Of a DNA stretch of 64,000 bases, positions 1 to 64,000 are shown piece after piece. This DNA is from Desulfuromonadaceae bacterium (GTDB lineage: Bacteria; Desulfobacterota; Desulfuromonadia; Geobacterales; Pseudopelobacteraceae): assembly GCA_028712075.1 (NCBI GenBank), contig JAQTQX010000002.1, positions 1 through 64,000 of the forward strand, given 5' to 3'. The translations under genes and the position numbers were made by a program. The notes under the pieces were generated by a model. That model was given only the letters and a program-made list of their open reading frames with translations, was not told the origin of the DNA and searched no databases. How positions within the stretch are numbered: the stretch's first letter is position 1; every line of letters starts with the position of its first letter.

Positions 1-463
1 GCTGATAGAAGATGCGTGCTGACGATTGCGGAATCATGTTGCCGCAGCCGATGCACTTCACGGCCCGTTCAATGGGGCTGTCTGCTACCGTCAGTTCCCG
101 GATGAAGGTTTCATCGCAGTTCTGACATTCAAATATCTCCCGGTCGATACCCAACAGGGTGTCGGTTCGTGAGACTTCCAGAAAACAGCCGCATACCAGG
201 CAACCGAAATGATCCGGTATACCGGTTTCCGCATTTCTCTCATATTCGTAATTGTTGCGGGCGACGCGTAAATTCTCCTCAAAGTTAATCTCCATCCGCT
301 TACAGAAGTGCATCAGGTCCGTGAGCATGTCTTTGACGTCATCTTCGTCGCCATCGAAATCCCGTCCTTCGAGTGTCAGGCAGTAGGCCTGCATAACCGT
401 GTCGATTCGGTCGGCACGCTCCTCGTTGGTCGGTTCGTCTGTCGTTCGCTCAAGAGGGCTCAT
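1..463 (-). CDS. Zinc-ribbon hypothetical protein (C-terminus beyond window)
   Basis: The minus-strand frame opens with ATG at 463 and stays open to the left edge, so about 154 residues are visible and the C-terminus is missing. The first 80 residues are acidic and helical. The visible C-terminal part holds cysteine pairs (CLVCGC, CQNC, CIGCG), as in tandem zinc ribbons. The start lies one base past the TGA of the gene at 465-1163, so the two are probably translationally coupled. Family not recognised. A nucleic-acid or protein-binding role would be a guess from the zinc ribbons alone. Confidence 0.7.
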   Translation of the reverse strand, partial: MSPLERTTDEPTNEERADRIDTVMQAYCLTLEGRDFDGDEDDVKDMLTDLMHFCKRMEINFEENLRVARNNYEYERNAETGIPDHFGCLVCGCFLEVSRTDTLLGIDREIFECQNCDETFIRELTVADSPIERAVKCIGCGNMIPQSSARIFYQ

Positions 464-464
464 G

Positions 465-1163
465 TCACCACCCCCTTACGTTCATTTGATTGAGAACCAT
501 TCCCAGATCGATTCCGGACTCGGTAATCTTCTCGATGTGTCCTACGGCATGGGCAATTTCGCCGCTGCTCTGGGGAACCTTGAGGAGACATTCTTCCTCG
601 AACCCCTCGACATCGTAGTCGAGAATAATCACGTCCATTTCCGAAATCTGCTCCGGTGCATTGCTGACAATGCTCTGTACCAGACCGCCTTCGAGGACCA
701 CGCCGACAATCGGCTTGGACGGAGGTGGATCTTCCGTCTGGGGGCCGATATCGCCGGTTTCTGTTTCGCTGATCCGCTGTTCCAGCCATTGGCCGGTAAA
801 GCTGTACTGAATGTCATCAGCGGTGATGAATACTGCTCCGCCGCCGAACCCATCCGGTCGCATCCGCGAACAGGTATAGGCGCTCTCCTTGGAGATCCAG
901 GGAAGTTCACCGTTGGAGCGGCGAATAATCTCCTGGAACCTGCTGAAAAGATCGTCCTCACTGAGTTCGATCTCTTCTCCGCCTGGCTCCTCCGGATCGA
1001 GGTAGCCATTACAGCACCACTCCTCCGCGTAGAGGTAGAACTTGTCCTCACCGTCGGATTCAAATGTGATGCTGAACGCCTCGATAACGCGTCGGTCCTC
1101 GTCGTTGATCAGGTTTTTGGGAATGGATGGTTGAAAAACCGCTTGGGAATAATAGTCTGCCAT
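465..1163 (-). CDS. Hypothetical protein of the element backbone
   Basis: A 232-residue acidic protein with no signal peptide or membrane segment. It starts with ATG at 1163, seven bases after a strong AAAGGAGACA ribosome binding site that can pair with its own leader (1166-1200). Family not recognised. It leads the last visible two-gene unit of the backbone, and its stop nearly touches the start of the zinc-ribbon gene. A long plus-strand reading frame (399-1244) over it is a shadow, because only the minus frame has a ribosome binding site and fits the operon. Confidence 0.75.
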   Translation of the reverse strand: MADYYSQAVFQPSIPKNLINDEDRRVIEAFSITFESDGEDKFYLYAEEWCCNGYLDPEEPGGEEIELSEDDLFSRFQEIIRRSNGELPWISKESAYTCSRMRPDGFGGGAVFITADDIQYSFTGQWLEQRISETETGDIGPQTEDPPPSKPIVGVVLEGGLVQSIVSNAPEQISEMDVIILDYDVEGFEEECLLKVPQSSGEIAHAVGHIEKITESGIDLGMVLNQMNVRGW

Positions 1164-1240
1164 GCTCTGTCTCCTTTGATTGATGGTGCAGGGAGACAGA
1201 AACCCCGAAGGGAGACGTATCTCCCCGATGGGGTTGGCAA
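1164..1240 (-). promoter_or_regulatory. Structured leader 1 (two-tier hairpin plus anti-SD)
   Basis: Outer stem AACCCC (1201-1206) with GGGGTT (1230-1235), inner stem GGGAGA (1210-1215) with TCTCCC (1220-1225), and 3-4-nt internal loops. Nearer the gene, nine bases at 1192-1200 are exactly complementary to the Shine-Dalgarno segment at 1166-1174, so the ribosome binding site of the gene at 465-1163 can be hidden in a hairpin. Same plan as the other nine leaders up to 14.2 kb. Confidence 0.75.
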
Positions 1241-1247
1241 TTGATGG

Positions 1248-1460
1248 TCAGGAAATCCTTCGGATGGTGCCGTCTTTGTCGGTGTACCATCCCGGTGGAA
1301 CCGACAAACCGTTCGAGACAACGAACATCATCTCGGGCCGGTGTTTGTTCCGTACCAAGTAGTAACCGCGGCCTTTTGAATCAAAGGCTTCATAGGCGGC
1401 CATGCCGTTGGGGTCGTTCATGGGCTGCCAAGCGAGACCGCTGAGGTCCTTTCCTCTCAT
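1248..1460 (-). CDS. Small hypothetical protein (70 aa)
   Basis: A 70-residue soluble protein rich in Gly, Arg and aromatic residues, ending in a tract that reads PPGWYTDKDGTIRRIS. Its ATG overlaps the stop of the upstream gene (1457-1918) by four bases, which indicates translational coupling. Leader 1 follows its stop directly. Family not recognised. The coupling and the conserved surroundings are the main reasons to accept it. Confidence 0.6.
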   Translation of the reverse strand: MRGKDLSGLAWQPMNDPNGMAAYEAFDSKGRGYYLVRNKHRPEMMFVVSNGLSVPPGWYTDKDGTIRRIS

Positions 1461-1918
1461 GGCACCGCTCCTTCCCCGGACCCGTGGAGATTGTATTCGT
1501 TGTCTCCACTTTCTCCATTCTCTTCCCGTTCATCATGGATGCCCGGCTCGTCGAGCACTACAAGCAGCACCGTGTCGGTTTCCCACCGAACATCAGTATG
1601 TTTGTAATAGCCCGACCAGAAGAAATCACTGTCGGTGACGTTTAGAGTATTACACTCCATCCGTCCCTCGAATTCCTTCAAGGCTACCTTGCCATTGTCC
1701 GGTTCGGCATCCCAGTCAGCCGCCATGAAATCACAGGCATGGTTGAATTCGCTGATTTTGTAGGCTTTCATCTGCCTTACAACCACCGCAAGTTTCTTGA
1801 TCCGCTCGATGTGCGTGGCATCAAGATCGATGACGGCATAGTCAGCGTTGTCAGAGAAGAACTCGCTGTTGTCGTGAACGGGAATGATGATGCGTTTTCC
1901 TGTGATTGTGTCTGTCAT
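1457..1918 (-). CDS. Hypothetical protein (153 aa)
   Basis: A 153-residue acidic protein without membrane segments or recognisable motifs. It starts with ATG at 1918 behind CAAGGAGACT and is preceded by leader 2. It is coupled by a 4-nt overlap to the 70-residue gene downstream. Function unknown. It sits just after the methyltransferase-helicase gene, so it could be an accessory to that protein or a general backbone protein; nothing in the sequence decides. Confidence 0.65.
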   Translation of the reverse strand: MTDTITGKRIIIPVHDNSEFFSDNADYAVIDLDATHIERIKKLAVVVRQMKAYKISEFNHACDFMAADWDAEPDNGKVALKEFEGRMECNTLNVTDSDFFWSGYYKHTDVRWETDTVLLVVLDEPGIHDEREENGESGDNEYNLHGSGEGAVP

Positions 1919-1985
1919 TACAGTCTCCTTGTTGTATGCGGAGACCGATCACCCCGGCGGGGAATCGATCCCCGCGAGGGTAGTG
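1919..1985 (-). promoter_or_regulatory. Structured leader 2
   Basis: Outer stem ACCC (1951-1954) with GGGT (1978-1981). Inner stem GCGGGGA (1957-1963) with TCCCCGC (1969-1975). GGAGAC (1940-1945) is complementary to GTCTCC (1923-1928), the complement strand of the Shine-Dalgarno of the gene starting at 1918. It lies between the stop of the methyltransferase-helicase and that start. Confidence 0.75.
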
Positions 1986-1994
1986 ATGTATGTT

Positions 1995-4900
1995 CTAAGC
2001 GCGTTTCCGCAGTGGTGCGGGTGAACGCAGATAGACACCGAACAGGGTGAACTCCAGGGCTCCAGAATCCAGCAAGGTCTGGTACATGCCGAATGGCAAG
2101 TCCCGAGAGACCTCTCTGCCGCCTTCACAATGGATGACGGAAATGGATGGTGGAGTTGGAGCAGGTTCCGGTCTGGTGACCGGCAGTTGGATGATGTTAT
2201 TCTTGATCGGTGTCATTGCTTTGTTGTCCCCCCTGACTCGGGCATTCTCGTGCTGGGTCATCTTCTTCAACAGGGACGACGGGTCCGTGTAGTTAAAGTT
2301 CCCCTCCTTGAGCGCTTTTGTCATCAGGGATGAAAACGACTGGCTGCTGCTGCATTCAGCCGGGTCGATGTCCGGTGTTTCCCCTTCCGCGAGCTTGGCG
2401 ACCATCCTCTTCTCCAGGGTGTAGGCAAGCTGCAGTGCCTGGACTTCCGAAGAGGTGAGATACCAGTAACGAACGGGACGAACTTCCCCGAACTGGGCCC
2501 GGTGGATGTCAGCGGTATTGACACGACGGATTCTACCGTCTCCCTGCTCTGCCAGTCTGGTGTTGGACGTGTAGTCGTACCAGACGAGGTTATTGAACTG
2601 GGATAGGTTGAGACCCGTGGCGACGCGGTGGAACGAGACAACAACGACCTGAGCCGTTACCTGCTCGAACCAGCCGACCAGCTTTTCTGGAGCAACCGAG
2701 TCGGGCAGGATCTCAATGCTGGCGCCCTGCACGTTATCCCGAAGGATGCGTTTCAAGACGGGGCGCATGTCGATCTTCTGCGTATTGCCTGTATAAACCA
2801 GCAGACGCTCTCCCCTGTCGATCACCCCCTGGGCGATACCGATCAGTTTTTCTTCTTTTTCCAGCAGCAGCTCCCCGTCGGGAAGCGACAGCCGGTGCAG
2901 CGTGCCAAGCGGAATATCCCGCAGTTTCAGTTCGTCGTTGTAATGCCGGAACGTATCGCTTACGCGCAGGAACGCGGCATTGCGGACGGCTGCAGCTGCC
3001 AGGAGGTCTTCCGGCGGCAGGTCTGCCTTGTCAATGATGTTTTCGATGCTCCGGTGACAGGTTTCCACCAGGGCGTGTGATTGACACTTGATGACCTCCC
3101 GTTCCACCGGTGGCAGGTCGTCGAAGTCGTCACTGTCCACGTTGACGAAGTTGGGAATCGTAAAGATCAGGGCTGCCGGTGAGATGCCAGCCGTATCGTA
3201 GGTGGTGACACGCTCTGATTCACGGTGACGGTTTTTCTCATCGGTTTTCCTGACGGTCTTGAACGCTCCATACTTGGTCTGGAAATCAGTAGCCGACTTC
3301 ATCTCCCAGCCGGCACTCCGCATTTGCATTGGATTCAACCCCCACAGGATGTTGTAGATGGATTTCGCCATACCGTTGGTCACGGTGGCGGTGAGGGCGA
3401 GAACCTTTTTGGAGGTTGCCGCAAGCCGGATGAACGCGGTCCCCTGGTTACTCATCAGGTTGGCCGCGTTGTGGGCTTCGTCGAAGATGGCAAGGTCGAA
3501 CGGTATCCGCTTCAAGAGCCGGATGTACGGAAGCTGCTTGTTGTGCGTCCTGGCTTCCGTGGCGGTACCGTTGCTTTCGATCTCGCTGATCCAGCGACGA
3601 TAGGTCATGACAGGTCGGTCATTTTCAGGAATATAGGTAAAGAGCGGTTCGCCGCAGTACGAGCACTTGGGTTTGTCACCCTTGCGGATCTTCTCGGACA
3701 GAGGCGAACGGCATGATGGGCAGACTTCCGTGTATTCAACGGAGCTGTGGCCATCCTTCTTGACGATGGTTTTGCGACTCTTGATGCAGAGCCGGTATTT
3801 CGGGTGCATCCTGAGTCGTGTGTAGGCAATCAGGTAGAGACCGTGCGGCCTGGTTGTGGCAAGTTCCTTCAGGGCTTCCCATGAGTCGATGACATGCACA
3901 CTGAATCCCTCGTTGGCGTATTCCTTTGCCAACTGGGGGATGAGCTGCGGTTCCGATACCATCACCGTGCGTTTTGCCTCAGTGAGGTACTTCACCGCTT
4001 TCGCCATCCAGGTTTTGCCCGTGCCGGTGTTAGCACGAATGCCAATGCCCCGGCGTCCTGAGCGGTAAGCCTTGATGACTGCCTTGACTGCTTCCCGTTG
4101 TGGTGGGAGCAGACCGATCCCCTGCAGTTCATCGATCAGGTATGCTTCGTCCTGACCGATTTCATGGAGGGGTTGGTAGAGCCGCGAGAGTTTCTGCAGA
4201 AGCACCGATGAGAGACGGCTGTTGAGTTCATAGTAGTCGAACCCGTGTTCCCGGGCCGGCTTGACGTACCCATGGCGGTCCATCAGAAATGCTTCAACGG
4301 TGGGCTTGCAGACCATCGTCTCGCAGTTGTTTTCCGGGTCTTTGAAGGTCTCGGTTTTGGTGATGACCATGAATTTGGCCAGGAAGAAGTCGCCGTTGAT
4401 GGTGACGGATTCTATCTGGCTGTTCATGGCTGCCAGTTGGACGGCATGTGCCGTTCGCAGGGTTGAAATGGGCTGGATGCTGGTGTCGTAGGACGACGGA
4501 TACTGCCGGTCCAGCACCATGACTGCCGCCTTGTCAAGCCGATCCTCACACTCCCGGTAGAACTCCGTGAGGTCGCGGGCCGTCATGAGCGGGCGGTTGC
4601 TGCCATTGCTGCCGCCAAGGGAAAGAGTCTGGCGTTTGCCTGGCACGGTGTACTTTACCCGTGTCGCTCCTTCCCCCAGGTTGGCAGCGGGCCAACTTTG
4701 GAAACGTGTGTACTGACGATAGATTTCGCTGCTGTTGTCCTGGTTCTTTGCCAGAAACACGACCACCTGCTTGAAACGGGCGTATTCCTCGCTCTGGAAG
4801 GCGTAGGCAAACGGAAATGTCCCGTGGATGATGTTCAACAATCTCCCTTTCAGTTCGTACTCGGGAATGATGAGGACCATCACTCCTTCATAGGCCAGCA

Positions 4901-5351
4901 GAGGGGCTGTCTTTTCCATCCAGGTGATCAGTTCGTTGCCGGCGGCCTTGTTGTAAGGTGGATTCAGCAGGATCAGATTGAACTTACCGGAAAGCTCCAC
5001 GTCGAAGAACGATGAGTTGAGTTTCTGGGTTGTCCCGTGAATCCTGTCAAACCTGCCGGCGTCCAGTTCAACGGCATATGAAAGGATTTCGTGAGGTGAA
5101 CCGTTGGAGGCGGCATAGCGTCGCTTGAGCCAGCGGATCACTGTGGTCAGGAATTCGCCTGAACCCGCACAGGGGTCAAGGACTGAAATGGTTTTCAGGG
5201 CATTGTAGCGCCGGCTTTTCCAACCGAATGACGGTTCCAGAATACGGAGTATCGTCTGAACGTCTGATGGAAAGGTCGGGTAGTACCCCTTGTTCAGTTC
5301 ATTCCCCCGGGTGCGGGAAAACGAGCTGTTGATGGTAGTGGTAAGTTCCAT
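1995..5351 (-). CDS. Adenine-specific DNA methyltransferase / DEAH helicase fusion
   Basis: 1118 residues. Residues 1-250 look like a class I SAM-dependent N6-adenine methyltransferase: SAM-binding motif DPCAGSGE at 59-66 and catalytic NPPY at 130-133. Residues from about 410 form an SF2 helicase: Walker A around NTGTGKT (441-447), four cysteines of a zinc ribbon at 544, 547, 563 and 566, DEAH at 624-627, and a late motif with QGDGRIRR. No nuclease motif is visible. It resembles the DUF6094-type enzymes and the methyltransferase-helicases used by phages and conjugative elements for DNA protection. Methylating the element against host restriction while tracking on DNA is therefore a reasonable inference; an orphan defence or regulatory role is the alternative. 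Preceded by leader 3. Confidence 0.85.
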   Translation of the reverse strand: MELTTTINSSFSRTRGNELNKGYYPTFPSDVQTILRILEPSFGWKSRRYNALKTISVLDPCAGSGEFLTTVIRWLKRRYAASNGSPHEILSYAVELDAGRFDRIHGTTQKLNSSFFDVELSGKFNLILLNPPYNKAAGNELITWMEKTAPLLAYEGVMVLIIPEYELKGRLLNIIHGTFPFAYAFQSEEYARFKQVVVFLAKNQDNSSEIYRQYTRFQSWPAANLGEGATRVKYTVPGKRQTLSLGGSNGSNRPLMTARDLTEFYRECEDRLDKAAVMVLDRQYPSSYDTSIQPISTLRTAHAVQLAAMNSQIESVTINGDFFLAKFMVITKTETFKDPENNCETMVCKPTVEAFLMDRHGYVKPAREHGFDYYELNSRLSSVLLQKLSRLYQPLHEIGQDEAYLIDELQGIGLLPPQREAVKAVIKAYRSGRRGIGIRANTGTGKTWMAKAVKYLTEAKRTVMVSEPQLIPQLAKEYANEGFSVHVIDSWEALKELATTRPHGLYLIAYTRLRMHPKYRLCIKSRKTIVKKDGHSSVEYTEVCPSCRSPLSEKIRKGDKPKCSYCGEPLFTYIPENDRPVMTYRRWISEIESNGTATEARTHNKQLPYIRLLKRIPFDLAIFDEAHNAANLMSNQGTAFIRLAATSKKVLALTATVTNGMAKSIYNILWGLNPMQMRSAGWEMKSATDFQTKYGAFKTVRKTDEKNRHRESERVTTYDTAGISPAALIFTIPNFVNVDSDDFDDLPPVEREVIKCQSHALVETCHRSIENIIDKADLPPEDLLAAAAVRNAAFLRVSDTFRHYNDELKLRDIPLGTLHRLSLPDGELLLEKEEKLIGIAQGVIDRGERLLVYTGNTQKIDMRPVLKRILRDNVQGASIEILPDSVAPEKLVGWFEQVTAQVVVVSFHRVATGLNLSQFNNLVWYDYTSNTRLAEQGDGRIRRVNTADIHRAQFGEVRPVRYWYLTSSEVQALQLAYTLEKRMVAKLAEGETPDIDPAECSSSQSFSSLMTKALKEGNFNYTDPSSLLKKMTQHENARVRGDNKAMTPIKNNIIQLPVTRPEPAPTPPSISVIHCEGGREVSRDLPFGMYQTLLDSGALEFTLFGVYLRSPAPLRKRA

Positions 5352-5440
5352 GCCTGTCTCCTTGGTAACAGGGGGCAGGCGGAGATAACACCCTCGCCGT
5401 TCGGGGAGGAGGTTAAAACCGCCTACCCGCAGAGGGATAG
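5352..5440 (-). promoter_or_regulatory. Structured leader 3 (most divergent copy)
   Basis: Outer stem CCCTC (5391-5395) with GAGGG (5432-5436). The interrupted inner stem pairs 5404-5414 with 5417-5428. The sequence differs from the other copies but keeps the two-tier shape. The Shine-Dalgarno here is caged by another pairing, CCTGT (5353-5357) with ACAGG (5368-5372), which puts AAGGAG in the loop. It controls the methyltransferase-helicase start at 5351. Confidence 0.65.
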
Positions 5441-5459
5441 AAATTATTGTTTCTTCGTC

Positions 5460-5729
5460 TCAGTGATCCCAATAGCGCCGGTCATACCAGCGGCCATTGA
5501 TCTTGATGCGGTTGTCGGCATCGATGGGAACGAAATGGTCATAACTGCCGCCTTCCATAAGGACTGTGCAGCGTCCCGTTCCGCCTTCCACCGTTGGTCC
5601 GAAGCCGGATATGTAAAACTGCCACTCTCCGTGAGTACCGTTACGATAGACTTCACGGTGCTGAATGTAGCCGTTTTTGACAATCCGGCGTTCCCAGTTG
5701 TCCGAAACCCGTTCAATTGGGTAACGCAT
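5460..5729 (-). CDS. Hypothetical protein (89 aa), beta-rich
   Basis: 89 residues with many Tyr, Trp and Arg and no membrane segment; the pattern suggests a small beta-sheet protein. Its start lies inside the 3' end of the upstream gene (17-base overlap), so it is probably translated by coupling. Not recognised. It ends just before leader 3. Confidence 0.6.
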   Translation of the reverse strand: MRYPIERVSDNWERRIVKNGYIQHREVYRNGTHGEWQFYISGFGPTVEGGTGRCTVLMEGGSYDHFVPIDADNRIKINGRWYDRRYWDH

Positions 5730-6276
5730 GGTGTTCCTCCTTCTCGATGGTGAAGTGCGCTGTTGTGGGAGGCATCTTGAGACCGCCGTACTTGAGCCGG
5801 TTTACTATCTCCGACTTGAGTTCGTGGGCCCGGAATTTCCAGCACCGCTTGTTTCCCACAAGAGGCTCTATTTCCGTGGATACTTCGTTGAACAGCACCT
5901 CGTACCAATCGCGATGGACAAACTCCCGTTGATCGAGAATCCTGGTAAAGACCTGGTAGCAATCCGCCTTCGAGGTGCCGATCAGAAACGACGAGTCGGA
6001 CGACGGCGTGATGTATGCCCCCGAATACCCTTCGCCCATTTTCGGTATGACCCTCAGGGGATGATTACTCCAGATGTTGATGGATCTGTCTTCTTTACCG
6101 TGACATTCAAGTGAACCCTTCATGGCAAGAATCTGGGCGAAAGCCCGAATCTCCTGAGTGGGTCCGTAGGCGGTGAGATAGAAGAGATTGCGGGCGCCGG
6201 GCACAGAATCGTCCAGGAACAGATCCCGGCAGATGATTGTTGCCGACGCCTTGTCGTTTGAGATGGTTATTTTCAT
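5713..6276 (-). CDS. Hypothetical protein (187 aa)
   Basis: I start this gene at ATG 6276 (MKITISNDKA), behind GAGGAGAA and leader 4. A longer upstream reading in the same frame runs through the leader and is not credible. The protein is soluble, about 187 residues, with a basic C-terminal half. No family recognised. It forms a two-gene unit with the 89-residue protein downstream. Confidence 0.65.
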   Translation of the reverse strand: MKITISNDKASATIICRDLFLDDSVPGARNLFYLTAYGPTQEIRAFAQILAMKGSLECHGKEDRSINIWSNHPLRVIPKMGEGYSGAYITPSSDSSFLIGTSKADCYQVFTRILDQREFVHRDWYEVLFNEVSTEIEPLVGNKRCWKFRAHELKSEIVNRLKYGGLKMPPTTAHFTIEKEEHHALPN

Positions 6277-6352
6277 GGGTTCTCCTCGTGTAATACCGAC
6301 GGAGAACGCACATCTCCCTGTGGGGAATGGCATTCCCCGTCGGGGTGTGATC
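6277..6352 (-). promoter_or_regulatory. Structured leader 4
   Basis: Outer stem CCC (6316-6318) with GGG (6342-6344). Perfect inner stem GGGGAAT (6322-6328) with ATTCCCC (6332-6338). The anti-SD GGAGAAC (6301-6307) exactly matches GTTCTCC (6279-6285) over the Shine-Dalgarno. This Shine-Dalgarno differs from those of leaders 1, 2 and 8 (GAGAAC rather than GAGACA), and the anti-SD has changed with it. Confidence 0.75.
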
Positions 6353-6361
6353 ATGAAATGA

Positions 6362-8080
6362 TTACTTTGTGAGTTTATCCTGAAGCATACCGAAAAGCGC
6401 AGGTGGCAGTTCTTCGACGCTATATACGACGCCGTAGGTCGGGAAGATCGTTCGTACCGACTCCTCGCAGATACCAAGCCCCATGGGCTCGATACCTTGC
6501 TCCAACAACCACCGGATTGCTCTTTTGGTGGTTCGCAGGTCATCAGGCTCGCCATCAGTTACACTGAGCAGAATTTTCCTGGGTTCCTCCCTTTTGAGCA
6601 ATTCCACCCCAGCCCAGTACAGTGCCTGAGCCAGAGGTGTGCCACCGCCTGCCGACATCCCGAATTTGGACGAGCAGGGACGCTCTCCAAACCGCACCAA
6701 AGGTGCTACCCCATCGCTGTTGCCGACTGGAAACGCGGCAACGGCAGCAAAACATCCAGGTATTGAATCAAGGGCCTCTGCAACAACATATGCAGTTTTA
6801 GATGCAACCTCGATTTTCTGGTGTTGCATACTCCCGCTCCTGTCCACGAGGATCATAATGGCGGTATTGACCTCCGTCTTCTCCTCCTGATGCAGAAACA
6901 GCCTGGTGTCGTGTAATGCGAGACGATGCACCACCCGGTTATCTATCTTGCTACCGGTGCGGCGTGCATGACGTCTCCTCAGCCGGCTTGCCTGGATTAA
7001 TCCGCTAAGCCGGGCTCTGAGCAGCGCCGTATGTCTTCTGATTTCATGAATATCGATGGGAAAGGTGCGCAGAGAGGCCTCCGGTGGAAGCAGAACGCCA
7101 CCCCGATTGCCAACAGTTTCACCCTCCGTTATCAGTTCTTGTTTGAGAATTTCACCGACATCGCCAAATCCGCCAGGATCACAATCGAGCATTTCCTGAA
7201 GAGTCTCGGGATTACCACCCAATTCCCCACCGGAACCACTCTTGGGAACAGGAGGCGACGGATTGCCTGCAGCTTGGGACTGAGAATCATCGCCTGCTGC
7301 AGTACCGGTGCTATCACCATCGGGTGATGAATCGCCGGTACCCTGTTCCGGTTCTCCTGACTGCTGGTCAGTGCCGGATGCCTGATTGTCTTCTTCCTGA
7401 TCATCGGAACTGCCATCAGGTTTTGACCCATCAGAGCTGCAGGTGGTTTTCGCCTTCTGGTCTTCCTGACGTTTCCGTTCCTGCTCCTGTTGGTGTTTTA
7501 CATCACGGATCAACCGCAGGATCTCCTCCGCCATGGATTGTGAGTCCCTGGTGGAGACGAGATTCGGAATTCTCTCGGTCAGGTCCAGCAACTTTTTGTA
7601 TCCGGTGCCGAGAAACCCGTTGACCGTACTGCTGGTCATGGCAAGAATGTCACTGAAGTCCTGATTCAAGGTTAGCCGCCCCCTGGCGCAAAGCCATGCC
7701 AGTAGAGTCTGCGGTGGGTCTTGAAGTGACGGTGTGAAACTCCCCTGTTGCTTCAGGTGCTCGGCCAGATCTTTCAAATTAGACCGGCACCCGGGATACT
7801 TCGCTCCCATCATCTTCTCGATACGGATGTCTTCAAGAATGTTTGTCAGGCACTTGAGCATGGAGGTACTACTTTTAACGGTGAAATCCGTGAACCGGAT
7901 GTGGGCGCTCTCGTGGTCGATATAGCCACGGGCAAGCAGTGCCGCCTCTTTGCTGTCCGGCAGGGACGGAAGATTAATAATCTGTCCGTTGGTGTACGCC
8001 TGGTCGCCGGAGATCTGTACTTGAATGTCGTATTTTTCCCCGAGCGCCTTGGCAACCAGGGGTAGTGTGGTGTGTTTCAT
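6362..8080 (-). CDS. CobT/NorD-like vWA-domain protein with HExxH motif
   Basis: 572 residues. The N-terminal domain has HESAH at 56-60 and NILEDIRIE at 80-88, a zincin-like pair also seen in CobT-like proteins. A low-complexity acidic linker runs from about 200 to 290. The C-terminal von Willebrand A domain has the metal-ion-dependent adhesion motif DRSGS at 413-417. In MoxR/CobS-vWA pairs the ATPase remodels a target bound by the vWA protein; the partner ATPase is two genes upstream (9395-10318). It starts nine bases after the DUF3150 stop, with its Shine-Dalgarno overlapping that stop. Substrate unknown; a role in cobalt chelation is unlikely because there are no cobalamin genes nearby. 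Confidence 0.85.
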   Translation of the reverse strand: MKHTTLPLVAKALGEKYDIQVQISGDQAYTNGQIINLPSLPDSKEAALLARGYIDHESAHIRFTDFTVKSSTSMLKCLTNILEDIRIEKMMGAKYPGCRSNLKDLAEHLKQQGSFTPSLQDPPQTLLAWLCARGRLTLNQDFSDILAMTSSTVNGFLGTGYKKLLDLTERIPNLVSTRDSQSMAEEILRLIRDVKHQQEQERKRQEDQKAKTTCSSDGSKPDGSSDDQEEDNQASGTDQQSGEPEQGTGDSSPDGDSTGTAAGDDSQSQAAGNPSPPVPKSGSGGELGGNPETLQEMLDCDPGGFGDVGEILKQELITEGETVGNRGGVLLPPEASLRTFPIDIHEIRRHTALLRARLSGLIQASRLRRRHARRTGSKIDNRVVHRLALHDTRLFLHQEEKTEVNTAIMILVDRSGSMQHQKIEVASKTAYVVAEALDSIPGCFAAVAAFPVGNSDGVAPLVRFGERPCSSKFGMSAGGGTPLAQALYWAGVELLKREEPRKILLSVTDGEPDDLRTTKRAIRWLLEQGIEPMGLGICEESVRTIFPTYGVVYSVEELPPALFGMLQDKLTK

Positions 8081-8089
8081 GGCGGCCTC

Positions 8090-8980
8090 CTAGAAAAACC
8101 ATTCGCTGGGCAAGCTTACCGGCTCAGCGGATTTGGTTTCGAGAAGGATGGTTTCGGCAACCTCATCTTCTTCATCTGCCGGGACTTCATCCAGCGGCAA
8201 ATCGCCGAGGACATGCAATATCCCGATAAGTGAGGTGAGATTCCGTCCTTCAATGGGACCGCTCTTTGGTAATGAGACCAGTACTTCTTCAATCTGAACA
8301 GCCAGAGTAAGCAGGTAGGGAGAGAGGAACTCAAGACCACGCAATTTGTCGAGCATGGACTTGATCGGGCGTAGCGCTTTCCGGGTTACTGAAGGGCGTC
8401 CCTTGTACGACTCCTCCCAGGCTTGCCTGGCTTGTTGATTGATTTCAAAGATCAGCCGTTCTGACAGGGTACTGGCATGTTCGTTCAGCCCCTTGTCCAG
8501 TCCGTCGATGTTCTTGACCTTGAACGCCTGGACTGCGAAGCCCAGACGGCGTGCCGCTGTTGACGCTGGTTCTACTCCCTTTTCGATGATGGCTGCCCAT
8601 TCGGGGTTCGCATCAATCCATTCCCTCAGACTGCGGTCGTATTCCGATAGAAATTCCTGTTTCTCCTTCTCAAACTCATCCCGGACACCGTCGAGGATCT
8701 TCATCACCTCGTCGGCCTTATCCTCTGGTATGGCATAGCCACCGAGGAATCTGACTCCTACCGCTTCACACTGCCGTTCGGCACGACGCTTCAGGGCGCT
8801 GAATACGGCAAGTTTCTCCGGGTCGCAGATCTTCTTGCTACCGAGAGTGGCCAGTTTTTCGGGAGGGAGTTTGGAAAAGTCGAGTCCAAGGTCTTCCGGC
8901 GAGAGTTTCTTCCGGCCAGTCCAGAGTGAAATGGACAGGGACACAACTACCAGCTTTGAAAGTATTTCGTTCATGTTCAT
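8090..8980 (-). CDS. DUF3150 domain-containing protein
   Basis: 296 residues, mostly helical, charged, no membrane segment. It matches DUF3150 by overall character and by its place between a MoxR-type ATPase and a CobT-like vWA protein, the family's usual company. It ends in EWFF, almost the same tail as the WGR protein encoded next door (DWFF). It starts behind AAAGGAGA and leader 5, and is followed at nine bases by the vWA gene. Function unknown; probably an adaptor or substrate of the ATPase-vWA machine. Confidence 0.75.
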   Translation of the reverse strand: MNMNEILSKLVVVSLSISLWTGRKKLSPEDLGLDFSKLPPEKLATLGSKKICDPEKLAVFSALKRRAERQCEAVGVRFLGGYAIPEDKADEVMKILDGVRDEFEKEKQEFLSEYDRSLREWIDANPEWAAIIEKGVEPASTAARRLGFAVQAFKVKNIDGLDKGLNEHASTLSERLIFEINQQARQAWEESYKGRPSVTRKALRPIKSMLDKLRGLEFLSPYLLTLAVQIEEVLVSLPKSGPIEGRNLTSLIGILHVLGDLPLDEVPADEEDEVAETILLETKSAEPVSLPSEWFF

Positions 8981-9051
8981 TCTCCTTTGATCAGTATGAT
9001 GGTGTGATCAAGGGAGGCCCCCAACAGGGAGAAGGCCTCCCCTGTAGGGCG
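8981..9051 (-). promoter_or_regulatory. Structured leader 5
   Basis: Outer stem GCCC (9017-9020) with GGGC (9047-9050). Inner stem CAGGGAG (9025-9031) with the CTCCCCTG run (9037-9044, one bulge). The Shine-Dalgarno region 8982-8993 pairs with 9005-9016 over 11 base pairs with one mismatch, anchored by TGATCAA/TTGATCA. It heads the DUF3150-vWA unit. Confidence 0.7.
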
Positions 9052-9384
9052 TTAGAAGAACCAGTCCTTGGTGTTTGCACCGGACATGAGATCCTTCATG
9101 ATTGTTTTGTCGGTCTGTTTACGTGGTGTTGGCTGGACAGGTTCACGAGGCGGCGATGAGGCAACTTCGTAGTACCCTTTGGCCAGCTTTTCCTTCTTCT
9201 TCTTGGAAACAAACGTGAATGCCTCGGACATTGAGTTGACGTCATAAGACTTCGTCTGCCCCTGGCTTCGCGTTGGCCCCCAGTTGACCGTAACCCGTGG
9301 CGGATCGTCATGAATCTGGGCGATCCAGAACTTGCCGCCAGCTGTAGTGCTGCACTGGAGGTGGAGATGCTGTCGTAATGCCAT
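9052..9384 (-). CDS. WGR-domain protein (110 aa)
   Basis: I use ATG at 9384 (MALRQHLHLQ), 10 bases after the upstream AAA+ gene's stop. Residues 10-70 fit a WGR domain: the WGP stretch, the GQTKSYD core and the KGYYEV end are in the usual order. WGR domains occur in PARPs and many bacterial proteins and bind nucleic acid or mediate contacts. A proline-rich tail ends in DWFF, matching the tail of the DUF3150 protein. It is probably part of the MoxR-vWA module. Confidence 0.75.
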   Translation of the reverse strand: MALRQHLHLQCSTTAGGKFWIAQIHDDPPRVTVNWGPTRSQGQTKSYDVNSMSEAFTFVSKKKKEKLAKGYYEVASSPPREPVQPTPRKQTDKTIMKDLMSGANTKDWFF

Positions 9385-9394
9385 GTAGCACCCC

Positions 9395-10318
9395 CTATCC
9401 GCCGAAGACGCGTTGCGCCAGTTCGTGCAACGCCTCGCGGCTTTCCGGCTCTGCTCGGTACCCGAGAGCACGATCAAGAGCATGGATGATCGGGTTTTTC
9501 CCTTCAGCAGATGCCGGGCGGAAGAGATACACAAGCTTCGCCCATCTGACGAGGGTTCTGGTGGAGAAAGTGACTTCTATTTCCCCTTTGATGAAGAGTT
9601 TGCGGATTTCGTTGGCGTAGGATACCAGTGCTTCCCTGACCGTATCAGCCAGGCTGGGCATGGCTTTGGCCAGAATCTGTCTTTCCTGGACTTCGTCAGG
9701 ATAGTCGACTTCAACCATCCAGAAACGATCCAGAAATGCGCCGTTCTGCCGTAAGGTCCCTTGATAGAGACCTGAGCGATCACCGCTGCCGGCGGTGTTG
9801 GCTGTCGCAATGAAGCGAAAGCCTGGTGCCGGCTTGATGACTTCACCACCCTTTTCCGGAATGGTGAGGGGTCTTCCTTCGACGATACCGTTCAAACCTG
9901 CTGCAGTAGCGGGATCGAGCAAGTCGATCTCGTCCAGCAGGAACCAGTGACCTTCTTTCATGGCCATGGCGAGCGGTCCGTAGACGTACTCCATCGAGTT
10001 GTTGACGATTACGTGATGCCCCACAAGTTCCGGGGTTTCGAGTCTGCTGTGCCCTGTGACGACCATGACCGGAATATTGAGCCGGGCAGCGGTCTGCAAG
10101 ACAATCGAAGACTTGCCGCTGCCGGTCGGACCGGTCAGGTACAGGCCGTCGTTGGCGCCCATCATGTACCAGGAAAGTACATCCGACAGGATTTCCTTCC
10201 TGAACACATAGTCGCTGTCAACTTCAGGGATAAATGGGTTGTCGGACTGAGGCCGACCTTCCACGCAGAGACTCTCTTTCACAGGAATATTGAATATGTC
10301 CTTGATGCTATATTTCAT
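9395..10318 (-). CDS. MoxR/CobS-type AAA+ ATPase
   Basis: 307 residues. Walker A GPTGSGKS at 63-70, Walker B FLLDEID, a sensor-1 ATANTAG stretch and an arginine-finger region around NGAFLDRF identify the MoxR/CobS branch of AAA+ ATPases. Members form hexamers that use ATP to remodel complexes held by vWA partners, here most likely the product of 6362-8080. The start overlaps the TSCPD gene by 11 bases. With DUF3150, WGR and TSCPD proteins it forms a compact five-gene module. Confidence 0.9.
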   Translation of the reverse strand: MKYSIKDIFNIPVKESLCVEGRPQSDNPFIPEVDSDYVFRKEILSDVLSWYMMGANDGLYLTGPTGSGKSSIVLQTAARLNIPVMVVTGHSRLETPELVGHHVIVNNSMEYVYGPLAMAMKEGHWFLLDEIDLLDPATAAGLNGIVEGRPLTIPEKGGEVIKPAPGFRFIATANTAGSGDRSGLYQGTLRQNGAFLDRFWMVEVDYPDEVQERQILAKAMPSLADTVREALVSYANEIRKLFIKGEIEVTFSTRTLVRWAKLVYLFRPASAEGKNPIIHALDRALGYRAEPESREALHELAQRVFGG

Positions 10319-10721
10319 GGTGATCAGCTCCTTGTCCGATTTGGTTAAGTGCTGCGAAGTCAGCTTCCTCGATGAGGTCGTTGAGATCGCGCCCTGTTTT
10401 CATATGCTCCAAAACGATGCCTATGGATTCGGCAACGCAATTGAGGCAGGTATTGGCCCCGAGATGACAACCTATGCCGGTGAGAGCCTTGAACGCATCG
10501 GTTGGCTCCAGTCCCGAACGGAGACCGTAGGAGACCAGGCGAGCGATACCATCGGCCATGGCAGAACCACAACCTCCGGCCTTGCCGAAGCGGATGAAGA
10601 CTTCCATTGGTGCAGCTGTTGTCGGGGACATGGTGACGGTAGTGTAAATTTTCCCGCAGGCAGACCGGCGTTCGATGGTGAAGCCGGGAACAGCCTTGGG
10701 TCGTGGAATTTTAGGACTCAT
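10308..10721 (-). CDS. TSCPD-domain protein
   Basis: 137 residues. The stretch from FTIERRSACGKIYTTVT to CLNC, with FIRFGKAGGCG and GIGCHLG, matches the TSCPD domain found at the C-terminus of B12-dependent ribonucleotide reductases and as stand-alone proteins. Four of its five cysteines are in the second half and could bind metal or be redox active. No reductase catalytic domain is present, so it is not a nucleotide reductase by itself. It leads the unit with the AAA+ ATPase and WGR genes, behind leader 6. Confidence 0.8.
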   Translation of the reverse strand: MSPKIPRPKAVPGFTIERRSACGKIYTTVTMSPTTAAPMEVFIRFGKAGGCGSAMADGIARLVSYGLRSGLEPTDAFKALTGIGCHLGANTCLNCVAESIGIVLEHMKTGRDLNDLIEEADFAALNQIGQGADHHEI

Positions 10722-10800
10722 GGATGCCTCCTTGTATTGACGGCGGGATACCTCTCCTTTGCGGAGATGACATGCATTCCGCCAAGGGTGATGGTTAATT
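10722..10800 (-). promoter_or_regulatory. Structured leader 6
   Basis: Outer stem CCTT (10756-10759) with AAGG (10784-10787). Inner stem GCGGA (10761-10765) with TCCGC (10778-10782). The two-tier shape is kept although the bases differ from other copies. I could not find a good anti-SD for the AAGGAGGC site of this gene, the only copy where that part fails. Confidence 0.6.
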
Positions 10801-10820
10801 TCGCTGTCCTACTAAGACAT

Positions 10821-11090
10821 CTACGAGGGGGGAAGTAGGCGCCAGGCGGTGATGATTCTTGGTGAACCATTTACCAGGCGGGCCACGACGAAAACCCCCT
10901 TGTACCTGAATTTGAGTGGTTTCGTGTTGAGGAGAGGCAGAAGATGACGAACACCTTCGAGAGCTTCCAGAGGGATGTCACGTTCCAGAACCCGGTTGGC
11001 TCCGTGCAACGAGAGATTAACCTCATTCACAACGGCATCAGTCGAGCCCGTATCCTCTTCTGTATAGATGGCAATGGTTGGCTCCGTCAT
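10821..11090 (-). CDS. Hypothetical protein (89 aa)
   Basis: I start at ATG 11090 (MTEPTIAIYT), which overlaps the stop of the upstream membrane peptide by four bases; a longer start at 11108 is less likely. The protein is soluble and ends in a basic beta-rich segment. No family recognised. Confidence 0.6.
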   Translation of the reverse strand: MTEPTIAIYTEEDTGSTDAVVNEVNLSLHGANRVLERDIPLEALEGVRHLLPLLNTKPLKFRYKGVFVVARLVNGSPRIITAWRLLPPS

Positions 11091-11287
11091 CCGCGCACCT
11101 CCTCCCACCCCACAGGATGAACCTGCGGTTCAGGCGCTGCTGCGGCAATCATGAACATGAAAAGCATCGCCGCGATGAGCAACAGTGAGGCAATGGCATG
11201 CAGGACCTCTTTCAGGTCTTCATGCCTTTTCTCACAGGAGAAGGATTTAAGGTCGGGGGGCAGCGTGCCGGTACGATAGATTTTCAT
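11087..11287 (-). CDS. Small membrane protein (66 aa)
   Basis: Starts at ATG 11287 (MKIYRTGTLPPD) behind AAAGGAGATT and leader 7. Residues about 31-50 form one hydrophobic segment (LLLIAAMLFMFMIAAAA), so this is a single-pass membrane peptide with a basic N-terminus. Coupled to the 89-residue gene downstream. Function unknown. Confidence 0.6.
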   Translation of the reverse strand: MKIYRTGTLPPDLKSFSCEKRHEDLKEVLHAIASLLLIAAMLFMFMIAAAAPEPQVHPVGWEEVRG

Positions 11288-11368
11288 CGGGAATCTCCTT
11301 TCAATGGGGGCGCACGCCTCCAAGAATGGAGATTTCCCATGGGGAGCGTAACGCCCCCTTGTGGGGTT
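11288..11368 (-). promoter_or_regulatory. Structured leader 7
   Basis: Outer stem CCC (11336-11338) with GGG (11363-11365). Inner stem GGGG and GCG (11341-11348) with CGC and CCCC (11352-11358). The anti-SD is ten pairs with one bulge: 11328-11338 against 11289-11298. The anti-SD and the outer stem share 11336-11338, so the two folds exclude each other, as expected of a switch. Confidence 0.75.
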
Positions 11369-11371
11369 GGA

Positions 11372-12346
11372 TCAGGCCGCCTGTGCTGCGAGCGGCATGA
11401 ATGGTTTGATTTCAAGCTTCAGAAAGCCAGACTTCGGTTTCGTGACTTGATCATAGATATCCGGATACGAGTTTTTCAGCTTCTTGCTGTCGACGATTAC
11501 CGAGTCTGACACTGATGTGACATTAACAAGGATACCGTCCGAAGCCCCTTTATACGCACCATTCACAAAAGTGAGGATGTCGTTTTTCAGAACTTCCAGA
11601 CGAGTGTCGAGAGCTTTTTTCTGCTCGTTCAATTCCAGGTATGCTTTGCTGGCTTGATGGATTTCCGGAGGAAGTTCCATATCAACCACATGCGAAGGGC
11701 AATCCTGGCGAAACGTGCAATAACCGCAGAGAATGCCTGGTTCCGTTCTAGGTGCACACTCGCCTCGCGTTGCCGATAGGATGTGCTGAGCTTTTTCCAT
11801 AAGCTGATTAAACACCAGCCTGTTGGGTGCATAGTTATTGAATTCCCGGTATGTTCCAGCATTTAAGTCAACCACTAGAATTGATCCGCCGATTTGCACT
11901 TCCGGATCGAGGGTGAGTTGCAGCAGGCCCATCTGGACGTGCAGCTGATCCACCCAGGATGCGTAAGGTTCATCGGGGATGCCATCGGTCGACTTCATCT
12001 CCACGATGTGCAGCCTTTTGGTCTGCCGGTTCGCATAGAACAGAAAGTCAATGTGACACCTGATTTCAGGGATGTCCGGGTGACGTACTTCGACTTCTTC
12101 CTCGAAGAGGGCGCCGCCAGTCTTGAAGAACTCGGCATACATGGCTTGCGCAGCATGGCCACGGGAAAAGCGCAGGAGTGTCGAGATGTCGTGACTGGAC
12201 GGGCATTGTTTGCCGAGAGCCGCTTTACGCGGGCAGCCAGCAATGTCGGAGGCTCCGACGTACACAGTTCGGTCACCAAGATGTGATGATTGTTTCTTTT
12301 GATGGGTCGGAATAGCACGTCCCAGAAATGCAGCGAGTTTGCTCAT
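11372..12346 (-). CDS. Cas4/RecB-like PD-(D/E)XK nuclease with Fe-S cysteines
   Basis: 324 residues. The nuclease core shows a conserved His near residue 64, Asp100 (CHIDFLF) and the E-x-K pair at 116-118 (VEMKS), the PD-(D/E)XK signature. One cysteine at 38 (GCPRKA) plus C207, C210 and C216 match the 4Fe-4S cluster of Cas4/AddB-type nucleases. No CRISPR locus is present. With the putative annealing protein (12648-13604) and SSB (13714-14133) upstream it resembles the exo-bet-ssb recombination cassettes of SXT-type elements, so a 5'-end-processing exonuclease is the likeliest role. Confidence 0.8.
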   Translation of the reverse strand: MSKLAAFLGRAIPTHQKKQSSHLGDRTVYVGASDIAGCPRKAALGKQCPSSHDISTLLRFSRGHAAQAMYAEFFKTGGALFEEEVEVRHPDIPEIRCHIDFLFYANRQTKRLHIVEMKSTDGIPDEPYASWVDQLHVQMGLLQLTLDPEVQIGGSILVVDLNAGTYREFNNYAPNRLVFNQLMEKAQHILSATRGECAPRTEPGILCGYCTFRQDCPSHVVDMELPPEIHQASKAYLELNEQKKALDTRLEVLKNDILTFVNGAYKGASDGILVNVTSVSDSVIVDSKKLKNSYPDIYDQVTKPKSGFLKLEIKPFMPLAAQAA

Positions 12347-12358
12347 GGCTGTCTCCTT

Positions 12359-12523
12359 TCAAATCAGAAACGGCAGGGTCCCGACTGCGGTGAGCAGGGA
12401 ACCGAAAATAACGCCGGCAATGATTCTGGTGACATCGATGCTGATCTGTCGCTCCTTAACGGGCGCATAGACCGGTATCTGACAGCCTTTGATTGTTACG
12501 TGTTTGATGATGTGGGTAGTCAT
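12359..12523 (-). CDS. Small membrane protein (54 aa)
   Basis: Starts at ATG 12523 (MTTHIIKHVT) behind CAAGGAGACAAG and leader 8. The C-terminal half is one hydrophobic helix (IIAGVIFGSLLTAVGTLPFLI). It is 12 bases upstream of the nuclease gene and probably co-translated. Not recognised. Confidence 0.55.
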   Translation of the reverse strand: MTTHIIKHVTIKGCQIPVYAPVKERQISIDVTRIIAGVIFGSLLTAVGTLPFLI

Positions 12524-12612
12524 GATCTTGTCTCCTTGTCTGTGGGTTGTACCCGGCAGAGGAGACAAGACACCCCCGGTAGGGAGAAAGTCGTTGTCTC
12601 CCTGCTGAGGTA
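12524..12612 (-). promoter_or_regulatory. Structured leader 8
   Basis: Inner stem AGGGAGA (12581-12587) with TCTCCCT (12597-12603). Weaker outer pairing of the C-run at 12573-12577 with GAGG (12607-12610). Anti-SD of ten perfect pairs: GGAGACAAGA (12561-12570) against TCTTGTCTCC (12526-12535). It heads the small membrane protein and nuclease unit. Confidence 0.75.
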
Positions 12613-12647
12613 GGTTGTGAGTGAGGTTCAGTCTGGAACGTCAGGCG

Positions 12648-13604
12648 TTACCGGTACTGCCAGCATTTGCCTTTGCCGTCCCATTTGAAACCGTGGTCTT
12701 TCAGCCATTGGCGGGCTGAGGTGTCGTTGAAGTCTGGGAAGGCGGAGATCTCCGATTCATCTGCGGAGAGTTCCATCCTGATTCCCTTAGCCGTCAGATA
12801 CCCGATGATCTCGGAAGTCGAAACTGGTTCGGCTCCGTGTGATGATGGGGTGCTGTCCGGTCTGGCAGACTGCGAATTACCGGAAGTAGTGCTGGTGTTG
12901 CCGGCACTGTTTCCTCCGTTGTGTTCCGTCTGTCCGTAAAGGTCAGGATCTTCCTCGATGTCCTGGGTGAAGATGTCCGAGGCAGCGGTTGAGGTGAGTA
13001 CTGCATCCACCAAGCCGCGTTTCTTAGCCATTTTCAGACAGGTGTTGTAGAAATCGGCAGGATTGTCGTGTTCGACTTTTTCTCCCTGCCTGGCGATTTT
13101 CCAGTTGCCGCTGTCATCCTTTTTTGCGCTGAAGCCGCGTCCACCAATGATCTCCTGTGCCAATGCCGGGTTCTCCTTACGAAGATCCCAGTACTCCCTC
13201 GGTACCGGCTTGTTCGTCAGTTCAACTGGACCGACACGGAAACGATACTTGCTTTCCATGGTCGAACATGAACCGACACCTGTACCGAGACGCTGGCCTG
13301 CCGGTGAGTAGAGCGTCACCTTGATGCGATACTCCCGATGGCCGAGATGCAGGTCGATGGTTTCCACATCCACGTCGTTAGCCAGTCTGAAGGTGAGCAT
13401 GAGCTTTTCGGCGCCCGGTTTGAGAAGAACTGCTTTGTCTCCGCAACCGGGAATTGTGCCGTAGTGCTCGCCTGATTTCATGACGTCACGCATGACGTAC
13501 TGGATCAGGTTTACCTGGGCCTTCAGTTCACTGATGTTGACGGCGTGGTGAGTGAGGGATGATGCGGTGGGACTAATGGGAATGATTTGAGCTGGTGCGT
13601 TCAT
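12648..13604 (-). CDS. Putative recombination (ssDNA-annealing type) protein
   Basis: 318 residues. The N-terminal 210 residues carry features of a family common in phages and mobile elements: EHYGTIPG, LLKPGAEKL, CSTMESKYRFR and MAKKRGLVDAVL. A Ser/Thr-rich linker (about 225-260) leads to a small C-terminal domain ending in WQYR. The family's biochemistry is not certain to me; the single-strand annealing idea rests on its neighbours, a Cas4-like exonuclease and SSB. Leader 9 precedes it. Confidence 0.6.
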   Translation of the reverse strand: MNAPAQIIPISPTASSLTHHAVNISELKAQVNLIQYVMRDVMKSGEHYGTIPGCGDKAVLLKPGAEKLMLTFRLANDVDVETIDLHLGHREYRIKVTLYSPAGQRLGTGVGSCSTMESKYRFRVGPVELTNKPVPREYWDLRKENPALAQEIIGGRGFSAKKDDSGNWKIARQGEKVEHDNPADFYNTCLKMAKKRGLVDAVLTSTAASDIFTQDIEEDPDLYGQTEHNGGNSAGNTSTTSGNSQSARPDSTPSSHGAEPVSTSEIIGYLTAKGIRMELSADESEISAFPDFNDTSARQWLKDHGFKWDGKGKCWQYR

Positions 13605-13695
13605 CTGTCTGTCTCCTTTTCTGTGGGTTGTGTCCGACAGAGAAGACAGACCAATCCCTTTGGGGATTTGGTAAAGTCTCCCCGTAGGACTGTTG
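13605..13695 (-). promoter_or_regulatory. Structured leader 9
   Basis: Outer stem TCC (13655-13657) with GGA (13687-13689). Inner stem GGGGA (13662-13666) with TCCCC (13679-13683). Anti-SD GAAGACAGAC (13642-13651) pairs over ten positions with GTCTGTCTCC (13607-13616), with one G-U. It precedes the putative annealing protein. Confidence 0.7.
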
Positions 13696-13713
13696 AGTTG
13701 TGGTTACTGGTTG

Positions 13714-14133
13714 TTAGAACGGATCGGTGTCATCGTGCGGAATGTCCTCATGTGTTTGGCTGTTTGATGGCTGGTCGTCACTCCCGTCAGGAATGCTGCC
13801 ATTTTTACTACCAAGCATAAGAAGCTTGTCGCCGATGATCTCGGTTGTGTAGCGATCTTTACCGTCCCGATCTTGCCATTTGCGGGTCTTGAGTTTGCCG
13901 TCGAGATAAACACTTTTTCCTTTCGACAGGTACTCGCCAGCTACTTCTGCGAGACGTGCGTAGAGGACGATGTTGTGCCACTCGGTCCGGATCTCCCATT
14001 CGCCACTTTTGGTTTTTACCTTTTCACTGGTCGCGAGTGAAAAACTTGCGACAGCGGTGCCTCCTGGTGTGTACCTGATTTCAGGATCACGACCCAGGTT
14101 GCCGATGAGTTCTACGCGGTTCAAACTTGCCAT
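13714..14133 (-). CDS. ssb: Single-stranded DNA-binding protein
   Basis: 139 residues starting at ATG 14133 ([12 protein letters not shown]). An OB fold with the standard SSB landmarks ([43 protein letters not shown]) is followed by a short acidic tail ending DDTDPF, the peptide that recruits partner proteins. It is the first gene of the 0-14.2 kb block and carries leader 10. A plasmid-type SSB protects single strands during transfer and serves the adjacent recombination genes. A longer N-terminal reading runs through the leader and is not used. Confidence 0.95.
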
Positions 14134-14225
14134 ACTGCCTCCTTGTTGGTTTTCCCGAAGCAAAGAGACAGATGTCTGTCCCGTAGGGAGAGAACAAAGT
14201 GTCTCCCGGTCGGGATGTGGTGAAA
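14134..14225 (-). promoter_or_regulatory. Structured leader 10 (ssb)
   Basis: Outer stem TCCC (14179-14182) with GGGA (14212-14215). Inner stem GGGAGA (14186-14191) with TCTCCC (14202-14207). The Shine-Dalgarno here is AAGGAGGC, and the anti-SD AAAGAGACAG (14162-14171) still pairs with CTGCCTCCTT (14135-14144) over ten positions, including two G-U pairs. Confidence 0.7.
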
Positions 14226-14653
14226 GTATCCGCCGCTTACAAGGCTTGTCGCGGATTTTGAACATCAAAAAACCCACTCCGGCCATTGCCAGAATAGGTC
14301 ACTGTTCTTCGTGATTATTGGTTATCAGATGCACGCGCTACATTGATGGGCGCACCTTCAGTTTGGATTCAAGTCGCATTACCCAATACGACTGATCGAG
14401 GAAGGCATAAGCCAGTCCTGGTGTCATCCGGAAAGGGGCAACTGCGGCCTTGTCTTTCCAGGTAGTTCATCCCTGCCGGGGGCATTTCTTCTTCGGGCTA
14501 TCCGAAAAAGTCTATCCGGGGCTCAAAGGCCGCACGGAGTCTCTTGAAAGAGTCTATAATACTGAAACGCTATCGATATTCCTCATACAAGTCAAGAGGA
14601 TTCACCCGGGACGACCCATTTGGCATCGTCCCGGTTCGACTGAAACAGAGTAA
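14226..14653. other. 428-bp intergenic region with long-range and local inverted repeats
   Basis: No credible gene. TGCGGCCTT (14443-14451) is repeated inverted as AAGGCCGCA (14526-14534), bracketing a G/C-rich hairpin-prone stretch. A second perfect nine-base inverted repeat, CCGGGACGA (14606-14614) with TCGTCCCGG (14626-14634), follows the end of the gene at 14654 and has no T-run. The promoter for the leader-controlled block should be here; TTGACT near 14590 on the minus strand with a weak -10 seventeen bases on is only a candidate. A transfer origin is possible but unproven. Confidence 0.4.
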
Positions 14654-15055
14654 TCATTTCTTGCCGGTTTCTACCCCAGGGACTGCCTGCTTCTCCTGCT
14701 TTTTGAAGGGGTGATCGAAACCCCGGGGAGGCTTGTACGTGTAGTCGAGCAACTGGCACATTTCGGCATTCATGAGGTTGAGTTCTTCCTTGATCCGCCG
14801 GCTCCGGTCGATGTAGCTCTTCACTACCTCAAATGTCAGGGACTCCCTCCTCCCCATGTTCATCCGCATCTGGTAGACGAGATTATCGTTTGAGTTGAGA
14901 ATGTTGATGAAGTCGCCGGTATCACGAGCGCGACAGAAAACAACACTTGTATCGTCCCGTTTCGCATTCTCCAGCTTTCTAGCCTGCCAGTCGACTTTCT
15001 TGGAAGCAGGAGGGGTGCTGTTACCCTTATCCGCCTTGTTAGTCTTGTCTGCCAT
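14654..15055 (-). CDS. Hypothetical protein (133 aa) downstream of traH
   Basis: 133 residues, highly charged with Lys-rich ends, no membrane segment, starting at ATG 15055 a few bases after traH. Not recognised. Its position at the end of the visible conjugation operon suggests a DNA-processing or accessory transfer protein, but no motif supports that. Confidence 0.6.
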   Translation of the reverse strand: MADKTNKADKGNSTPPASKKVDWQARKLENAKRDDTSVVFCRARDTGDFINILNSNDNLVYQMRMNMGRRESLTFEVVKSYIDRSRRIKEELNLMNAEMCQLLDYTYKPPRGFDHPFKKQEKQAVPGVETGKK

Positions 15056-15076
15056 AATTCCTCCCTTTCATTGTTG

Positions 15077-16561
15077 TTAGATTCTGCCGGTAGCCCTCAT
15101 GGCGATTCCTTTGCCGAACCGGTCTGATAATTCCGAAAACACTGTGTCGTCGAATTTCTTCATATTCTGGACGATCATTTCCACCGCATTGATCTCAGAA
15201 GCTGCATTGGCGTAACTCTGCTGGGCAACGCTCAGAAGTTGCAGCGTCTTTTCCTCAAGCGTCTGGATATGCTGCATACCTTCGCCGAGGAGCGCCAACT
15301 GGCAGGTCTCCGGCGAAGCCCCGGCTTTATTCCCCTTCTGGGTAGACATGATGTTGCGGGCCATCTCCTGCAACTGGACTGCACGGCCAAAGAGGTCGAG
15401 CAGCATGTAGTAGCCGTAAGCCCGGGCAGTCAGTTCCGCCAGTTTGCCGATGACCTCGCCCTCGGTATTGGTGGCTGTGGCATTCTTGAGGATCAGGCCT
15501 ACTGACAGCGGCGTGCTTTTGAGAAACGCTTCTTCGTCGGCGGTGAGCGCGGTTTTCGATTTGATCTTGGTGGCGATGGACTGCATCTTGCCGGCCACAT
15601 AGACCATCAGGTTCTTGTTGGCATCGGTGATGTCGGCACAGGCCCCGGCGGTGTCCCGTCCCTGGGCAGAGCCACTGATGAAGGAGTCGAAGCTGTTGTT
15701 CTTGTCGCACGGAGGAATGTACTGGGCCTGGTAGGTCGTGCCGGTCGTCGCCGGGTTCTGGATGATCACATCGCCAATGAAACCGCGCACAAGCTTGACG
15801 TATTCGCTGCTCATCCCTTTCTTGCCGGCCAGGTTCTCCAGAACCGAGCCGTCACCGAATACCTGCAGGACTTCTGTCGGGCACCCCGCAGTGGCGCTGG
15901 TGGCTGAGGACTGGGTCGTACCGGGAACGCCAGGTTTGTTGCCGGCATTGGTCTTCTGCTCGCTCTCGAACAGCTTGCTGACATCCTGATAAAGATCCTT
16001 GGCTCCACTCGACACCATGAAGTCGGTTTGGGCCGTCTTCATCTCTGCCTTCAGACTGTCCGACATGACCGACGAAAACGGACTGGCAGCAGTGGCCACC
16101 AGCGCCTTGGCCGCCTTGCAGTCATTCATCTGTAGCGAGTTTAACCGGTCGGTGATTGCTTCGAGAGTTTTGATGGTGTCGGCCACCTGGGGTGCCAGGG
16201 TTTTCAGGGCAATATCAAAGGCTGCTGCCGGAGCTGCCGACAGGATGTTCTGAAGCTTCTGCACCAGGTAATCCACATTCAGAAACGAGAACCCGCCAAG
16301 AAACATGTCGATCCCGCCGCAACCGGACTTCAATTTGGGAAGCGAGGCAGTAAACAGATGGTCATCGGTATTCGCCCATCTGGCCGAGAAACTACCGCCA
16401 GTGTAGTAACCACGCTTCGACCCCTCGTAATAGCTGGGCGAAGTGGAGCTCTTCTGCTGCACCCAATCATCGACCCAGCCAGACCAGGAAAGTACAGGGT
16501 TCAAGGCAATAGTTGCCGCCAGGCAGACGGCGGTGGTTCTGGTAATAACGGTTCGTTTCAC
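15077..16561 (-). CDS. traH: TraH-like conjugative pilus assembly protein
   Basis: 494 residues with a signal peptide (about 1-26). After it come the TraH landmarks: GGSFSARWANTDDHLFT, then SGCGGIDMFLGGFSFLNV, followed by a long helical region and scattered cysteines. TraH is a periplasmic protein that, with TraF and others, extends and retracts F-type pili. Length is close to F TraH (about 458). It lies just downstream of traF, as in many F-type systems of Desulfuromonadia. Confidence 0.9.
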   Translation of the reverse strand: MKRTVITRTTAVCLAATIALNPVLSWSGWVDDWVQQKSSTSPSYYEGSKRGYYTGGSFSARWANTDDHLFTASLPKLKSGCGGIDMFLGGFSFLNVDYLVQKLQNILSAAPAAAFDIALKTLAPQVADTIKTLEAITDRLNSLQMNDCKAAKALVATAASPFSSVMSDSLKAEMKTAQTDFMVSSGAKDLYQDVSKLFESEQKTNAGNKPGVPGTTQSSATSATAGCPTEVLQVFGDGSVLENLAGKKGMSSEYVKLVRGFIGDVIIQNPATTGTTYQAQYIPPCDKNNSFDSFISGSAQGRDTAGACADITDANKNLMVYVAGKMQSIATKIKSKTALTADEEAFLKSTPLSVGLILKNATATNTEGEVIGKLAELTARAYGYYMLLDLFGRAVQLQEMARNIMSTQKGNKAGASPETCQLALLGEGMQHIQTLEEKTLQLLSVAQQSYANAASEINAVEMIVQNMKKFDDTVFSELSDRFGKGIAMRATGRI

Positions 16562-16601
16562 TCTGACACCTCTCTTCTCTGTTGCTGTAGGACCAGTAGG
16601 C

Positions 16602-17441
16602 TCATGGCCGCTCCTTTTCCTGAAGGCGGCGTTTTTTCACGTCGAAGCTACCTCCCTTCTGGAATTCGTAGAGCGAATATTCCTCCGGGGAGATGTCACC
16701 CTTGAGGAGGCGCACGGCCCGGTATGCCTTGTCTTCGATCTCGTCGGCGGAAATGACGCCTGCCGAGACCGGTAGATAATCCTGGTTCCCTTTCTGGATC
16801 AGGATCAGGGTCGGCGTGATCTCCACGCTGAATTTGGCGGCGAGTCCCGGGTTCTCACTGATGTTGACCTTCTTCACAGTCCAGCCGGTCTCGTTGGTGA
16901 ACCAGTCAAGGATGCGGGATTGCTCATCGCAGTAGCTACAGTCAGGTCTCTGGAAATAAATCAGGGCAAAGTCATCCCGGTTGTCCCGCAGGATGCGCTG
17001 CCGCTCCTCATTGATCTGGGAGATCCGGGCTAGGTTACCGGGAGTCGTGATCGGATAGTCCTTTTTAGTGGTCAGCTCCGGGTACTTCTGCCAGACAAAC
17101 TGAGCCACGTTGGAAAAAGCCAGCGCCTTCTTGCGGGCAATCTCCTGGACCTCGAAGTACTCCTTCACATTCTCTTCACTCGGCTTCTGGACAGCCTTCT
17201 TTTTCAATACTTCGGCAAACTCCTGGAACTGGTCGGGATGCATCTCCCAAACCTGTTCATAAGAATAATCCTTGAGCGATGGCGTGCTCTTGGGCGGTTT
17301 CTTCTTCTTTTCCTGCTTTTCGGCCTGCTTCTCAGGTTCTTTCTGGTACCACCACCAGCCCTTGGCTGAATCGGCATAGTAGCCGGCAGAAGCGGTGGTC
17401 ACGGAGAGTTGGAGAATAGAGGCCAGTATCAGTCTCCTCAT
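16602..17441 (-). CDS. traF: TraF-like periplasmic thioredoxin-fold protein
   Basis: 279 residues. A signal peptide (about 1-19) precedes GYYADSAKGWWWYQKEP, the typical TraF N-terminus. A thioredoxin-like domain from about 170 contains CSYC, so the redox motif that F TraF has lost is present here, plus the cis-proline region ITPTLILI. It probably folds or assembles pilus proteins. The start overlaps the end of the HD-domain gene by four bases. Confidence 0.9.
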   Translation of the reverse strand: MRRLILASILQLSVTTASAGYYADSAKGWWWYQKEPEKQAEKQEKKKKPPKSTPSLKDYSYEQVWEMHPDQFQEFAEVLKKKAVQKPSEENVKEYFEVQEIARKKALAFSNVAQFVWQKYPELTTKKDYPITTPGNLARISQINEERQRILRDNRDDFALIYFQRPDCSYCDEQSRILDWFTNETGWTVKKVNISENPGLAAKFSVEITPTLILIQKGNQDYLPVSAGVISADEIEDKAYRAVRLLKGDISPEEYSLYEFQKGGSFDVKKRRLQEKERP

Positions 17442-18904
17442 TCTTTGTCCTCCGCATGCTTCGGTCTGATGTCCTTGACTATTTTTCTCAAAACCGGGGG
17501 TTTGGTGCTTTCCAGTTCAGAGGTGAGCACACCAAAGGCATCGACCCGGAACGGGATCAGGAGTTTGTTGAATGACTTATCGTTATTCGACACGATGGAT
17601 GCATTCGTTGTGTAATAAGCATTGGTCATGAGTTCCGTGGCAATAGCATCTCTGGAGGCACTCAGTTCCCAGACGACAGTATGGAGAAGATTACGTTTGG
17701 TTTCTTCATCAGCATCAGCCACCAAGATCATGGGATCGCCATCGCTAACTTGATGGATCACCTGCCAAAGTGCTTCTGGCTTCACATAGACCAACCCGTT
17801 CGGCAGTGAAACGGCCAGCCACTTGACTCCGGACGAAGTTTTCTCCACCTGGTTGATCAATCCGTGGATGCCACCAAGGATCGCATCGGCATTGAACCAT
17901 GCAGGAATCTTTATCTTCTGGGGAACGTACTTTCCCGATTCTGGAGATCCGAGCGGGTGATCCCATTCCTGCGAAATTTTTTCTTTAATGACAGGCACAT
18001 CAGGTTGTGGCAGTGACTCAACTATTGGCAGCGAACTTTCTTCGGAAGCCCTCACCTGCGCCATCTGCCCAAGAAATGACCCCATCTCATCATTACGAGA
18101 CTCCTGGTCACACCGCTTCAAGCAGGCCGTGAGAGGATTGTTCGGCGTTATCTGGTGATGGTTGCGGATGATGCTGTCGAGTTCATCCCTGTTCGACAAC
18201 GCAACGTATTCCGGAATGCTCGCAAGTATGATGAGCGCTATTTGCGGATGATCTGCAGTCGAATAATACTGGCTGTGGAAAGAGGGAATTTTCCCGATGT
18301 CATGCGCCAGTGACACGATGAGGATCGTAGGTAGCATGATTCTTTCAGAGTTCTTTTCTACGAACTTGCGGGCAACCCCCAGGGAATGCCGATAGAGCGG
18401 TATGGTAGCCAGTTGGGCAAGAGCTGCTGCTCCGTACGCCGAATCCGGATCAGATATCTGCTTGCCGACAGCTGCATATTTCTTGATTCCGACAACCGAG
18501 GGGCATGTACCTTCCGCGTCGAGGATCTTAAGCAGATAGACGATCACAGTCTTACGCTTCCCATTGATAAGCGGTTCCGGTTCCACAATGTCCCTGTAGA
18601 ACTCTTCAATCTCCGAATGCCGGAATGTCGGTCGTGGAAATGCGGTTTCCTCTTCCTGTTTAGGAGTGGGTTCACGCCAGAGCCGAGACAGATCAGTGAA
18701 GTGAACAACACGGCCTGTCCATACTGAAGATACCGTGGCGAGATCAGTGCATGGCAGGTCATCATCCGGTTCCAGTTCCGAAATTGACAGTGGAACCCAC
18801 GGTTCTTGCTCTACTTCAGCCGGACGCCTGGTTAAAATTCGCCACAGGTTGTAAGTGACCATCAGGAAGCCGATAACGCCACAGCAGTAGAGCAGGAGTA
18901 TCAT
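17438..18904 (-). CDS. Membrane-anchored HD-domain, TraI_2/MobH-like protein
   Basis: 488 residues. One hydrophobic segment at about 1-20 anchors the N-terminus. An HD hydrolase core follows: RHSLGVA with His173 and HDIGK at 201-205. The C-terminal 150 residues (IKIPAWFNADAILGGIHGLI onward) recall the TraI_2 C-terminal region. MobH-group relaxases combine such parts, which makes this the best relaxase candidate in the window. It is shorter than the usual MobH enzymes, so it could instead be an accessory HD phosphohydrolase. It overlaps the coupling-protein gene by four bases. Confidence 0.55.
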   Translation of the reverse strand: MILLLYCCGVIGFLMVTYNLWRILTRRPAEVEQEPWVPLSISELEPDDDLPCTDLATVSSVWTGRVVHFTDLSRLWREPTPKQEEETAFPRPTFRHSEIEEFYRDIVEPEPLINGKRKTVIVYLLKILDAEGTCPSVVGIKKYAAVGKQISDPDSAYGAAALAQLATIPLYRHSLGVARKFVEKNSERIMLPTILIVSLAHDIGKIPSFHSQYYSTADHPQIALIILASIPEYVALSNRDELDSIIRNHHQITPNNPLTACLKRCDQESRNDEMGSFLGQMAQVRASEESSLPIVESLPQPDVPVIKEKISQEWDHPLGSPESGKYVPQKIKIPAWFNADAILGGIHGLINQVEKTSSGVKWLAVSLPNGLVYVKPEALWQVIHQVSDGDPMILVADADEETKRNLLHTVVWELSASRDAIATELMTNAYYTTNASIVSNNDKSFNKLLIPFRVDAFGVLTSELESTKPPVLRKIVKDIRPKHAEDKE

Positions 18905-20274
18905 GCGGCCCCTCTGCTCATGGTTATGGAAGATGGCGCCGAAGGGAAGACTATCTTTAACTGCGGGTCTCTGGCATCACGAGTCACACCCTTGTACCTA
19001 CCGGAGTAGGTCAGCATATAGAATTCCCTTGGTTGCAGCCCCAGAATATCCTGTACTTTCAAAATGTCCTGTTCCACTTCACGGGTAGTGACCTGGTTGG
19101 ACCCGAAAATGCCGGTCAGCACGTTGCGCACGCCGAAATGCCGTACGACGTACTCGGATGTTTCAGCATCAGAACAGCGCATGAAGATCTTGGTGTTGGT
19201 GTTGTCGAGGATCGACTTACCGTATTCCTCGCCAATAGCGGCATATATTTGGTTCACGGACTGGGCGAAGGCATGTACCATTACGTCTGCTGATCCAGCC
19301 TTGGCGAAAAGGTCCTCAATACCTTGGTAGAACAGGCTCTGGGCCTCATCTATGTAGATGGACAGCGGTGGGAATACTTTCTGCTTGTCAGAGAGATAGA
19401 CCCTGCCGATGAAGGACTGGATCATCGACAAGAGGACTTTGCCGAGTGTTGTGGCTGCCTCCCTGGTAATCATGGTACCGGTGTGCACGACCATGATTAC
19501 CCCTTTCTTTCGTTCAAGTCGGCTGATGAAGCGGTTGCTGTCGGCCTGGCCGATAATCTTGCCGATGTTGCCGGAGGAAAGCTCCATCAAGCAGGTGCGC
19601 AATGTTGAAGACACCTTCGAGTAATACTCCTGGGGAGATTCGAGGATATCCTGGATCATGCCGGCGTTTAGCAGCGCCTCTGGTGTCTTGATTTCCTGCA
19701 ATAGCCCCATTGTGCTGCTCAATGATGAGCGGCGAATGCTTTGTCTGATGGAATCCATGTTTTGCTTGGGAAGACGTTTTTCCCAATCGGCGATGATGAT
19801 GTTGGCTGAGATGATGGCAGTAGTGATTTCCTTTGCAATGTTGCGGTAGAATGGCTCACGTCCGCCCTGGATGCCTGAAACGATATGGCCGACGAGTTCG
19901 TCCGGCATGAAGTAATAGGCCATAGGATCGATGACCGCTGAGTATTCCGGAAAAATCGGCGTTACCAGCATCAAATCCTTGAGCCTCTCCGCCTTGCGGG
20001 CGACCTCGAAGATCTTGGTGAAAATCTGCTGGTCACCTTTGGGGTCGAAGTAGACCACGCTGTTGCCTTTCATGATGTCCTGCTCAATAAGGTTCTCGCA
20101 GAGTCGCGTTTTGCCGACCCCAGTAGTGCCAAATACGAACATGTGCCGTTTTCGGTATTCATCAGGGATCGAAATCGGAACGATCCGGGTCGGTCGTTCC
20201 ATCTGGACTCCGGTACCGATGGAGGTCATGAATTCCGGGTTGGTGGTGCTACGGTGCGATGAGGACTTGAACAT
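18901..20274 (-). CDS. traD: VirD4/TraD-type coupling ATPase without membrane segments
   Basis: 457 residues. Walker A GTTGVGKT at 49-56, Walker B LSIYIDEAQS, and the later FAQSVNQIYAAIGEEYG and NTKIFMRCSDAETSEY stretches are those of type IV coupling proteins, the pumps that bring the relaxase-DNA complex to the secretion channel. The usual two N-terminal membrane helices are absent; the protein begins almost at the ATPase domain. The overlapping downstream gene does have a membrane anchor, so the two may together supply what is normally one protein. Confidence 0.85.
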   Translation of the reverse strand: MFKSSSHRSTTNPEFMTSIGTGVQMERPTRIVPISIPDEYRKRHMFVFGTTGVGKTRLCENLIEQDIMKGNSVVYFDPKGDQQIFTKIFEVARKAERLKDLMLVTPIFPEYSAVIDPMAYYFMPDELVGHIVSGIQGGREPFYRNIAKEITTAIISANIIIADWEKRLPKQNMDSIRQSIRRSSLSSTMGLLQEIKTPEALLNAGMIQDILESPQEYYSKVSSTLRTCLMELSSGNIGKIIGQADSNRFISRLERKKGVIMVVHTGTMITREAATTLGKVLLSMIQSFIGRVYLSDKQKVFPPLSIYIDEAQSLFYQGIEDLFAKAGSADVMVHAFAQSVNQIYAAIGEEYGKSILDNTNTKIFMRCSDAETSEYVVRHFGVRNVLTGIFGSNQVTTREVEQDILKVQDILGLQPREFYMLTYSGRYKGVTRDARDPQLKIVFPSAPSSITMSRGAA

Positions 20275-20959
20275 GTTCCCTCAACTCCTTTCCGACTGTA
20301 TTAATCGATGTTTTTGGTATCCGAACCGGCGTAACAACTTCACTGAACCCTCCTGCAATACGCCGTCGGCATTTGATCCCGGCAATACCGGTCAGGTCCT
20401 GAAGCAGCAGAGCCGGCAAGGCACGAGATGTCCGGTTCAGAATGAGTCGAACCTTTGCAATGTCGCCTCTCACCATGACGGGGCGTACACTCGTCACCAG
20501 GAAGCTGCGCTGCTCACCTATGCGATAACGAGAACGTTCATGTGGCGGCTGATAGCGTAAAGGGCATTCCCCGAACAGGATCAGTGGCTTAAGGATGTCA
20601 TCAATTTCCAGGGTAACGTGTAATGTCCCTCGGGAGCCGATACGCCCCACGGCCCCACAAAAAACCCTCCCCTGAAGTTCCTGCAGTCTTTTTGCTTCCA
20701 GCTGGTTCTGACGTTTTTGCAGTTCCGCTTCGACACTGTGAATGATATGCCGGCGGAGCTTCTTGGGAATGTCCTTCAACTGCATTTCGACCGGGTGTCC
20801 CAGCTTGGGATAGGCAATAATTTCCAGCTCCCCCTCTGCCCGGACAGTAACCGTCCTCTGAAAAGCTGCCATCAGTGTCTTCGCCACAGCGCATTCAACA
20901 GCATCGACTATCTCGTCCTCCGGCAATCCGTATTTGTGGAGAAGATCAGCGGACAGCAT
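20249..20959 (-). CDS. NusA-like protein (NusA N-domain, S1, partial KH)
   Basis: 236 residues from ATG 20959 ([16 protein letters not shown]). The order of features follows NusA: an N-terminal helical domain ([18 protein letters not shown]), an S1-like domain at about 95-165 with [16 protein letters not shown] and [11 protein letters not shown] (compare the GDRV and LSRTHP parts of NusA), and a remnant of the first KH domain. It is half the length of host NusA and lacks the second KH domain. NusA binds RNA polymerase and nascent RNA and controls pausing, termination and antitermination. It overlaps the coupling-protein gene by 26 bases and the transglycosylase by 14. Confidence 0.6.
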
Positions 20960-21452
20960 TGCCGAACACCTCATTCCATGGTGATTCGATTCTGGGCGTG
21001 CTGATGGCTGCGATGAGCGTCGTCGCCTGTGGCTTCGTATGCTCAGCGAGGATGCGATACACTTTTCCGGCGTAACGGTCCCCTTTCGACGGGGTGCGCG
21101 AGTTGTAACAACCGACAGCCCGCCAGGTGTAGCCATAATCCTGGATACATTGGGCCAGTACCCAGGCACCCACCTTTACATTCGTGCATGGCTCCCCCAG
21201 TTCATTCCATGTTTTGCCAATCCTTTTCGCCCAACTGGAATTTATCTGCATCAGGCCATAATCATAGGTTCCGTTACTGTTGCGATTGATCGCCCGGGGG
21301 TTAAAGTTGCTCTCCGTCTTGGCGATGCTCCAAAGCAGTTGTGGCGATATGCCGTATTGACTCCCGGCCTCCTCGAAGCAGAAAGCACGGGCCTGGATCG
21401 GCACGCAGGCAAGACTGATCATGAGCAGGCAGATGCCTGGTAATCGACACAT
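20946..21452 (-). CDS. Lytic transglycosylase (VirB1/SLT family)
   Basis: 168 residues from ATG 21452 behind AGGAGGAACGA; the longer frame upstream is not used. A signal peptide ends near ARA-FC. The SLT fold shows the catalytic Glu in AKTESNFNP, then [13 protein letters not shown] and the late [10 protein letters not shown]. The enzyme opens peptidoglycan locally for assembly of the transfer apparatus. It is the first gene of the minus-strand conjugation operon and diverges from lexA. Confidence 0.9.
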
Positions 21453-21499
21453 TCGTTCCTCCTGACTGATAATCTTGTAGGGGGGAAGGTGGCACCGTC

Positions 21500-21546
21500 T
21501 TGACAAGAAGATATGATCGAGAGTATATAGTGAACAGGTGTACACT
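21500..21546 (+). promoter_or_regulatory. lexA promoter with 18-bp palindromic LexA operator
   Basis: A -35 TTGACA (21500-21505), an 18-base spacer and a -10 TATATA (21524-21529). The palindrome AGTGAACAGGTGTACACT (21529-21546) starts on the last base of the -10 and covers the transcription start. Half-sites AGTGwAC and GTwCACT are perfect inversions around AGGT. Position directly ahead of lexA makes it the likely operator of this LexA. Confidence 0.8.
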
Positions 21547-21563
21547 ATTTTGAGGAGAGTGCT

Positions 21564-22166
21564 GTGATCGCCCTTACTGACCGGCAGCAAAAGGTATTGG
21601 ACTTCATTACCCGTTTTACGCAGACGCATGGATACTCACCGACAGTGCGTGACATCGCGGCTCACCTTGGTGTCAGCAGCCCTTCCGGGGTGAATCGGCA
21701 TCTTGAAGTGCTCGAAAAAAAAGGATGGCTCAAAAAAACAGGGGCATCACGCGGGATAGTGCTTACGTCACACGGAGGGCAGTCAATTTCACTTCCAATC
21801 GTTGGCACGGTTCGCGCCGGCCACTTACAACCGGCGGTCGAAGACATCCAGGGATTCTTTTCCGTTGATCAGGGGCAGGTTAAAGGGGATGGCTGCTTTT
21901 TTTTGCGGGTGAAGGGTGACTCAATGATCGGTGCAGGAATTTTTGATGGAGACCTCGCGCTGGTTCGTCCTCAACCGGTGGCGGAGAACCGCGATACTGT
22001 GGTCGTAATGGTGGATGGCGAAGCGACCCTCAAGTGGTTTCACCGTGAACCGAATCGCATCCGCTTGCAACCCGCCAACCCCAATATGGAACCGATATAT
22101 GTGGGGCCGGATAAAAATGTTTCGATTGTTGGCAAAGTAGTCGGAATTTATCGTCAGTTGGAGTAG
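21564..22166 (+). CDS. lexA: LexA repressor
   Basis: 200 residues starting with GTG at 21564 behind GAGGAG. The N-terminal winged helix-turn-helix ([28 protein letters not shown]) is followed by the self-cleavage region: Ala85-Gly86 in TVRAGH, catalytic Ser120 (KGDSMIG) and Lys157 (GEATLKW). It should repress itself and the three genes downstream and be inactivated by RecA filaments after DNA damage. The operator over its promoter does not resemble the host-type spaced GGTT/ACC boxes, so this may be an element-specific LexA. Confidence 0.95.
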
Positions 22167-22169
22167 TCC

Positions 22170-22415
22170 GTGGAGAGAATCAAGGAACAAATACGGATAG
22201 CCACGATCTTTACCCCTGGCAGGCTGATCAAGCCTGTCTGGTTCGACTGGCATAACCGCAAGCATACCATCCTGGAGACAACGTATCACTGGAAGGAGCA
22301 GACTGGCGCCGCAACGCTCCTGCATTTTTCTGTTACCGACGGAGAGGCCCTCTACGATCTGGTCTATAACACGCTCGACCAAAGCTGGCTATTGAACGGA
22401 ATCGAGGTTAAGTGA
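22170..22415 (+). CDS. Small protein between lexA and dinB (81 aa)
   Basis: 81 residues, GTG start three bases after the lexA stop. Soluble, with a central IRIATIFTPGRLIKPVWFDW stretch and a C-terminal half rich in Tyr, Trp and Leu. Its stop overlaps the dinB start (TGATG). Small proteins of this type recur between lexA and dinB in related bacteria. Function unknown; perhaps a polymerase accessory protein. Confidence 0.7.
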   Translation: MERIKEQIRIATIFTPGRLIKPVWFDWHNRKHTILETTYHWKEQTGAATLLHFSVTDGEALYDLVYNTLDQSWLLNGIEVK

Positions 22416-23647
22416 TGGTCAACCGTGTTGTCATGCACGCCGACATGAATAGCTTTTTTGCCTCCGTTGAACAGTCGTATAACCCCGACCTCAAAGGGAA
22501 ACCGATCGTGGTCACTGGTTCGCAGCAGCGAACGGTTATCCTCACGGCCAGCTATGAGGCCAGGAAATTCGGGGTCAAGACCGGCATGATGCTGCACGAA
22601 GCCAAACGACTCTGCCCGGAAGTCATCATGGTACCGGCTGACAACCGGAAATATACCCACACCTCCGCTCAAATCATGAAGATGATGCTGGACTACACTC
22701 CCCTGGTGGAAGTTTTCAGCATAGACGAAGCATTCTTGGACGTGACCCATTCTCTGTCGATCTTCAACAGTGCTGAAAACATCTCCTATCTGCTCAAAGC
22801 ACGGATCAAGCACCATTTCGATATTACCTGTTCTGTCGGCATTGCTCCGAACAAGCTGCTGGCAAAGCTTGCCTCGGAAATGATGAAACCTGACGGGCTT
22901 ACCATCATCGCGCCCGATAAAGTCAGTTCTACTCTGGAGCATATGCCGATCAAGGAGCTGTGCGGCATTGGTAAAAAAATGGAGCGCCATCTCAATATGA
23001 TGAGCATCTATACCTGCGGGGATCTGGGGCGTTGCGATGAGGGCCGGTTGAAGAGAAAGTTCGGCATCATCGGTAGCCGGTTGAAGCAGATGGGCCAAGG
23101 GATTGACGATTCCCCGGTAATCCCGGCAGAAGATGCAGAGGAGGTTAAATCCGTCGGGCATTCAATGACCCTCAAAAGGGATATCAGCAGTCGAAACGAG
23201 ATCCTGCGCTACCTGCTGCAGCTCTCGGAAATGGTTGGGCGTCGGGCTCGGCGCTACGGGGTTGCCGGCAAGACGGTTCATCTGACCATTCGTTATGCCG
23301 ACTTCAGCACCTTCGGGAAACAGGAAACCCTTTCCTGTCATGTCAACCAGAGTGATGATATTTACCAGGGCGCAATTAAGATCCTGGATAGCATTGAACT
23401 GGAACAGCCCGTTCGCCTCCTGGGTGTAAGAATAACCAATCTCTGTTACCAGCGCGAACAGTTGCCCTTGTTTGAGGAGGAACGCCGGAAGGCCTTCATG
23501 ATCAACGCAATGGATACGGTGAATGATCGGTTCGGCGATTTTACCGTGACGTATGGCAGTCTTTTGGGCAACAATGAGGAGAAAGGTTCACATGTGATCT
23601 CGCCGGCCTGGAAGCCGGAGGGGATCAGAAATGTACAGGTGAGGTAA
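22415..23647 (+). CDS. dinB: Y-family DNA polymerase IV
   Basis: 410 residues from ATG 22415, which shares bases with the previous stop and sits behind GAGG; a GTG three bases earlier is possible. Catalytic acidic residues are Asp10 (HADMNSFF) and Asp104-Glu105 (SIDEAFLDV). The fingers, the CSVGIAPNKLLAKLAS motif, helix-hairpin-helix (ELCGIGKKME) and little finger are intact. The short C-terminus QLPLFEEE may serve as beta-clamp binding site. It performs translesion synthesis and should be induced by SOS through the lexA promoter. Confidence 0.95.
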   Translation: MVNRVVMHADMNSFFASVEQSYNPDLKGKPIVVTGSQQRTVILTASYEARKFGVKTGMMLHEAKRLCPEVIMVPADNRKYTHTSAQIMKMMLDYTPLVEVFSIDEAFLDVTHSLSIFNSAENISYLLKARIKHHFDITCSVGIAPNKLLAKLASEMMKPDGLTIIAPDKVSSTLEHMPIKELCGIGKKMERHLNMMSIYTCGDLGRCDEGRLKRKFGIIGSRLKQMGQGIDDSPVIPAEDAEEVKSVGHSMTLKRDISSRNEILRYLLQLSEMVGRRARRYGVAGKTVHLTIRYADFSTFGKQETLSCHVNQSDDIYQGAIKILDSIELEQPVRLLGVRITNLCYQREQLPLFEEERRKAFMINAMDTVNDRFGDFTVTYGSLLGNNEEKGSHVISPAWKPEGIRNVQVR

Positions 23648-23650
23648 CCC

Positions 23651-24412
23651 ATGTGCGGACGTCTGGTAATCGATCTGTCACCGGAAATGATCACCGAAAT
23701 TTATGGCATCATCAAAAAAATCGACCGGGAGCTTAACCCCAGATACAACGTGGTCCCATCCCAGACAATACCCATTGTCAGGGAGGATGTGGAAGGTAGT
23801 CGGGAGCTGACCTTCGTTCGATGGGGACTCATCCCTTCCTGGGCAAAAGACATTTCCATCGGTAACAGCCTGATCAATGCGCGGGCGGAAACCGCTGCGG
23901 AGAAACCGTCATTCCGGTCAGCATTCAAGCGCCGTCGCTGTGTCATTCCAGCAGGAGGGTTTTACGAATGGCAGCGGCAGGATGGGAAAAGAAAACAGCC
24001 GTGGTATTTTCGGATGCCCGATGGAAGTCCCGTATCGATTGCTGGGTTGTGGGAACATTGGCAAGGGAGCGATGGCCAGGTAATAGAGTCCTGTTCCATC
24101 CTGACAACCAGCGCGAATGAGCTGATGGCACCCATACATGACAGGATGCCGGTTATTCTGAGCCATGAAGACCATGCGGCGTGGCTCAACACCAAGCTGA
24201 CAGATGGCGTGCTGCTGAAGGAGCTTTGTCGGCCTTGTCCTTCAGATATCCTGAATGCCTATCCCGTCTCTCCAATAGTCAATAGCCCGAAAAACGATTC
24301 TGCTGATTGCATTGCCCCCATCAGAATACTTGGCACTGCCAAGGGGCAGATAAAGATGTCTGATGATTTTGACCTTTTACCGGATGAGATTATCGATGAA
24401 TTCTACAAGTGA
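23651..24412 (+). CDS. SRAP-domain DNA-protein crosslink protein (YedK/HMCES)
   Basis: 253 residues. Begins MCGR, so Cys2 is the residue that forms the covalent bond with abasic sites after removal of Met1. The RWGLIPSWAKD, NARAET, GFYEW and HDRMPVIL landmarks are all present. It shields abasic sites in single-stranded DNA from cleavage and error-prone bypass, a role that fits its place as the last gene of the SOS cassette, three bases after dinB. Confidence 0.95.
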   Translation: MCGRLVIDLSPEMITEIYGIIKKIDRELNPRYNVVPSQTIPIVREDVEGSRELTFVRWGLIPSWAKDISIGNSLINARAETAAEKPSFRSAFKRRRCVIPAGGFYEWQRQDGKRKQPWYFRMPDGSPVSIAGLWEHWQGSDGQVIESCSILTTSANELMAPIHDRMPVILSHEDHAAWLNTKLTDGVLLKELCRPCPSDILNAYPVSPIVNSPKNDSADCIAPIRILGTAKGQIKMSDDFDLLPDEIIDEFYK

Positions 24413-24424
24413 AGAATTTCAGTG

Positions 24425-24530
24425 CCTGTTCTGGTGAAACTGACAAAAGAAACAGACGTGATGGCGACCGACGTTCCACAGTGAATCCGACCAACGTTCC
24501 GGCGAAAGCGACCAAGGTATGCTGGAGTCG
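24425..24530. mobile_element. IS21-like terminal repeat remnant (left)
   Basis: Between the SRAP gene and the PAS gene, the motif CGACC-ACGTTCC occurs at about 24475 and 24490, followed by GCGACCAA. Runs of this type mark the ends of IS21-family elements. The copy around GACCAACGTTCCGGCG is repeated inverted at about 25937-25952. No transposase is left on this side. Confidence 0.45.
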
Positions 24531-24638
24531 CAAGGTAAGATTCTAGTTTGAAATAATCAATAAAGCCGGTTGCTGCGACCGCAGCAATTACAGCGTCGTC
24601 GTCCTGTTTGGTGCTCCAGCATTCCTGCAAAGAGGCTC

Positions 24639-25823
24639 TTATTTAACAATGTCAACTTTCACAAATGGAACTTGATGGATATCAAAGTCAGGAATTGCAC
24701 CTATACTAGTGCTCTTCTGGAGTCGGTCAAGTAATGCCACCACCTCTTCCCTAAAACCAGTTTGCAAACGCAAATCATCTTCTGGGCTTCTCTTACCTAC
24801 AGCCATTAATTTAAGACTTGCGGTGATTTCTAGGAGTTCGTGGCTAACGTTGGCGAGGCACTGGCTCTTGGCCTGGGAGGCCGCCTCGGCGGACACTTTC
24901 TCCTGCCGAAGTTTGTCTGAAGACTCTGCCCAGGTTTGATGCACATGTGTTCTCGCGCCTATCTTTTGACGCGCCGTTACCGTCGCATCTTCAACCTTTT
25001 GTCGGGCTTTTCCTGCTGCCTGTTCCCCTTTTTTAAACGTTACATCGGTTACCCCCTGCTTTAGTCGAAGTGCCTCTGCTATCTTTGCTGCCTCTATTAC
25101 CTTTCTACGCGCCTCCTTGGTTGCATCTTCAACTATTTTACGCGCCTCATTGGCGGCATCTGCTATTGTTTGAGGTAGTGCTTCTACCGCATCCGCATTT
25201 TCAAGAGCCTTGTATACAGTACCTTCAACCTTTCTAAGCGCCACCTCGGCTGCCTCTTCCATTTTTCGAAGCGCCAACTCGGCTGCCTCTTCCATTTTTC
25301 GAAGCGCTAACTCGGCCAGCTTCTTCTCGGTGATGTCAGTTAAAGCAATGCGACACTCCTGTCCAGATGGTGTGGCCACTCCCTCGACCTGCACGAAGAG
25401 CGGCCCATTTTCTTCTTTCAGAACAGCCACCTCGCATGCCTCTTTGGCCGGACTCATAAAGACTATTTCGAGGAAAACGTTGAAGGCGGGACGGGCTTCG
25501 ACGGTGACGAAATCTTCCAAGCGCTTACTGACCAGTCGGGAGCGCTCGACCCCCAAGAAACCAGCGCCCGTGAGGTTAACTCTACTGATAGTTCCTGTGC
25601 GGTCGAGAGTAAAGTAGCCTACAGGTGCGAAATCGTAGAGGTCGGTGTACTGTTCCAAAGTCGTTTCCAGCTCGTCCTTAGCTTTGCGGAGTTCCGCATT
25701 CTGCCTCTCCAGCTCAAATTGATGTTCCTGCAATTCGTGGTGGAGCCTCAGCGACTCATCCCGCTCTTCTGACCGGCGGCGCAACTCCTCACTATTTATT
25801 TGCTGTTCTTTTCTCTCAGTCAT
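24639..25823 (-). CDS. PAS / coiled-coil protein with orphan histidine-kinase H-box
   Basis: 394 residues from ATG 25823 behind AGAGGA; a start 21 bases upstream is less supported. A coiled coil (about 1-55) leads to a PAS domain (FAPVGYFTLDRTGTISRVN), then a long Ala/Glu/Lys-rich helix with near-identical 11-residue repeats (LALRKMEEAAE). Near the end NVSHELLEI resembles the dimerisation and phosphoacceptor helix of a histidine kinase, but there is no ATPase domain. It is probably a degenerate or accessory sensor. It lies between inverted IS-like ends. Confidence 0.7.
   Translation of the reverse strand: MTERKEQQINSEELRRRSEERDESLRLHHELQEHQFELERQNAELRKAKDELETTLEQYTDLYDFAPVGYFTLDRTGTISRVNLTGAGFLGVERSRLVSKRLEDFVTVEARPAFNVFLEIVFMSPAKEACEVAVLKEENGPLFVQVEGVATPSGQECRIALTDITEKKLAELALRKMEEAAELALRKMEEAAEVALRKVEGTVYKALENADAVEALPQTIADAANEARKIVEDATKEARRKVIEAAKIAEALRLKQGVTDVTFKKGEQAAGKARQKVEDATVTARQKIGARTHVHQTWAESSDKLRQEKVSAEAASQAKSQCLANVSHELLEITASLKLMAVGKRSPEDDLRLQTGFREEVVALLDRLQKSTSIGAIPDFDIHQVPFVKVDIVK
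25245..25330. repeat. 33-bp tandem repeat, about 2.6 copies
   Basis: A 33-base unit (GCGCCACCTCGGCTGCCTCT and 13 more bases) is repeated with very few changes inside the PAS gene and encodes the 11-residue units in frame. The near identity of the copies indicates recent slippage. Confidence 0.7.
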
Positions 25824-25927
25824 GGCATGTCCTCTGATTATCAACTCTGAGCCTGTTCACTTCCGATAATTTATTTTTGAGAGGAATCTATCAAACGTTC
25901 TGTTTCTGACCAAACATTGCCACTTTA

Positions 25928-25962
25928 TCATGGATTCACGCCGGAACGTTGGTCAAATTCAT
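25928..25962. mobile_element. IS-like inverted end (right)
   Basis: CGCCGGAACGTTGGTC at about 25937-25952 is the exact inverse of the segment near 24488-24503, and matching extends loosely outward (ATTCA/TGAAT). The two ends bracket about 1.5 kb that contains only the PAS gene. Confidence 0.45.
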
Positions 25963-25996
25963 CCGGAATATGCATTTCAGTAAGAAGCGGCTGAAT

Positions 25997-26239
25997 TTAC
26001 ACCCCTGCCAACTGCATTTTGTCAGCCCTGTCCATAGTCTTGAGTTGATATTCTCTCCTGGAAGCAGAAGATCGGCTATGGCCATTTTCAAGATAAACAA
26101 CCCGTAATGGTTGCCGTCCCCGGAAGTATTTTGCGCCGATCCCAGAGGCATGTTGCAGGAAACGGCGCTCAATATCAGTGGTGATCCCTGTGTAGAGAGT
26201 GTTGTCGGAACAAAGGATGACATAAACGCACCAGTTCAT
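25997..26239 (-). CDS. GIY-YIG nuclease-superfamily protein
   Basis: 80 residues from ATG 26239, which overlaps the hydrolase stop by four bases. The YVILCSDNTLYTGITTD start holds both parts of the motif (VYV and YTG). IERRFLQHASGIGAKYFRGR and YLENGHSRSSASRREYQLK follow, as in the UvrC-like small GIY-YIG family. Such stand-alone proteins may cut branched DNA. Here it ends an operon with RecD2. Confidence 0.9.
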   Translation of the reverse strand: MNWCVYVILCSDNTLYTGITTDIERRFLQHASGIGAKYFRGRQPLRVVYLENGHSRSSASRREYQLKTMDRADKMQLAGV

Positions 26240-26985
26240 GCGCTGAGGAACCTCGCTACTGCTCTGAAATATGACTCCGTGTTCACCGCCATGATATCGT
26301 TGTGGTCCCCCCGCTCGAAAATCAGCAATTCTTTCGGCTCCTGCGCCCATTCGTACAAATTCTCGGCATGTGAAACACTAACCAGATCGTCGTTCTGAGT
26401 ATGCAGAATCAACAGCCGTCCCTGGAACGAGGCGATCTTCCGCTTCTGATTAAGATGGCGGGCCACAGCTTCCTTGAGTGAATCCATGGTAGCACCGATA
26501 TGCTGCGGTTCGATCCGGACCAGGATTCTTTCCAGCGGCTCTGCCAGACCGCTTTCCACGATGAGACCGGCTGCCTGTGGATAGAGGAACACACCGTGGA
26601 CCGCGTAAAGCGATCCCAGGGACCTCCCGAAGAAGATAATTTTCTCCGGTGGCACTCCGCTGGCCTCCGTGATCAGTCGGACATCGTCCAGCATGGCGGC
26701 CAGTCCCGGTTCGCCGTCGGACATCCCGTAGCCACGGTACTCTGCCAGTAGCAAATTGGCTCCCAAATCAGTGATCCGATCTTCGAAGTCGCCAAGGTAG
26801 TCTGCTACGGTCTCTCCGTTTCCGTGGAAATGGATAATCGTCGGCAGGTCATCTGAGATGTGCCGATTGTGACACCCCAGACGGAAACCATCCCCCTGCA
26901 CGTAGAAAGGATCGTCAAACCGATTCGGCCAGGGGTAGAAGTAACGTGCCGTGAGAGTTGGATGATCAAGGATCAGGTCGGTCAT
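26236..26985 (-). CDS. Alpha/beta hydrolase
   Basis: 249 residues. The oxyanion FHGNG, the nucleophile elbow GRSLGS and a late His in GDHND give a complete Ser-His-Asp hydrolase. No signal peptide. Substrate unknown. It is coupled by four-base overlaps to recD2 upstream and the GIY-YIG gene downstream, an odd place for a metabolic hydrolase. Confidence 0.85.
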
Positions 26986-29168
26986 GCGGAACGCAGCCTC
27001 GCTGTCAAATTCGTCAAACGCTTTGTGGCATTTTTATTCTTCACCGCCATACCCAATGCCTTGGGCTGGCCGATGATCGTCACCAGTTTTTTCCCCCGCG
27101 TGACGGCCGTATAGATCAGATTCCTCTCCAGCAGCATGTAATGCTGCATTGCCAGTGGAATCACGACAGCTGGGTACTCTGAACCCTGGCTCTTATGGAT
27201 GCTGGTGGCATAGGCCAGCGACACCTCGTCCAGTTCACCAAATTCATACTCGACTATTCTGCCGTCGTAATCAGCTTTGAGTGAGCTTTCCTCGGTATCG
27301 ATTTCAAGAATCTGGCCGATATCCCCGTTGAAGACTTCCTTGTCGTAGTTATTCACCGTCTGGATGATCTTGTCACCCGGCGAGTACGTCGTTCCAAAGC
27401 GGGTTATCTTGGGCTCGCTGTTCCCATTGAGCACTTTCTGGAGTTCCGCGTTCAAGGCATGAGCGCCCAGTCCACCTCGGTTCATGGGGGTGAGAACCTG
27501 GACATCTTTGACCGGATGCAGGCCGAAGCGCTTCGGAATGCGTTCGGTAACGACCTGTAATAGCTTGGCGTGGATTTCTTCCGGAGTTTCCGCCGGTATG
27601 AAGTAGAAGTCGGATAGTTCTTCCGTTTCATTTCTCAGCGGCAACTCTCCCTTGTTGATCCGGTGGGCATTGACGATGATCTTTGAAGTGGCTGCCTGGC
27701 GGAAGATCTCGGTCAGTCTGACAGTCGGGACAGAACCGGATGCGATGATGTCGGCAAGTACGGCGCCAGGCCCGACAGAAGGCAACTGATCCACATCACC
27801 CACGATCATCAGAGCCGCGCTGTCGGGGACTGCCGCCAAGAGCTTGTTCATCAGCACCAAATCGACCATTGATGATTCGTCAATGACGATGAGGTCTGCT
27901 TCGAGAGGGTTATCCCGACCGCGTTTAAAACCGAAACTCTGGGGATCAAACTCCAGGAGGCGATGAATTGTCTTGGCTTCCCGTCCGGTGGTCTCGGTCA
28001 TCCGCTTGGCCGCGCGTCCGGTCGGGGCGGCAAGCAGGATGTCGAGCTGTTTGGCCGCGAGGATTTTCAGAATACTATTGACCAGGGTCGTCTTGCCGGT
28101 GCCCGGGCCACCGGTGATGACGAGTGTTTTGCTGGTTAAAGCAAGGCATACAGCGTCCTGCTGAGACTGGGAGAGCGAAAGGCCCGTCTTCTCTTCCACC
28201 CAGGGGAGCGCCTTTTCCGGATCGATCTTGCCCCATGGCGGCGCTCCAATCAGTATTCTCCTGACGCTGTTCGCCACTCCCTGTTCAGCCCGGTGAAGCG
28301 GGGTCAGAAACAGACAGGGAACGCCGTCGATCTCTTCCGGCACCAGGTTTTCCTGGGTGACTTCCTCCCGGATCGCTTCTTCCAGGATCGCCTCGTCAAT
28401 CTCCAGGAGTTTGACCGACTCCTTGATCAGGGTGTCGTGGGATGCGGCACAATGACCGTCGCCGGACAACTCCTGCAATACATGACGCACGCCGGCCTGA
28501 GCCCGGATCAGTGAGTCCGGTGCAATACCCAACCTGCCGGCAATGACGTCAGCGGTCTTGAACCCGATTCCGTGAATGTCGAGAGCCAAGCGGTAGGGAT
28601 TCTCAGACACCTTGATGATGGCCTCATCGCCATAGGTCTTGTAGATCCTGACCGCCCGTCCGGTGCCGACGCCATGGGACTGAAGGAAAACCATAATCTC
28701 CCGGATCGCTTTCTGCTCAGCCCAGGCAGCGGTAACTTTATCCGTCCTTTTCTTGCCAATGCCTGGGAGTGACAGCATTCTCTCAGGGGTTTCCTCGATA
28801 ACGGTGAACACGTCGACACCGAATGCCTTCACCAGTACTTTGGCAAAATGGGGGCCAATCCCTTTGACCATCCCAGAGCCAAGGTACTTTTCGATGCCTT
28901 CCAGAGTGCTCGGCGGGACTGTTTTCAGGTGAGTAGTCTTGAACTGCAGGCCGTGGGTCTTGTCGTTATGCCAGGTGCCAACGCACTCGACGAATTCACC
29001 GGGGGTTATAGTTGCAGCACTCCCGATGACCGTGACCAGTTCACGCTTTCCCTTTACCTTGATCCGGATGACGCAGAAACCTGATTCCTCGCTGTGGAAG
29101 GTTACTCTCTCGACGGAACCGGAAAGCCGTTCGACCGGGACATCTGATGTGGTGGCTTTCCCGTTCAT
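26982..29168 (-). CDS. recD2: RecD2-type ATP-dependent DNA helicase
   Basis: 728 residues, normal for RecD2. The N-terminal OB and helix-hairpin-helix region ([33 protein letters not shown]) is followed by the SF1B motor: Walker [27 protein letters not shown] and the late [16 protein letters not shown] motif. RecD2 unwinds 5' to 3' and helps repair and replication-fork processing without RecBC. It is coupled on both sides by four-base overlaps. Confidence 0.95.
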
Positions 29169-29932
29169 TTTCTGGCTACTTTGCCTACCGGTGCGATATA
29201 GACAGTGAATTCCTCATTACCATCGACGGCAACCAGTTCATCCGCCAGACCCTGATTATAGGCAGCGATGGCGCAGGTGCCGCAGCCGATCGCTTCGCAG
29301 GCTAGGTACAGGTTCTGGCAGACATGGCCGGCATCAAGTGCGATGACTTTGTAGGATGCTTCGGCGTAGCGCCACTCGGTCCGAGCCATTACCGCCGTCC
29401 AGATGAAGGTAACGGCTGCTTGCCCGGCAAATGCCTGGCCGCGGCATGCGGCTGTGAGATAGGCTGGCAGGTTCGGGAGATCCCGTTCATGTACAAGAGC
29501 GTTATCAAGAGGAAGGTAGCGATACAGACCCGGGTCAAGACCGGCGACCTTGAGCACACCAAGATAGGTCTCAAAGGGGTGACGGCAACCGGCGGAAGGG
29601 ACTGTGCGTAGAACTGCAGCTTCGTGGATCACGGCACGAACACCCTGGGTTGACCAGAGGAGAAAGGCCAATTCATCGAGGGAAAGGTGCTCGCCCGTAA
29701 AGCGGCGGTGGCTCTCACGATCGGCGATTGCTGTCTGTAGCTCATACGCAGTAATCGACCATTCTTGTCGGGTTGGTAGAGGGATGATTCGGCTGCCAGG
29801 TTGCGCCGGTTTCTGCACGGGAGGTGGATCGACCCCTTCAGACTGCGGGGTGCAATAGAAATTGACCTCTTCCCTGATCCGGTCTGTCAGGAAATACCTA
29901 CCGCTTTCTGTGGTTATCGTCGGCTTCCTCAT
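29165..29932 (-). CDS. SagB/ThcOx-type FMN oxidoreductase
   Basis: 255 residues. [20 protein letters not shown] begins the nitroreductase-like fold, and [35 protein letters not shown] and [12 protein letters not shown] fit the SagB family, whose members oxidise azolines in peptide modification or serve as stand-alone oxidoreductases. No YcaO protein or precursor peptide is near. It is coupled to recD2, which is not a usual arrangement. Confidence 0.85.
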
Positions 29933-30099
29933 GATTCGGCACCTGTTGTAGTTTCTATTGCTTCACTGACCCAGTAGGTCTGCTTATGGTGACACCTGGT
30001 CAGTTCTGTTATCTTCTCTTGCGCCGCTTCCTTCAAGCTGTACGTCCCGACCAGGTACCTGACGCCGTTATCGTCCTGACGCCACAATTGCCAGGTCAT
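29929..30099 (-). CDS. Small hypothetical protein (56 aa)
   Basis: A short frame read directly from the minus strand: ATG at 30099, TGA at 29931-29929, with a product starting MTWQLWRQDDNGVRYLVGTY. Both ends overlap neighbours by four bases (ATGA), the same spacing as the rest of the operon, which is strong evidence that it is translated. Not recognised; soluble. Confidence 0.7.
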   Translation of the reverse strand: MTWQLWRQDDNGVRYLVGTYSLKEAAQEKITELTRCHHKQTYWVSEAIETTTGAES

Positions 30100-30701
30100 G
30101 CTTGCAACTCCTTGATCCAGAAGTTCATGGGGTGGGAGCGCCTGACACCATCTGTTTCCAGCCAGGTGAAGCTCGTCGTTATTCCAGGCAGGGGATTGAA
30201 ACCGGTGTGTGCGAGAAACCTATCAATGGGGATATAGTCTGACGGACGCAGCGGGTGGTCGTCTGGCCGAACCACAGTGGCACAGGTCAGGTACCGGTAG
30301 GTACTGTAGGAACGAACCTGCTCCTCGACCATTCGCACTACCTGCATCCCCATACCGTGATTGCGATGTTCGGGGTAAAAGAGCAGTTCACCCACATAGA
30401 AGATCTCGTCGACAGGATATGCTGTGCCGCTGAACGGCTCAACCAGTTCCGTTGCCTCATGTCGCAGCGGCATCCCGGTGGCCGCACCTGCAACCTTTTC
30501 CTCCTCTTTGACGATGATCACGAATGAATCAGGGGTTACGGAGTAAAGCTTCAGATAGTTGAGTTCGTCCTCACGGCGACCATCGTACAGGTAGGGGAAT
30601 TCTCGAAAAATCTCGATTCGAAGTGATGCTATATCGTTGAGACTGTCTTCAACGGCAGAACCAGTCAATATTTGCTCGGTTATCGCCATGAGACATTCCA
30701 C
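30096..30701 (-). CDS. GNAT-family acetyltransferase
   Basis: 201 residues, GTG start at 30701 or ATG a few codons in. The acetyl-CoA-binding region (IFYVGELLFYPEHRNHGMGMQVV) has the beta4 strand and the R-x-x-G-x-G-type loop. FREFPYLYDG near the start is typical of a subgroup of bacterial GNAT proteins. Target unknown. It is the first gene of the coupled six-gene operon ending with the GIY-YIG gene. Confidence 0.85.
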   Translation of the reverse strand: MECLMAITEQILTGSAVEDSLNDIASLRIEIFREFPYLYDGRREDELNYLKLYSVTPDSFVIIVKEEEKVAGAATGMPLRHEATELVEPFSGTAYPVDEIFYVGELLFYPEHRNHGMGMQVVRMVEEQVRSYSTYRYLTCATVVRPDDHPLRPSDYIPIDRFLAHTGFNPLPGITTSFTWLETDGVRRSHPMNFWIKELQA

Positions 30702-30709
30702 ATATATGT

Positions 30710-31645
30710 TTATCTCTCCCGAATAGAGAAGCGATCAAGTGCGTTGACTCTGGTTATTTCGACGCTGTCCGTTATACCACCGGGATAAACTTCGTTGGCA
30801 AGCCAGGTAAGTTCCTCTCTTTCCATATCCCCGGAAACACTTGTCCACCATGCCTTGCACCCACCTTGGGCCCCATCGTTCCAGCGGTATCCTCTCTGTT
30901 TCAGTACATCTTTCTTGTCAAAGGGGGCACCTACGGCACAGATTTTCGCGGTGATATCCTCATATTTGTCCGCAAGTACTTTGAAAACAGGAGCGCCACT
31001 AACTGGCAATGTTTCCAGGAGAAGACCAAGCAAACCTTCGGCATCGTCCAAGGCGCGATGGGCATTGATGAACCAGCCAAATTTAAAAAGCAGGTATTCC
31101 AAGACCCGGGTTGTTATCCTCTCCGCATGCCAGTCGATCTGTGTAATTGAACATGCCCAAGGCATTCCGGAGAAGAAAGGGTAGCGGGCTTCTGCGAACT
31201 TGCGATCAAACGCGGCGTTATGAGCAATCACCAGGCTTGCTTGACCAGCAAGCCGGCAGACATAGTCACCATCAAAGGACTTGCCAGACACCATGTCGTC
31301 GGTGATGCCGGTAATTGCTGTCGTTTCTGCCGAAAGTGGAAATCCTGGGTCTTCAAATCCGGCATACCTGTCGACGACTTTTATGATTTCTGCCGTCAGC
31401 GGGTCATACAGAAAGGCCACGATCCCAAGCTCAATTATCTTGTCGCAAGCAGGGTTCAATCCGGTTGTTTCCGTGTCGAGGCAGAGGCCGATCCTGGGAT
31501 TGGCTATAACCTTGCCGGCAAAACGGTTGTCCTGGCTCAGGTTAATTCTGCGCAGCACCTTGTAATTGCCAGTCGCATGAAGACCTGTTACGGCGATCTC
31601 TGCTTCAATCGGATTCATCGGTATGTCTTTGGCTGTCTTTTCCAA
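30710..31645 (-). CDS. DEDDh 3'-5' exonuclease (DnaQ/ExoX-like)
   Basis: The exonuclease core is clear: ExoI GLCLDTETTGL, ExoII IAHNAAFDRKF and ExoIII with HRALDDAEG, giving the D-E-D-D-h set. About 100 residues follow with a GYRWNDG segment seen in similar exonucleases. Start uncertain: TTG at 31645 has a good AGAAGG site six bases ahead, ATG at 31618 has none. It may proofread or degrade ends along with RecD2 and ExoVII encoded beside it. Confidence 0.85.
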   Translation of the reverse strand: MEKTAKDIPMNPIEAEIAVTGLHATGNYKVLRRINLSQDNRFAGKVIANPRIGLCLDTETTGLNPACDKIIELGIVAFLYDPLTAEIIKVVDRYAGFEDPGFPLSAETTAITGITDDMVSGKSFDGDYVCRLAGQASLVIAHNAAFDRKFAEARYPFFSGMPWACSITQIDWHAERITTRVLEYLLFKFGWFINAHRALDDAEGLLGLLLETLPVSGAPVFKVLADKYEDITAKICAVGAPFDKKDVLKQRGYRWNDGAQGGCKAWWTSVSGDMEREELTWLANEVYPGGITDSVEITRVNALDRFSIRER

Positions 31646-31661
31646 CGGAATCCTTCTTTTA

Positions 31662-31901
31662 TCAAATCTTTGCCAGAGCGAATACTGCAAGTGAAATAAT
31701 TACGAAAATTACTGTCAACGGAATCAAGCAACCAACAGACGTCCGATTGTAGACTCTGTTGTAGGCCGCCTTCTTGGGATTCGTCAGCCAACCCCATCCT
31801 CTTGGGGCTTTGAGCCCCAACGACTGCCGGACGTATCTCTTCAATGATGTCCTTGCAGCAATCCGTTTCGTCAGAGACGGTGTACGAATTCCAAACTTCA
31901 T
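31662..31901 (-). CDS. Small membrane protein (79 aa)
   Basis: 79 residues. A very basic N-terminal half with LKAPRGWGWLTNPKKAAYNRVYNRTSVGC, then one hydrophobic helix (LIPLTVIFVIISLAVFALA). The pattern recurs in many bacterial genomes as an unnamed family. No function is known to me. Confidence 0.6.
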   Translation of the reverse strand: MKFGIRTPSLTKRIAARTSLKRYVRQSLGLKAPRGWGWLTNPKKAAYNRVYNRTSVGCLIPLTVIFVIISLAVFALAKI

Positions 31902-31931
31902 GAGGTTACTTCCTCGCCGTGGCAGTAATTT

Positions 31932-32207
31932 CTACTTGTTGATTGCATCACGCAGCACAGTGCTTGGCTTAAAGGTTAATATGCGCCGTGCCTCAATGGT
32001 GATCGCTTCGCCGGTCTGAGGATTACGGCCCCGCCGGTCGTTTTTCTGTTTCACCACAAAACTGCCGAATCCAGATATTTTCAAAGTCTCACCGGTTTCA
32101 AGGGTCGATTTCATGATGGAAAAAACTGCTTCCACCATTTCCATTGACTCTTTCTGTGTCATACCTGTGTTGGTATGGATTCTTTCAACAATGTCTGCCT
32201 TGGTCAT
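31932..32207 (-). CDS. ihfA: Integration host factor alpha-like (HU/IHF family)
   Basis: 91 residues, the family length. MTKADIVERI start, FGSFVVKQKNDRRGRNPQTGE (the DNA-bending arm with the Arg-Asn-Pro tip) and FKPSTVLRDAIN end are those of IHF-alpha. It bends DNA for recombination, transposition and transcription. This could be the element's own copy; HU cannot be fully ruled out from sequence alone. Confidence 0.85.
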   Translation of the reverse strand: MTKADIVERIHTNTGMTQKESMEMVEAVFSIMKSTLETGETLKISGFGSFVVKQKNDRRGRNPQTGEAITIEARRILTFKPSTVLRDAINK

Positions 32208-32228
32208 TTGCTGTGTCCTCTATTAATT

Positions 32229-32435
32229 TCAGTCGCTTTCAAGTTCCTTAAAGGCATCAAGCACTTCAGTCTCAACCTGTTTGAGCTTTTTGTCTAGTTC
32301 CCTGATCAGCCGGGTTCCTTCCTTGACATCTTCTGCGAGTTTATCGATTGGGGTCTCTGAATTGTCGAGCTTGGTCAGAATCTCGTCCAGCTTTTCAACT
32401 TTCTGCTCATAAGTAGGTTCGGTAGTTTCACTCAT
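32229..32435 (-). CDS. xseB: Exonuclease VII small subunit
   Basis: 68 residues with the standard XseB pattern: TYEQKVEKLDEILTKLDN and then a coiled coil ending KLKQVETEVLD. It overlaps the end of xseA by eight bases. Several copies bind the large subunit to form the single-strand exonuclease. Confidence 0.9.
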   Translation of the reverse strand: MSETTEPTYEQKVEKLDEILTKLDNSETPIDKLAEDVKEGTRLIRELDKKLKQVETEVLDAFKELESD

Positions 32436-34020
32436 GGTTTATCTCCTTTGCAGTAACTTCGCTGATCAGAGAACCATCAGCTAAGCGGGTTTGAATTATC
32501 TGCTTTTCAGCGACATCAGCAATCGATCTGACAAGAGTGCCCTGTTGGCTGTAGACAAGGGCAAAGCCACGCTTCAAAACAGTCTGCGGGTCGATAGCTT
32601 TCAGGGTGGCCATTTTGTCATTCAGACTGGTACGAGCCAAAGCAATCCTCTGCAAAACCCGCTCTTGCTTGAGCCGCCCCTTGATGTTCGTGAGAAGCAT
32701 CAATTTCATTTTGAATGCCGAAAAGAACCGGGTTTTCAATTGCTGCCGGTTTTTCTCGTTGCGCTCGCGTTCAGCTGCCAGGCGCCGCAGAAAGCGATCT
32801 TTTTCAAAGCGTTGTTTCAGTCCGGACAGAGTCTCTCCTGATCGGGTAAGACAGTGAGTCACTCCTGATGAGAGTTTTTGCCGTTTTGCTGTTAGGCGTT
32901 CCAAGTGATTTTTGGTCAGTGTCAGCGGGAGAGATCGTAATTTTTCCCTTCTTCTCCCTATTCCAATCTGCTCAGTTGACAACCGACGCTGTACCCGGGC
33001 ACGCAGTTCTTGTGCCTGTTCCCTCAAGCAACTTGCTGTCACATCAAGCAGTTTTCTCGGCCCCTGCTGGATGCCGGTCACCGCCCTTGCCAGATAGTCC
33101 TGGTCGATTTTCAACCGGTAGGCCCAGACGGTCTTCAAGGTGTTGGTTGCCTCGTCCAACTGCCTGCGCATCTGGACAAAGCGGGCCACCAGTTCCTCTG
33201 CTGCCGCCGTCGGAGTCTTGAAAGAGCGGTTGGCGATATAGTCCAGGATACTCGTATCGATTTCGTGGCCGATGCCGGTCCACACCGGCTTGGGGTATCC
33301 GGCAATTTTCCTGGCAATGGCCTCATTATCCAGGAAGTAGAGATCAGTCTTGCTGCCGCCACCCCGGAGGATAAGCACAAGGTCGACATCGAGTCCGGTA
33401 AGGGCATCCAAGGCTCGAAGGACCGATTTCTCTGTCTGATCTCCCTGGACCATAGCATCGGCCAGGTAAATCTTGAAGCCGTAGCCTGACGCCGTGAGGG
33501 TCTGGATGAAGTCATTGTATGCCGCGCTCCCGGCACTGGTAATCAGGCCAAGCCTTATCGGGAGGATCGGTACGAAACGTTCCTTGTTCGTCTCGAACAG
33601 CCCTTCCTTTTGCAGGCGCTCGATGATCTCTCTCTTTTTCAGTTCCATTTCACCCAACGCAATCGATGGATCGGCATCGATTACTCTGAGGGACAAGCCA
33701 TACTGGGGACTAAACTGAAGAGAACAGAGAAAGCCAACCACTGTGCCATTTGTCAGCACAAGATCCATGTTCCTGGCCTTGAACAGCTCCTTTATGGTGG
33801 CGAGTTCTCTCTGCCAGATGGTGCAGGCTATCTTTGCGACGATTTTTCCGCCGGTGTCCGTTTCAACCAGATCACAGTAAAAAGCTCCACCTCGTTCCCG
33901 GCCAGTGGATATCTCGGCCTTGACCCAGAACTGCTTGCTGATGGCAGGCTCCAGCAGTTCATTGATCCGCTTTGTGATAGCGGAGAGGGGGAAGAATCGT
34001 TTCTCCATCGATGCGATCAC
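32428..34020 (-). CDS. xseA: Exonuclease VII large subunit
   Basis: 530 residues. An OB-fold N-terminus (AISKQFWVKAEISTG, GGAFYCDLVE) leads to the nuclease domain with GLITSAGSAAYNDF, LILRGGGSKTDL and GIGHEIDTSILD, followed by the long coiled coil (340-490) and a short C-terminal segment (LKRGFALVYSQQG). The coiled coil is longer than in the E. coli protein (456 aa). Coupled to the gene upstream by a four-base overlap. Confidence 0.9.
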   Translation of the reverse strand: MIASMEKRFFPLSAITKRINELLEPAISKQFWVKAEISTGRERGGAFYCDLVETDTGGKIVAKIACTIWQRELATIKELFKARNMDLVLTNGTVVGFLCSLQFSPQYGLSLRVIDADPSIALGEMELKKREIIERLQKEGLFETNKERFVPILPIRLGLITSAGSAAYNDFIQTLTASGYGFKIYLADAMVQGDQTEKSVLRALDALTGLDVDLVLILRGGGSKTDLYFLDNEAIARKIAGYPKPVWTGIGHEIDTSILDYIANRSFKTPTAAAEELVARFVQMRRQLDEATNTLKTVWAYRLKIDQDYLARAVTGIQQGPRKLLDVTASCLREQAQELRARVQRRLSTEQIGIGRRREKLRSLPLTLTKNHLERLTAKRQKLSSGVTHCLTRSGETLSGLKQRFEKDRFLRRLAAERERNEKNRQQLKTRFFSAFKMKLMLLTNIKGRLKQERVLQRIALARTSLNDKMATLKAIDPQTVLKRGFALVYSQQGTLVRSIADVAEKQIIQTRLADGSLISEVTAKEINHE

Positions 34021-34295
34021 CTGCTCGGGATGATGTTACAGGTCTTGGATACCAGGTCGAAGACTATTTTCGCCTGCCCGGTACGGAGTTGCTTCAGCAC
34101 TTGGTCAATTTTCGTTTCGAGGGAGTATTCCGTGTCTGGGCATTCCCGAGTGACGAATTCGGAAATCAGGTTGCGAAGTGTTTCCGGGTTGATGCTGTCC
34201 CAAGGTACATCGACCCCATCCTCGTCAATTTTCGTCTCAGTCGATTGCGAACTGCAATCATCCGAAATCATTATTACTTCGGTTGGATCTGGCAA
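34017..34295 (-). CDS. YheU-like (UPF0270) protein
   Basis: 92 residues. The 70 C-terminal residues fit YheU: VPWDSINPETLRNLISEFV and then VLKQLRTGQAKIVFDL with the CNIIP end. About 25 extra N-terminal residues may mean that the true start is further in. YheU function is not established. It overlaps the xseA start by four bases. Confidence 0.75.
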   Translation of the reverse strand: MPDPTEVIMISDDCSSQSTETKIDEDGVDVPWDSINPETLRNLISEFVTRECPDTEYSLETKIDQVLKQLRTGQAKIVFDLVSKTCNIIPSR

Positions 34296-34348
34296 ACTTA
34301 TGCTCCATTAGGCTGGTTGTTGTATCAGGCGAATACAGTGCAGAACAT

Positions 34349-34579
34349 TCACGCGCCTGTCTGATGTCTTGGGTGAGGGCCGTACCTATCAAGCCATGCT
34401 GTAATGGCATTATCAGCATCTTGCCTTGCCTGGATGAATTCGTTTGGCGAATGACGGAGTGCATTGGCCTGGGTGTACAACTTAATCACATTACAGCGAT
34501 CTTTGACAGATGGCTCGTTAGGGTCATAGCTGAAAGTACTCACTTTTACCGCCTTTCTATACCAAGATTCGATCTCCAC
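34349..34579 (-). CDS. Hypothetical protein (76 aa)
   Basis: 76 residues, helical and charged, starting on the base after the previous stop. No family recognised. Alternative frames over this stretch lack a ribosome binding site and do not fit the operon spacing. Confidence 0.5.
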   Translation of the reverse strand: MEIESWYRKAVKVSTFSYDPNEPSVKDRCNVIKLYTQANALRHSPNEFIQARQDADNAITAWLDRYGPHPRHQTGA

Positions 34580-34837
34580 CTAGTCAAACGGATTCTTAAC
34601 GATCTTGACTGGCTTCAGTTCCACCTTGTCGGGAAGATCCGCACCCTCCAGTTCAGCCAAGGTCAAATCAACGATACTTTTCAGTTCTCGTGCAACTGCC
34701 AGCCCCTCTTTATCCCGAGTAATATCGACGCTGCCAAAGATGGACACACGGTCTACACGATTCTCAACAGTAAGGGAGCCTATCTGAAGGCATTCGCTTT
34801 CGTTCTTGAATGGGCTGATGATTTTTTTCGGCATCAT
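34580..34837 (-). CDS. Hypothetical protein (85 aa)
   Basis: 85 residues with a beta-rich first half (LQIGSLTVENRVDRVSIFGSV) and a helical second half. ATG at 34837 overlaps the nuclease stop by four bases, so it is coupled to a secreted nuclease. An immunity role would be a guess; no motif supports it. Confidence 0.55.
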   Translation of the reverse strand: MMPKKIISPFKNESECLQIGSLTVENRVDRVSIFGSVDITRDKEGLAVARELKSIVDLTLAELEGADLPDKVELKPVKIVKNPFD

Positions 34838-35637
34838 CGACCTCCCTTGCGTTTTCGATCTTTATATGATCTTGGTTCTGGTAAACGCATGAGGCGGGAT
34901 TTCACACTGGCTTCCACGGAGGGAAACATGCTGATACCTGCTATTTTTTCCAGTTCCTCAATTGTGACTTTCTGAGGTTGGGCATCAGCTGTATTGTCAA
35001 TCAAATACGCCCCGGCTTCCTTTCTTTGCGGATCATATATCGCCTTGAACAGTTTTGTCGGAACCATCACGGAGCCACCGATCTGCTCGATGTTGCTGCC
35101 ATGATAGATCGGGCCAGTGACGACATAGAGGTCGCCTTTGCTCTTTGCCATCATCCGCACAGCCGACTCGATTCCTTCCCATGGACCACGATTATTTTCA
35201 GGTACCTGGGGAACCATATTCGACAAGGAAAAGCATTCATATTGTGATTGAATGTCGAACATGTCGGCCGATGGTGCTACATGGCCACGGTCATAGCCAG
35301 ACTTGGCATAGTGACGCAGTTCGGCCCGTTCCGATCTTGGAATATTCTCGTCGGGATGGAACTTACTCTGCCGCTTGAGACCTTTACCTTGGAAGATCCG
35401 ATCACGCGTCAAATGCTCAGCTGCATAGATCGGCGTCCTGGTCACACCGGAATGTTTGACCGCAAAACCCGAATAGCAGATTTCACGGGTTTTGGCGATG
35501 AGCTTTTGATTGATGAAGTCAGGGGGCTGTCCATTGGCAAAATGTTCTGGGCAACCTGTTTGTTGTGCTTTTACAGGTGATGCTGCGAGTAAACTGACAA
35601 TGGTTAGTGCTGCCAGCAGATTTATGATGAATTTCAT
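34834..35637 (-). CDS. Secreted DNA/RNA non-specific endonuclease (NUC1 family)
   Basis: 267 residues. A signal peptide ends near VKA-QQ. The active-site motif DRGHVAPSAD contains the general-base His, and SNMVPQVPENNRGPWEGIE supplies the magnesium-binding Asn and Glu. The enzyme cuts single- and double-stranded nucleic acid outside the cytoplasm. It could clear extracellular DNA, feed on nucleotides, or cleave incoming DNA. It is first in an operon that continues to the YheU-like and xseA genes. Confidence 0.9.
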   Translation of the reverse strand: MKFIINLLAALTIVSLLAASPVKAQQTGCPEHFANGQPPDFINQKLIAKTREICYSGFAVKHSGVTRTPIYAAEHLTRDRIFQGKGLKRQSKFHPDENIPRSERAELRHYAKSGYDRGHVAPSADMFDIQSQYECFSLSNMVPQVPENNRGPWEGIESAVRMMAKSKGDLYVVTGPIYHGSNIEQIGGSVMVPTKLFKAIYDPQRKEAGAYLIDNTADAQPQKVTIEELEKIAGISMFPSVEASVKSRLMRLPEPRSYKDRKRKGGR

Positions 35638-35782
35638 GGGAACTCCTTCGATTTTGAAGGAGTCAAACGTATCAACTTTAGGAAGAAATGTCCATATAAC
35701 CAGAATTAAGGTTACATTACGGGCTCAAAGATGATTGCAAAGAATGGATATTGAGTGACTGCCTTGTTTTGAGAAAAGTTTA

Positions 35783-35995
35783 CTATGCGTTCTTAACGTC
35801 TGATAAAACACTTTGTACGTTGTCTGACTGAATTGGAATACCATGTGATCGCAGGAAGTCACGTGCAGTTACTGGGTCCATATCTAATTCTTGGGCTAAT
35901 TTGCCGAGACTCATTTCTCCTAGCAAATATACTTCCAGGAGCTTCTGGACTTTCAATTCCGACATGGAATCTTCCATCAAATCTCTCCGTTTCAT
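35783..35995 (-). CDS. UPF0175-like small HTH protein
   Basis: 70 residues. KLLEVYLLGEMSLGKLAQELDMDPVTARDFLRSHGIPI matches the helix-turn-helix and C-terminal signature of UPF0175 proteins, which often act as antitoxins or regulators. No PIN-type toxin gene is beside it; the next frame upstream is only a scrap of a DUF2779 protein. It may be an orphan antitoxin. Confidence 0.7.
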   Translation of the reverse strand: MKRRDLMEDSMSELKVQKLLEVYLLGEMSLGKLAQELDMDPVTARDFLRSHGIPIQSDNVQSVLSDVKNA

Positions 35996-36029
35996 GAAAT
36001 CTATACCTGATGCACTTGAAGGATGATTT

Positions 36030-36170
36030 AAGTTGCTACCATCTCTCGCATTTTATCAAGAATTTTTACCATAGCCAACGTATCGAGATGACAAGTATCG
36101 AGATGGCAATACTCCAAAAGCCTCTGTCTAATTTGAGCCTGTTCCTCTTGATCAAGTGATGTACGCATCT
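36030..36170 (-). pseudogene. C-terminal scrap of a DUF2779-family nuclease
   Basis: Minus-strand frame from ATG at 36168 to TAA near 36031 encodes about 46 residues. The end LLEYCHLDT-LAMVKILDKMREM matches the last segment of DUF2779 proteins. A short direct duplication (CHLDT twice, bases TATCGAGATG repeated at about 36090 and 36105) interrupts it. The rest of the gene is absent. Confidence 0.5.
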
Positions 36171-36242
36171 GAAGTCAACTATTTGCAGCAGTTCCTCCAT
36201 CACTTATAGCCAAGTGCCAATATTCATTATTTCAACATCAAT

Positions 36243-36956
36243 TCAAAGCTGCGTCGCCTTGAGGAATAGGATGTTGTTCTCCAGGTGGACATGCTTATGG
36301 AGATCCTCCTCAAACTCATCCAGCTTCCGATAGGTAAGCATGAAGGTGTTGCAGACGCCTTCCGGTATCCTGAAACCGTTGGCAAGACGGCGGATTTCAT
36401 GGATGGCGTCACCGACCTCTTCATGTTCGCGATGCAGCCTGACGAGAGAATCTCTGATCGTCTCGCGGTCCCTGGCATCCGGTTGGTTACCGCTTGTTCT
36501 GGCGGCTTCGGCACGTTTGAGCGCCGGGAAAAACACCTCTTCTTCCTCCTTGAGGTGCGCAACCATGTCAGTGGCGATTTTCTCGAAGAGGACAGCGATC
36601 CGGATCACCTCCGGATGGCGCTCACCATGCACTGAGGCGATCTTCCGGGCATAGGCGACGATCTGATCGTCATTTTCCTTCAGATACACATGGTGGGTGT
36701 TGACGATGTAATCAGCCAGAAACGAAAGCGACCAGGATGAGTAGTTCTGACTCCGGTCAACCGGTTCATGCTGAAGCAACTCAAGTTCACTCTTCAGCGC
36801 ATCAAGCTCGATCCCCTTGGATTTGCAGGCTTCGGCAAGCGGAATCTTGCCGCCACAACAGAAATCGATCCCATGCCTTTCAAAGATTGTTGCAGCCCGA
36901 AAATCGTCAGCCACAATCGCGCCTATGGTTATTTCACCAATTACTACAGACTTCAT
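36243..36956 (-). CDS. ric: Iron-sulfur cluster repair di-iron protein (RIC/ScdA/YtfE)
   Basis: 237 residues. The N-terminal ScdA domain has the FERHGIDFCCGGK motif. The hemerythrin-like domain supplies the di-iron ligands in NTHHVYLK, MVAHLKEEEEVFFP, LHREHEEVG and HVHLENNILF. It restores clusters damaged by nitric oxide or oxygen. A leader with competing CTCCC/GGGAG pairings precedes its start. No neighbouring NO reductase is seen. Confidence 0.95.
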   Translation of the reverse strand: MKSVVIGEITIGAIVADDFRAATIFERHGIDFCCGGKIPLAEACKSKGIELDALKSELELLQHEPVDRSQNYSSWSLSFLADYIVNTHHVYLKENDDQIVAYARKIASVHGERHPEVIRIAVLFEKIATDMVAHLKEEEEVFFPALKRAEAARTSGNQPDARDRETIRDSLVRLHREHEEVGDAIHEIRRLANGFRIPEGVCNTFMLTYRKLDEFEEDLHKHVHLENNILFLKATQL

Positions 36957-37010
36957 CTCGATCTCCCTCTTGCAAATATTTTCAAGGGAGGGGCTAACGC
37001 TCCCTGTCCT
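36957..37010 (-). promoter_or_regulatory. RIC leader with anti-SD and anti-anti-SD pairing
   Basis: The Shine-Dalgarno segment (36963-36972 on the plus strand reads CTCCCTCTTG) pairs with CAAGGGAG (36983-36990). The same GGGAG (36986-36990) can instead pair with CTCCC at 37000-37004. The two pairings exclude each other, so the ribosome site could be opened or closed. Confidence 0.5.
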
Positions 37011-37134
37011 TCGATTATACCTTAGACGACCGTTTGTGCTGAATATAAACAGTTAGCGGCTTCGTGTTTGAATAACCCTCAATAATTGTCAATGGTACAT
37101 TACTAACCGGTATTAAATAACTTCAAAAGTACAA

Positions 37135-37160
37135 AAAGGGGCTCGAAGCTGAGCCCCTTT
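37135..37160 (-). terminator. Rho-independent terminator of the DUF6448 gene
   Basis: A ten-base perfect stem AAAGGGGCTC (37135-37144) with GAGCCCCTTT (37151-37160) and a six-base loop. It is followed on the minus strand by TTTTT, just beyond the stop at 37171. Confidence 0.85.
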
Positions 37161-37170
37161 CGTCTGTCTG

Positions 37171-37815
37171 TCAGTGTTTGTCAGCGCCATGTCCGGCATG
37201 GCCGCTGTGCTGCTTGGCTTGTGACTTATGTTCGTCATGAGAGCCTTTACCGATGGCATCCATGTGAAGCTTTTCCACGTAGTGCGTGAAATCCACATAT
37301 GCCTCGACAAACTCACGCCCCTGGGCAACGCTTTCGTCCTTGTGCTTGTAAGCGGCAGCGGCCCGCTCGTAGCGCTTCTTTATGCCTGCCGTAATGTCAT
37401 CGGTAACCAGTTTTACCAGTGCATCGGCTGAACCGCTTGCCAATGCCTTGTCTGCTTCGGCTACCGAAGGCTCCACAGCACCGGCTGGCTTTAGTCCGGT
37501 AAAAGGAGCACCTTCACCTGCCCGATGGATCTTCACCAGGGTAGCGAAGAACTTGTTGTGGGCAGCCTCAGCATTAGCCCCTTTTGCTGCCAGTGCCTTG
37601 TTAAAGGCCGCTTTGACAGCCTTTTCGTCTTTCGCTTTCACCCATTTGAGAACCGGGGTGATGTCCTTGGCCTCCAACGCCTTATTAGCATCCTGGATAA
37701 CGGGGCCATCAAGTGTGTCGCAATGGGCTGCGGCAATATGGGGGATTGCAAAGGTAAGCGCCACGGCTGCAGCGATTCCTGTCAATGTGATCTTCACTGT
37801 CTGTATCGTTTTCAT
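37171..37815 (-). CDS. DUF6448 family exported protein, His-rich tail
   Basis: 214 residues. A signal peptide ends near IAAA-HC. The mature protein begins HCDTLDGPVIQDANKALEA, the DUF6448 signature, then is helical and ends in a His-rich tail (GHAGHGADKH). The paired histidines suggest metal binding in the periplasm. Single gene with its own terminator. Confidence 0.85.
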   Translation of the reverse strand: MKTIQTVKITLTGIAAAVALTFAIPHIAAAHCDTLDGPVIQDANKALEAKDITPVLKWVKAKDEKAVKAAFNKALAAKGANAEAAHNKFFATLVKIHRAGEGAPFTGLKPAGAVEPSVAEADKALASGSADALVKLVTDDITAGIKKRYERAAAAYKHKDESVAQGREFVEAYVDFTHYVEKLHMDAIGKGSHDEHKSQAKQHSGHAGHGADKH

Positions 37816-37886
37816 CGAAATGCCTCCTGAAAATTATGGTTGTTGATAAGCCGTTACGGTGAATTTCTCATTCTGAAACCGTAAAG

Positions 37887-38225
37887 CTATCGAGGAGGCT
37901 TGTAGATCCTTCTGGAATGACCGTCAAGTTGCCTGCTGCTGAAAGGAAAAGATAGTCTGCCGGTCACAGCAGGATTCGTAAGGTACTGGGAGGATGGCAG
38001 AACGTAAGGAGTATCAAGTTCGCAGCAGCGGACATCGGACTGATGATTGCCTGTCGAGTCCTGATCAGCGTCGTGGTCTGCATCATGACAACCGCCACCA
38101 GCGGTATGGGTTGTTTCAGCCCCCAGCAATTCCAGGGTGTGGGCATGAACGGCAGCAGGCATAATCAGAATTACCATCAGCATCATGATGGCGACATTCT
38201 TTATGGCCTTACGAAGTATTCTCAT
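37887..38225 (-). CDS. Small exported His/Asp/Cys-rich protein
   Basis: 112 residues from ATG 38225; another ATG seven codons upstream is possible. A signal peptide ends near VHA-HT. The mature part has GGGCHDADHDADQ and RCCELDTP, a likely metal-binding mix, and a basic C-terminus. Proteins like this often precede metal-efflux operons, but none is visible here. It diverges from the riboswitch-htpX unit. Confidence 0.6.
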   Translation of the reverse strand: MRILRKAIKNVAIMMLMVILIMPAAVHAHTLELLGAETTHTAGGGCHDADHDADQDSTGNHQSDVRCCELDTPYVLPSSQYLTNPAVTGRLSFPFSSRQLDGHSRRIYKPPR

Positions 38226-38323
38226 GATTACATGAATATCATACATTTCGTCGCAATACTTTGACCTGCATCAAGATAAATCCTTCATGTCCAAGTGGAA
38301 TATTTCCTTCTTTATCAAAGCAC

Positions 38324-38352
38324 TTGACATTTGAGTTGCCAATCATTACGTT
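38324..38352 (+). promoter_or_regulatory. Promoter of the riboswitch-htpX transcript
   Basis: A -35 TTGACA (38324-38329), a 17-base spacer and a -10 TACGTT (38347-38352). This would start RNA at about 38359, just ahead of the riboswitch core. Confidence 0.55.
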
Positions 38353-38362
38353 AATATCAACG

Positions 38363-38453
38363 TAAAGGGGAGTAGTTATCGGCCACCCGAAAAGGCCGAC
38401 CCGGATTCCGTCAATACGGTCGCAAGACCCGGAACCGGGGCAGACACCTGCCA
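38363..38453 (+). promoter_or_regulatory. yybP-ykoY (Mn2+) riboswitch
   Basis: AAAGGGGAGTAG at 38364-38375, a G/C hairpin, then CGGTCGCAAGACCCGG and the distal GGGGCAGACACC segment (about 38437-38448) follow the conserved order of the yybP-ykoY motif, which binds Mn2+. It is followed at once by a terminator stem. Known members control metal exporters; here the gene is htpX. Confidence 0.75.
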
Positions 38454-38454
38454 A

Positions 38455-38502
38455 CAAGACCTTTATCCAAGGCAAAATTATGCCGGGGGTAAAGGTCTTT
38501 TT
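38455..38502 (+). terminator. Riboswitch expression-platform terminator
   Basis: A ten-base stem AAGACCTTTA (38455-38464) with TAAAGGTCTT (38490-38499) and an adjoining T-run. An alternative perfect hairpin, CCGGGGGTAA (38483-38492) with TTACCCCCGG (38505-38514), overlaps its 3' arm, so only one of the two can form. Confidence 0.8.
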
Positions 38503-38562
38503 TATTACCCCCGGCGAAACAGAAGCCAAGATTACTTGGCAACATCGTCGGAGTAATGAACA

Positions 38563-39420
38563 ATGAACAGACTCAAGACAACCCTTCTGCTCTCCCTGCT
38601 GACCATCATGATGGTGATGATGGGCAGCGCCATCGGCGGCAAGACCGGCATGGTCTTCGCCTTCTTCATGGCAGCCGCCATAAACTTCTTCTCCTACTGG
38701 TTTTCCGACAAGATCGTCCTCAGGATGTATGGGGCGCAGGAAATCGGCGAACATGATCACCCCGCCTTTTACGGCATGGTACGGAGGCTGGCTGACAGAG
38801 CCGGTCTGCCGATGCCCAAGGTCTACATCATCCCCGATCAGAGTCCCAACGCCTTTGCTACTGGCCGCAACCCGCAGCATGCGGCAGTCGCTGCCACTGA
38901 GGGGATTCTGCGCATCCTTTCCACCGAGGAACTGGAAGGTGTGATGGCCCACGAACTGGCCCATGTCCAAAACCGAGACATTCTTGTCGGCACCATCGCT
39001 GCCACCTTTGCCGGCGCCATCTCCATGATCGGGAATATGCTCCAATGGGGCGCCATGCTCGGTGCCGGGCGGAGTGACGACGAGGAAGGGGGCGGAGGAC
39101 TGATCGGCTCCCTGGTGATGGCGATCATCGCTCCCATTGCCGCCATGCTGATTCAAATGGCAGTCTCCCGCTCCCGGGAGTATCTGGCTGACGAGACAGG
39201 CGCCAGAATCTGCGGCCGACCGCTGGCACTGGCCAATGCCCTGCGCAAGTTGCATAACGCGTCGCAGATGATCCCGATGCAGGCTGCTCAGCCGGCCACT
39301 GCCCACATGTTTATTGTCAATCCGCTCACCGGTGGATCGCTTATGTCACTCTTCTCCACCCACCCGCCGATGGAGGAACGAATTGCCAGGCTGGAAAACA
39401 TGGCGGCCGGCTTACGGTAA
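38563..39420 (+). CDS. htpX: HtpX-type M48 membrane zinc protease
   Basis: 285 residues. Two N-terminal membrane helices, zinc-binding HELAH, two further helices and the third ligand in SREYLADE. HtpX degrades misfolded membrane proteins along with FtsH. Its transcript carries a probable Mn2+ riboswitch and terminator, an unusual form of control for a protease. Confidence 0.95.
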
Positions 39421-39449
39421 TCGTCACTATCTAATCACGGAGGTATTAA

Positions 39450-40016
39450 ATGAATCTCAAAATCGTTCCATGTGTAGCGTTTGCCGGAGTCATGGCTCTG
39501 GTTGTTATGGGTAATAGTTCGTACGCTGGTGATGGCACACCGCCACCGGCACTGTACAGCCAACTGGAGGCATTCCACGGACATGTCTGTGCGGGATCTA
39601 TATTTGGCGCCCGTCTCGGACTGGCAGCAAAAGAGGCGCTGAAAGAAGCGGGTGGAACCGGCAAATTCACTGCCAGATACTACGACCTCTCCTGTCCGGT
39701 GGACGGCATTCAGGTGGCAGCGGGAACCACCTACGGCAACAAGGCTCTGACAGTACAGGAGCGGGATGAACACCGACTGGTGCTGACCGCATCAGGAAAC
39801 AAGCGGGCTGTAGAGGCCCGTCTCACAAAGAAGGCTGAAGAGTTGGGACTGAAAAGCCGCGACCTCGGGAAAAAAGCCAAACCACTGGCGGCCAACTCTC
39901 CGGAGAGGCTGAATCTGGAAATGGAGATGGAGGATATCTACACCTGGCTGAAGACCGCACCTACCGGGGAGGTGGTGAGCGTTACCCGCCTGAACGGAAT
40001 CAAAGCGAGCCGATGA
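39450..40016 (+). CDS. Exported FmdE-domain protein
   Basis: 188 residues. A signal peptide ends near SYA-GD. The FmdE signature FHGHVCAGSIFGARLG holds the Cys-His metal site, and a second Cys occurs in DLSCPVDG. FmdE-like proteins are linked to molybdenum or tungsten enzymes, but exported versions have no assigned role. RBS GGAGG seven bases upstream. Confidence 0.8.
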   Translation: MNLKIVPCVAFAGVMALVVMGNSSYAGDGTPPPALYSQLEAFHGHVCAGSIFGARLGLAAKEALKEAGGTGKFTARYYDLSCPVDGIQVAAGTTYGNKALTVQERDEHRLVLTASGNKRAVEARLTKKAEELGLKSRDLGKKAKPLAANSPERLNLEMEMEDIYTWLKTAPTGEVVSVTRLNGIKASR

Positions 40017-40070
40017 CTGTATAACCAAAACAATCAAGGCATTGACCTGAAATGAAAGGAGCAGAAAATC

Positions 40071-40295
40071 ATGCAACATTACCAGAGACAGTATCGCAGT
40101 GAAACGAAACAGAAGGCGAGGCGGAACAGGGATGAAAGTGCATTGACCAACGTAGTCTCCCTGCGCATCAGCGATCAGGAAAAACGAGAGCTGGAGAAAA
40201 TTACAAAATCAAGTGCCAGGAACATCTCGGAAATCGTCAGGGAAGCTCTTGAATTATGGATAGCGAAGCGGAAGAGGTTGTGCCTCGACGTTTGA
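40071..40295 (+). CDS. Ribbon-helix-helix protein (CopG/Arc-like)
   Basis: 74 residues with a basic tail and then TNVVSLRISDQEKRELEKI and NISEIVREALELW, the strand-helix-helix of RHH regulators. No toxin is adjacent. It may regulate its neighbours. Confidence 0.75.
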   Translation: MQHYQRQYRSETKQKARRNRDESALTNVVSLRISDQEKRELEKITKSSARNISEIVREALELWIAKRKRLCLDV

Positions 40296-40356
40296 CAATC
40301 TTTATTCAGGAAGACATGCAATAACACTAATAGCCCCAAAAAGGAGGAACAGCATC

Positions 40357-40728
40357 ATGAAATGTCCCGTCGGCCCATCCGTCAACCTGGTTATGTCCGA
40401 TCGCCAGGGAGTTGAAATCGATTACTGCCCCGAGTGCCGCGGTGTCTGGCTTGACAGAAGGGAACTTGACAAGATTATCGAGCGTTCGGCCTCCCGAGAG
40501 ACCGTCAGCACGCCTCCCCCTCCGCAGTTTTCGAATCAGCCCGGCTACCCGGTTCGAAATACTGGTGCATTCTTCGCTCGGAGTAATCTTCGGTGTGTTG
40601 GCGATTTTCATCATAACCTCGATAACAGTTGGCAACAAGCAGCACAGAATCTCAACAATATCGGAATGACGCCAGGCAAAACCGTTCTCTCAAGTACGTA
40701 TCTATATCCTGTCGATTCAGGACTATGA
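40357..40728 (+). CDS. Degenerate zf-TFIIB protein
   Basis: The first 45 residues match zf-TFIIB proteins (MKCPV, YCPECRGVWLDRRELDKII). The first zinc pair is broken: CPVC has become CPVG. After about residue 65 the sequence no longer looks like the family, and a hydrophobic stretch lies in the next frame (about 40550-40660). Likely damaged by substitution and frameshift, or fused to a new tail. Confidence 0.5.
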   Translation: MKCPVGPSVNLVMSDRQGVEIDYCPECRGVWLDRRELDKIIERSASRETVSTPPPPQFSNQPGYPVRNTGAFFARSNLRCVGDFHHNLDNSWQQAAQNLNNIGMTPGKTVLSSTYLYPVDSGL

Positions 40729-40785
40729 AGCATCAGTTCGTATTCACTTGTGACAGGGGATTGGTCTAGTATATAGTATGAAACT

Positions 40786-41136
40786 ATGAACTCATTTGGA
40801 GAGATAATTTCAAAAAGGAGGTATTTGCTACCGTTACTGGTGACGGTATCGCTTTTTTTCGTTTCCCAAGGAATAGTTCTCCCGTATCTTGTTAGCCCGC
40901 AGGAAGCACGACTTTCCAAACCGCAAGAAGTTAAACCGCTTTCCTGTATCATCAGCAAGGCCCAGCTAAAATCTTCACAATGCAGGATCGTAAAAGTTCT
41001 CCCGTATGTTACGCTTCAGAGCAAAGTTGAAATAACAAATCAACAACCATCGTACCGCACAGCTTTAAGTCTGCAATACCAAGTTGTTGGCCTGTCAATA
41101 GGCTCATCTGTTCCCGCCAGAGCTCCACCTGTCTAA
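40786..41136 (+). CDS. Possible small membrane-anchored protein
   Basis: 116 residues with a hydrophobic helix near the start (YLLPLLVTVSLFFVSQGIVL), then a soluble part without known motifs. The Shine-Dalgarno is weak and no homology is recognised, so this may not be translated. Confidence 0.3.
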   Translation: MNSFGEIISKRRYLLPLLVTVSLFFVSQGIVLPYLVSPQEARLSKPQEVKPLSCIISKAQLKSSQCRIVKVLPYVTLQSKVEITNQQPSYRTALSLQYQVVGLSIGSSVPARAPPV

Positions 41137-41424
41137 ACTCTTTCAATAATCTGCTGCTGAAATTTTCGTTGTTCTGCCAAAACGCGATTTTTGGTCGACT
41201 CGCGCACTCGTATTTATCGATGTGATGTGGGCGATTATTCGCGTTTTCGGGCATTGCCTGCAACGGGAACTACTGTTGTGTCAACAAACCGGGCTCAACC
41301 CCATATGGCGTTATAAGAGCGTCATTATGAGGTTTGCCCAAGTCCCGACACTTCCGAACTGTGCCTTGAAAACAGCAGGTTATCCGCAGTCTGAAAGAGA
41401 ATGAACTCAAAAGGAGCATAATTT

Positions 41425-43026
41425 ATGGCCAAGAATCTTGCATGGCGAATAAGTCTGATACTGATATTCATATTTCTATCATTTCTTTATCTCACCCCGA
41501 CAGCATTTACCAATCTCCCTTCCTGGTGGACAGGTGTTCTCCCCAAGGACAAAATCCATCTTGGGCTCGATCTACAGGGAGGCACCCATCTTGTCATGGA
41601 AGTAGAAACGCAGAAGGCAATTGAAGGCACCCTTGATTTGATCGCTTCAGATATAGAAGACGTATTGAATTCAAAAAACATCCGATTCAAGCGGGTGGCT
41701 CGTACAGGTACCGATCTTGTGCAGATAACCCTATTCGATAAAGGATCTGCTGAAGATGTCCAGCGACAGGTGAAAAACAAATATCCAGAAATGGAGCAAC
41801 TTGCGCCCGTAGATGACGGAGGATTTGTAAGTCTCCAACTCCGTATGGATCAAAATGCCGTACGAGATAGAAAGGACAAGGCTGTTTCGCAGGCGCTGGA
41901 AACCATCCGCAATAGAATCGATCAGTTTGGCGTATCTGAACCTCAAATCCAGCGGGAAGGAATCAATCATATTGTCGTTCAACTTCCAGGGATCAAGGAC
42001 CCAAAGCGAGCCATTGAACTGATCGGGAAAACGGCTCGTCTCGAATTCAAACTCGTTGACGAAAGTGTCAATGCTAGCACCGCCTCTCCCGGGACAATTC
42101 CTGAAGACGACGAAATCCTTATGGAGAAGATATCTAATCCTTCCACCGGTGCTGTTTCGGATCTCCCCATTGTCGTAAAGAAAAAAGCGATAATTACCGG
42201 CGACCTTCTGACCGATGCTCAGGTGCGTATCGATTCCCAGTTTAACCAGCCCTATGTCGGTATAGAATTCAACGCGACCGGAGCCAGGTTGTTCGATCAG
42301 GTTACCGCAGCTAATGTGGGAAAACGCTTCGCCATCGTACTCGACAACACCGTGTATTCGGCTCCAGTAATCCGCGAGCGGATTTCCGGAGGCAGCGCAC
42401 AGATTTCCGGATCATACGGAGAGAAAGAGGCTGCCGACCTGGCTATCGTGTTGCGTGCCGGTTCGCTGCCCGCACCAGTCAAAATCGTTCAGAATGTTAC
42501 CGTCGGGCCGTCAATCGGCCAGGATTCCATCCGGAAAGGATTGCTTGCAGGCGCGACAGGAGTCGCACTGGTCGTAATCTTCATGGCAATTTACTACCGA
42601 TTGGCTGGGTTAGTGGCAAATTTCGGGATGGTGCTGAATATTCTTTATCTGATGGGCGCTCTTGCGGCGCTTGGCGCAACCCTGACCTTGCCTGGTATTG
42701 CGGCTATTGTGCTGCTGGTCGGTATGTCGGTCGATTCAAACGTGCTGATTTTTGAACGGATCAAAGAGGAAATCAGACTTGGCAGAACGCCAAGAATGAG
42801 CATCGATGCGGGCTACGACAAGGCGTTTATGACCATCATGGACTCACACGTTACCACCCTGATTACGGCAGCTGTCCTCTTCCAGTTTGGAACCGGGCCT
42901 GTAAAGGGATTCGCGGTCTCGTTAAGCCTAGGTATCATCATCAACCTCTTTACATCGCTGGTGGCAACCAAAGTCATTTTTGACAGTTTCCTTCGCCGTG
43001 TTGATGTTAAGAAGCTCAGTATATAG
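41425..43026 (+). CDS. secD: Protein translocase subunit SecD
   Basis: 533 residues. A first membrane helix, the periplasmic P1 domain (HLGLDLQGGTHLVMEVE; RNRIDQFGVSEPQIQREG), then five membrane helices with GMSVDSNVLIFERIKEE. SecD works with SecF to pull proteins across the membrane with proton energy. Length is normal. yajC, the usual neighbour, is missing; this may be a second copy. RBS AAAGGAGC. Confidence 0.95.
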   Translation: MAKNLAWRISLILIFIFLSFLYLTPTAFTNLPSWWTGVLPKDKIHLGLDLQGGTHLVMEVETQKAIEGTLDLIASDIEDVLNSKNIRFKRVARTGTDLVQITLFDKGSAEDVQRQVKNKYPEMEQLAPVDDGGFVSLQLRMDQNAVRDRKDKAVSQALETIRNRIDQFGVSEPQIQREGINHIVVQLPGIKDPKRAIELIGKTARLEFKLVDESVNASTASPGTIPEDDEILMEKISNPSTGAVSDLPIVVKKKAIITGDLLTDAQVRIDSQFNQPYVGIEFNATGARLFDQVTAANVGKRFAIVLDNTVYSAPVIRERISGGSAQISGSYGEKEAADLAIVLRAGSLPAPVKIVQNVTVGPSIGQDSIRKGLLAGATGVALVVIFMAIYYRLAGLVANFGMVLNILYLMGALAALGATLTLPGIAAIVLLVGMSVDSNVLIFERIKEEIRLGRTPRMSIDAGYDKAFMTIMDSHVTTLITAAVLFQFGTGPVKGFAVSLSLGIIINLFTSLVATKVIFDSFLRRVDVKKLSI

Positions 43027-43035
43027 GAGGCAGCG

Positions 43036-43971
43036 ATGCAACTCATAAAAAAGACCAAAATAGACTTTATCGGCAAGAGGAAGATATCTTTCGTTATTTC
43101 AGCGATATTCGCGATTATTGGCGTTATTGGGATTGTCCAGATCGCACGGAACGCAGCCAATATGGGGATTGATTTTTCCGGCGGAACTTCTGTCCAGCTC
43201 AACTTTAACCAACCGATACCGATCGATAAGGCCAGGGTTGCCTTGGCGAACAACAATCTCAAAGAGGCAAATCTGCAGGAGATTAAGGACACGAACAGAT
43301 TACTCATCAAGGTGGGTAAAACTACATTGGCTTCTGGAAACGTTGCGGAAACAATAAAGGGCGTTTTCACAAAAGAATTTCCGGACAATGCTTTTGTTGT
43401 GGAAAGCTCTACCGAGATTGGCCCCTCCATAGGTGACAAACTTAAAAAGGACACCTTGATTGCGGTTGGGATCTCAATGTTGGGTATTATCGTGTACATT
43501 GCCTGGCGCTTTGATTACAAGTTCGGCGTAGGCGCCACGCTTGCCACGCTTCACGACGTATTGGCCATGGTTGCGGTGTTTTACTTGCTTAACAAAGAAA
43601 TAAATCTTCTCTTTGTCACCGCAGTTCTGACAATTGCCGGCTATTCATTGACAGACACCGTGGTGGTTTTCGACCGGATAAGGGAAAATCTGCATAAAAA
43701 ACTGAGTGAACCTTTAACAGATGTTTTCAATGGAAGCATTAACGAAGTTCTTTCCCGTACGGTTATTACTTCACTCACAACATTTCTCGCTGCAATTTCT
43801 CTTCTGCTTTTTGGTGGGGAAGTGATTCATGACTTCGCCTTTGCCCTGGTTGTTGGCATTATTGTGGCAACATATTCCTCAATATTCATCGCGAGTCCAA
43901 TTGTTATTGAATTAGAAATCAGAAAAAGTGATTCAAACAATAAAATGACTTGTTTGGAGAGTAACGAATGA
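43036..43971 (+). CDS. secF: Protein translocase subunit SecF
   Basis: 311 residues. The first helix is followed by GIDFSGGTSVQL, then four to five helices with the signature SLTDTVVVFDRIRENL. Gap to secD nine bases. Complete partner to SecD. Confidence 0.95.
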   Translation: MQLIKKTKIDFIGKRKISFVISAIFAIIGVIGIVQIARNAANMGIDFSGGTSVQLNFNQPIPIDKARVALANNNLKEANLQEIKDTNRLLIKVGKTTLASGNVAETIKGVFTKEFPDNAFVVESSTEIGPSIGDKLKKDTLIAVGISMLGIIVYIAWRFDYKFGVGATLATLHDVLAMVAVFYLLNKEINLLFVTAVLTIAGYSLTDTVVVFDRIRENLHKKLSEPLTDVFNGSINEVLSRTVITSLTTFLAAISLLLFGGEVIHDFAFALVVGIIVATYSSIFIASPIVIELEIRKSDSNNKMTCLESNE

Positions 43972-44136
43972 CGATTTTGGTTGAATTTCGCGTAAAAAGA
44001 GTCAATCTCGATTGGCTGCTCTGCAAATTTCTATGTATTAGATGGTGAATTACGAGGTGCTTTGAGTTTGTTGATTCGTTGTGAGGATCAGTTTAGCATC
44101 CAAATTCAATGAGTACCTGACCAAAAGAGCGGAGTC

Positions 44137-45360
44137 ATGATGCAGCATGAGAATGAAAAGATAATTGTTGGGTTGGATGTGGGGACAAGCAAGATATGCG
44201 CTGTGGTGGGGTTGGAATGTAGCGGATACGTTAAATTTCTTGGCATTGGCCAATGTCAGACCCATGGGTTGCGCAAAGGATTTGTGATTAACATCGATGA
44301 CACGGCAATGTCCATTCGCAGTGCGGTCAAAGAGGCTGAACTCATGTCCGGGCATAGTATAAAAAGTGCGGTGGTGGGGATTGCTGACAAGTTTATTCGC
44401 GGTCAGAACTCCACCGGCATGGTGACGCTCAAGGGACGTGAGGTCAGTGAGATTGATGTACGGCGGGTCATTGCAGCGACTCAGGCAGTACCGCTGCTTG
44501 ATGGCCGTGAAACACTGCATGTCATTCCTCAGGAATTTATCGTTGATGCATACGCTGGAATCGAACAACCTTTGGGGATGAGTGGAGAGAGACTAGAGGC
44601 TCGTGTGCATCTTGTTTCGGCAGCATCCACAAGCATTGCCAACATCGTAAATGCCTGTGGAAAGGCTGAATTGTCAGTGGATGGAATCGTATTTCAGCCT
44701 CTGGCATCTGCACAGGCTGTGCTGATGCCGGAAGAGCGCGATTTGGGAGTGGTTCTTATTGATATCGGCGGCGGCACTACCGATATTGCCATATTCTCTG
44801 GTGGAAAGGTTCGACATACTTCGGTGATCCCGGTTGCTGGAAACCACTTGACCAATGATCTGGCGGTTGGGTTGCATGTCAGCATACGTGAGGCCGAACG
44901 CGTCAAGTGTCTTTTTGGGTGCTGTTTAGAAAATATGCTAAACGAGGAAACGTCGGTTGAACTTAATATGACCGGAGGCGGCCGTAATAAGAATGTTACA
45001 AGGCGGGGTATATGCGCCATCCTCCAGGCCCGGGTTCACGAACTCTTCACCATCATTGGCAAAGAGTTGAGTCGCTCGGGGTACGAAAGCGAACTTGGAG
45101 CCGGTGCAGTACTCACGGGTGGTTCTTCGCTTCTTACCGGCATGGATACATTGGCAGAACAGATGTTCTCCATGCCGGTAAGGGTTGGCGAGCCGACGAA
45201 CATAAGAATATATACCGATAATGGCCGCGTACCTCAGTTTGCAACTGGAATCGGGTTGGTCCTGAATGGTCTCCAGGGAGTAATTGCGCGAGAAGGTCAA
45301 CCTTCTTCACTGGTTGCAACTTTCAAACGGACACTCGGACGCATCTGGAATGAAATGTGA
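44137..45360 (+). CDS. FtsA-like actin-family protein
   Basis: 407 residues. VGLDVGTSKICAVVG (phosphate 1), the FtsA-specific 1C domain region, VLIDIGGGTTDIAIF (phosphate 2) and AVLTGGSSLL (adenosine) show an intact FtsA fold. The C-terminus FKRTLGRIWNEM resembles the membrane-binding amphipathic helix. No ftsZ, ftsQ or mur genes are nearby, so this is a detached paralog. Confidence 0.85.
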   Translation: MMQHENEKIIVGLDVGTSKICAVVGLECSGYVKFLGIGQCQTHGLRKGFVINIDDTAMSIRSAVKEAELMSGHSIKSAVVGIADKFIRGQNSTGMVTLKGREVSEIDVRRVIAATQAVPLLDGRETLHVIPQEFIVDAYAGIEQPLGMSGERLEARVHLVSAASTSIANIVNACGKAELSVDGIVFQPLASAQAVLMPEERDLGVVLIDIGGGTTDIAIFSGGKVRHTSVIPVAGNHLTNDLAVGLHVSIREAERVKCLFGCCLENMLNEETSVELNMTGGGRNKNVTRRGICAILQARVHELFTIIGKELSRSGYESELGAGAVLTGGSSLLTGMDTLAEQMFSMPVRVGEPTNIRIYTDNGRVPQFATGIGLVLNGLQGVIAREGQPSSLVATFKRTLGRIWNEM

Positions 45361-45410
45361 CTCTCAGTCGACTACTGCTGACTTGTTTTTTTCTTGAGAG
45401 GATAGCAAGC

Positions 45411-46406
45411 ATGAACAAGCAAACTATTCAGATTACCGCGATTGTATCGGTAACGACGTTAATACTAATCTTGCATTTGCTGCTGCCACAGTGGGGTTTA
45501 TATCACTTTGTTCTGAGCGAGCTTTATTACCTTCCGCTGGTCCTAGGGGTGCTGCGATTTGATTTTAAAGGTGCTTTTGCCACCTATCTCTTCGTCTCTG
45601 CAGCATACGTTGTGGGGGCCTGGGCAACGGCGTTGCCGCAACCGACTGGCAGGGTACTCCACCTGGTGTTCAGTGGTCTGGTCGTACTTCTCGTCGGCAT
45701 TCTCGTTGATCGCCTGAAGAAAAGACATCGGCAGACAGAACAGGAACGATATTTTTCCGGCATCGGTCAGGTTGCAACTGTAATCGTGCATGACCTCAAG
45801 AATCCACTCATATCTATCCAGGGGTTTGCTCGACGAATTCAGGAGGGAAAGGGAGATACGGCACTTGCGGCGCTAACGATCACGAAATCAGCACAAGTGA
45901 TGCAAAGAATTGTGAATGATGTACTCGAATTTGCCAGACCTGTACGTTTAAATCCGAAAAAAGAGGATCTCAGGCAGAGTATCCAGCGGGCAAGTGAAAC
46001 TTGCAGGACAAAAGCAGAAGAAAAAGGGATCAAGCTGACAATGACGCTACCGCCGGAACCGGTACTGAGCGATATAGACAGTTACCAATTTGAACGGGCA
46101 CTGGTCAACCTGATTGACAACTCTGTAGATGCCTCGTGCCATGGGGGAGAGGTCATTGTTACCGCGACTTCAGGCAAAAACAAAATAACGATTACAGTCA
46201 AGGACTATGGTGAGGGGATGGAGCAAGAGACCCTCGATAATCTTTTCACATTGACATACACGACCAAAAATGAAGGGTCTGGTTTTGGTGTACCGATTTC
46301 AAAGAAAATCATTGAGGCGCATGGCGGAGCTATTCGAGTATCGAGCAAAAAACATTCTGGGACCGAGGTTTTGATAGACCTACCTTTAACGTCGTTCAAC
46401 GGGTAG
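45411..46406 (+). CDS. Membrane sensor histidine kinase
   Basis: 331 residues from ATG 45411 behind GAGAGGA; an earlier start is not supported. Three to four membrane helices (about 1-105) and no periplasmic domain. HisKA with phosphoacceptor His in VHDLKNPL, then HATPase boxes NLIDNSVDAS, DYGEGM and GSGFGVPISKKIIEAHGG. No response regulator is adjacent. Confidence 0.9.
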   Translation: MNKQTIQITAIVSVTTLILILHLLLPQWGLYHFVLSELYYLPLVLGVLRFDFKGAFATYLFVSAAYVVGAWATALPQPTGRVLHLVFSGLVVLLVGILVDRLKKRHRQTEQERYFSGIGQVATVIVHDLKNPLISIQGFARRIQEGKGDTALAALTITKSAQVMQRIVNDVLEFARPVRLNPKKEDLRQSIQRASETCRTKAEEKGIKLTMTLPPEPVLSDIDSYQFERALVNLIDNSVDASCHGGEVIVTATSGKNKITITVKDYGEGMEQETLDNLFTLTYTTKNEGSGFGVPISKKIIEAHGGAIRVSSKKHSGTEVLIDLPLTSFNG

Positions 46407-46437
46407 TGAAATTAATTTATTAATGAAAGGATCAAGT

Positions 46438-46926
46438 ATGCGACATTTTGTTAACTCTACTCTTCTCACCTTTATTCTGATTCTGCTGGCTGTTGGGACA
46501 ATTCCCGACTTTTGCCTGGCGGCATCATCCGAGGTCAGGCTATCAAAAGGGCAGACCGTCTACGTGCCTGCCTACTCCAATGTATTTACCGGTCCCAGAA
46601 AACTGCCGTTTCAATTGGCCACGACGCTGAGCATCAGGAACACAGACCTGTCGGCCTCATTTCAAATCACTGCCATTGACTATTACGACACGGGCGGCAA
46701 ACTGGTTCGCCGCTACCTTGAAAAACCACAGATCCTTGGTCCATTGGCTTCTTCCTTCGTTCATATAGAGGAGAAAGACACCAGCGGCGGGTTCGGTGCC
46801 AACTTCATTGTCAAATGGAACTCAGACAGGACGATGAACAGCCCCATCATCGAGTGCGTCATGATCGGGGCAACCGGTGGGCAAGGCATCTCTTTTGTCA
46901 GCCCCGGGCAGGAAATCAAGGAGTGA
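46438..46926 (+). CDS. DUF3124 exported protein
   Basis: 162 residues from ATG 46438 behind AAAGGA. A signal peptide ends near CLA-AS. The mature protein has YVPAYSNVFTGPRK and GGFGANFIVKW as in DUF3124. The function is unknown. It lies just upstream of the Kef-type antiporter. Confidence 0.8.
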   Translation: MRHFVNSTLLTFILILLAVGTIPDFCLAASSEVRLSKGQTVYVPAYSNVFTGPRKLPFQLATTLSIRNTDLSASFQITAIDYYDTGGKLVRRYLEKPQILGPLASSFVHIEEKDTSGGFGANFIVKWNSDRTMNSPIIECVMIGATGGQGISFVSPGQEIKE

Positions 46927-46961
46927 TCCGGGACATTCTTTGAAGAGGGGATATCGACAAA

Positions 46962-48953
46962 ATGGAATATGAAGTCCTTAAAGATATTGAGATCCTGTTC
47001 TGTCTCGCATTGGTGACAGTCGTGCTGTTCCGTAAACTCATGTTCCCTTCGATTATCGGATTTCTGGTAACAGGAATACTGGCGGGACCCCATGCCATGG
47101 CAGTCATTAAAAATTCCCATGACGTAGAGAAAATGGCCGAGATTGGCGTGGTGCTGCTGCTCTTTACCATCGGGATAGAGCTGTCACTAAAAGAATTGGT
47201 GAGGATAAAGCATCTGCTTCTTTGGGGTGGTGGTTTGCAGGTAGGGGTCACGATTCTGGCCGTGCTTGCTGCAGGGCCGTTGTTTGGGTATCAGGTCAGG
47301 GAAGCGGCATTTTTCGGTTTTCTGGTTGCTCTCTCCAGCACGGCTATCGTCATTAAGCTATTGATTGATTCCGGGCAGGCCGACTCGCCACACGGCAGGA
47401 TGGCCATGGGAATCCTGATCTTCCAGGATCTTTGCATCGTGCCGATGGTGCTGTTCACGCCGATTTTGGCCGGCAGCAGCGGTGGCGTGGAAGGATTGCT
47501 GGCCGTACTTGCCAAGGCGGCCATGGTGGTTCTCGCAGCCCACTATGGGGCTCGATTCCTAGTCCCCTGGATATTCAGCCAGGTTGTCAAGACACGCAGC
47601 CGTGAACTATTTATCCTGAGCATCATCGTCATCGGCCTGGGCACGGCTTGGATCACCTCTCTGGCCGGACTTTCGCTGGCTTTGGGTGCATTTATTGCCG
47701 GCCTGGCGATTTCAGAGTCGGACTACAGCCACCAGGCGCTGAGCGATATCATCCCATTCCGGGAAGCATTTATGAGCCTGTTTTTTATCTCTGTGGGGAT
47801 GCTGCTCGATCCAGCAATCTTGCTGAAGTATCCCCTGGAGATAGCCTTACTGGTAACTGCCATCATTGCAATTAAAACGCTGGTGACCACCGGCGCCGCC
47901 ATGACATTGGGCGTCCCCATGCGAATAGCCATCATTACGGCGCTGTGCCTGGCACAGATCGGAGAGTTTTCCTTTGTCCTGTCCCAGGTTGGCATCAAGG
48001 CTGGCCTGCTCACACAAGAGCTCTACCAGATATTCCTGGCGGCATCCATTGCAACTATGAGCCTCACACCGTTATGCATCAAATTCTCGTCACCTCTTGC
48101 GGATTATGTGGTCGGATTACTTCCGCACAAATGGACAAAGGGAAGGGGTGTGCTCGCTCGGCATGAAAAACCGATTGACCTGAACGATCACATGATCATT
48201 GTCGGTTATGGTGTAAATGGAAAAAATCTGGCCCGGGTGTTGAAAAAGATGCATGTTCCGTATGTCGTCATTGAAACCAACCCGTACACCGTGAAAAAGG
48301 AGTTAAAAAAAGGCCATCACATAATTTTCGGTGACGCATCGAAGGCAGAGATCCTCAATCATGCCCTCATTGAAAAAGCACGAGGGATGGTCGTTGCCAT
48401 ATCGGATGCCGCCGCCAGCAGAAGCATTGCGTCACTTGCGCGGCAACTCAATCCGGCAATTCACATCATTGTCAGAACCCGTTACATCCTTGAAGTCGAG
48501 CCGCTTTACAAGCTGGGAGTCAACGAGGTGGTACCGGAAGAATTTGAAACATCGGTGGAAATTCTCTCACGGGTGTTACGCAACTATCTTGTCCCGCACG
48601 ATGACATTGAGCAATGCATCACTGAAATCCGCAGTGACGGCTACGAAATGCTCCGGACCATGAGCCGGCGTCACAGCCATGCGGTAGGTATCAGCGGTTA
48701 TCTGTCCGGTGCAGAGCTGGCAACGTTCCGGGTGCAGAAAGGGTCAATTCTGGAGGGGCAGAGTCTGAGCCATGGCACCATCAGAAATCGGTCCGGGGCT
48801 ACGGTAATGGTAATAAAGCGCGGAGAGGAAATGGTTCCCAACCCGGACCCGATGTGGGATCTTAAAGCAGACGATATCTTATTGTTGCTGGGAGCGCCGG
48901 AGCAATTGATTGCAGCGGGTAAGCTGTTTCTTCCGGCCAACGAGAAGCCATGA
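46962..48953 (+). CDS. Kef-type cation:proton antiporter with TrkA domains
   Basis: 663 residues. About 12 membrane helices (ending near 385), a TrkA-N nucleotide-binding domain (IIVGYGVNGKNLARVLKK) and a TrkA-C domain at the end. Such proteins exchange K+ or Na+ for protons in response to nucleotides or stress. Its stop overlaps the MreB-like start by four bases. Confidence 0.9.
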   Translation: MEYEVLKDIEILFCLALVTVVLFRKLMFPSIIGFLVTGILAGPHAMAVIKNSHDVEKMAEIGVVLLLFTIGIELSLKELVRIKHLLLWGGGLQVGVTILAVLAAGPLFGYQVREAAFFGFLVALSSTAIVIKLLIDSGQADSPHGRMAMGILIFQDLCIVPMVLFTPILAGSSGGVEGLLAVLAKAAMVVLAAHYGARFLVPWIFSQVVKTRSRELFILSIIVIGLGTAWITSLAGLSLALGAFIAGLAISESDYSHQALSDIIPFREAFMSLFFISVGMLLDPAILLKYPLEIALLVTAIIAIKTLVTTGAAMTLGVPMRIAIITALCLAQIGEFSFVLSQVGIKAGLLTQELYQIFLAASIATMSLTPLCIKFSSPLADYVVGLLPHKWTKGRGVLARHEKPIDLNDHMIIVGYGVNGKNLARVLKKMHVPYVVIETNPYTVKKELKKGHHIIFGDASKAEILNHALIEKARGMVVAISDAAASRSIASLARQLNPAIHIIVRTRYILEVEPLYKLGVNEVVPEEFETSVEILSRVLRNYLVPHDDIEQCITEIRSDGYEMLRTMSRRHSHAVGISGYLSGAELATFRVQKGSILEGQSLSHGTIRNRSGATVMVIKRGEEMVPNPDPMWDLKADDILLLLGAPEQLIAAGKLFLPANEKP

Positions 48954-49822
48954 GAACAATGTTCAAGAGCACACACTGGCGACAGCATATCGCCCTCGAT
49001 GTTGGGACTGCAATGACACGAATTGCAACAGGGCAGTCATCATTGGCGGAACGACCCTCGTTGATCGGGTGCAAACGGGCACTCCGTGACGGAGTGGTTG
49101 TGGATGGCGAGGCAGTTTCTAGTATATTGGAACCATTTTTTGCGCTGGCACGTCGGTTCGGCATTTTGAAACCATGTGTTTTGGCCTGCGCACCCAGCAA
49201 CGCGAAAGACGAAGAGCGGCAAATGCTGACTGATTCCATTATGAAAGCTGGCGCCTTTTCGGTGTCAATCATACCCGAACCGCTTGCCGCTGCCATCGGT
49301 TCTGGCCTTGACGTCTCCTCTCCGTATGCTCAGATGGTAATTGATATTGGAGAGGGAGTTACGGATTGCGCCGTCATTCGATCGAGTAAAATTCTTGTTA
49401 CCAGCGCAATCAAAGTTGGGTGTGGGCGAATGCGCCAAGCTATCGAGAATGAAGGCCCTAAGTATGGATGCGTCCATATAGACGGTACGTACGCAGATAT
49501 GCTGCTGCACAGATGCGGGCTCGCTCGCTCGGCCGAACACGCAGGCAGTTTGTTCGCTGCTACCGCAATTCAACCGATATTCACGGAAATCGCCAATACC
49601 ATTGATTCATTTTTGCAGGACCTTCCTCACGACGTGGGGTGTGAGGTCATTGACAGCGGTATTTCTCTTACCGGCGGAGGAGCGCTGATTCCCGGTGTCA
49701 AAAATTATTTGGAACAAAGAACCGGCATCACCGCCACTGTTGCCAGTAACCCTCGTGCCGCGGTAGTTGAGGGCGCGCGGGCCATCGTGCCAGTTGTTAT
49801 GTATCTCAATCAATGGCAGTAG
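48950..49822 (+). CDS. Divergent MreB-like actin-family protein
   Basis: 290 residues, shorter than MreB (about 345). HIALDVGTAMTRI and VIDIGEGVTDCAVI are the phosphate loops; note Glu where the second Gly is usual. IIPEPLAAAIGSGLDV and LTGGGALIPGVKNYL complete the fold. Part of subdomain II appears missing. It is coupled to the Kef gene. A second actin-family protein (FtsA-like) is 3.6 kb upstream. Confidence 0.75.
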   Translation: MRTMFKSTHWRQHIALDVGTAMTRIATGQSSLAERPSLIGCKRALRDGVVVDGEAVSSILEPFFALARRFGILKPCVLACAPSNAKDEERQMLTDSIMKAGAFSVSIIPEPLAAAIGSGLDVSSPYAQMVIDIGEGVTDCAVIRSSKILVTSAIKVGCGRMRQAIENEGPKYGCVHIDGTYADMLLHRCGLARSAEHAGSLFAATAIQPIFTEIANTIDSFLQDLPHDVGCEVIDSGISLTGGGALIPGVKNYLEQRTGITATVASNPRAAVVEGARAIVPVVMYLNQWQ

Positions 49823-49872
49823 TTTCAAGAAGCATCACAAAGAGCAGTTATAAAAATTACGGAGACAGCATC

Positions 49873-50301
49873 ATGAAAGAACAAGCAAATAGCAGGCAAA
49901 TTTTTATCACGGATTTTGATTTGGAGCGACTTGAAGATCTCATAGAAAATGCAAATCGTAGATCATCGCGCGATGGCAAACATCTTGAGGAACTGGAACA
50001 GGAACTGTCCAAGGCAGATGTCGTGCCTCCTGCCGGCATCCCGCCTGATGTGATCACCATGAACTCACGTGTTTGCCTGCAGGACTTGGAGACAGGAGAA
50101 GATCTGGTTTATACCCTCGCCTTCCCTACAGATGCCGACTTGGAGAGTGGTAAAATTTCAGTGCTTGCCCCGATTGGGACTGCCATGATTGGCTACCGAG
50201 TTGGTGACATCATAAAATGGCAGGTACCGGCAGGGACAAGGAAATTCAAAGTAAAGAGCATGCACTATCAGCCTGAAGCTGCAGGGGACTATCATTTGTA
50301 A
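49873..50301 (+). CDS. rnk: Rnk-type GreA/GreB C-terminal domain protein
   Basis: 142 residues from ATG 49873 behind GGAGACAG. A short coiled coil (FDLERLEDLIENA) precedes the GreA-like C-terminal domain with SRVCLQDLETGEDLVYTL and APIGTAMIGYRVGD. Rnk-type proteins bind RNA polymerase near the secondary channel. Confidence 0.85.
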   Translation: MKEQANSRQIFITDFDLERLEDLIENANRRSSRDGKHLEELEQELSKADVVPPAGIPPDVITMNSRVCLQDLETGEDLVYTLAFPTDADLESGKISVLAPIGTAMIGYRVGDIIKWQVPAGTRKFKVKSMHYQPEAAGDYHL

Positions 50302-50388
50302 TTACAGCTACTGACAGTGTCGTGTCATGCCAGCAGTACGCAGAAAATAACTCTAACCAGCTGAAATATAATGAGAGAAAATGCCAAA

Positions 50389-50973
50389 ATGAAAAATATC
50401 TGCCTTTATTGTGGTTCCAATCCAGGAAAAGACCCCGAATATATTGATGGTGCCCGTTCACTCGTTCGTGAAATCGTTGCTCAAAATATTGGGATTGTTT
50501 ATGGAGGAGCAAGTATCGGCATTATGGGGGCCGTTGCTGACACCGCATTAGAAGCTGGCGGCAAGGTTGTCGGGGTTATTCCTCAAAGTCTTGTTGATAA
50601 GGAAATTTCCCACGCCGCTTTGACTGAGTTGAAAATTGTAGGTTCGATGCACGAACGAAAAGCTCTCATGGCAGAATTATCAGACGGTTTCATTGCCTTG
50701 CCTGGCGGCCTTGGCACAATGGAGGAAATAATTGAAGTACTAACCTGGGCACAGCTTGGTTTTCATTCAAAACCGTGCGCACTGTTTAACTTGCTTGGAT
50801 TTTACAATGGGCTCTCGACTTTTTTGGATCACGCGGTCAGCGAACAATTCATAAAAGACGAGCACCGTTCATTGCTGATTATCGAACACAACCCACAACG
50901 GCTTCTTGAGCATTTCATGGCATACAAATCTCCTGTACAAATAAATAAATGGATTAAATTCGACGCAATCTAA
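50389..50973 (+). CDS. LOG-family phosphoribohydrolase
   Basis: About 194 residues from ATG 50389; an ATG six codons earlier is also open. ICLYCGSNPGKDPEY, GGASIGIMGAVADTALEAGG, MHERKALMAELSDGFIALPGG and the PGGLGTMEE motif are those of LOG proteins, which release free cytokinin bases or cleave nucleoside 5'-monophosphates. Confidence 0.9.
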   Translation: MKNICLYCGSNPGKDPEYIDGARSLVREIVAQNIGIVYGGASIGIMGAVADTALEAGGKVVGVIPQSLVDKEISHAALTELKIVGSMHERKALMAELSDGFIALPGGLGTMEEIIEVLTWAQLGFHSKPCALFNLLGFYNGLSTFLDHAVSEQFIKDEHRSLLIIEHNPQRLLEHFMAYKSPVQINKWIKFDAI

Positions 50974-51086
50974 TTGTCAGGATAATCCTATGGAATAGAC
51001 AGGCAGTGATTTAGCGTTGGAATTATATTCCCGTGGCACTGCCAGCACACGGAAACAGTTCGTACATCGAATAAAGGATCAGATCA

Positions 51087-51419
51087 ATGCAAAAGTGGCT
51101 GTATCTTATAGTTGCGATTATCAGTGAGGTTGCCGCTACATCTGCCTTGAAATCAGCAGATGGTTTTACAAGATTTTGGCCATCGTGTGTCGTTGTTGCG
51201 GGGTATGCTTCGGCATTCTACTTTCTGTCCCTGACGTTAAAAACAATCCCGGTGGGAATAGCCTATGCTATCTGGTCAGGAGTCGGCACAGCACTTGTCG
51301 TTTTGGTGGCCTGGGTGTTCATGGGTCAAAAACTCGACCTGCCATCCGTTGTCGGCATCGTGCTGATTGTGACTGGTGTTCTGGTTTTAAATCTGTTTTC
51401 CAAATCGGAAGTACACTGA
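51087..51419 (+). CDS. emrE: SMR-family multidrug efflux protein
   Basis: 110 residues with four membrane helices. The essential Glu lies in IISEVAATSALKSADGFT. GIAYAIWSGVGTALV is the usual loop-3 helix. It pumps cationic drugs in exchange for protons as a dimer; the symbol is by family and not by orthology. Confidence 0.9.
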   Translation: MQKWLYLIVAIISEVAATSALKSADGFTRFWPSCVVVAGYASAFYFLSLTLKTIPVGIAYAIWSGVGTALVVLVAWVFMGQKLDLPSVVGIVLIVTGVLVLNLFSKSEVH

Positions 51420-51548
51420 ACCTGCACCAGAATCCAGACGCATATTTCATTCAAAAGATGTTTTCACATGCTTGGAACGAAGCGAGATTAATTAACGTTT
51501 AAATTCAATTTATTTGCTTTATCTCAATGCTAAGACACTCGAGAACGT

Positions 51549-54083
51549 ATGATAAAAAACTTGTCTGACAAAATTGTTGCTGCCTCAAACACCTTGATTC
51601 GAAGGCACTTGCAGTGGATCTACACGGTTACAACAACAAAACCCTTAACCGTCTTTGTTGCTTGTTGTCTTGTGTTCCTACTCTCGTGTATTTCGATCAC
51701 CAGAATTCATTTCGAAGCTGACATTTTTAAACTCTTTCCCCAAAAGGGGCCTCTTGCTCTGTTCATGGATACGCTTGAATGGACTGGAAGCGCCGGTAAC
51801 GCTTACTTTCTCCTGGAAGGGGACAGAGATGCTCTCATCAAGGAAGCGGAAGTCTTTGCTGGGAAGTTACAAAAACTTTCTGTAGATGGAACTCCCGGTT
51901 TCAATAAAGTAAAGTTCCGTATTTTTGACCCCGCAGAAGCAAGCTCATTTGCCAACTTCATGGGCTACGCCGTCACTCGACCGCAGCTCTTTGTGGAACC
52001 AAAAGATGTCTTGAGTTACAAGCAGCTCCTCGAACCAGAATCTATCGATATCTCTCTTCGTAAAGCCAAAACAGAACTGGCCATGCCAGGCAGTGTCGCT
52101 GATATTATAGCCTGTGACCCTCTCTACCTGCGCGACCTCATTATGCCTCGGCTCAAGATAGCCTCCCAGGCGCTTGACCTTGACACGACATCGCCTTATT
52201 TCCTTTCACGCGATGGCAAGGTACTAATCATAATTGCCGAACCCAGTCGCCCTGTAACAGATATCGTCTTTGCCAGGAAACTGGTGACTGCCATCAATGA
52301 GGCTCGTAAAGGGACAACCGTCAAAATATCCGTTGCCGGTGCTCACTTGAGTGCTGTTACGGATGAAAAGGTCTTGAAGGAAAATGTCATCGTTGGTGTC
52401 TTTTCCTCCCTTGTTATCGTATTGGGCCTTTTTTACGTCGTATATCGAAGATTTCTGCCGACCATACTGATTCCTATTATCCTGGTATACGGAGTTGTCC
52501 TGGCTGTTGGTACTGGAGGACTGTTCTATTCGTCAATCAGCATCATTTCTTTTGCCTTTACTTCACTGATTATCGGTCTGGGCACTGACTATACGATCCA
52601 TCTTTACGACCGTTTTCATTTTGAAAGGTCACAAGGCAAGTCGTCTGATGAATCTCTCAAATTGGCTATGGTAGATACTGGGCACGCCCTATTCACTGCT
52701 TCAACCACCACGGCCTTCCCATTTCTGGCTCTCGTTGTATCGGATGTGCGGATACTTTCCGAGTTAGGCCTACTTGTGGGTCTTGGGGTTATCTTTTCCC
52801 TGTACTCCACGTTTTTCTTTCTACCGCCATTGCTGCTATTCATGGAGAAACGGTTCCCTCTCAAGGAGTATAAGCCGTTACTCAGCTTTGGTCTTGGCAG
52901 CTTATGGGAGATTGGCAGGAGATATTGGCGAGCGGACATAGGAGTTTCATTAGCTGTTGTGCTCTGTATGCTCTTCGCTGCCAACAGTATTTCATTTGAG
53001 TCGGAACTTAAAAACCTTCAACCACGCTCATCCGAAGCGTTTCTTTCACAGGAGAAGATTGAGCTGCATTTGAGTGTGAGCCCAAAACAACTCATTGTTG
53101 CTGTAGAAGGAAAGGATTTGGCTGACGTGCTGTTGCGAGGGGGCAAGGTTGATTTATTAGCTCGTGACTTTCAGCATAGAGGTGAGATTGTGTCTTTTTC
53201 ATCTCTCGGACAAGTGATTAACAACGACATCACACAAAAGACGGTGGCCAACTCACTTGCGTCATCTCTTGACAACTCTCACATTGATACTTCTTTGAAA
53301 AATGCCTTTGCACGACATGACTTTTCAATCGAGCCTTTTCAAGAATACATTGAATCACTTGCCAAACTTTCCAACGCCCAAATCATACCGATAAATGAAG
53401 GTATTAACCATCTTTCAAACTCTCCTTTTCGCGGAATCGTCGAAAGGCATCTTATCCACAACTCAAGCGGATATCATCTGCTCACGTATTTGAACTACCG
53501 TGGTTCGGAGTTTCAGCAGGCATCGTTCCTCAAACAATTAAAGAGTAATGTTCCTGTATCCCGGGCAACGAGCGTTGACCTCGTAAGTGAGCAGCTATCC
53601 GAATCTGTACGGCATAGTTTCGTAACGGCAATCCTTATTGGTATCGTAATGGTATTATTTCTTTTGATTTCTCACTTTAATACACCCACAGGAATATTTT
53701 ACTCTCTATTCCCGGTTGCATCGGGTGCTATTGCCATGCTGGGACTTATGGCAATTTGCGGCATGCGACTTAACTTTATGAACGTGATGGTGTTAGTTAC
53801 CATTTTGGGGATGGGAAGTGATTACGGACTCCATATTGCCCACAGGGTCAGAAACTGCAGAGAAGAGGAGTATAAGGATCGCTTTATTCAGTCTGGAAGA
53901 GCCGTTCTTCTCTCAGGACTAACAACCATTGCCGGATTTGGTTCACTTGCTTTTACTGATTACGGTGCACTGGCCTCAATTGGTTGGGCAACCAACTTCG
54001 GAGTAGCAGCAACTACGTTGTTTACTCTTGGTGCTCTACCCGCTTTTTTCTGTTACTTTGAGAAAAAAGGTAGCCAGTTGTAA
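51549..54083 (+). CDS. MMPL/RND-type exporter
   Basis: 844 residues with about 12 membrane helices in two halves, each followed by a large periplasmic loop. GLGTDYTIHLYDRFHFER (first half) and GMGSDYGLHIAHRV (second half) are the paired RND signatures carrying the proton-relay Asp. HpnN-like lipid exporters have this layout. No adaptor protein is adjacent. Substrate unknown. Confidence 0.85.
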   Translation: MIKNLSDKIVAASNTLIRRHLQWIYTVTTTKPLTVFVACCLVFLLSCISITRIHFEADIFKLFPQKGPLALFMDTLEWTGSAGNAYFLLEGDRDALIKEAEVFAGKLQKLSVDGTPGFNKVKFRIFDPAEASSFANFMGYAVTRPQLFVEPKDVLSYKQLLEPESIDISLRKAKTELAMPGSVADIIACDPLYLRDLIMPRLKIASQALDLDTTSPYFLSRDGKVLIIIAEPSRPVTDIVFARKLVTAINEARKGTTVKISVAGAHLSAVTDEKVLKENVIVGVFSSLVIVLGLFYVVYRRFLPTILIPIILVYGVVLAVGTGGLFYSSISIISFAFTSLIIGLGTDYTIHLYDRFHFERSQGKSSDESLKLAMVDTGHALFTASTTTAFPFLALVVSDVRILSELGLLVGLGVIFSLYSTFFFLPPLLLFMEKRFPLKEYKPLLSFGLGSLWEIGRRYWRADIGVSLAVVLCMLFAANSISFESELKNLQPRSSEAFLSQEKIELHLSVSPKQLIVAVEGKDLADVLLRGGKVDLLARDFQHRGEIVSFSSLGQVINNDITQKTVANSLASSLDNSHIDTSLKNAFARHDFSIEPFQEYIESLAKLSNAQIIPINEGINHLSNSPFRGIVERHLIHNSSGYHLLTYLNYRGSEFQQASFLKQLKSNVPVSRATSVDLVSEQLSESVRHSFVTAILIGIVMVLFLLISHFNTPTGIFYSLFPVASGAIAMLGLMAICGMRLNFMNVMVLVTILGMGSDYGLHIAHRVRNCREEEYKDRFIQSGRAVLLSGLTTIAGFGSLAFTDYGALASIGWATNFGVAATTLFTLGALPAFFCYFEKKGSQL

Positions 54084-54125
54084 CAGAAGCGGTCAGTCAA
54101 TTTTTCCTTCTATGGAGGGAAAAGG

Positions 54126-54257
54126 TCATAGTTTATTCTCTGTAACAAGAAAGAATCCCTGATCTTCCCAAAAACGATCAATCTTCTCCCGATTTTTTCT
54201 GAAAGGATTATGCCGCCCGCTTAACCAGTCTGACAATTGTTCGGGATCGCGGATCAT
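54126..54257 (-). pseudogene. C-terminal fragment of the HTH protein family seen at 57 and 58.2 kb
   Basis: A 43-residue frame from ATG 54257 to TGA 54126. RDPEQLSDWLSGRHNPFRKN is identical in sequence to part of the gene at 58230-58712, then it diverges. The N-terminal HTH is missing, so this is a truncated third copy. Confidence 0.75.
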
Positions 54258-54324
54258 TACCCGCCAGCTTTTTCTGACGGGTCGTTAGCCATGAAACCAT
54301 TTCGTGAGGGTTGTGATTCTCTGA

Positions 54325-55239
54325 TCAAGGTAACGGAAACGACCCTGCTGCTTGCGTGATCATGTAATACTCATCCAGTTCCCGGATGAGAAAATCTACA
54401 AAGGCGCGGTTTGCCCTCGAAAGATACGAATTTTTCTTCCACGCGATGTGGAGATCCATAAAAAGTTGCGGATCAGATGAGATGGAGACTACTTCGGCAT
54501 CGCGTGCTACTACCATCTTGAGGAAAAAAGCCAGCCCCAACCTCTCCTTGACCAGACTTCGGATCAAGGTGAACAAGTTAGATTCTGCCACCACCACAGG
54601 CGTGATCCCTTCCCCGGCATGTAGTTCATCAATCAACTCGCGCAGGTGATACCCTTCCTTGTAGTGAATCAGCGGCTCTTTAAGCAATTCGCGCAGCGCA
54701 ACCTTTTTTCGTCCGGCAAAGGGGTGTCCGGGGTACACGCACGCAACAATTTCTTCCCGTAACAGATGGTGGGAATCTAAGCCATCTGGCACCTCACCGG
54801 CAATAACTCCGACATCCAACTCTCCAGACTCTATTTTACGCTGGATATTCCAGGCGCTGTCGCCGGAAATTGAAATCCTGAGGCCTGAATGGCTTTGCTT
54901 GAATGAAGCGATTATCTTCGGGAAGAAAAAACTGCTTAACATCGGGGTGAGGCCAACGCGCACCTCTCCCTTGAGCAGTCCCCGAAGATCGGCAATCTCC
55001 TGCTTCGCGTTTCTGACCCCTTGCAGTATGCCTTGAGCATGGAGCAACAGCGCTTCACCTTCGGCGGTTAAGGAAATCTTTCTGTCCCTTCGGTTGAACA
55101 GCAGCACGTCCAGTTCCACCTCGAGCTTTTTGATGGCGATGCTGAGGGCAGGTTGGGCTATGTGCAGTTGTTCCGCAGCCTTGGTAAAGCTTTCGCACGC
55201 TGCCACACCCAGAAAGAATTTCAACTGTCGTAAGTCCAT
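54325..55239 (-). CDS. LysR-family transcriptional regulator
   Basis: 304 residues from ATG 55239 behind GAGGTG. HTH: LRQLKFFLGVAACESFTKAAEQL and AQPALSIAIKKLE. The effector domain is complete. It diverges from the cysteine desulfurase gene across a 118-bp A/T-rich gap, the usual layout for a LysR protein and its target. Confidence 0.9.
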   Translation of the reverse strand: MDLRQLKFFLGVAACESFTKAAEQLHIAQPALSIAIKKLEVELDVLLFNRRDRKISLTAEGEALLLHAQGILQGVRNAKQEIADLRGLLKGEVRVGLTPMLSSFFFPKIIASFKQSHSGLRISISGDSAWNIQRKIESGELDVGVIAGEVPDGLDSHHLLREEIVACVYPGHPFAGRKKVALRELLKEPLIHYKEGYHLRELIDELHAGEGITPVVVAESNLFTLIRSLVKERLGLAFFLKMVVARDAEVVSISSDPQLFMDLHIAWKKNSYLSRANRAFVDFLIRELDEYYMITQAAGSFPLP

Positions 55240-55357
55240 GGATTCAGCACCTCGCAACACTTATTCGATATTTATATAGCAATAATAAAAACAATATATT
55301 TTTCTTATATACATGCACTGCGTATACTTGGCAACAAGTTACGGTGAGGGGGCAATT
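55240..55357. promoter_or_regulatory. Divergent control region, lysR / cysteine desulfurase
   Basis: A/T-rich 118 bp with runs such as TATATAG and CTTATATA that could serve as -10 elements in both directions and as part of a LysR site. No single operator can be fixed by eye. Confidence 0.4.
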
Positions 55358-56491
55358 ATGGCTATCTATCTGGACTGCAATGCGACAACGCCGGTAGAGC
55401 CGTCGGTAGCATCGGTGGTGATGCGATTTCTGGAAAAGGATTTCGGCAATGCTGCCAGCCCTATTCATGACTATGGTGTGTTTGCGCTTGCCGCTGTGGA
55501 ACATGCCAGGGGGCAGGTAGCCGAGGTGGTCAAGGCGCGCCGCGACGAAGTGATTTTTACCAGCGGCGCCACGGAGAGCAACAATCTGGCACTACTTGGG
55601 CTTGCTGAGGCGGGAATACGGAGTGGACGCCGCCATCTGATTACCACTGCCATCGAGCACAAGGCGGTGCTTGAACCGTTTGACGAGATGGCACGTCTTG
55701 GCTTCGAGGTACAGATTCTGCCGGTACAGGCCGATGGGCGTTTTGATCCGCAACGATTGGCGGATTCACTTCGTCCCGACACGCTGCTTGTTTCAACCAT
55801 GCAGGTCAACAACGAGACCGGAGTACTGCAACCGCTCACGGAGGTTGCTAATATTGTATCGAACCATGACACCTGGTGGCATGTCGATGCCGCCCAGGGA
55901 TTCGGCAAGGAGTTGGAGCAACTTCGGCACCCGCGAATCGATTTCATTTCCATAAGCGGTCACAAAATATACGGCCCCAAGGGCATTGGCGCCCTCATTG
56001 CCCGCAAGCATGACCGTCAGTTTCCCCCGCTTCGCCCGCTCATGTTCGGCGGCGGACAGGAACAGGCTCTGCGTCCCGGTACTCTGCCGGTTCCCCTCAT
56101 TGCCGGTCTCGGGGAGGCGGCAAAGCTTGCGGTAAGAAACAACGGCGAGCGGATTGAAAAATGTCGAACATTCCGCGAGAAGGCCCTGGCAACATTCTCG
56201 TCGCTTGGCGCGGAACAGAACGGCACAGAAGAATATACGTTACCGCATGTACTCAATATTTCGTTACCGGGGATCAATTCAGAGTTGGCAATCAAAGCAC
56301 TAAAGAACGTAATAGCCGTATCCAGCACCTCGGCATGCACCTCACACACGCGTACACCAAGCCATGTCCTGGCGGCAATGGGGCTATCGTCTGATCAGGT
56401 GGAACAATCGATTCGCTTATCGTGGTGTCACATGACCCCTGAAGTTGACTGGTCTGAAGTGGAAACTATTTTCCGTGTGCTGCGCGGATAA
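55358..56491 (+). CDS. Cysteine desulfurase, DndA-like
   Basis: 377 residues from ATG 55358 behind GAGGGG. YLDCNATTPVEPSV start, TSGATESNN, IEHKAVLEP, HVDAAQGFGK and the PLP lysine in SGHKIYGPKG identify the NifS class. The sulfur-carrying Cys is in SSTSACTSHTR. The N-terminus and FGNAASPIHDYG resemble DndA of phosphorothioation systems more than housekeeping IscS. No dndBCDE genes or iscU are adjacent; two small paralogous genes follow. Confidence 0.85.
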   Translation: MAIYLDCNATTPVEPSVASVVMRFLEKDFGNAASPIHDYGVFALAAVEHARGQVAEVVKARRDEVIFTSGATESNNLALLGLAEAGIRSGRRHLITTAIEHKAVLEPFDEMARLGFEVQILPVQADGRFDPQRLADSLRPDTLLVSTMQVNNETGVLQPLTEVANIVSNHDTWWHVDAAQGFGKELEQLRHPRIDFISISGHKIYGPKGIGALIARKHDRQFPPLRPLMFGGGQEQALRPGTLPVPLIAGLGEAAKLAVRNNGERIEKCRTFREKALATFSSLGAEQNGTEEYTLPHVLNISLPGINSELAIKALKNVIAVSSTSACTSHTRTPSHVLAAMGLSSDQVEQSIRLSWCHMTPEVDWSEVETIFRVLRG

Positions 56492-56506
56492 GGAAGGTGG
56501 TGCAAA

Positions 56507-56758
56507 ATGAGCGACATATTCAGAGAACTGGAAGAGGTTACCGTTGAGCAGTATGACCACTACGATCTGCCGAAATGGCTCGCTGATCCCGTCCTCATGG
56601 TGGCGAGAAACCCCGAGACTTATGAGGGGAAGGAGTATCTGGTCGAGATCCTCGTAGCCCAGGTCCGGGAGTATGATGTCTACGCCGAGGCAGGTTGTTG
56701 TAAATGGGCATACGACCATGAAGACATCAAACGGACACTGCGCTGGCTGGAGGAATAG
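56507..56758 (+). CDS. Small acidic protein A (83 aa), paralog of the next gene
   Basis: 83 residues, 15 bases after the desulfurase. VTVEQYDHYDLPKWLADP and EYDVYAEAGCCKWAY; about a third of its positions are shared with the next protein, including DLP, LA, YD-Y and the final LE. Family not recognised. Cys-Cys in this copy is replaced in the next one. Confidence 0.65.
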   Translation: MSDIFRELEEVTVEQYDHYDLPKWLADPVLMVARNPETYEGKEYLVEILVAQVREYDVYAEAGCCKWAYDHEDIKRTLRWLEE

Positions 56759-56760
56759 AT

Positions 56761-57009
56761 ATGACCGTATTCGAAAATTTACAATCCGTTACGGAAACTG
56801 CTCAGAATGAACAGGATCTGCCGGATTTTCTGGCGAAGCGTATCTATTGGATCATTGAAAACCGGGACAGATTCCACGACAGGGAAGCCGACATAAATGA
56901 GCTTGCGGAAAAGGTGGTGAACTACGACACATATGGCCAGACCGGTTATCTGGGAATGGGAGTCAACAATGTCATCCTGGAAAAGGCATTAATTCGTCTG
57001 GAAGGGTAA
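56761..57009 (+). CDS. Small acidic protein B (82 aa), paralog of the previous gene
   Basis: 82 residues. Starts two bases after the previous stop and aligns with it over its whole length without gaps of note (VFENLQSVTE, DLPDFLAKR, NYDTYGQTGY). Not recognised. The 3' end overlaps the end of the convergent HTH gene by 38 bases. Confidence 0.65.
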   Translation: MTVFENLQSVTETAQNEQDLPDFLAKRIYWIIENRDRFHDREADINELAEKVVNYDTYGQTGYLGMGVNNVILEKALIRLEG

Positions 57010-57511
57010 TATGTCCTCGCTTTTTCCCTTGCTGAAGGAAAGTTTCTTGGTTTTCCAGGAACAGTTCGATCCTTTCCTGGCTTTTTCTGAATGGGAATCT
57101 TGTGCCACTCAACCACTCCTGCAGTTGATCAGGGTGTCGTTGCATCTGCTGACCCAGTTCATTCAGAGTTAGGCCATTCACTCTCTTATACCACGCGAGC
57201 CTACCAACAGTGTCATCCGGGCAGTCGAACGGAATATACCCTAGAAATTTTATAATACTTCGATTATATTGCAGTTCTGGTTCGGTGCCATGTTCCCAGT
57301 TCCAGATGGAGGACTCGGTGACTCCGATGATCTCCGCGACTTCTCTCTGGAGGAGACCGAGGTCCATTCGTCGCTTGCAGATGTGGTCACCGACTGTGAT
57401 GGGGAATTCGGGATAACCGGGAAGCTGCTGTTTTTCTAGGGGAATGTGAATTGAGAACGAGTGCCGTTTTAAATGGGTATAGTAGAGAAAGGTTAACACA
57501 CTCCGGAGCAC
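56972..57511 (-). CDS. HTH protein, copy 1
   Basis: 179 residues. KRRMDLGLLQREVAEIIGVTESSIWNWEHG is an XRE-type helix-turn-helix. GYIPFDCPDDTVGRLAWYKR and a second short helical unit (LSGTRFPFRK) follow. The N-terminal 30 residues before the HTH are shared with copy 2, which suggests that they are translated. Target unknown. Confidence 0.8.
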   Translation of the reverse strand: MLRSVLTFLYYTHLKRHSFSIHIPLEKQQLPGYPEFPITVGDHICKRRMDLGLLQREVAEIIGVTESSIWNWEHGTEPELQYNRSIIKFLGYIPFDCPDDTVGRLAWYKRVNGLTLNELGQQMQRHPDQLQEWLSGTRFPFRKSQERIELFLENQETFLQQGKKRGHITLPDELMPFPG

Positions 57512-57517
57512 GATTGT

Positions 57518-58132
57518 ATGAATCTGCTTTACGCCTTTGACCTGTTGGGAACTGCTGCTTTTGCCGCCTCAGGGGCTCTAGCCGGGATTCGCCGAGATAT
57601 GGATGTCTTTGGTGTGCTGGTACTGGGTCTTGTTACCGCTACCGGCGGCGGTACGCTTCGTGATCTATTGCTGGGCGACAACCCGCCTTTTATATTCAAG
57701 GACGAGACGTACCTCTATATTTCTGTCACAGTTTCCTTATTGGTATTTATCTTTCACCACCGTCTGGAATTCCTCACCCATCCATTAACCTACTTCGACG
57801 CTGTCGGACTAGGCACTTTCGTGGTGATCGGCACCTACAAGGCCATTGAATTTAGGTTGGGGTTTTTCGGCGCTATCATGATGGGAGTGATGACTGCTAC
57901 AGCTGGAGGAATGCTCCGTGACCTGCTTTCAGCCAAAGTGCCAATGGTTCTACAGAGGGAGGTATATGCTTCTGCCTGTCTAGCCGGGGGAGCATTGCTT
58001 TACTTGCTGCAACTGACTGCAATGCCGCCGAACTTGATAGCACTGCTTTCGGCCTCAACCGTAATTATCCTGCGATTGTTAGCGGTAAAATACAACTGGT
58101 CGTTGCCTCGGGTCACAGACAGGGCAACATGA
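57518..58132 (+). CDS. TRIC/UPF0126 membrane protein (YicG-like)
   Basis: 204 residues with seven membrane helices in two repeats, each with the Gly-rich kink (ATGGGTLRDLLLG and ATAGGMLRDLLS). The family forms trimeric cation channels. Its start is seven bases from the divergent HTH gene, and a second HTH copy lies downstream. Confidence 0.9.
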   Translation: MNLLYAFDLLGTAAFAASGALAGIRRDMDVFGVLVLGLVTATGGGTLRDLLLGDNPPFIFKDETYLYISVTVSLLVFIFHHRLEFLTHPLTYFDAVGLGTFVVIGTYKAIEFRLGFFGAIMMGVMTATAGGMLRDLLSAKVPMVLQREVYASACLAGGALLYLLQLTAMPPNLIALLSASTVIILRLLAVKYNWSLPRVTDRAT

Positions 58133-58229
58133 ATGTTCAACAAAGCGCAACGCCGGGCAAATTAGCATACAAAGTGAAACGAGCGGTCAAATGTGGTGGA
58201 AAGCTGCTCTTCTCGGAAGAAAATAACTT

Positions 58230-58712
58230 CTATTTTTCCCCTGGCAGAAGGAAGGTTTCTTGATTTTTCAGATACTGCTCTATCTTCTCCCGGTTCTTCC
58301 TGAACGGATTATGCCTGCCACTCAACCAATCTGATAGTTGTTCCGGATCGCGGCCCATAGCTTCGCCAAGACAATCCAGGTTCATCCCCATCGCTCTCTT
58401 GTACCACGCAAGCTTCCCCACTGTGTCATCAGGACAGTCGAACGGAATATAGCCTAGAAATTTGATAATACTTCGATTATATTGCAGTTCTGGTTCGGTG
58501 CCATGTTCCCAGTTCCAAAGAGAGGACTCGGTGACGCCGATGATCTCGGCTACTTCTCTCTGGAGTAGTCCAAGATCCATTCGGCGCTTGCGGATATGTT
58601 CACCGACGGTGATTGGATTAACGGGATAACCGGGAAGAGGTTGTTTTTCGAGGGGAATTTGAATTGAGAACGAGTGCCGTTTTGCATGGGAATAGTAGAG
58701 AAAGGTGCACAC
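58230..58712 (-). CDS. HTH protein, copy 2
   Basis: 160 residues, GTG start. Nearly identical to copy 1 through the HTH (GEHIRKRRMDLGLLQREVAE) and the following GYIPFDCPDDTVG segment; it differs in the last 60 residues, which match the fragment at 54126-54257. Same orientation as copy 1, so the two form direct repeats around the TRIC gene. Confidence 0.8.
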   Translation of the reverse strand: MCTFLYYSHAKRHSFSIQIPLEKQPLPGYPVNPITVGEHIRKRRMDLGLLQREVAEIIGVTESSLWNWEHGTEPELQYNRSIIKFLGYIPFDCPDDTVGKLAWYKRAMGMNLDCLGEAMGRDPEQLSDWLSGRHNPFRKNREKIEQYLKNQETFLLPGEK

Positions 58713-58977
58713 ACCCCTGGATTTGCCAGGTAGCCCTTAAATAACAGGCTGTTACACTCCGACGGAGTGTGAAGCTTTCCAACTCCATACCGCTACTTAT
58801 CTTTAGTTTCCACCATTTCTGATTAATACGAATAGCAGAGATCCAATCCGGCAAGTTTTTCTGCCACATCATCGAGAAACATCAACATATCGAACGATTG
58901 TGGTCCGCCGGTTCCATACCGAAGCGAGAAACACATTTGGTGCCGTACCATAGGCAAAACCCAGTTCGCTGTAACGC
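58713..58977. other. Decayed coding stretch downstream of the ABC operon
   Basis: Two short minus-strand frames look protein-like but are in different frames: one from ATG near 58990 (ERYSELGFAYGTAPNVFLA) and one ending at TAA 58823-58825 (FDMLMFLDDVAEKLAGLDL). This suggests a small gene broken by frameshift. A perfect hairpin ACACTCC/GGAGTGT lies at about 58753-58769 without a T-run. Confidence 0.4.
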
Positions 58978-59700
58978 TCATCCCCGTTCATGGCTTGCTC
59001 CCACTTCCAAGTTACTTTTTTCGTCGGTAATGCGGCCGTCGTTAACTTGAAATATCCGGTCAAAACCTTCCACCATGCGATGGTCGTGGGTGACAACCAG
59101 GATAGCGGAATAGTTTTCCACCGCCAGTTTTTTCAGGAGCGCCATGACATTCTTGCCATTCTCGGTATCAAGCGCAGCGGTCGGCTCATCAGCCAGAATC
59201 ACCCTGGGTTTGTTGGCCAAGGCACGTGCAATAGCTACCCGCTGGGCTTCGCCACCGGAAAGCGCAGAAGGGTAATTGCCCAGCCGATGACCGAGATTGA
59301 GGGAAGTAAGCAACTCTGTCGCACGGCTTTTGGCTTCATTTTTTGTCATGTTGTTGATCTCCAGCGCGATCATGACATTTTCCTGAGCGGTCAGAAACGG
59401 TATCAGGTTGTGGGCCTGAAAGATGAAACCGAGCTTTTCCCGGCGCATCCGCTTCAGGTCAATACCGCTTTTCCAACCTTCATCTGCGACAGTAGTACCA
59501 TCGATAACGACCGTTCCGTGGGTCGGTTCATTGATCAGTCCGATGCAGGTCAAAAGGGTTGTTTTACCGGAACCCGATGGGCCGAGAATGGCGACCAGCT
59601 CCCCTGGTTTAACCTGCAGAGTCGCATCCGCAATGGCGGTCACCGCCGTCTCGCCTTTACCGTAGATCTTCGTCAGCCTTTCAACTTCGATTGCATACAT
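58978..59700 (-). CDS. ABC transporter ATPase (DevA/MacB type)
   Basis: 240 residues from ATG 59698-59700; an earlier start in the permease is less likely. Walker A GPSGSGKTT, the LSGGEAQRVAIARALA signature, Walker B VILADEP and the H-loop TH are intact. It powers the permease encoded just upstream. Confidence 0.95.
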   Translation of the reverse strand: MYAIEVERLTKIYGKGETAVTAIADATLQVKPGELVAILGPSGSGKTTLLTCIGLINEPTHGTVVIDGTTVADEGWKSGIDLKRMRREKLGFIFQAHNLIPFLTAQENVMIALEINNMTKNEAKSRATELLTSLNLGHRLGNYPSALSGGEAQRVAIARALANKPRVILADEPTAALDTENGKNVMALLKKLAVENYSAILVVTHDHRMVEGFDRIFQVNDGRITDEKSNLEVGASHERG

Positions 59701-59704
59701 GTTC

Positions 59705-60907
59705 TTATCCACCCAAGGCCTCCCCCGGCTCAACCTTGAGCGCCTTCCGGATACCCACAAAGCTCGAAATGACGCAAATCACCATGACAATGACAAACAG
59801 TATCTGCATGTCAAAAGCCTCGAGGACGATCCGCCGGGGAAATTTTTCATAGGTCAGCAGAATCAATCCATAGCCGATAAAATACGCAATGAAGCCCATC
59901 AGCAGCGACTGCTGCAGGATCATGCCTATGATCACCCGGTTTTGTGAGCCGATCAGTTTCAGGGTGGCGATGACCTTGATCTTGTCGAGGGTCGAGGTGT
60001 AGATGATCAGGGATATAATTACGGCCGAGATAACGAGCAGGATAACCCGGAAAAGCCCCAACTGCATCCTGGCCTTTTCAATCATCCCCTTAGCCAGGAT
60101 TGCGGTCTGTTCGGCATCGGAAATGGGCTTGAAATGGTTCCAGCGGCTGATCCGCTCCTGCACATCATGAAGGTTCGCACCCGGCGCCAATCTGACAACA
60201 ATAGTGTTAACCGTGTGAGTTGATTCAGTGATAGCTGAGATATTCTGCTGCAGGTATTTTCCTTGGGCAGGAGACAGAGTTTGAATATTGGCCAGATTGG
60301 CTCCAATACGCTCGCGGTCGTTCCTGATGGCGTCGTTGTCTTTCTTGAACTGGATATCCTGGGCGTCGACCAGACTCACATAGGCAACCGGATCTCCGCT
60401 GGAAGAGACAATTTTGCCGGTTAATCCTACGATCGTGTAATCATGGAGACCCAGATGGATCTTTTCACCGATCTGCATTCCCATCGCCCTGGCAGCTACC
60501 ATTTCGTAGTGCTTCTGGCGGATGCCGCGACCGGCAACTATCTCCGGCGGTCCGCCGAAGCCGCTCATTTCATAACCGATCAGGAAAAAGCGGAAGGGTT
60601 TGCCGTGACGCTCGATCTGGATGGTCTGGAAGGAAAGCGGGGATGCCTCGGCCACACCAGGCACCGCCCGGATGCGGTACTTGATGTCTTCCGGGATGCG
60701 CGAACTCTCGGCAAACGGGCCGTTGGTATTCTGCTGCACAACCCAGATGTCGGCCTTGTTTGCGTGCAGAATAGCCAGGGCGTCGGCGATGAGTCCCCGG
60801 TAGATGCCTCCCATGCTGATGACCACCCCGAGCAGCAGTCCGAGGCCGATGGAGGTCAGGATAAACCTGCCCCGATGATAGCGTATGTCCCGAATGGCAA
60901 GATTCAT
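59705..60907 (-). CDS. ABC transporter permease (DevC/FtsX type)
   Basis: 400 residues with one N-terminal membrane helix, a large periplasmic domain (about 45-275) and three C-terminal helices, the MacB/DevC layout. It joins the HlyD-type protein and TolC to export a substrate or relay force across the envelope. Confidence 0.9.
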   Translation of the reverse strand: MNLAIRDIRYHRGRFILTSIGLGLLLGVVISMGGIYRGLIADALAILHANKADIWVVQQNTNGPFAESSRIPEDIKYRIRAVPGVAEASPLSFQTIQIERHGKPFRFFLIGYEMSGFGGPPEIVAGRGIRQKHYEMVAARAMGMQIGEKIHLGLHDYTIVGLTGKIVSSSGDPVAYVSLVDAQDIQFKKDNDAIRNDRERIGANLANIQTLSPAQGKYLQQNISAITESTHTVNTIVVRLAPGANLHDVQERISRWNHFKPISDAEQTAILAKGMIEKARMQLGLFRVILLVISAVIISLIIYTSTLDKIKVIATLKLIGSQNRVIIGMILQQSLLMGFIAYFIGYGLILLTYEKFPRRIVLEAFDMQILFVIVMVICVISSFVGIRKALKVEPGEALGG

Positions 60908-62076
60908 TTCGCTGCCCGCACCCGCATGCCTTCCTTGAATTTTGCCATGTTAGCGGGAGGAGCCACTGCTACACGATCAGCAGCATCAAGCCCGGCCAGG
61001 ATTTCGGTCAGGCTGCTGCGGTCCTCGATCCCGATAGTCACCTCTTTGAAGGTTAGCCGGCCGTCTTTTATCACCCATACGCCCCGTTTTTTATCCCTGG
61101 TGACAATGGCAGCGGAAGGAAGTGACTGGGTATCTTTTTTTGTATCCGTAACGATGTACACATCGGACTGCTCCCCCAGACGGAACTGTTTCAGCGGCTC
61201 GCTGAAGGCCACATCCACCTCCAGTTCTTCGGTCACCCGATCGCTCTGGCGACCCAGACGGGCAACCTGTCCGGTGAGTTGTTCGCCGGGCGAGGAACGC
61301 AGTGTAATCATCGCTTTCCTGCCGACAGCCACGCCATTCAACTGTGATTCGTCTACGTTGGCCTTGACCCAGACGGTTTGCGGGTCTGCCAGGGTGAAGA
61401 TCGACATCCCCGGTGAAACGGTGGCTCCCTTTTCCAGATCACGGGTGATAATGACTCCATCCTGAGGAGCGTAGATCAGCGTATCTGCGACCCTGCTGCG
61501 GGCAAAACCAACGCTGGCCCGGCCAGCCTGCTGCTCCATGCGCACAGCCTCTACAGCTGCCTGGCTGCGGGCGACCTCTTCCCTGGCCACCTGGCTGGCG
61601 GTATCATACTGTTCGGCCTCCAGCCTGGAGACAAAGTTCTTCTCGGCCAGGTTTTTGTAACGCTGGGCATTTTTTTCCGCCAGGGCCAGATTTGACCTGG
61701 CCTTTTGGAGATTGGCCTGTTCCACACTCAGGTTGGCCGCTGATTTGCTCAGTCCAGCCTCGGACTGCTGTTCCTGGTGGCGAAAGTCATCATTTTCCAG
61801 CTTGGCGAGGAGTTGCCCCCGTTTCACCAGATCACCCTGATCAGCGTACAGTTCCACGATTCTGCCGGTGATCTTGCTGGAAACACCGACCACAACCTTG
61901 GCCTCAACCGTGCCATTGCCGTAGACCTGGGCAGTGAGGTCGCGTTTCTCAACACTCACGACATTTACCTTTGTTGGGGCTAGGAGCGTCATTTTGAGTG
62001 CAATTACTCCAGCCACGAAAACAACGGGCCAGATCAAATATTTTTTCCTGCCTGCCAATCTATTCAAGAGATCCAT
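60904..62076 (-). CDS. HlyD/MacA-type periplasmic adaptor
   Basis: 390 residues. One N-terminal membrane anchor, a lipoyl half (GRIVELYADQGDLVKRGQLLAKL), a coiled coil hairpin (about 95-205), the second lipoyl half (IYAPQDGVIITRDLEKGATVSPG) and a beta barrel. It overlaps the permease start by four bases. Confidence 0.9.
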   Translation of the reverse strand: MDLLNRLAGRKKYLIWPVVFVAGVIALKMTLLAPTKVNVVSVEKRDLTAQVYGNGTVEAKVVVGVSSKITGRIVELYADQGDLVKRGQLLAKLENDDFRHQEQQSEAGLSKSAANLSVEQANLQKARSNLALAEKNAQRYKNLAEKNFVSRLEAEQYDTASQVAREEVARSQAAVEAVRMEQQAGRASVGFARSRVADTLIYAPQDGVIITRDLEKGATVSPGMSIFTLADPQTVWVKANVDESQLNGVAVGRKAMITLRSSPGEQLTGQVARLGRQSDRVTEELEVDVAFSEPLKQFRLGEQSDVYIVTDTKKDTQSLPSAAIVTRDKKRGVWVIKDGRLTFKEVTIGIEDRSSLTEILAGLDAADRVAVAPPANMAKFKEGMRVRAAK

Positions 62077-62100
62077 ACAGCGCTCCTTTACCGGTAATTA

Positions 62101-63360
62101 TCATTGTTTGCCCACAGCCCTGTCGAGTCGTGCCAGTGCGGTGTAATAATCAAACTTTGCCTGAATGTTTGCTGTCTGGGCATCAAGCGTTTGGGACTGT
62201 GCATCGGTGACTTCGATGATACTGCCGACCCCTTCCTGATAGCGCCCTTCCGCCAGCGATTTGCTTTCGTTTGCTGCATCAACTTCTTTCTGTGTTGAAA
62301 CCATGCGGGCAGCGGCATCGTTTCCGCCAAACCAGGCAGATTCAACTTCTTTGATGATCTGAAGTTTGAGGTTATTCTGCCTGGCCTCGATGGAGTTCAT
62401 AGCAGCAGTAGCCTCGCGCACCTGCTCAACGGAAGAGAAACCGGAAAAGAGCGGTACGGTCAGGTTCAGACCGACCCCCCAGACATTTCCGGTGGGTGGA
62501 AAGTCACGATCAGCATAGCCGATGCTTGCGACACCGGAGAGAATCGGCAAATAGCTGCTTTTGGCTGACGTGAGATTACCGGATGCAGCTGACTTCAAGG
62601 CGGCAAATTGCTGCAGTTCGGCGCGGTTGAGCAGGGCGTCCTGTTGCGACGAGTTCCGCTCCGGCAATGACAGTAAAACGGAGGACGTTGCAACCGGGGA
62701 ATGTTCTCCCAGGGAGGCGATCCCCATGGCATTGGCAAGTTCTACCCGGGCAATCTCCCGATTGCTTTCCGCACGGATCAGATTCGTTTTAGCAGCAAAA
62801 TAGTTAGCCTCGGCCCTGGCAACGTCCACCCTGGCCCTGATCCCCTGAGTGAAAAATTCCTGCGCCTGACGGAAAACGTCTTCCCGAGCCTTGACGTTTT
62901 CTCTGACGGCCTGGACCTGTTTTTCAAGCGCAAGAACGAGATAGAAAGCAACCCTGACACGTAACGTCAAATCCTGTCGGGTCACGGCAAGGGCATTGTC
63001 TGCTGCTTCGCGGTTGCCACGGGCTGCTTCGACCGCACCGGAAGTGCGACCAAAATCATAGATGGTCTGTTTCAGATACAGTGACGCGGTGTTGGTTTCA
63101 GAAATCTTTATGGTTTCCTGGGCCGGAAAGTAACTCTGGCCTCTGATCCAGTCAGCAGAAAGGCTTATCTGAGGATAGTAATTTGCCAGAGCCTGGCCGG
63201 TTTTAGCTTCAGCACCGTTAAGATTTTCTCTGGCTTCGATTACCTGGGGGTGGTTTTTCAGGGCTGTACCCAGCGCCTCGTCCAGCGTCAGGTCGGCTGC
63301 AGCATAAAGCGGCTGAGTCGAAGTCAGGAGAGCCAACAGCACAAACACAAATCGTTTCAT
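62101..63360 (-). CDS. TolC-family outer membrane efflux protein
   Basis: 419 residues. A signal peptide ends near YAA-AD. Two outer-membrane-factor repeats are visible (LKNHPQVIEARENLNGAEAK in the first, the LNLTVPLFSGFSSV strand in the second). It is the outer channel for the adaptor and ABC proteins downstream. Confidence 0.9.
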   Translation of the reverse strand: MKRFVFVLLALLTSTQPLYAAADLTLDEALGTALKNHPQVIEARENLNGAEAKTGQALANYYPQISLSADWIRGQSYFPAQETIKISETNTASLYLKQTIYDFGRTSGAVEAARGNREAADNALAVTRQDLTLRVRVAFYLVLALEKQVQAVRENVKAREDVFRQAQEFFTQGIRARVDVARAEANYFAAKTNLIRAESNREIARVELANAMGIASLGEHSPVATSSVLLSLPERNSSQQDALLNRAELQQFAALKSAASGNLTSAKSSYLPILSGVASIGYADRDFPPTGNVWGVGLNLTVPLFSGFSSVEQVREATAAMNSIEARQNNLKLQIIKEVESAWFGGNDAAARMVSTQKEVDAANESKSLAEGRYQEGVGSIIEVTDAQSQTLDAQTANIQAKFDYYTALARLDRAVGKQ

Positions 63361-63387
63361 AAGGTTCCCAATGTCATGCTGGAAATT

Positions 63388-63410
63388 GAATATAATGTAA
63401 ATTTATATTC
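63388..63410 (-). promoter_or_regulatory. Likely TetR operator over the efflux promoter
   Basis: A 23-bp inverted repeat GAATATAA (63388-63395) with TTATATTC (63403-63410) between tetR and tolC. On the minus strand TTGCAC and, 18 bases on, TACATT make a plausible promoter across it, so binding would block transcription of the efflux genes. Confidence 0.6.
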
Positions 63411-63429
63411 ACATACGGTGCAAAAAAAA

Positions 63430-64000
63430 TCAACGAACGAGGATCAAGAAATTTTGCCAGAGTTTTTCCGCTTCCGGCCGTATTTCGAAGGATGCGTTAC
63501 TTATAGTCCAGCGCAACGCGGTAAACTGGATCATGCCAAGGAGTGTTAAGGCCGTTTCCCGAGGAGACAAGCCGGGTTTCAAATCACCTTCCGCTATACC
63601 TGCGGCAATGACACCTGTTATAGTTTCGATATAATTACCAATACGCTGTGCGAGGGTATCAGCAAGATTCCTCTGCCCCAGATGGATATCATCGGAGAAT
63701 ACGAAGCGTGGAATTCCTGGATGTTCTATGATAAGAGCGACATGGGAAAAATAGATTGTCTCCAGTTTTTCAAGTGGTTTCCGGCTCCCTCCGGCGATGG
63801 CGGAGGCATTACTCATGACCGAACTTCCGATGAATTCTGCAACAGCGGAATAGATGTCGTCTTTCCCGCTGAAATGTCGGTAAATATTAGCCTCGCTCAT
63901 TCCTGCTGATGCTGCTATTGCAGCGATGGTAAGAGCGCGAACGCCATTTTTACCTACTACCTCAAGGGCCGCTTGGATAATTTCTTCTTTACGAACGCGT
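63430..64000 (-). CDS. TetR-family regulator (N-terminus beyond window)
   Basis: About 190 visible residues; the frame is open at the right edge. The HTH is complete (EEIIQAALEVVGKNG, TIAAIAASAGMSEANIYRHF). The C-terminal ligand domain follows. An internal ATG near 63900 would cut the HTH and is not the start. It probably represses the tolC-hlyD-ABC operon directly downstream. Confidence 0.9.
   Translation of the reverse strand, partial: RVRKEEIIQAALEVVGKNGVRALTIAAIAASAGMSEANIYRHFSGKDDIYSAVAEFIGSSVMSNASAIAGGSRKPLEKLETIYFSHVALIIEHPGIPRFVFSDDIHLGQRNLADTLAQRIGNYIETITGVIAAGIAEGDLKPGLSPRETALTLLGMIQFTALRWTISNASFEIRPEAEKLWQNFLILVR

Follow-up and report, generated by a model that had tools for sequence, protein, structure and literature searches.

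Competing hairpins that control translation have mostly been described as isolated cases, each located before one gene. In the erm and cat attenuators, the Shine-Dalgarno (SD) sequence lies in a 3' hairpin, and occupation of the 5' arm frees the middle arm to capture the anti-SD strand. An intercistronic conformational switch was reportedly described in the E. coli atpHA mRNA by Rex et al. in 1994. In the RNA-unfolding form of coupling, as outlined in PMC12548453, upstream translation is thought to open intercistronic structure over the next ribosome site. PMC11109978 describes two structured RNAs of Geobacter, the yjbM and nifV motifs, with three and four representatives, and associates each with a single gene; the first of them is rich in GC and lies near the SD and AUG. 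The leaders reported here are set apart from both motifs by the descriptions given there.

A total of ten leaders were annotated in the window (the whole 64-kb stretch of DNA analysed), all on the minus strand and all within the maintenance block of a conjugative element. The element is mobile DNA of soil and sediment bacteria, and leaders lie ahead of most units of this block. On sequence comparison, the common plan of the leaders is six arms, a to f, of which f is the SD, in the order CCC, GGGGAGACA-like, CCCC, GGG, TGTCTCC-like and AAGGAGACA-like (SD). The closed fold would consist of a:d and b:c, which together make a two-tier hairpin (hairpin A), with e:f covering the SD, whereas the open fold would consist of b:e enclosing c:d, leaves the SD unpaired and is incompatible with the closed helices. 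The first-pass annotation had listed ten two-tier hairpins upstream of minus-strand starts, and all ten places do carry GC outer and inner stems in both sequence and folds. These hairpins are genuine, yet they form only half of the full structure: the e:f hairpin over the SD and the b:e helix had gone unlisted. Leader 3 is a three-tier variant. The conserved unit is not a single two-tier hairpin; the leaders appear to keep a pair of competing folds, one of which closes the SD and the other opens it. The annotated features are as follows.

1164..1235, minus strand: leader 1, ahead of the unit at 465-1163; hairpin A AACCCC..GGGGTT with inner GGGGAGA/TCTCCC; arm e TTCTGTCTCC with f GGAGACAGAG; b:e CGGGGAGATA/TGTCTCCCTG.
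1919..1982, minus strand: leader 2, ahead of the unit at 1457-1918; b GCGGGGATCGAT, e CGGTCTCC, f GGAGACTG; b:e spans 12 positions.
5352..5435, minus strand: leader 3, ahead of the DUF6094 helicase/methylase gene at 1995-5351; three-tier variant; b:e GGGTAGGCGG/CCGCCTGCCC, weak e:f.
6277..6347, minus strand: leader 4, ahead of the unit beginning at 6276; b CGACGGGGAATGC, e TGTGCGTTCTCC, f GGAGAACCCATG; the folding model predicts that the open fold wins.
8975..9050, minus strand: leader 5, ahead of the DUF3150 / CobT-VWA unit, for which 8974 is used as the start; b CAGGGGAGGCC, e CTCCCTTGATCA, f TGATCAAAGGAG.
10722..10791, minus strand: leader 6, ahead of the TSCPD / MoxR-CbbQ ATPase / WGR unit; hairpin A CCTTGGCGGA/TCCGCAAAGG; b:e TGGCGGAATGC/GTATCCCGCCG, without a clear e:f.
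11288..11365, minus strand: leader 7, ahead of the unit at 11087-11287 and 10821-11090; e:f AATCTCCATTC/GAAAGGAGATT; competing helix GGGGGCG/CGCCCCC with its 3' arm between e and f.
12524..12612, minus strand: leader 8, ahead of the unit of a 54-aa gene and a RecE-like exonuclease; b GGGAGACAA, e GTCTTGTCTCCT, f AGGAGACAAGAT.
13605..13692, minus strand: leader 9, ahead of the unit at 12648-13604; b GGGGAGAC, e ATTGGTCTGTCTTCT, f AGGAGACAGACAGAT; 77% alike to leader 8 across 57 nt.
14134..14215, minus strand: leader 10, ahead of ssb, which begins at 14133; b GGGAGACA, e CTGTCTCTTTG, f CAAGGAGGCAG.
14271..14300, minus strand: terminator-like hairpin with a T tail, from a consensus scan; it separates the tra operon from ssb.

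For the unit-5 gene, the spacing to the SD makes 8974 a more probable start than 8980. Leader 10 is the first of the block, with no ORF of at least 55 codons ending upstream within reach. The hairpin at 14271..14300 resembles an intrinsic terminator and is a possible boundary of the transcript; the scan gives 19 terminator-like sites in all, no excess over shuffled sequence (mean 15.7, sd 4.3). Three of these 19 sites were found on the minus strand within leaders 8, 9 and 10.

The six-arm descriptor accepts seven of the ten window leaders with total scores of 70-80.5, and its nine other window matches score 52.5-66.5. With gap-free helix scoring, e:f reaches 19.5-27.5 in eight leaders (the value for leader 5 being from a separate scoring run) and 14-14.5 in leaders 3 and 6. 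The control starts (eight intra-unit and seven tra) score 11-17.5 in the 12 of 15 that were scorable; one of the three unscored is a tra control set at 20966 for an ORF starting at 21169. Loose RNAduplex scoring failed to part leaders from other starts, and mean predicted SD accessibility gave no separation either (leaders 0.28, n=10; intra-unit 0.38, n=8; tra 0.32, n=7). Covariance model R1, which has leaders 1, 2, 4 and 5 among its training rows, recovers nine of the ten leaders at E<=1 and six at E<=1e-3, the weak ones being leader 3 (E 0.022), leader 6 (E 0.034) and leader 10 (E 0.66), and misses leader 7. Its one extra match is weak (12344, E 0.10) and lies at a coupled exonuclease gene, and the model finds nothing in the 14.6-64 kb part of the window. 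The first-pass annotation is borne out in its view that leaders mark gene units, and no leader was found in the conjugation (tra) operon, as it had also stated.

Pairing between the arms was found to be specific to each leader. Tests free of structural selection used the ten window leaders and 45 orthologue upstream regions, together with model-aligned rows for e:f, b:c and c:d. All ten window leaders were kept, and their e:f pairing scores average 21.6 with the own partner versus 17.2 with others (p 5e-5, the floor), the own partner being best in 4 of 10 rows; for b:e the means are 20.9 versus 15.0 (p 2e-4), and the own partner comes first in 5 of 10 rows. The orthologue regions are non-redundant and were picked by protein homology, with near-duplicates (>75% similar) and regions shorter than 112 nt dropped; many of their starts come from protein alignments and may be off, and none was dropped for that. 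They give 18.4 versus 15.3 for e:f (p 5e-5; own best in 3 of 45) and 17.1 versus 13.9 for b:e (p 5e-5; own best in 7 of 45). Among 144 distinct rows, drawn from the top 150 of the 186 matches to a model built without e:f pairs, e:f pairs in 82.8% of cells against 77.9% when shuffled (none of 500 shuffles as high), and 49 e:f cells are altered on both sides against 18.2 shuffled. The model-aligned rows contain some partial opposite-strand matches, and b:e in them is fitted. In 71 such rows b:c is also specific to the own partner (p 2e-4, the floor) and c:d gives 12.5 against 8.7 shuffled. The earlier statement that the RNA shape is held while the letters vary is thus upheld by leader-specific e:f and b:e, with support from b:c and c:d.

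Relatives were observed to change b, e and f jointly, as in GGCGGAC/GTCCGCC/GGCGGAC, GAGACT/AGTCTC/GAGACT and GAAGAC/GTCTTC/GAAGAC, and a further compensated set of three arms (GAAGC/GCTTC/GAAGC) occurs in a genome outside the class. Letter identity between b and f is weakly above permutation (414 versus 397.4, sd 6.2, maximum 425). Pairs with two-sided changes are near shuffles for b:e (7 versus 6.8), and for e:f they number 4 versus 3.6 shuffled in one alignment and 7 versus 3.6 in another. The six-arm descriptor selected the 32 leaders of A1 as well as the 85-leader set, which inflates the pairing percentages of both.

This compensation in three arms, one of them the SD strand, would be useless to an operator, and placement and pairing are bound to the SD and to one strand. 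Both observations weigh against a role at the DNA level, in which the leaders would serve as repressor operators or as folded single-stranded promoters during single-stranded entry of the element. Promoter-like (sigma-70-like) sites number 6 against a shuffle mean of 8.2 in a scan of duplex DNA only, with none inside leaders. Such a role is very improbable, even though the leaders precede ssb and recombination genes in the manner of leading-region single-strand promoters (compare PMC9849209).

In the 71 rows, information in the loop columns (the a-b spacer and the A, c-d and e-f loops) is only 0.03-0.39 bits. The exceptions lie outside the loops: a T right before e, with 1.46 bits, and the two A's within the SD. 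UNCG or GNRA tetraloops, spotted by eye in the c-d hairpin, were rejected as a feature since they occur in 5 of 85 leaders. The low loop information is evidence against a small-molecule aptamer, as would be expected of hairpin A if the leaders were riboswitches. As in the translational riboswitches (Rfam cis-regulatory families), two competing folds would govern access to the SD, which is an established device of that class; the leaders differ in having no conserved unpaired core in the 71 rows, no match to Rfam and no evident metabolic theme, as the genes behind them suggest no common metabolite. Rfam 15 gives no match at gathering score in the 64-kb window, in line with the first reading of the leaders as belonging to no named RNA family; the sole sub-threshold match in positions 1-15000 (E<=5) is to Guanidine-III, on the opposite strand, with 18.2 of 36 bits and E 5. 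A riboswitch is thus very unlikely.

The same columns bear on the proposal of the first-pass annotation that one signal or one RNA-binding protein controls the block. In this reading a trans-acting regulator, either an element-encoded RNA-binding protein or a small RNA, reads the shape of hairpin A and sets all leaders jointly, and might for example shut them once the element is settled in a new host. One shape does precede ten units in one element and recurs in many related elements, the conserved columns of the 71 rows include the outer C and G arms, and leader 10 and others do not adjoin an upstream stop. On the other hand, the loops carry little information, the letters of b, e and f are swapped wholesale between leaders, and an unsystematic look identified no candidate regulator gene. 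We regard this proposal as possible and rather doubtful; a trigger in cis, namely the ribosome that translates the gene before, fits the usual placement of the leaders at least as well.

Folding of growing transcripts predicts that b:e forms before f in 80 of the 85 descriptor-chosen leaders, and the energy model has e:f present at full length in 70. The whole folding path is seen in 60 of the 85, including five of the seven window leaders in the set, and in 3 of 34 matches from the reversed control. Among the 71 model-chosen rows, b:e precedes f in 60, e:f is present at full length in 43, and both hold in 39. The b:e fold is accordingly predicted to win before f is made, and the closed fold usually to win in the complete RNA, with an unpaired arm a (or c) tipping the gate open. 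Blocking arm a from pairing raises the open fold from 15 to 37 of 85; the open fold is found in 47 when the spacer is blocked as well, 36 for c, 15 for d, 9 for the b-c loop and 4 for the e-f loop. With all of a to b blocked, 81 of the 85 take the closed e:f fold. The heuristic barriers are high, with medians of 21.4 kcal/mol from open to closed and, before f, of 20.5 kcal/mol from A to b:e; the RNA may therefore depart from the equilibrium path. The energy models leave out pseudoknots and ribosomes. An RNA thermometer, for which the placement of the SD in a hairpin might speak, was rejected: e:f is predicted in 70 of 85 leaders at 37 C and persists in 65 at 60 C, which leaves this reading a negligible likelihood.

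The covariance-model search that had been suggested at the outset gave matches in 54 of 141 genomes of the source's order (E<=0.1) and in 41 of 277 genomes of its class (E<=1e-4), with stricter filters that lose weak matches. In the loci of relatives, the descriptor yields 110 matches scoring at least 70 among 1665 starts (a redundant set), against 6 of 603 when the sequence is reversed and 3 of 2260 shuffles. Related elements of several families carry the design in differing letters, a sign that the leaders may belong to an RNA-switch family not yet on record, and no report of such leaders was found in open-licence PMC papers. No match was found for leader 5 in a distant-mode search of plasmids or for the maintenance block in a near-identity search of phages, and four loci with relatives of the DUF6094 protein or domain (L047, L098, L099 and L101) hold no strict descriptor match. 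A GC-rich Thermus plasmid (L100) has six strict descriptor matches, two of them at annotated CDS starts (5424 and 13853); these were left out of leader membership.

A same-strand ORF of at least 55 codons ends within 300 nt upstream in 84 of the 85 leaders. Taking the stop of the longest nearby ORF, which may be wrong in places, 57 of these 84 leaders begin -2 to 42 nt past a same-strand stop codon and 27 lie more than 42 nt from the stop found, with a gap of no fixed length. The closeness of the 57 makes upstream translation the first candidate trigger, and many of the gaps exceed the reach of a terminating ribosome. Most leaders being intercistronic, they could alternatively be sites of mRNA processing, where RNase III cuts the long b:e hairpin, splits the cistrons and removes e so that the SD stays open. 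The b:e helices, many of 8-16 positions, do sit between gene units; many are nonetheless short against the length required by the enzyme, and the upkeep of e:f and b:c leader by leader would be unexplained. We consider processing unlikely.

We therefore favour the reading that each leader is a bistable translational gate in a probably polycistronic mRNA, with the upstream ribosome as the likeliest opener, at a probability of roughly 0.55. The mRNA would be closed by default, and a unit would come on when arm a, in the course of its synthesis, is held or unwound by some agent. Most likely this would be a ribosome reaching the stop of the preceding gene, about 0-40 nt upstream in two thirds of the leaders, and translation may thereby be handed down the block, one unit after another; the same effect could come from a protein or a small RNA that acts on arm a or arm c. 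More tentatively, and with the odds against it, the leaders may form a previously unrecorded class of ligand-free six-arm gates that runs the polycistronic block of the conjugative element as a translational relay of default-closed units, opened by the ribosome of the preceding unit or by another occupant of arm a.

The gates share a hidden SD and the logic of arm exchange with the erm/cat-type attenuators (compare PMC5118997 and PMC11264731). The SD of an uninduced attenuator is paired, and e:f is predicted in eight of the ten window leaders; the alternative pairing that captures the anti-SD strand has its probable counterpart in b:e, with the leader-specific pairing given above (p 2e-4). The leaders differ in having six arms, with nested helices in both folds, rather than four, in being preceded, as far as an unsystematic look shows, by a full gene or by no frame instead of a drug-stalled leader peptide, and in standing before many genes of one element. 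With coupling of the atpHA type they share an intercistronic RNA structure over the ribosome site of the next gene; a position near the upstream stop holds for the 57 of 84 leaders and not for the other 27 or for leader 10. To this they add the alternative helix b:e with its compensated changes in three arms, about tenfold reuse in one element and occurrence across a bacterial class.

One design is thus reused before ten units of a single element, with its topology kept while its letters change. The leaders provide many natural variants of one switch for direct tests of how the cistron downstream is opened by an upstream ribosome or by a factor, and they point to a layer of control in conjugative elements, over genes for single-strand binding, annealing, exonuclease and helicase functions, that is absent from Rfam. 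If the relay is true, the element would control its ssb, recombination and helicase genes through RNA topology and not through a repressor.

The first-pass annotation had described ten two-tier hairpins before minus-strand units at 1.2-14.2 kb, and both the sequence reading and the folds bear this out, with a GC hairpin made of an outer and an inner stem found at ten of the ten sites. Folding of the 110 nt upstream of each of the ten starts placed a second hairpin, absent from the annotation, directly after the first in most leaders, formed by a TGTCTCC-like strand and the Shine-Dalgarno (SD) strand AAGGAGACA. The leader comprises six arms:

Arms of the leader
Arm a: CCC-like, the 5'-most of the six
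Arm b: GGGGAGACA-like
Arm c: CCCC-like
Arm d: GGG-like
Arm e: TGTCTCC-like
Arm f: the SD strand, the 3'-most of the six

The first hairpin (hairpin A) is b:c enclosed by a:d, and the second is e:f. Since arm b resembles f, arm e is able to take b as its partner instead, with a small c:d hairpin inside. The two folds are mutually exclusive: a closed fold (a:d, b:c and e:f) and an open fold (b:e and c:d) in which the SD is free. With a descriptor of this six-arm helix pattern, seven leaders obtain scores of 70-80.5, compared to 52.5-66.5 for the nine other matches in the 64-kb window. Leaders 3, 6 and 7 have the following pairings:

Pairings of three window leaders
Leader 3: three-tier variant; b:e strong, e:f weak
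Leader 6: hairpin A and b:e present, no clear e:f
Leader 7: e:f formed by AATCTCC/GGAGATT, plus a competing helix that has its 3' arm between e and f

When the e regions of all ten leaders were paired with their own and with other SD strands, own pairing was the stronger (21.6 vs 17.2, p 5e-5, the test floor; own best in 4/10 rows), as it was for b regions against e (20.9 vs 15.0, p 2e-4; 5/10 rows). Among 45 non-redundant orthologue upstream regions, picked by protein similarity with structure ignored, own pairing was again stronger on average (p 5e-5 for both e:f and b:e) and ranked top in just three rows for e:f and seven for b:e. In an alignment of 32 leaders picked by the descriptor, and hence biased towards these helices, 79.6% of b:e cells and 84.7% of e:f cells are paired, and cells changed on both sides number 39 (18.3 in shuffles) and 18 (4.8) respectively; the count of b:e pairs with two-sided changes is seven, equal to shuffles. 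A second alignment of 144 distinct rows was made with a covariance model that includes the b:e pairs and no e:f pairs. Here 82.8% of e:f cells are paired, compared with 77.9% after shuffling and 42-54% after sliding. Cells changed on both sides number 49 against 18.2 (0/500 shuffles as high); the count of e:f pairs with two-sided changes, four, is not above shuffles. When entire e arms were exchanged among 77 rows, the number of paired e:f cells fell from 492 of 616 to a mean of 459 (sd 4.5). Pairing of b:c is leader-specific in a set of 71 non-redundant rows (p 2e-4, the test floor), in which the c:d hairpin scores 12.5 against 8.7 in shuffles (sd 0.22). Direct letter identity between b and f only slightly exceeds the permuted value (414 against 397; sd 6.2, maximum 425).

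Arms b, e and f vary together across relatives, as in these examples from several loci:

Three-arm changes in related loci
L005, RadC-family gene: b GGGGGCGGAC, e GTCCGCCCTC, f GGAGGCGGAC
L045 (pSD): b GGGGAGACT, e AGTCTCC, f GGAGACT
L011: b GGGAGACGAA, e TTTCGTCTCC, f GGAGACGAAA
L074: b GGGGGAAGAC, e GTCTTCCCCC, f GGAGGAAGAC
L088, leader at 8203: b GGGGGAAGC, e GCTTCCTCC, f GGAGGAAGC

L088 is an 11-kb contig of a genome (G383) that is assigned to the phylum but not the class of the window genome. It holds four matches to the covariance model R1 (b:e pairs plus sequence) at E<=0.05 and five strict descriptor matches, two with the GAAGC form, as in the leader at 8203, and three with further letters. 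As the three arms change together, also outside the class, the letters common to Geobacter leaders are not the conserved feature.

R1 has 186 matches at E<=1 across 21 loci (431,359 bases), and matches occur in 54/141 genomes of the order (E<=0.1), 41/277 of the class (E<=1e-4) and 6/395 spread over the phylum (E<=1e-5), one of these six lying outside the class. Most are clustered in the fetched regions; some are single, several of them on short contigs or region edges. Named carriers include Pelobacter propionicus pPRO1 and Geobacter anodireducens pSD, among others. The window MoxR-like ATPase (9395-10318) is 99.7-100% identical in seven genomes, counting that of the window, from two families and five genera, which indicates that the element has spread very recently. 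A short GC hairpin with GGGGCCC-like arms, simpler than the window leaders, was observed shortly before the SD of many genes in the Thermus thermophilus JL-18 plasmid pTTJL1802 (for example at 4363, 4653, 7495, 9089, 15697, 16669 and 17502).

In the window, leaders precede genes for ssb, a RecE-like exonuclease, a DUF6094 helicase/methylase, a MoxR/CbbQ ATPase, DUF3150, CobT/VWA and TSCPD proteins, an unknown family at the annealing-protein position and unknown proteins; none was found before intra-unit or tra-operon genes. In relatives they precede RecT (L073), an AAA_24 protein (L011) and RadC (L005, L083). Since the leader is retained even where the downstream gene is non-homologous, it seems to belong to a position in the block rather than to a protein. 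No Pfam entry matches the gene at 12648-13604, which fits phrog_10048, a phage family of unknown function. RecT occupies this position in the related locus L073, and the window gene possibly encodes an unrecognised single-strand annealing protein. Over 57 nt (12529-12585 and 13610-13666), leaders 8 and 9 are 77% similar, and in the loop between e and f both carry a further hairpin of the GGGTACAACCC type, found too in leaders of L045, L013 and L014; one leader has apparently been duplicated ahead of another gene. Just upstream of leader 10 lies an imperfect inverted repeat (14229-14254; CCGCGACAAGCCTTGTAAGCGG, minus strand), parts of which occur upstream of ssb in five related loci (L005, L006, L008, L011 and L016), and an intrinsic-terminator-like hairpin (14271-14300) lies between the tra operon and this leader.

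Folding during transcript growth was modelled for a non-redundant set of 85 leaders, picked by the descriptor in 28 loci. Hairpin A is dominant past d in 78, b:e just before f in 80 and e:f at full length in 70; the whole path is found in 60/85, among them five of the seven window leaders included (leader 1 retains A before f and leader 4 ends open), against 3/34 reverse-control matches. In 71 model-chosen rows, b:e is the fold before f is transcribed in 60 and e:f forms at full length in 43. The energy model gives the closed fold a median advantage of 5.2 kcal/mol, with heuristic refolding barriers of about 20-26 kcal/mol. The open fold is reached in 15 of 85 leaders without constraint, in 37 when arm a is kept from pairing, in 47 when its spacer is blocked as well and in 36 when arm c is blocked. 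Blocking arm d (15), the loop between b and c (9) or that between e and f (4) brings no increase; with everything through b covered, e:f remains in 81/85. Among the 84 leaders that have a same-strand upstream ORF, 57 start -2 to 42 nt past its stop, at no preferred distance, and 27 lie farther away; no such ORF was found for the window ssb leader. Mean predicted SD accessibility did not separate leaders from other genes.

From the folding path, the pairing blocks and the upstream stop distances, we read the leader as a gate that would be closed by default and would open once arm a has an occupant, the simplest candidate being the ribosome that completes the preceding gene, which makes the ribosome a putative trigger. 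A trans-acting factor could also fill this role. A pure ribosome relay from unit to unit is harder to reconcile with the lack of a fixed stop-leader distance, the leaders with no near upstream stop, the high refolding barriers and the absence of e:f from two window leaders.

The erm/cat translational attenuators and the intercistronic switch proposed for atpHA (PMC12548453) are both described as freeing the SD through a change of pairing, and the leaders resemble them in this mode. We assign them to neither, as both a leader peptide and a dependence on upstream translation would be putative here. The conserved unpaired core, a defining feature of small-molecule riboswitches, is lacking, the leaders matched no Rfam family, and e:f is still formed at 60 C in 65/85 leaders in the energy model, contrary to an RNA thermometer. 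The leaders are therefore rated as a variant of known conformational control over SD access, one that has six arms and recurs throughout a mobile element.
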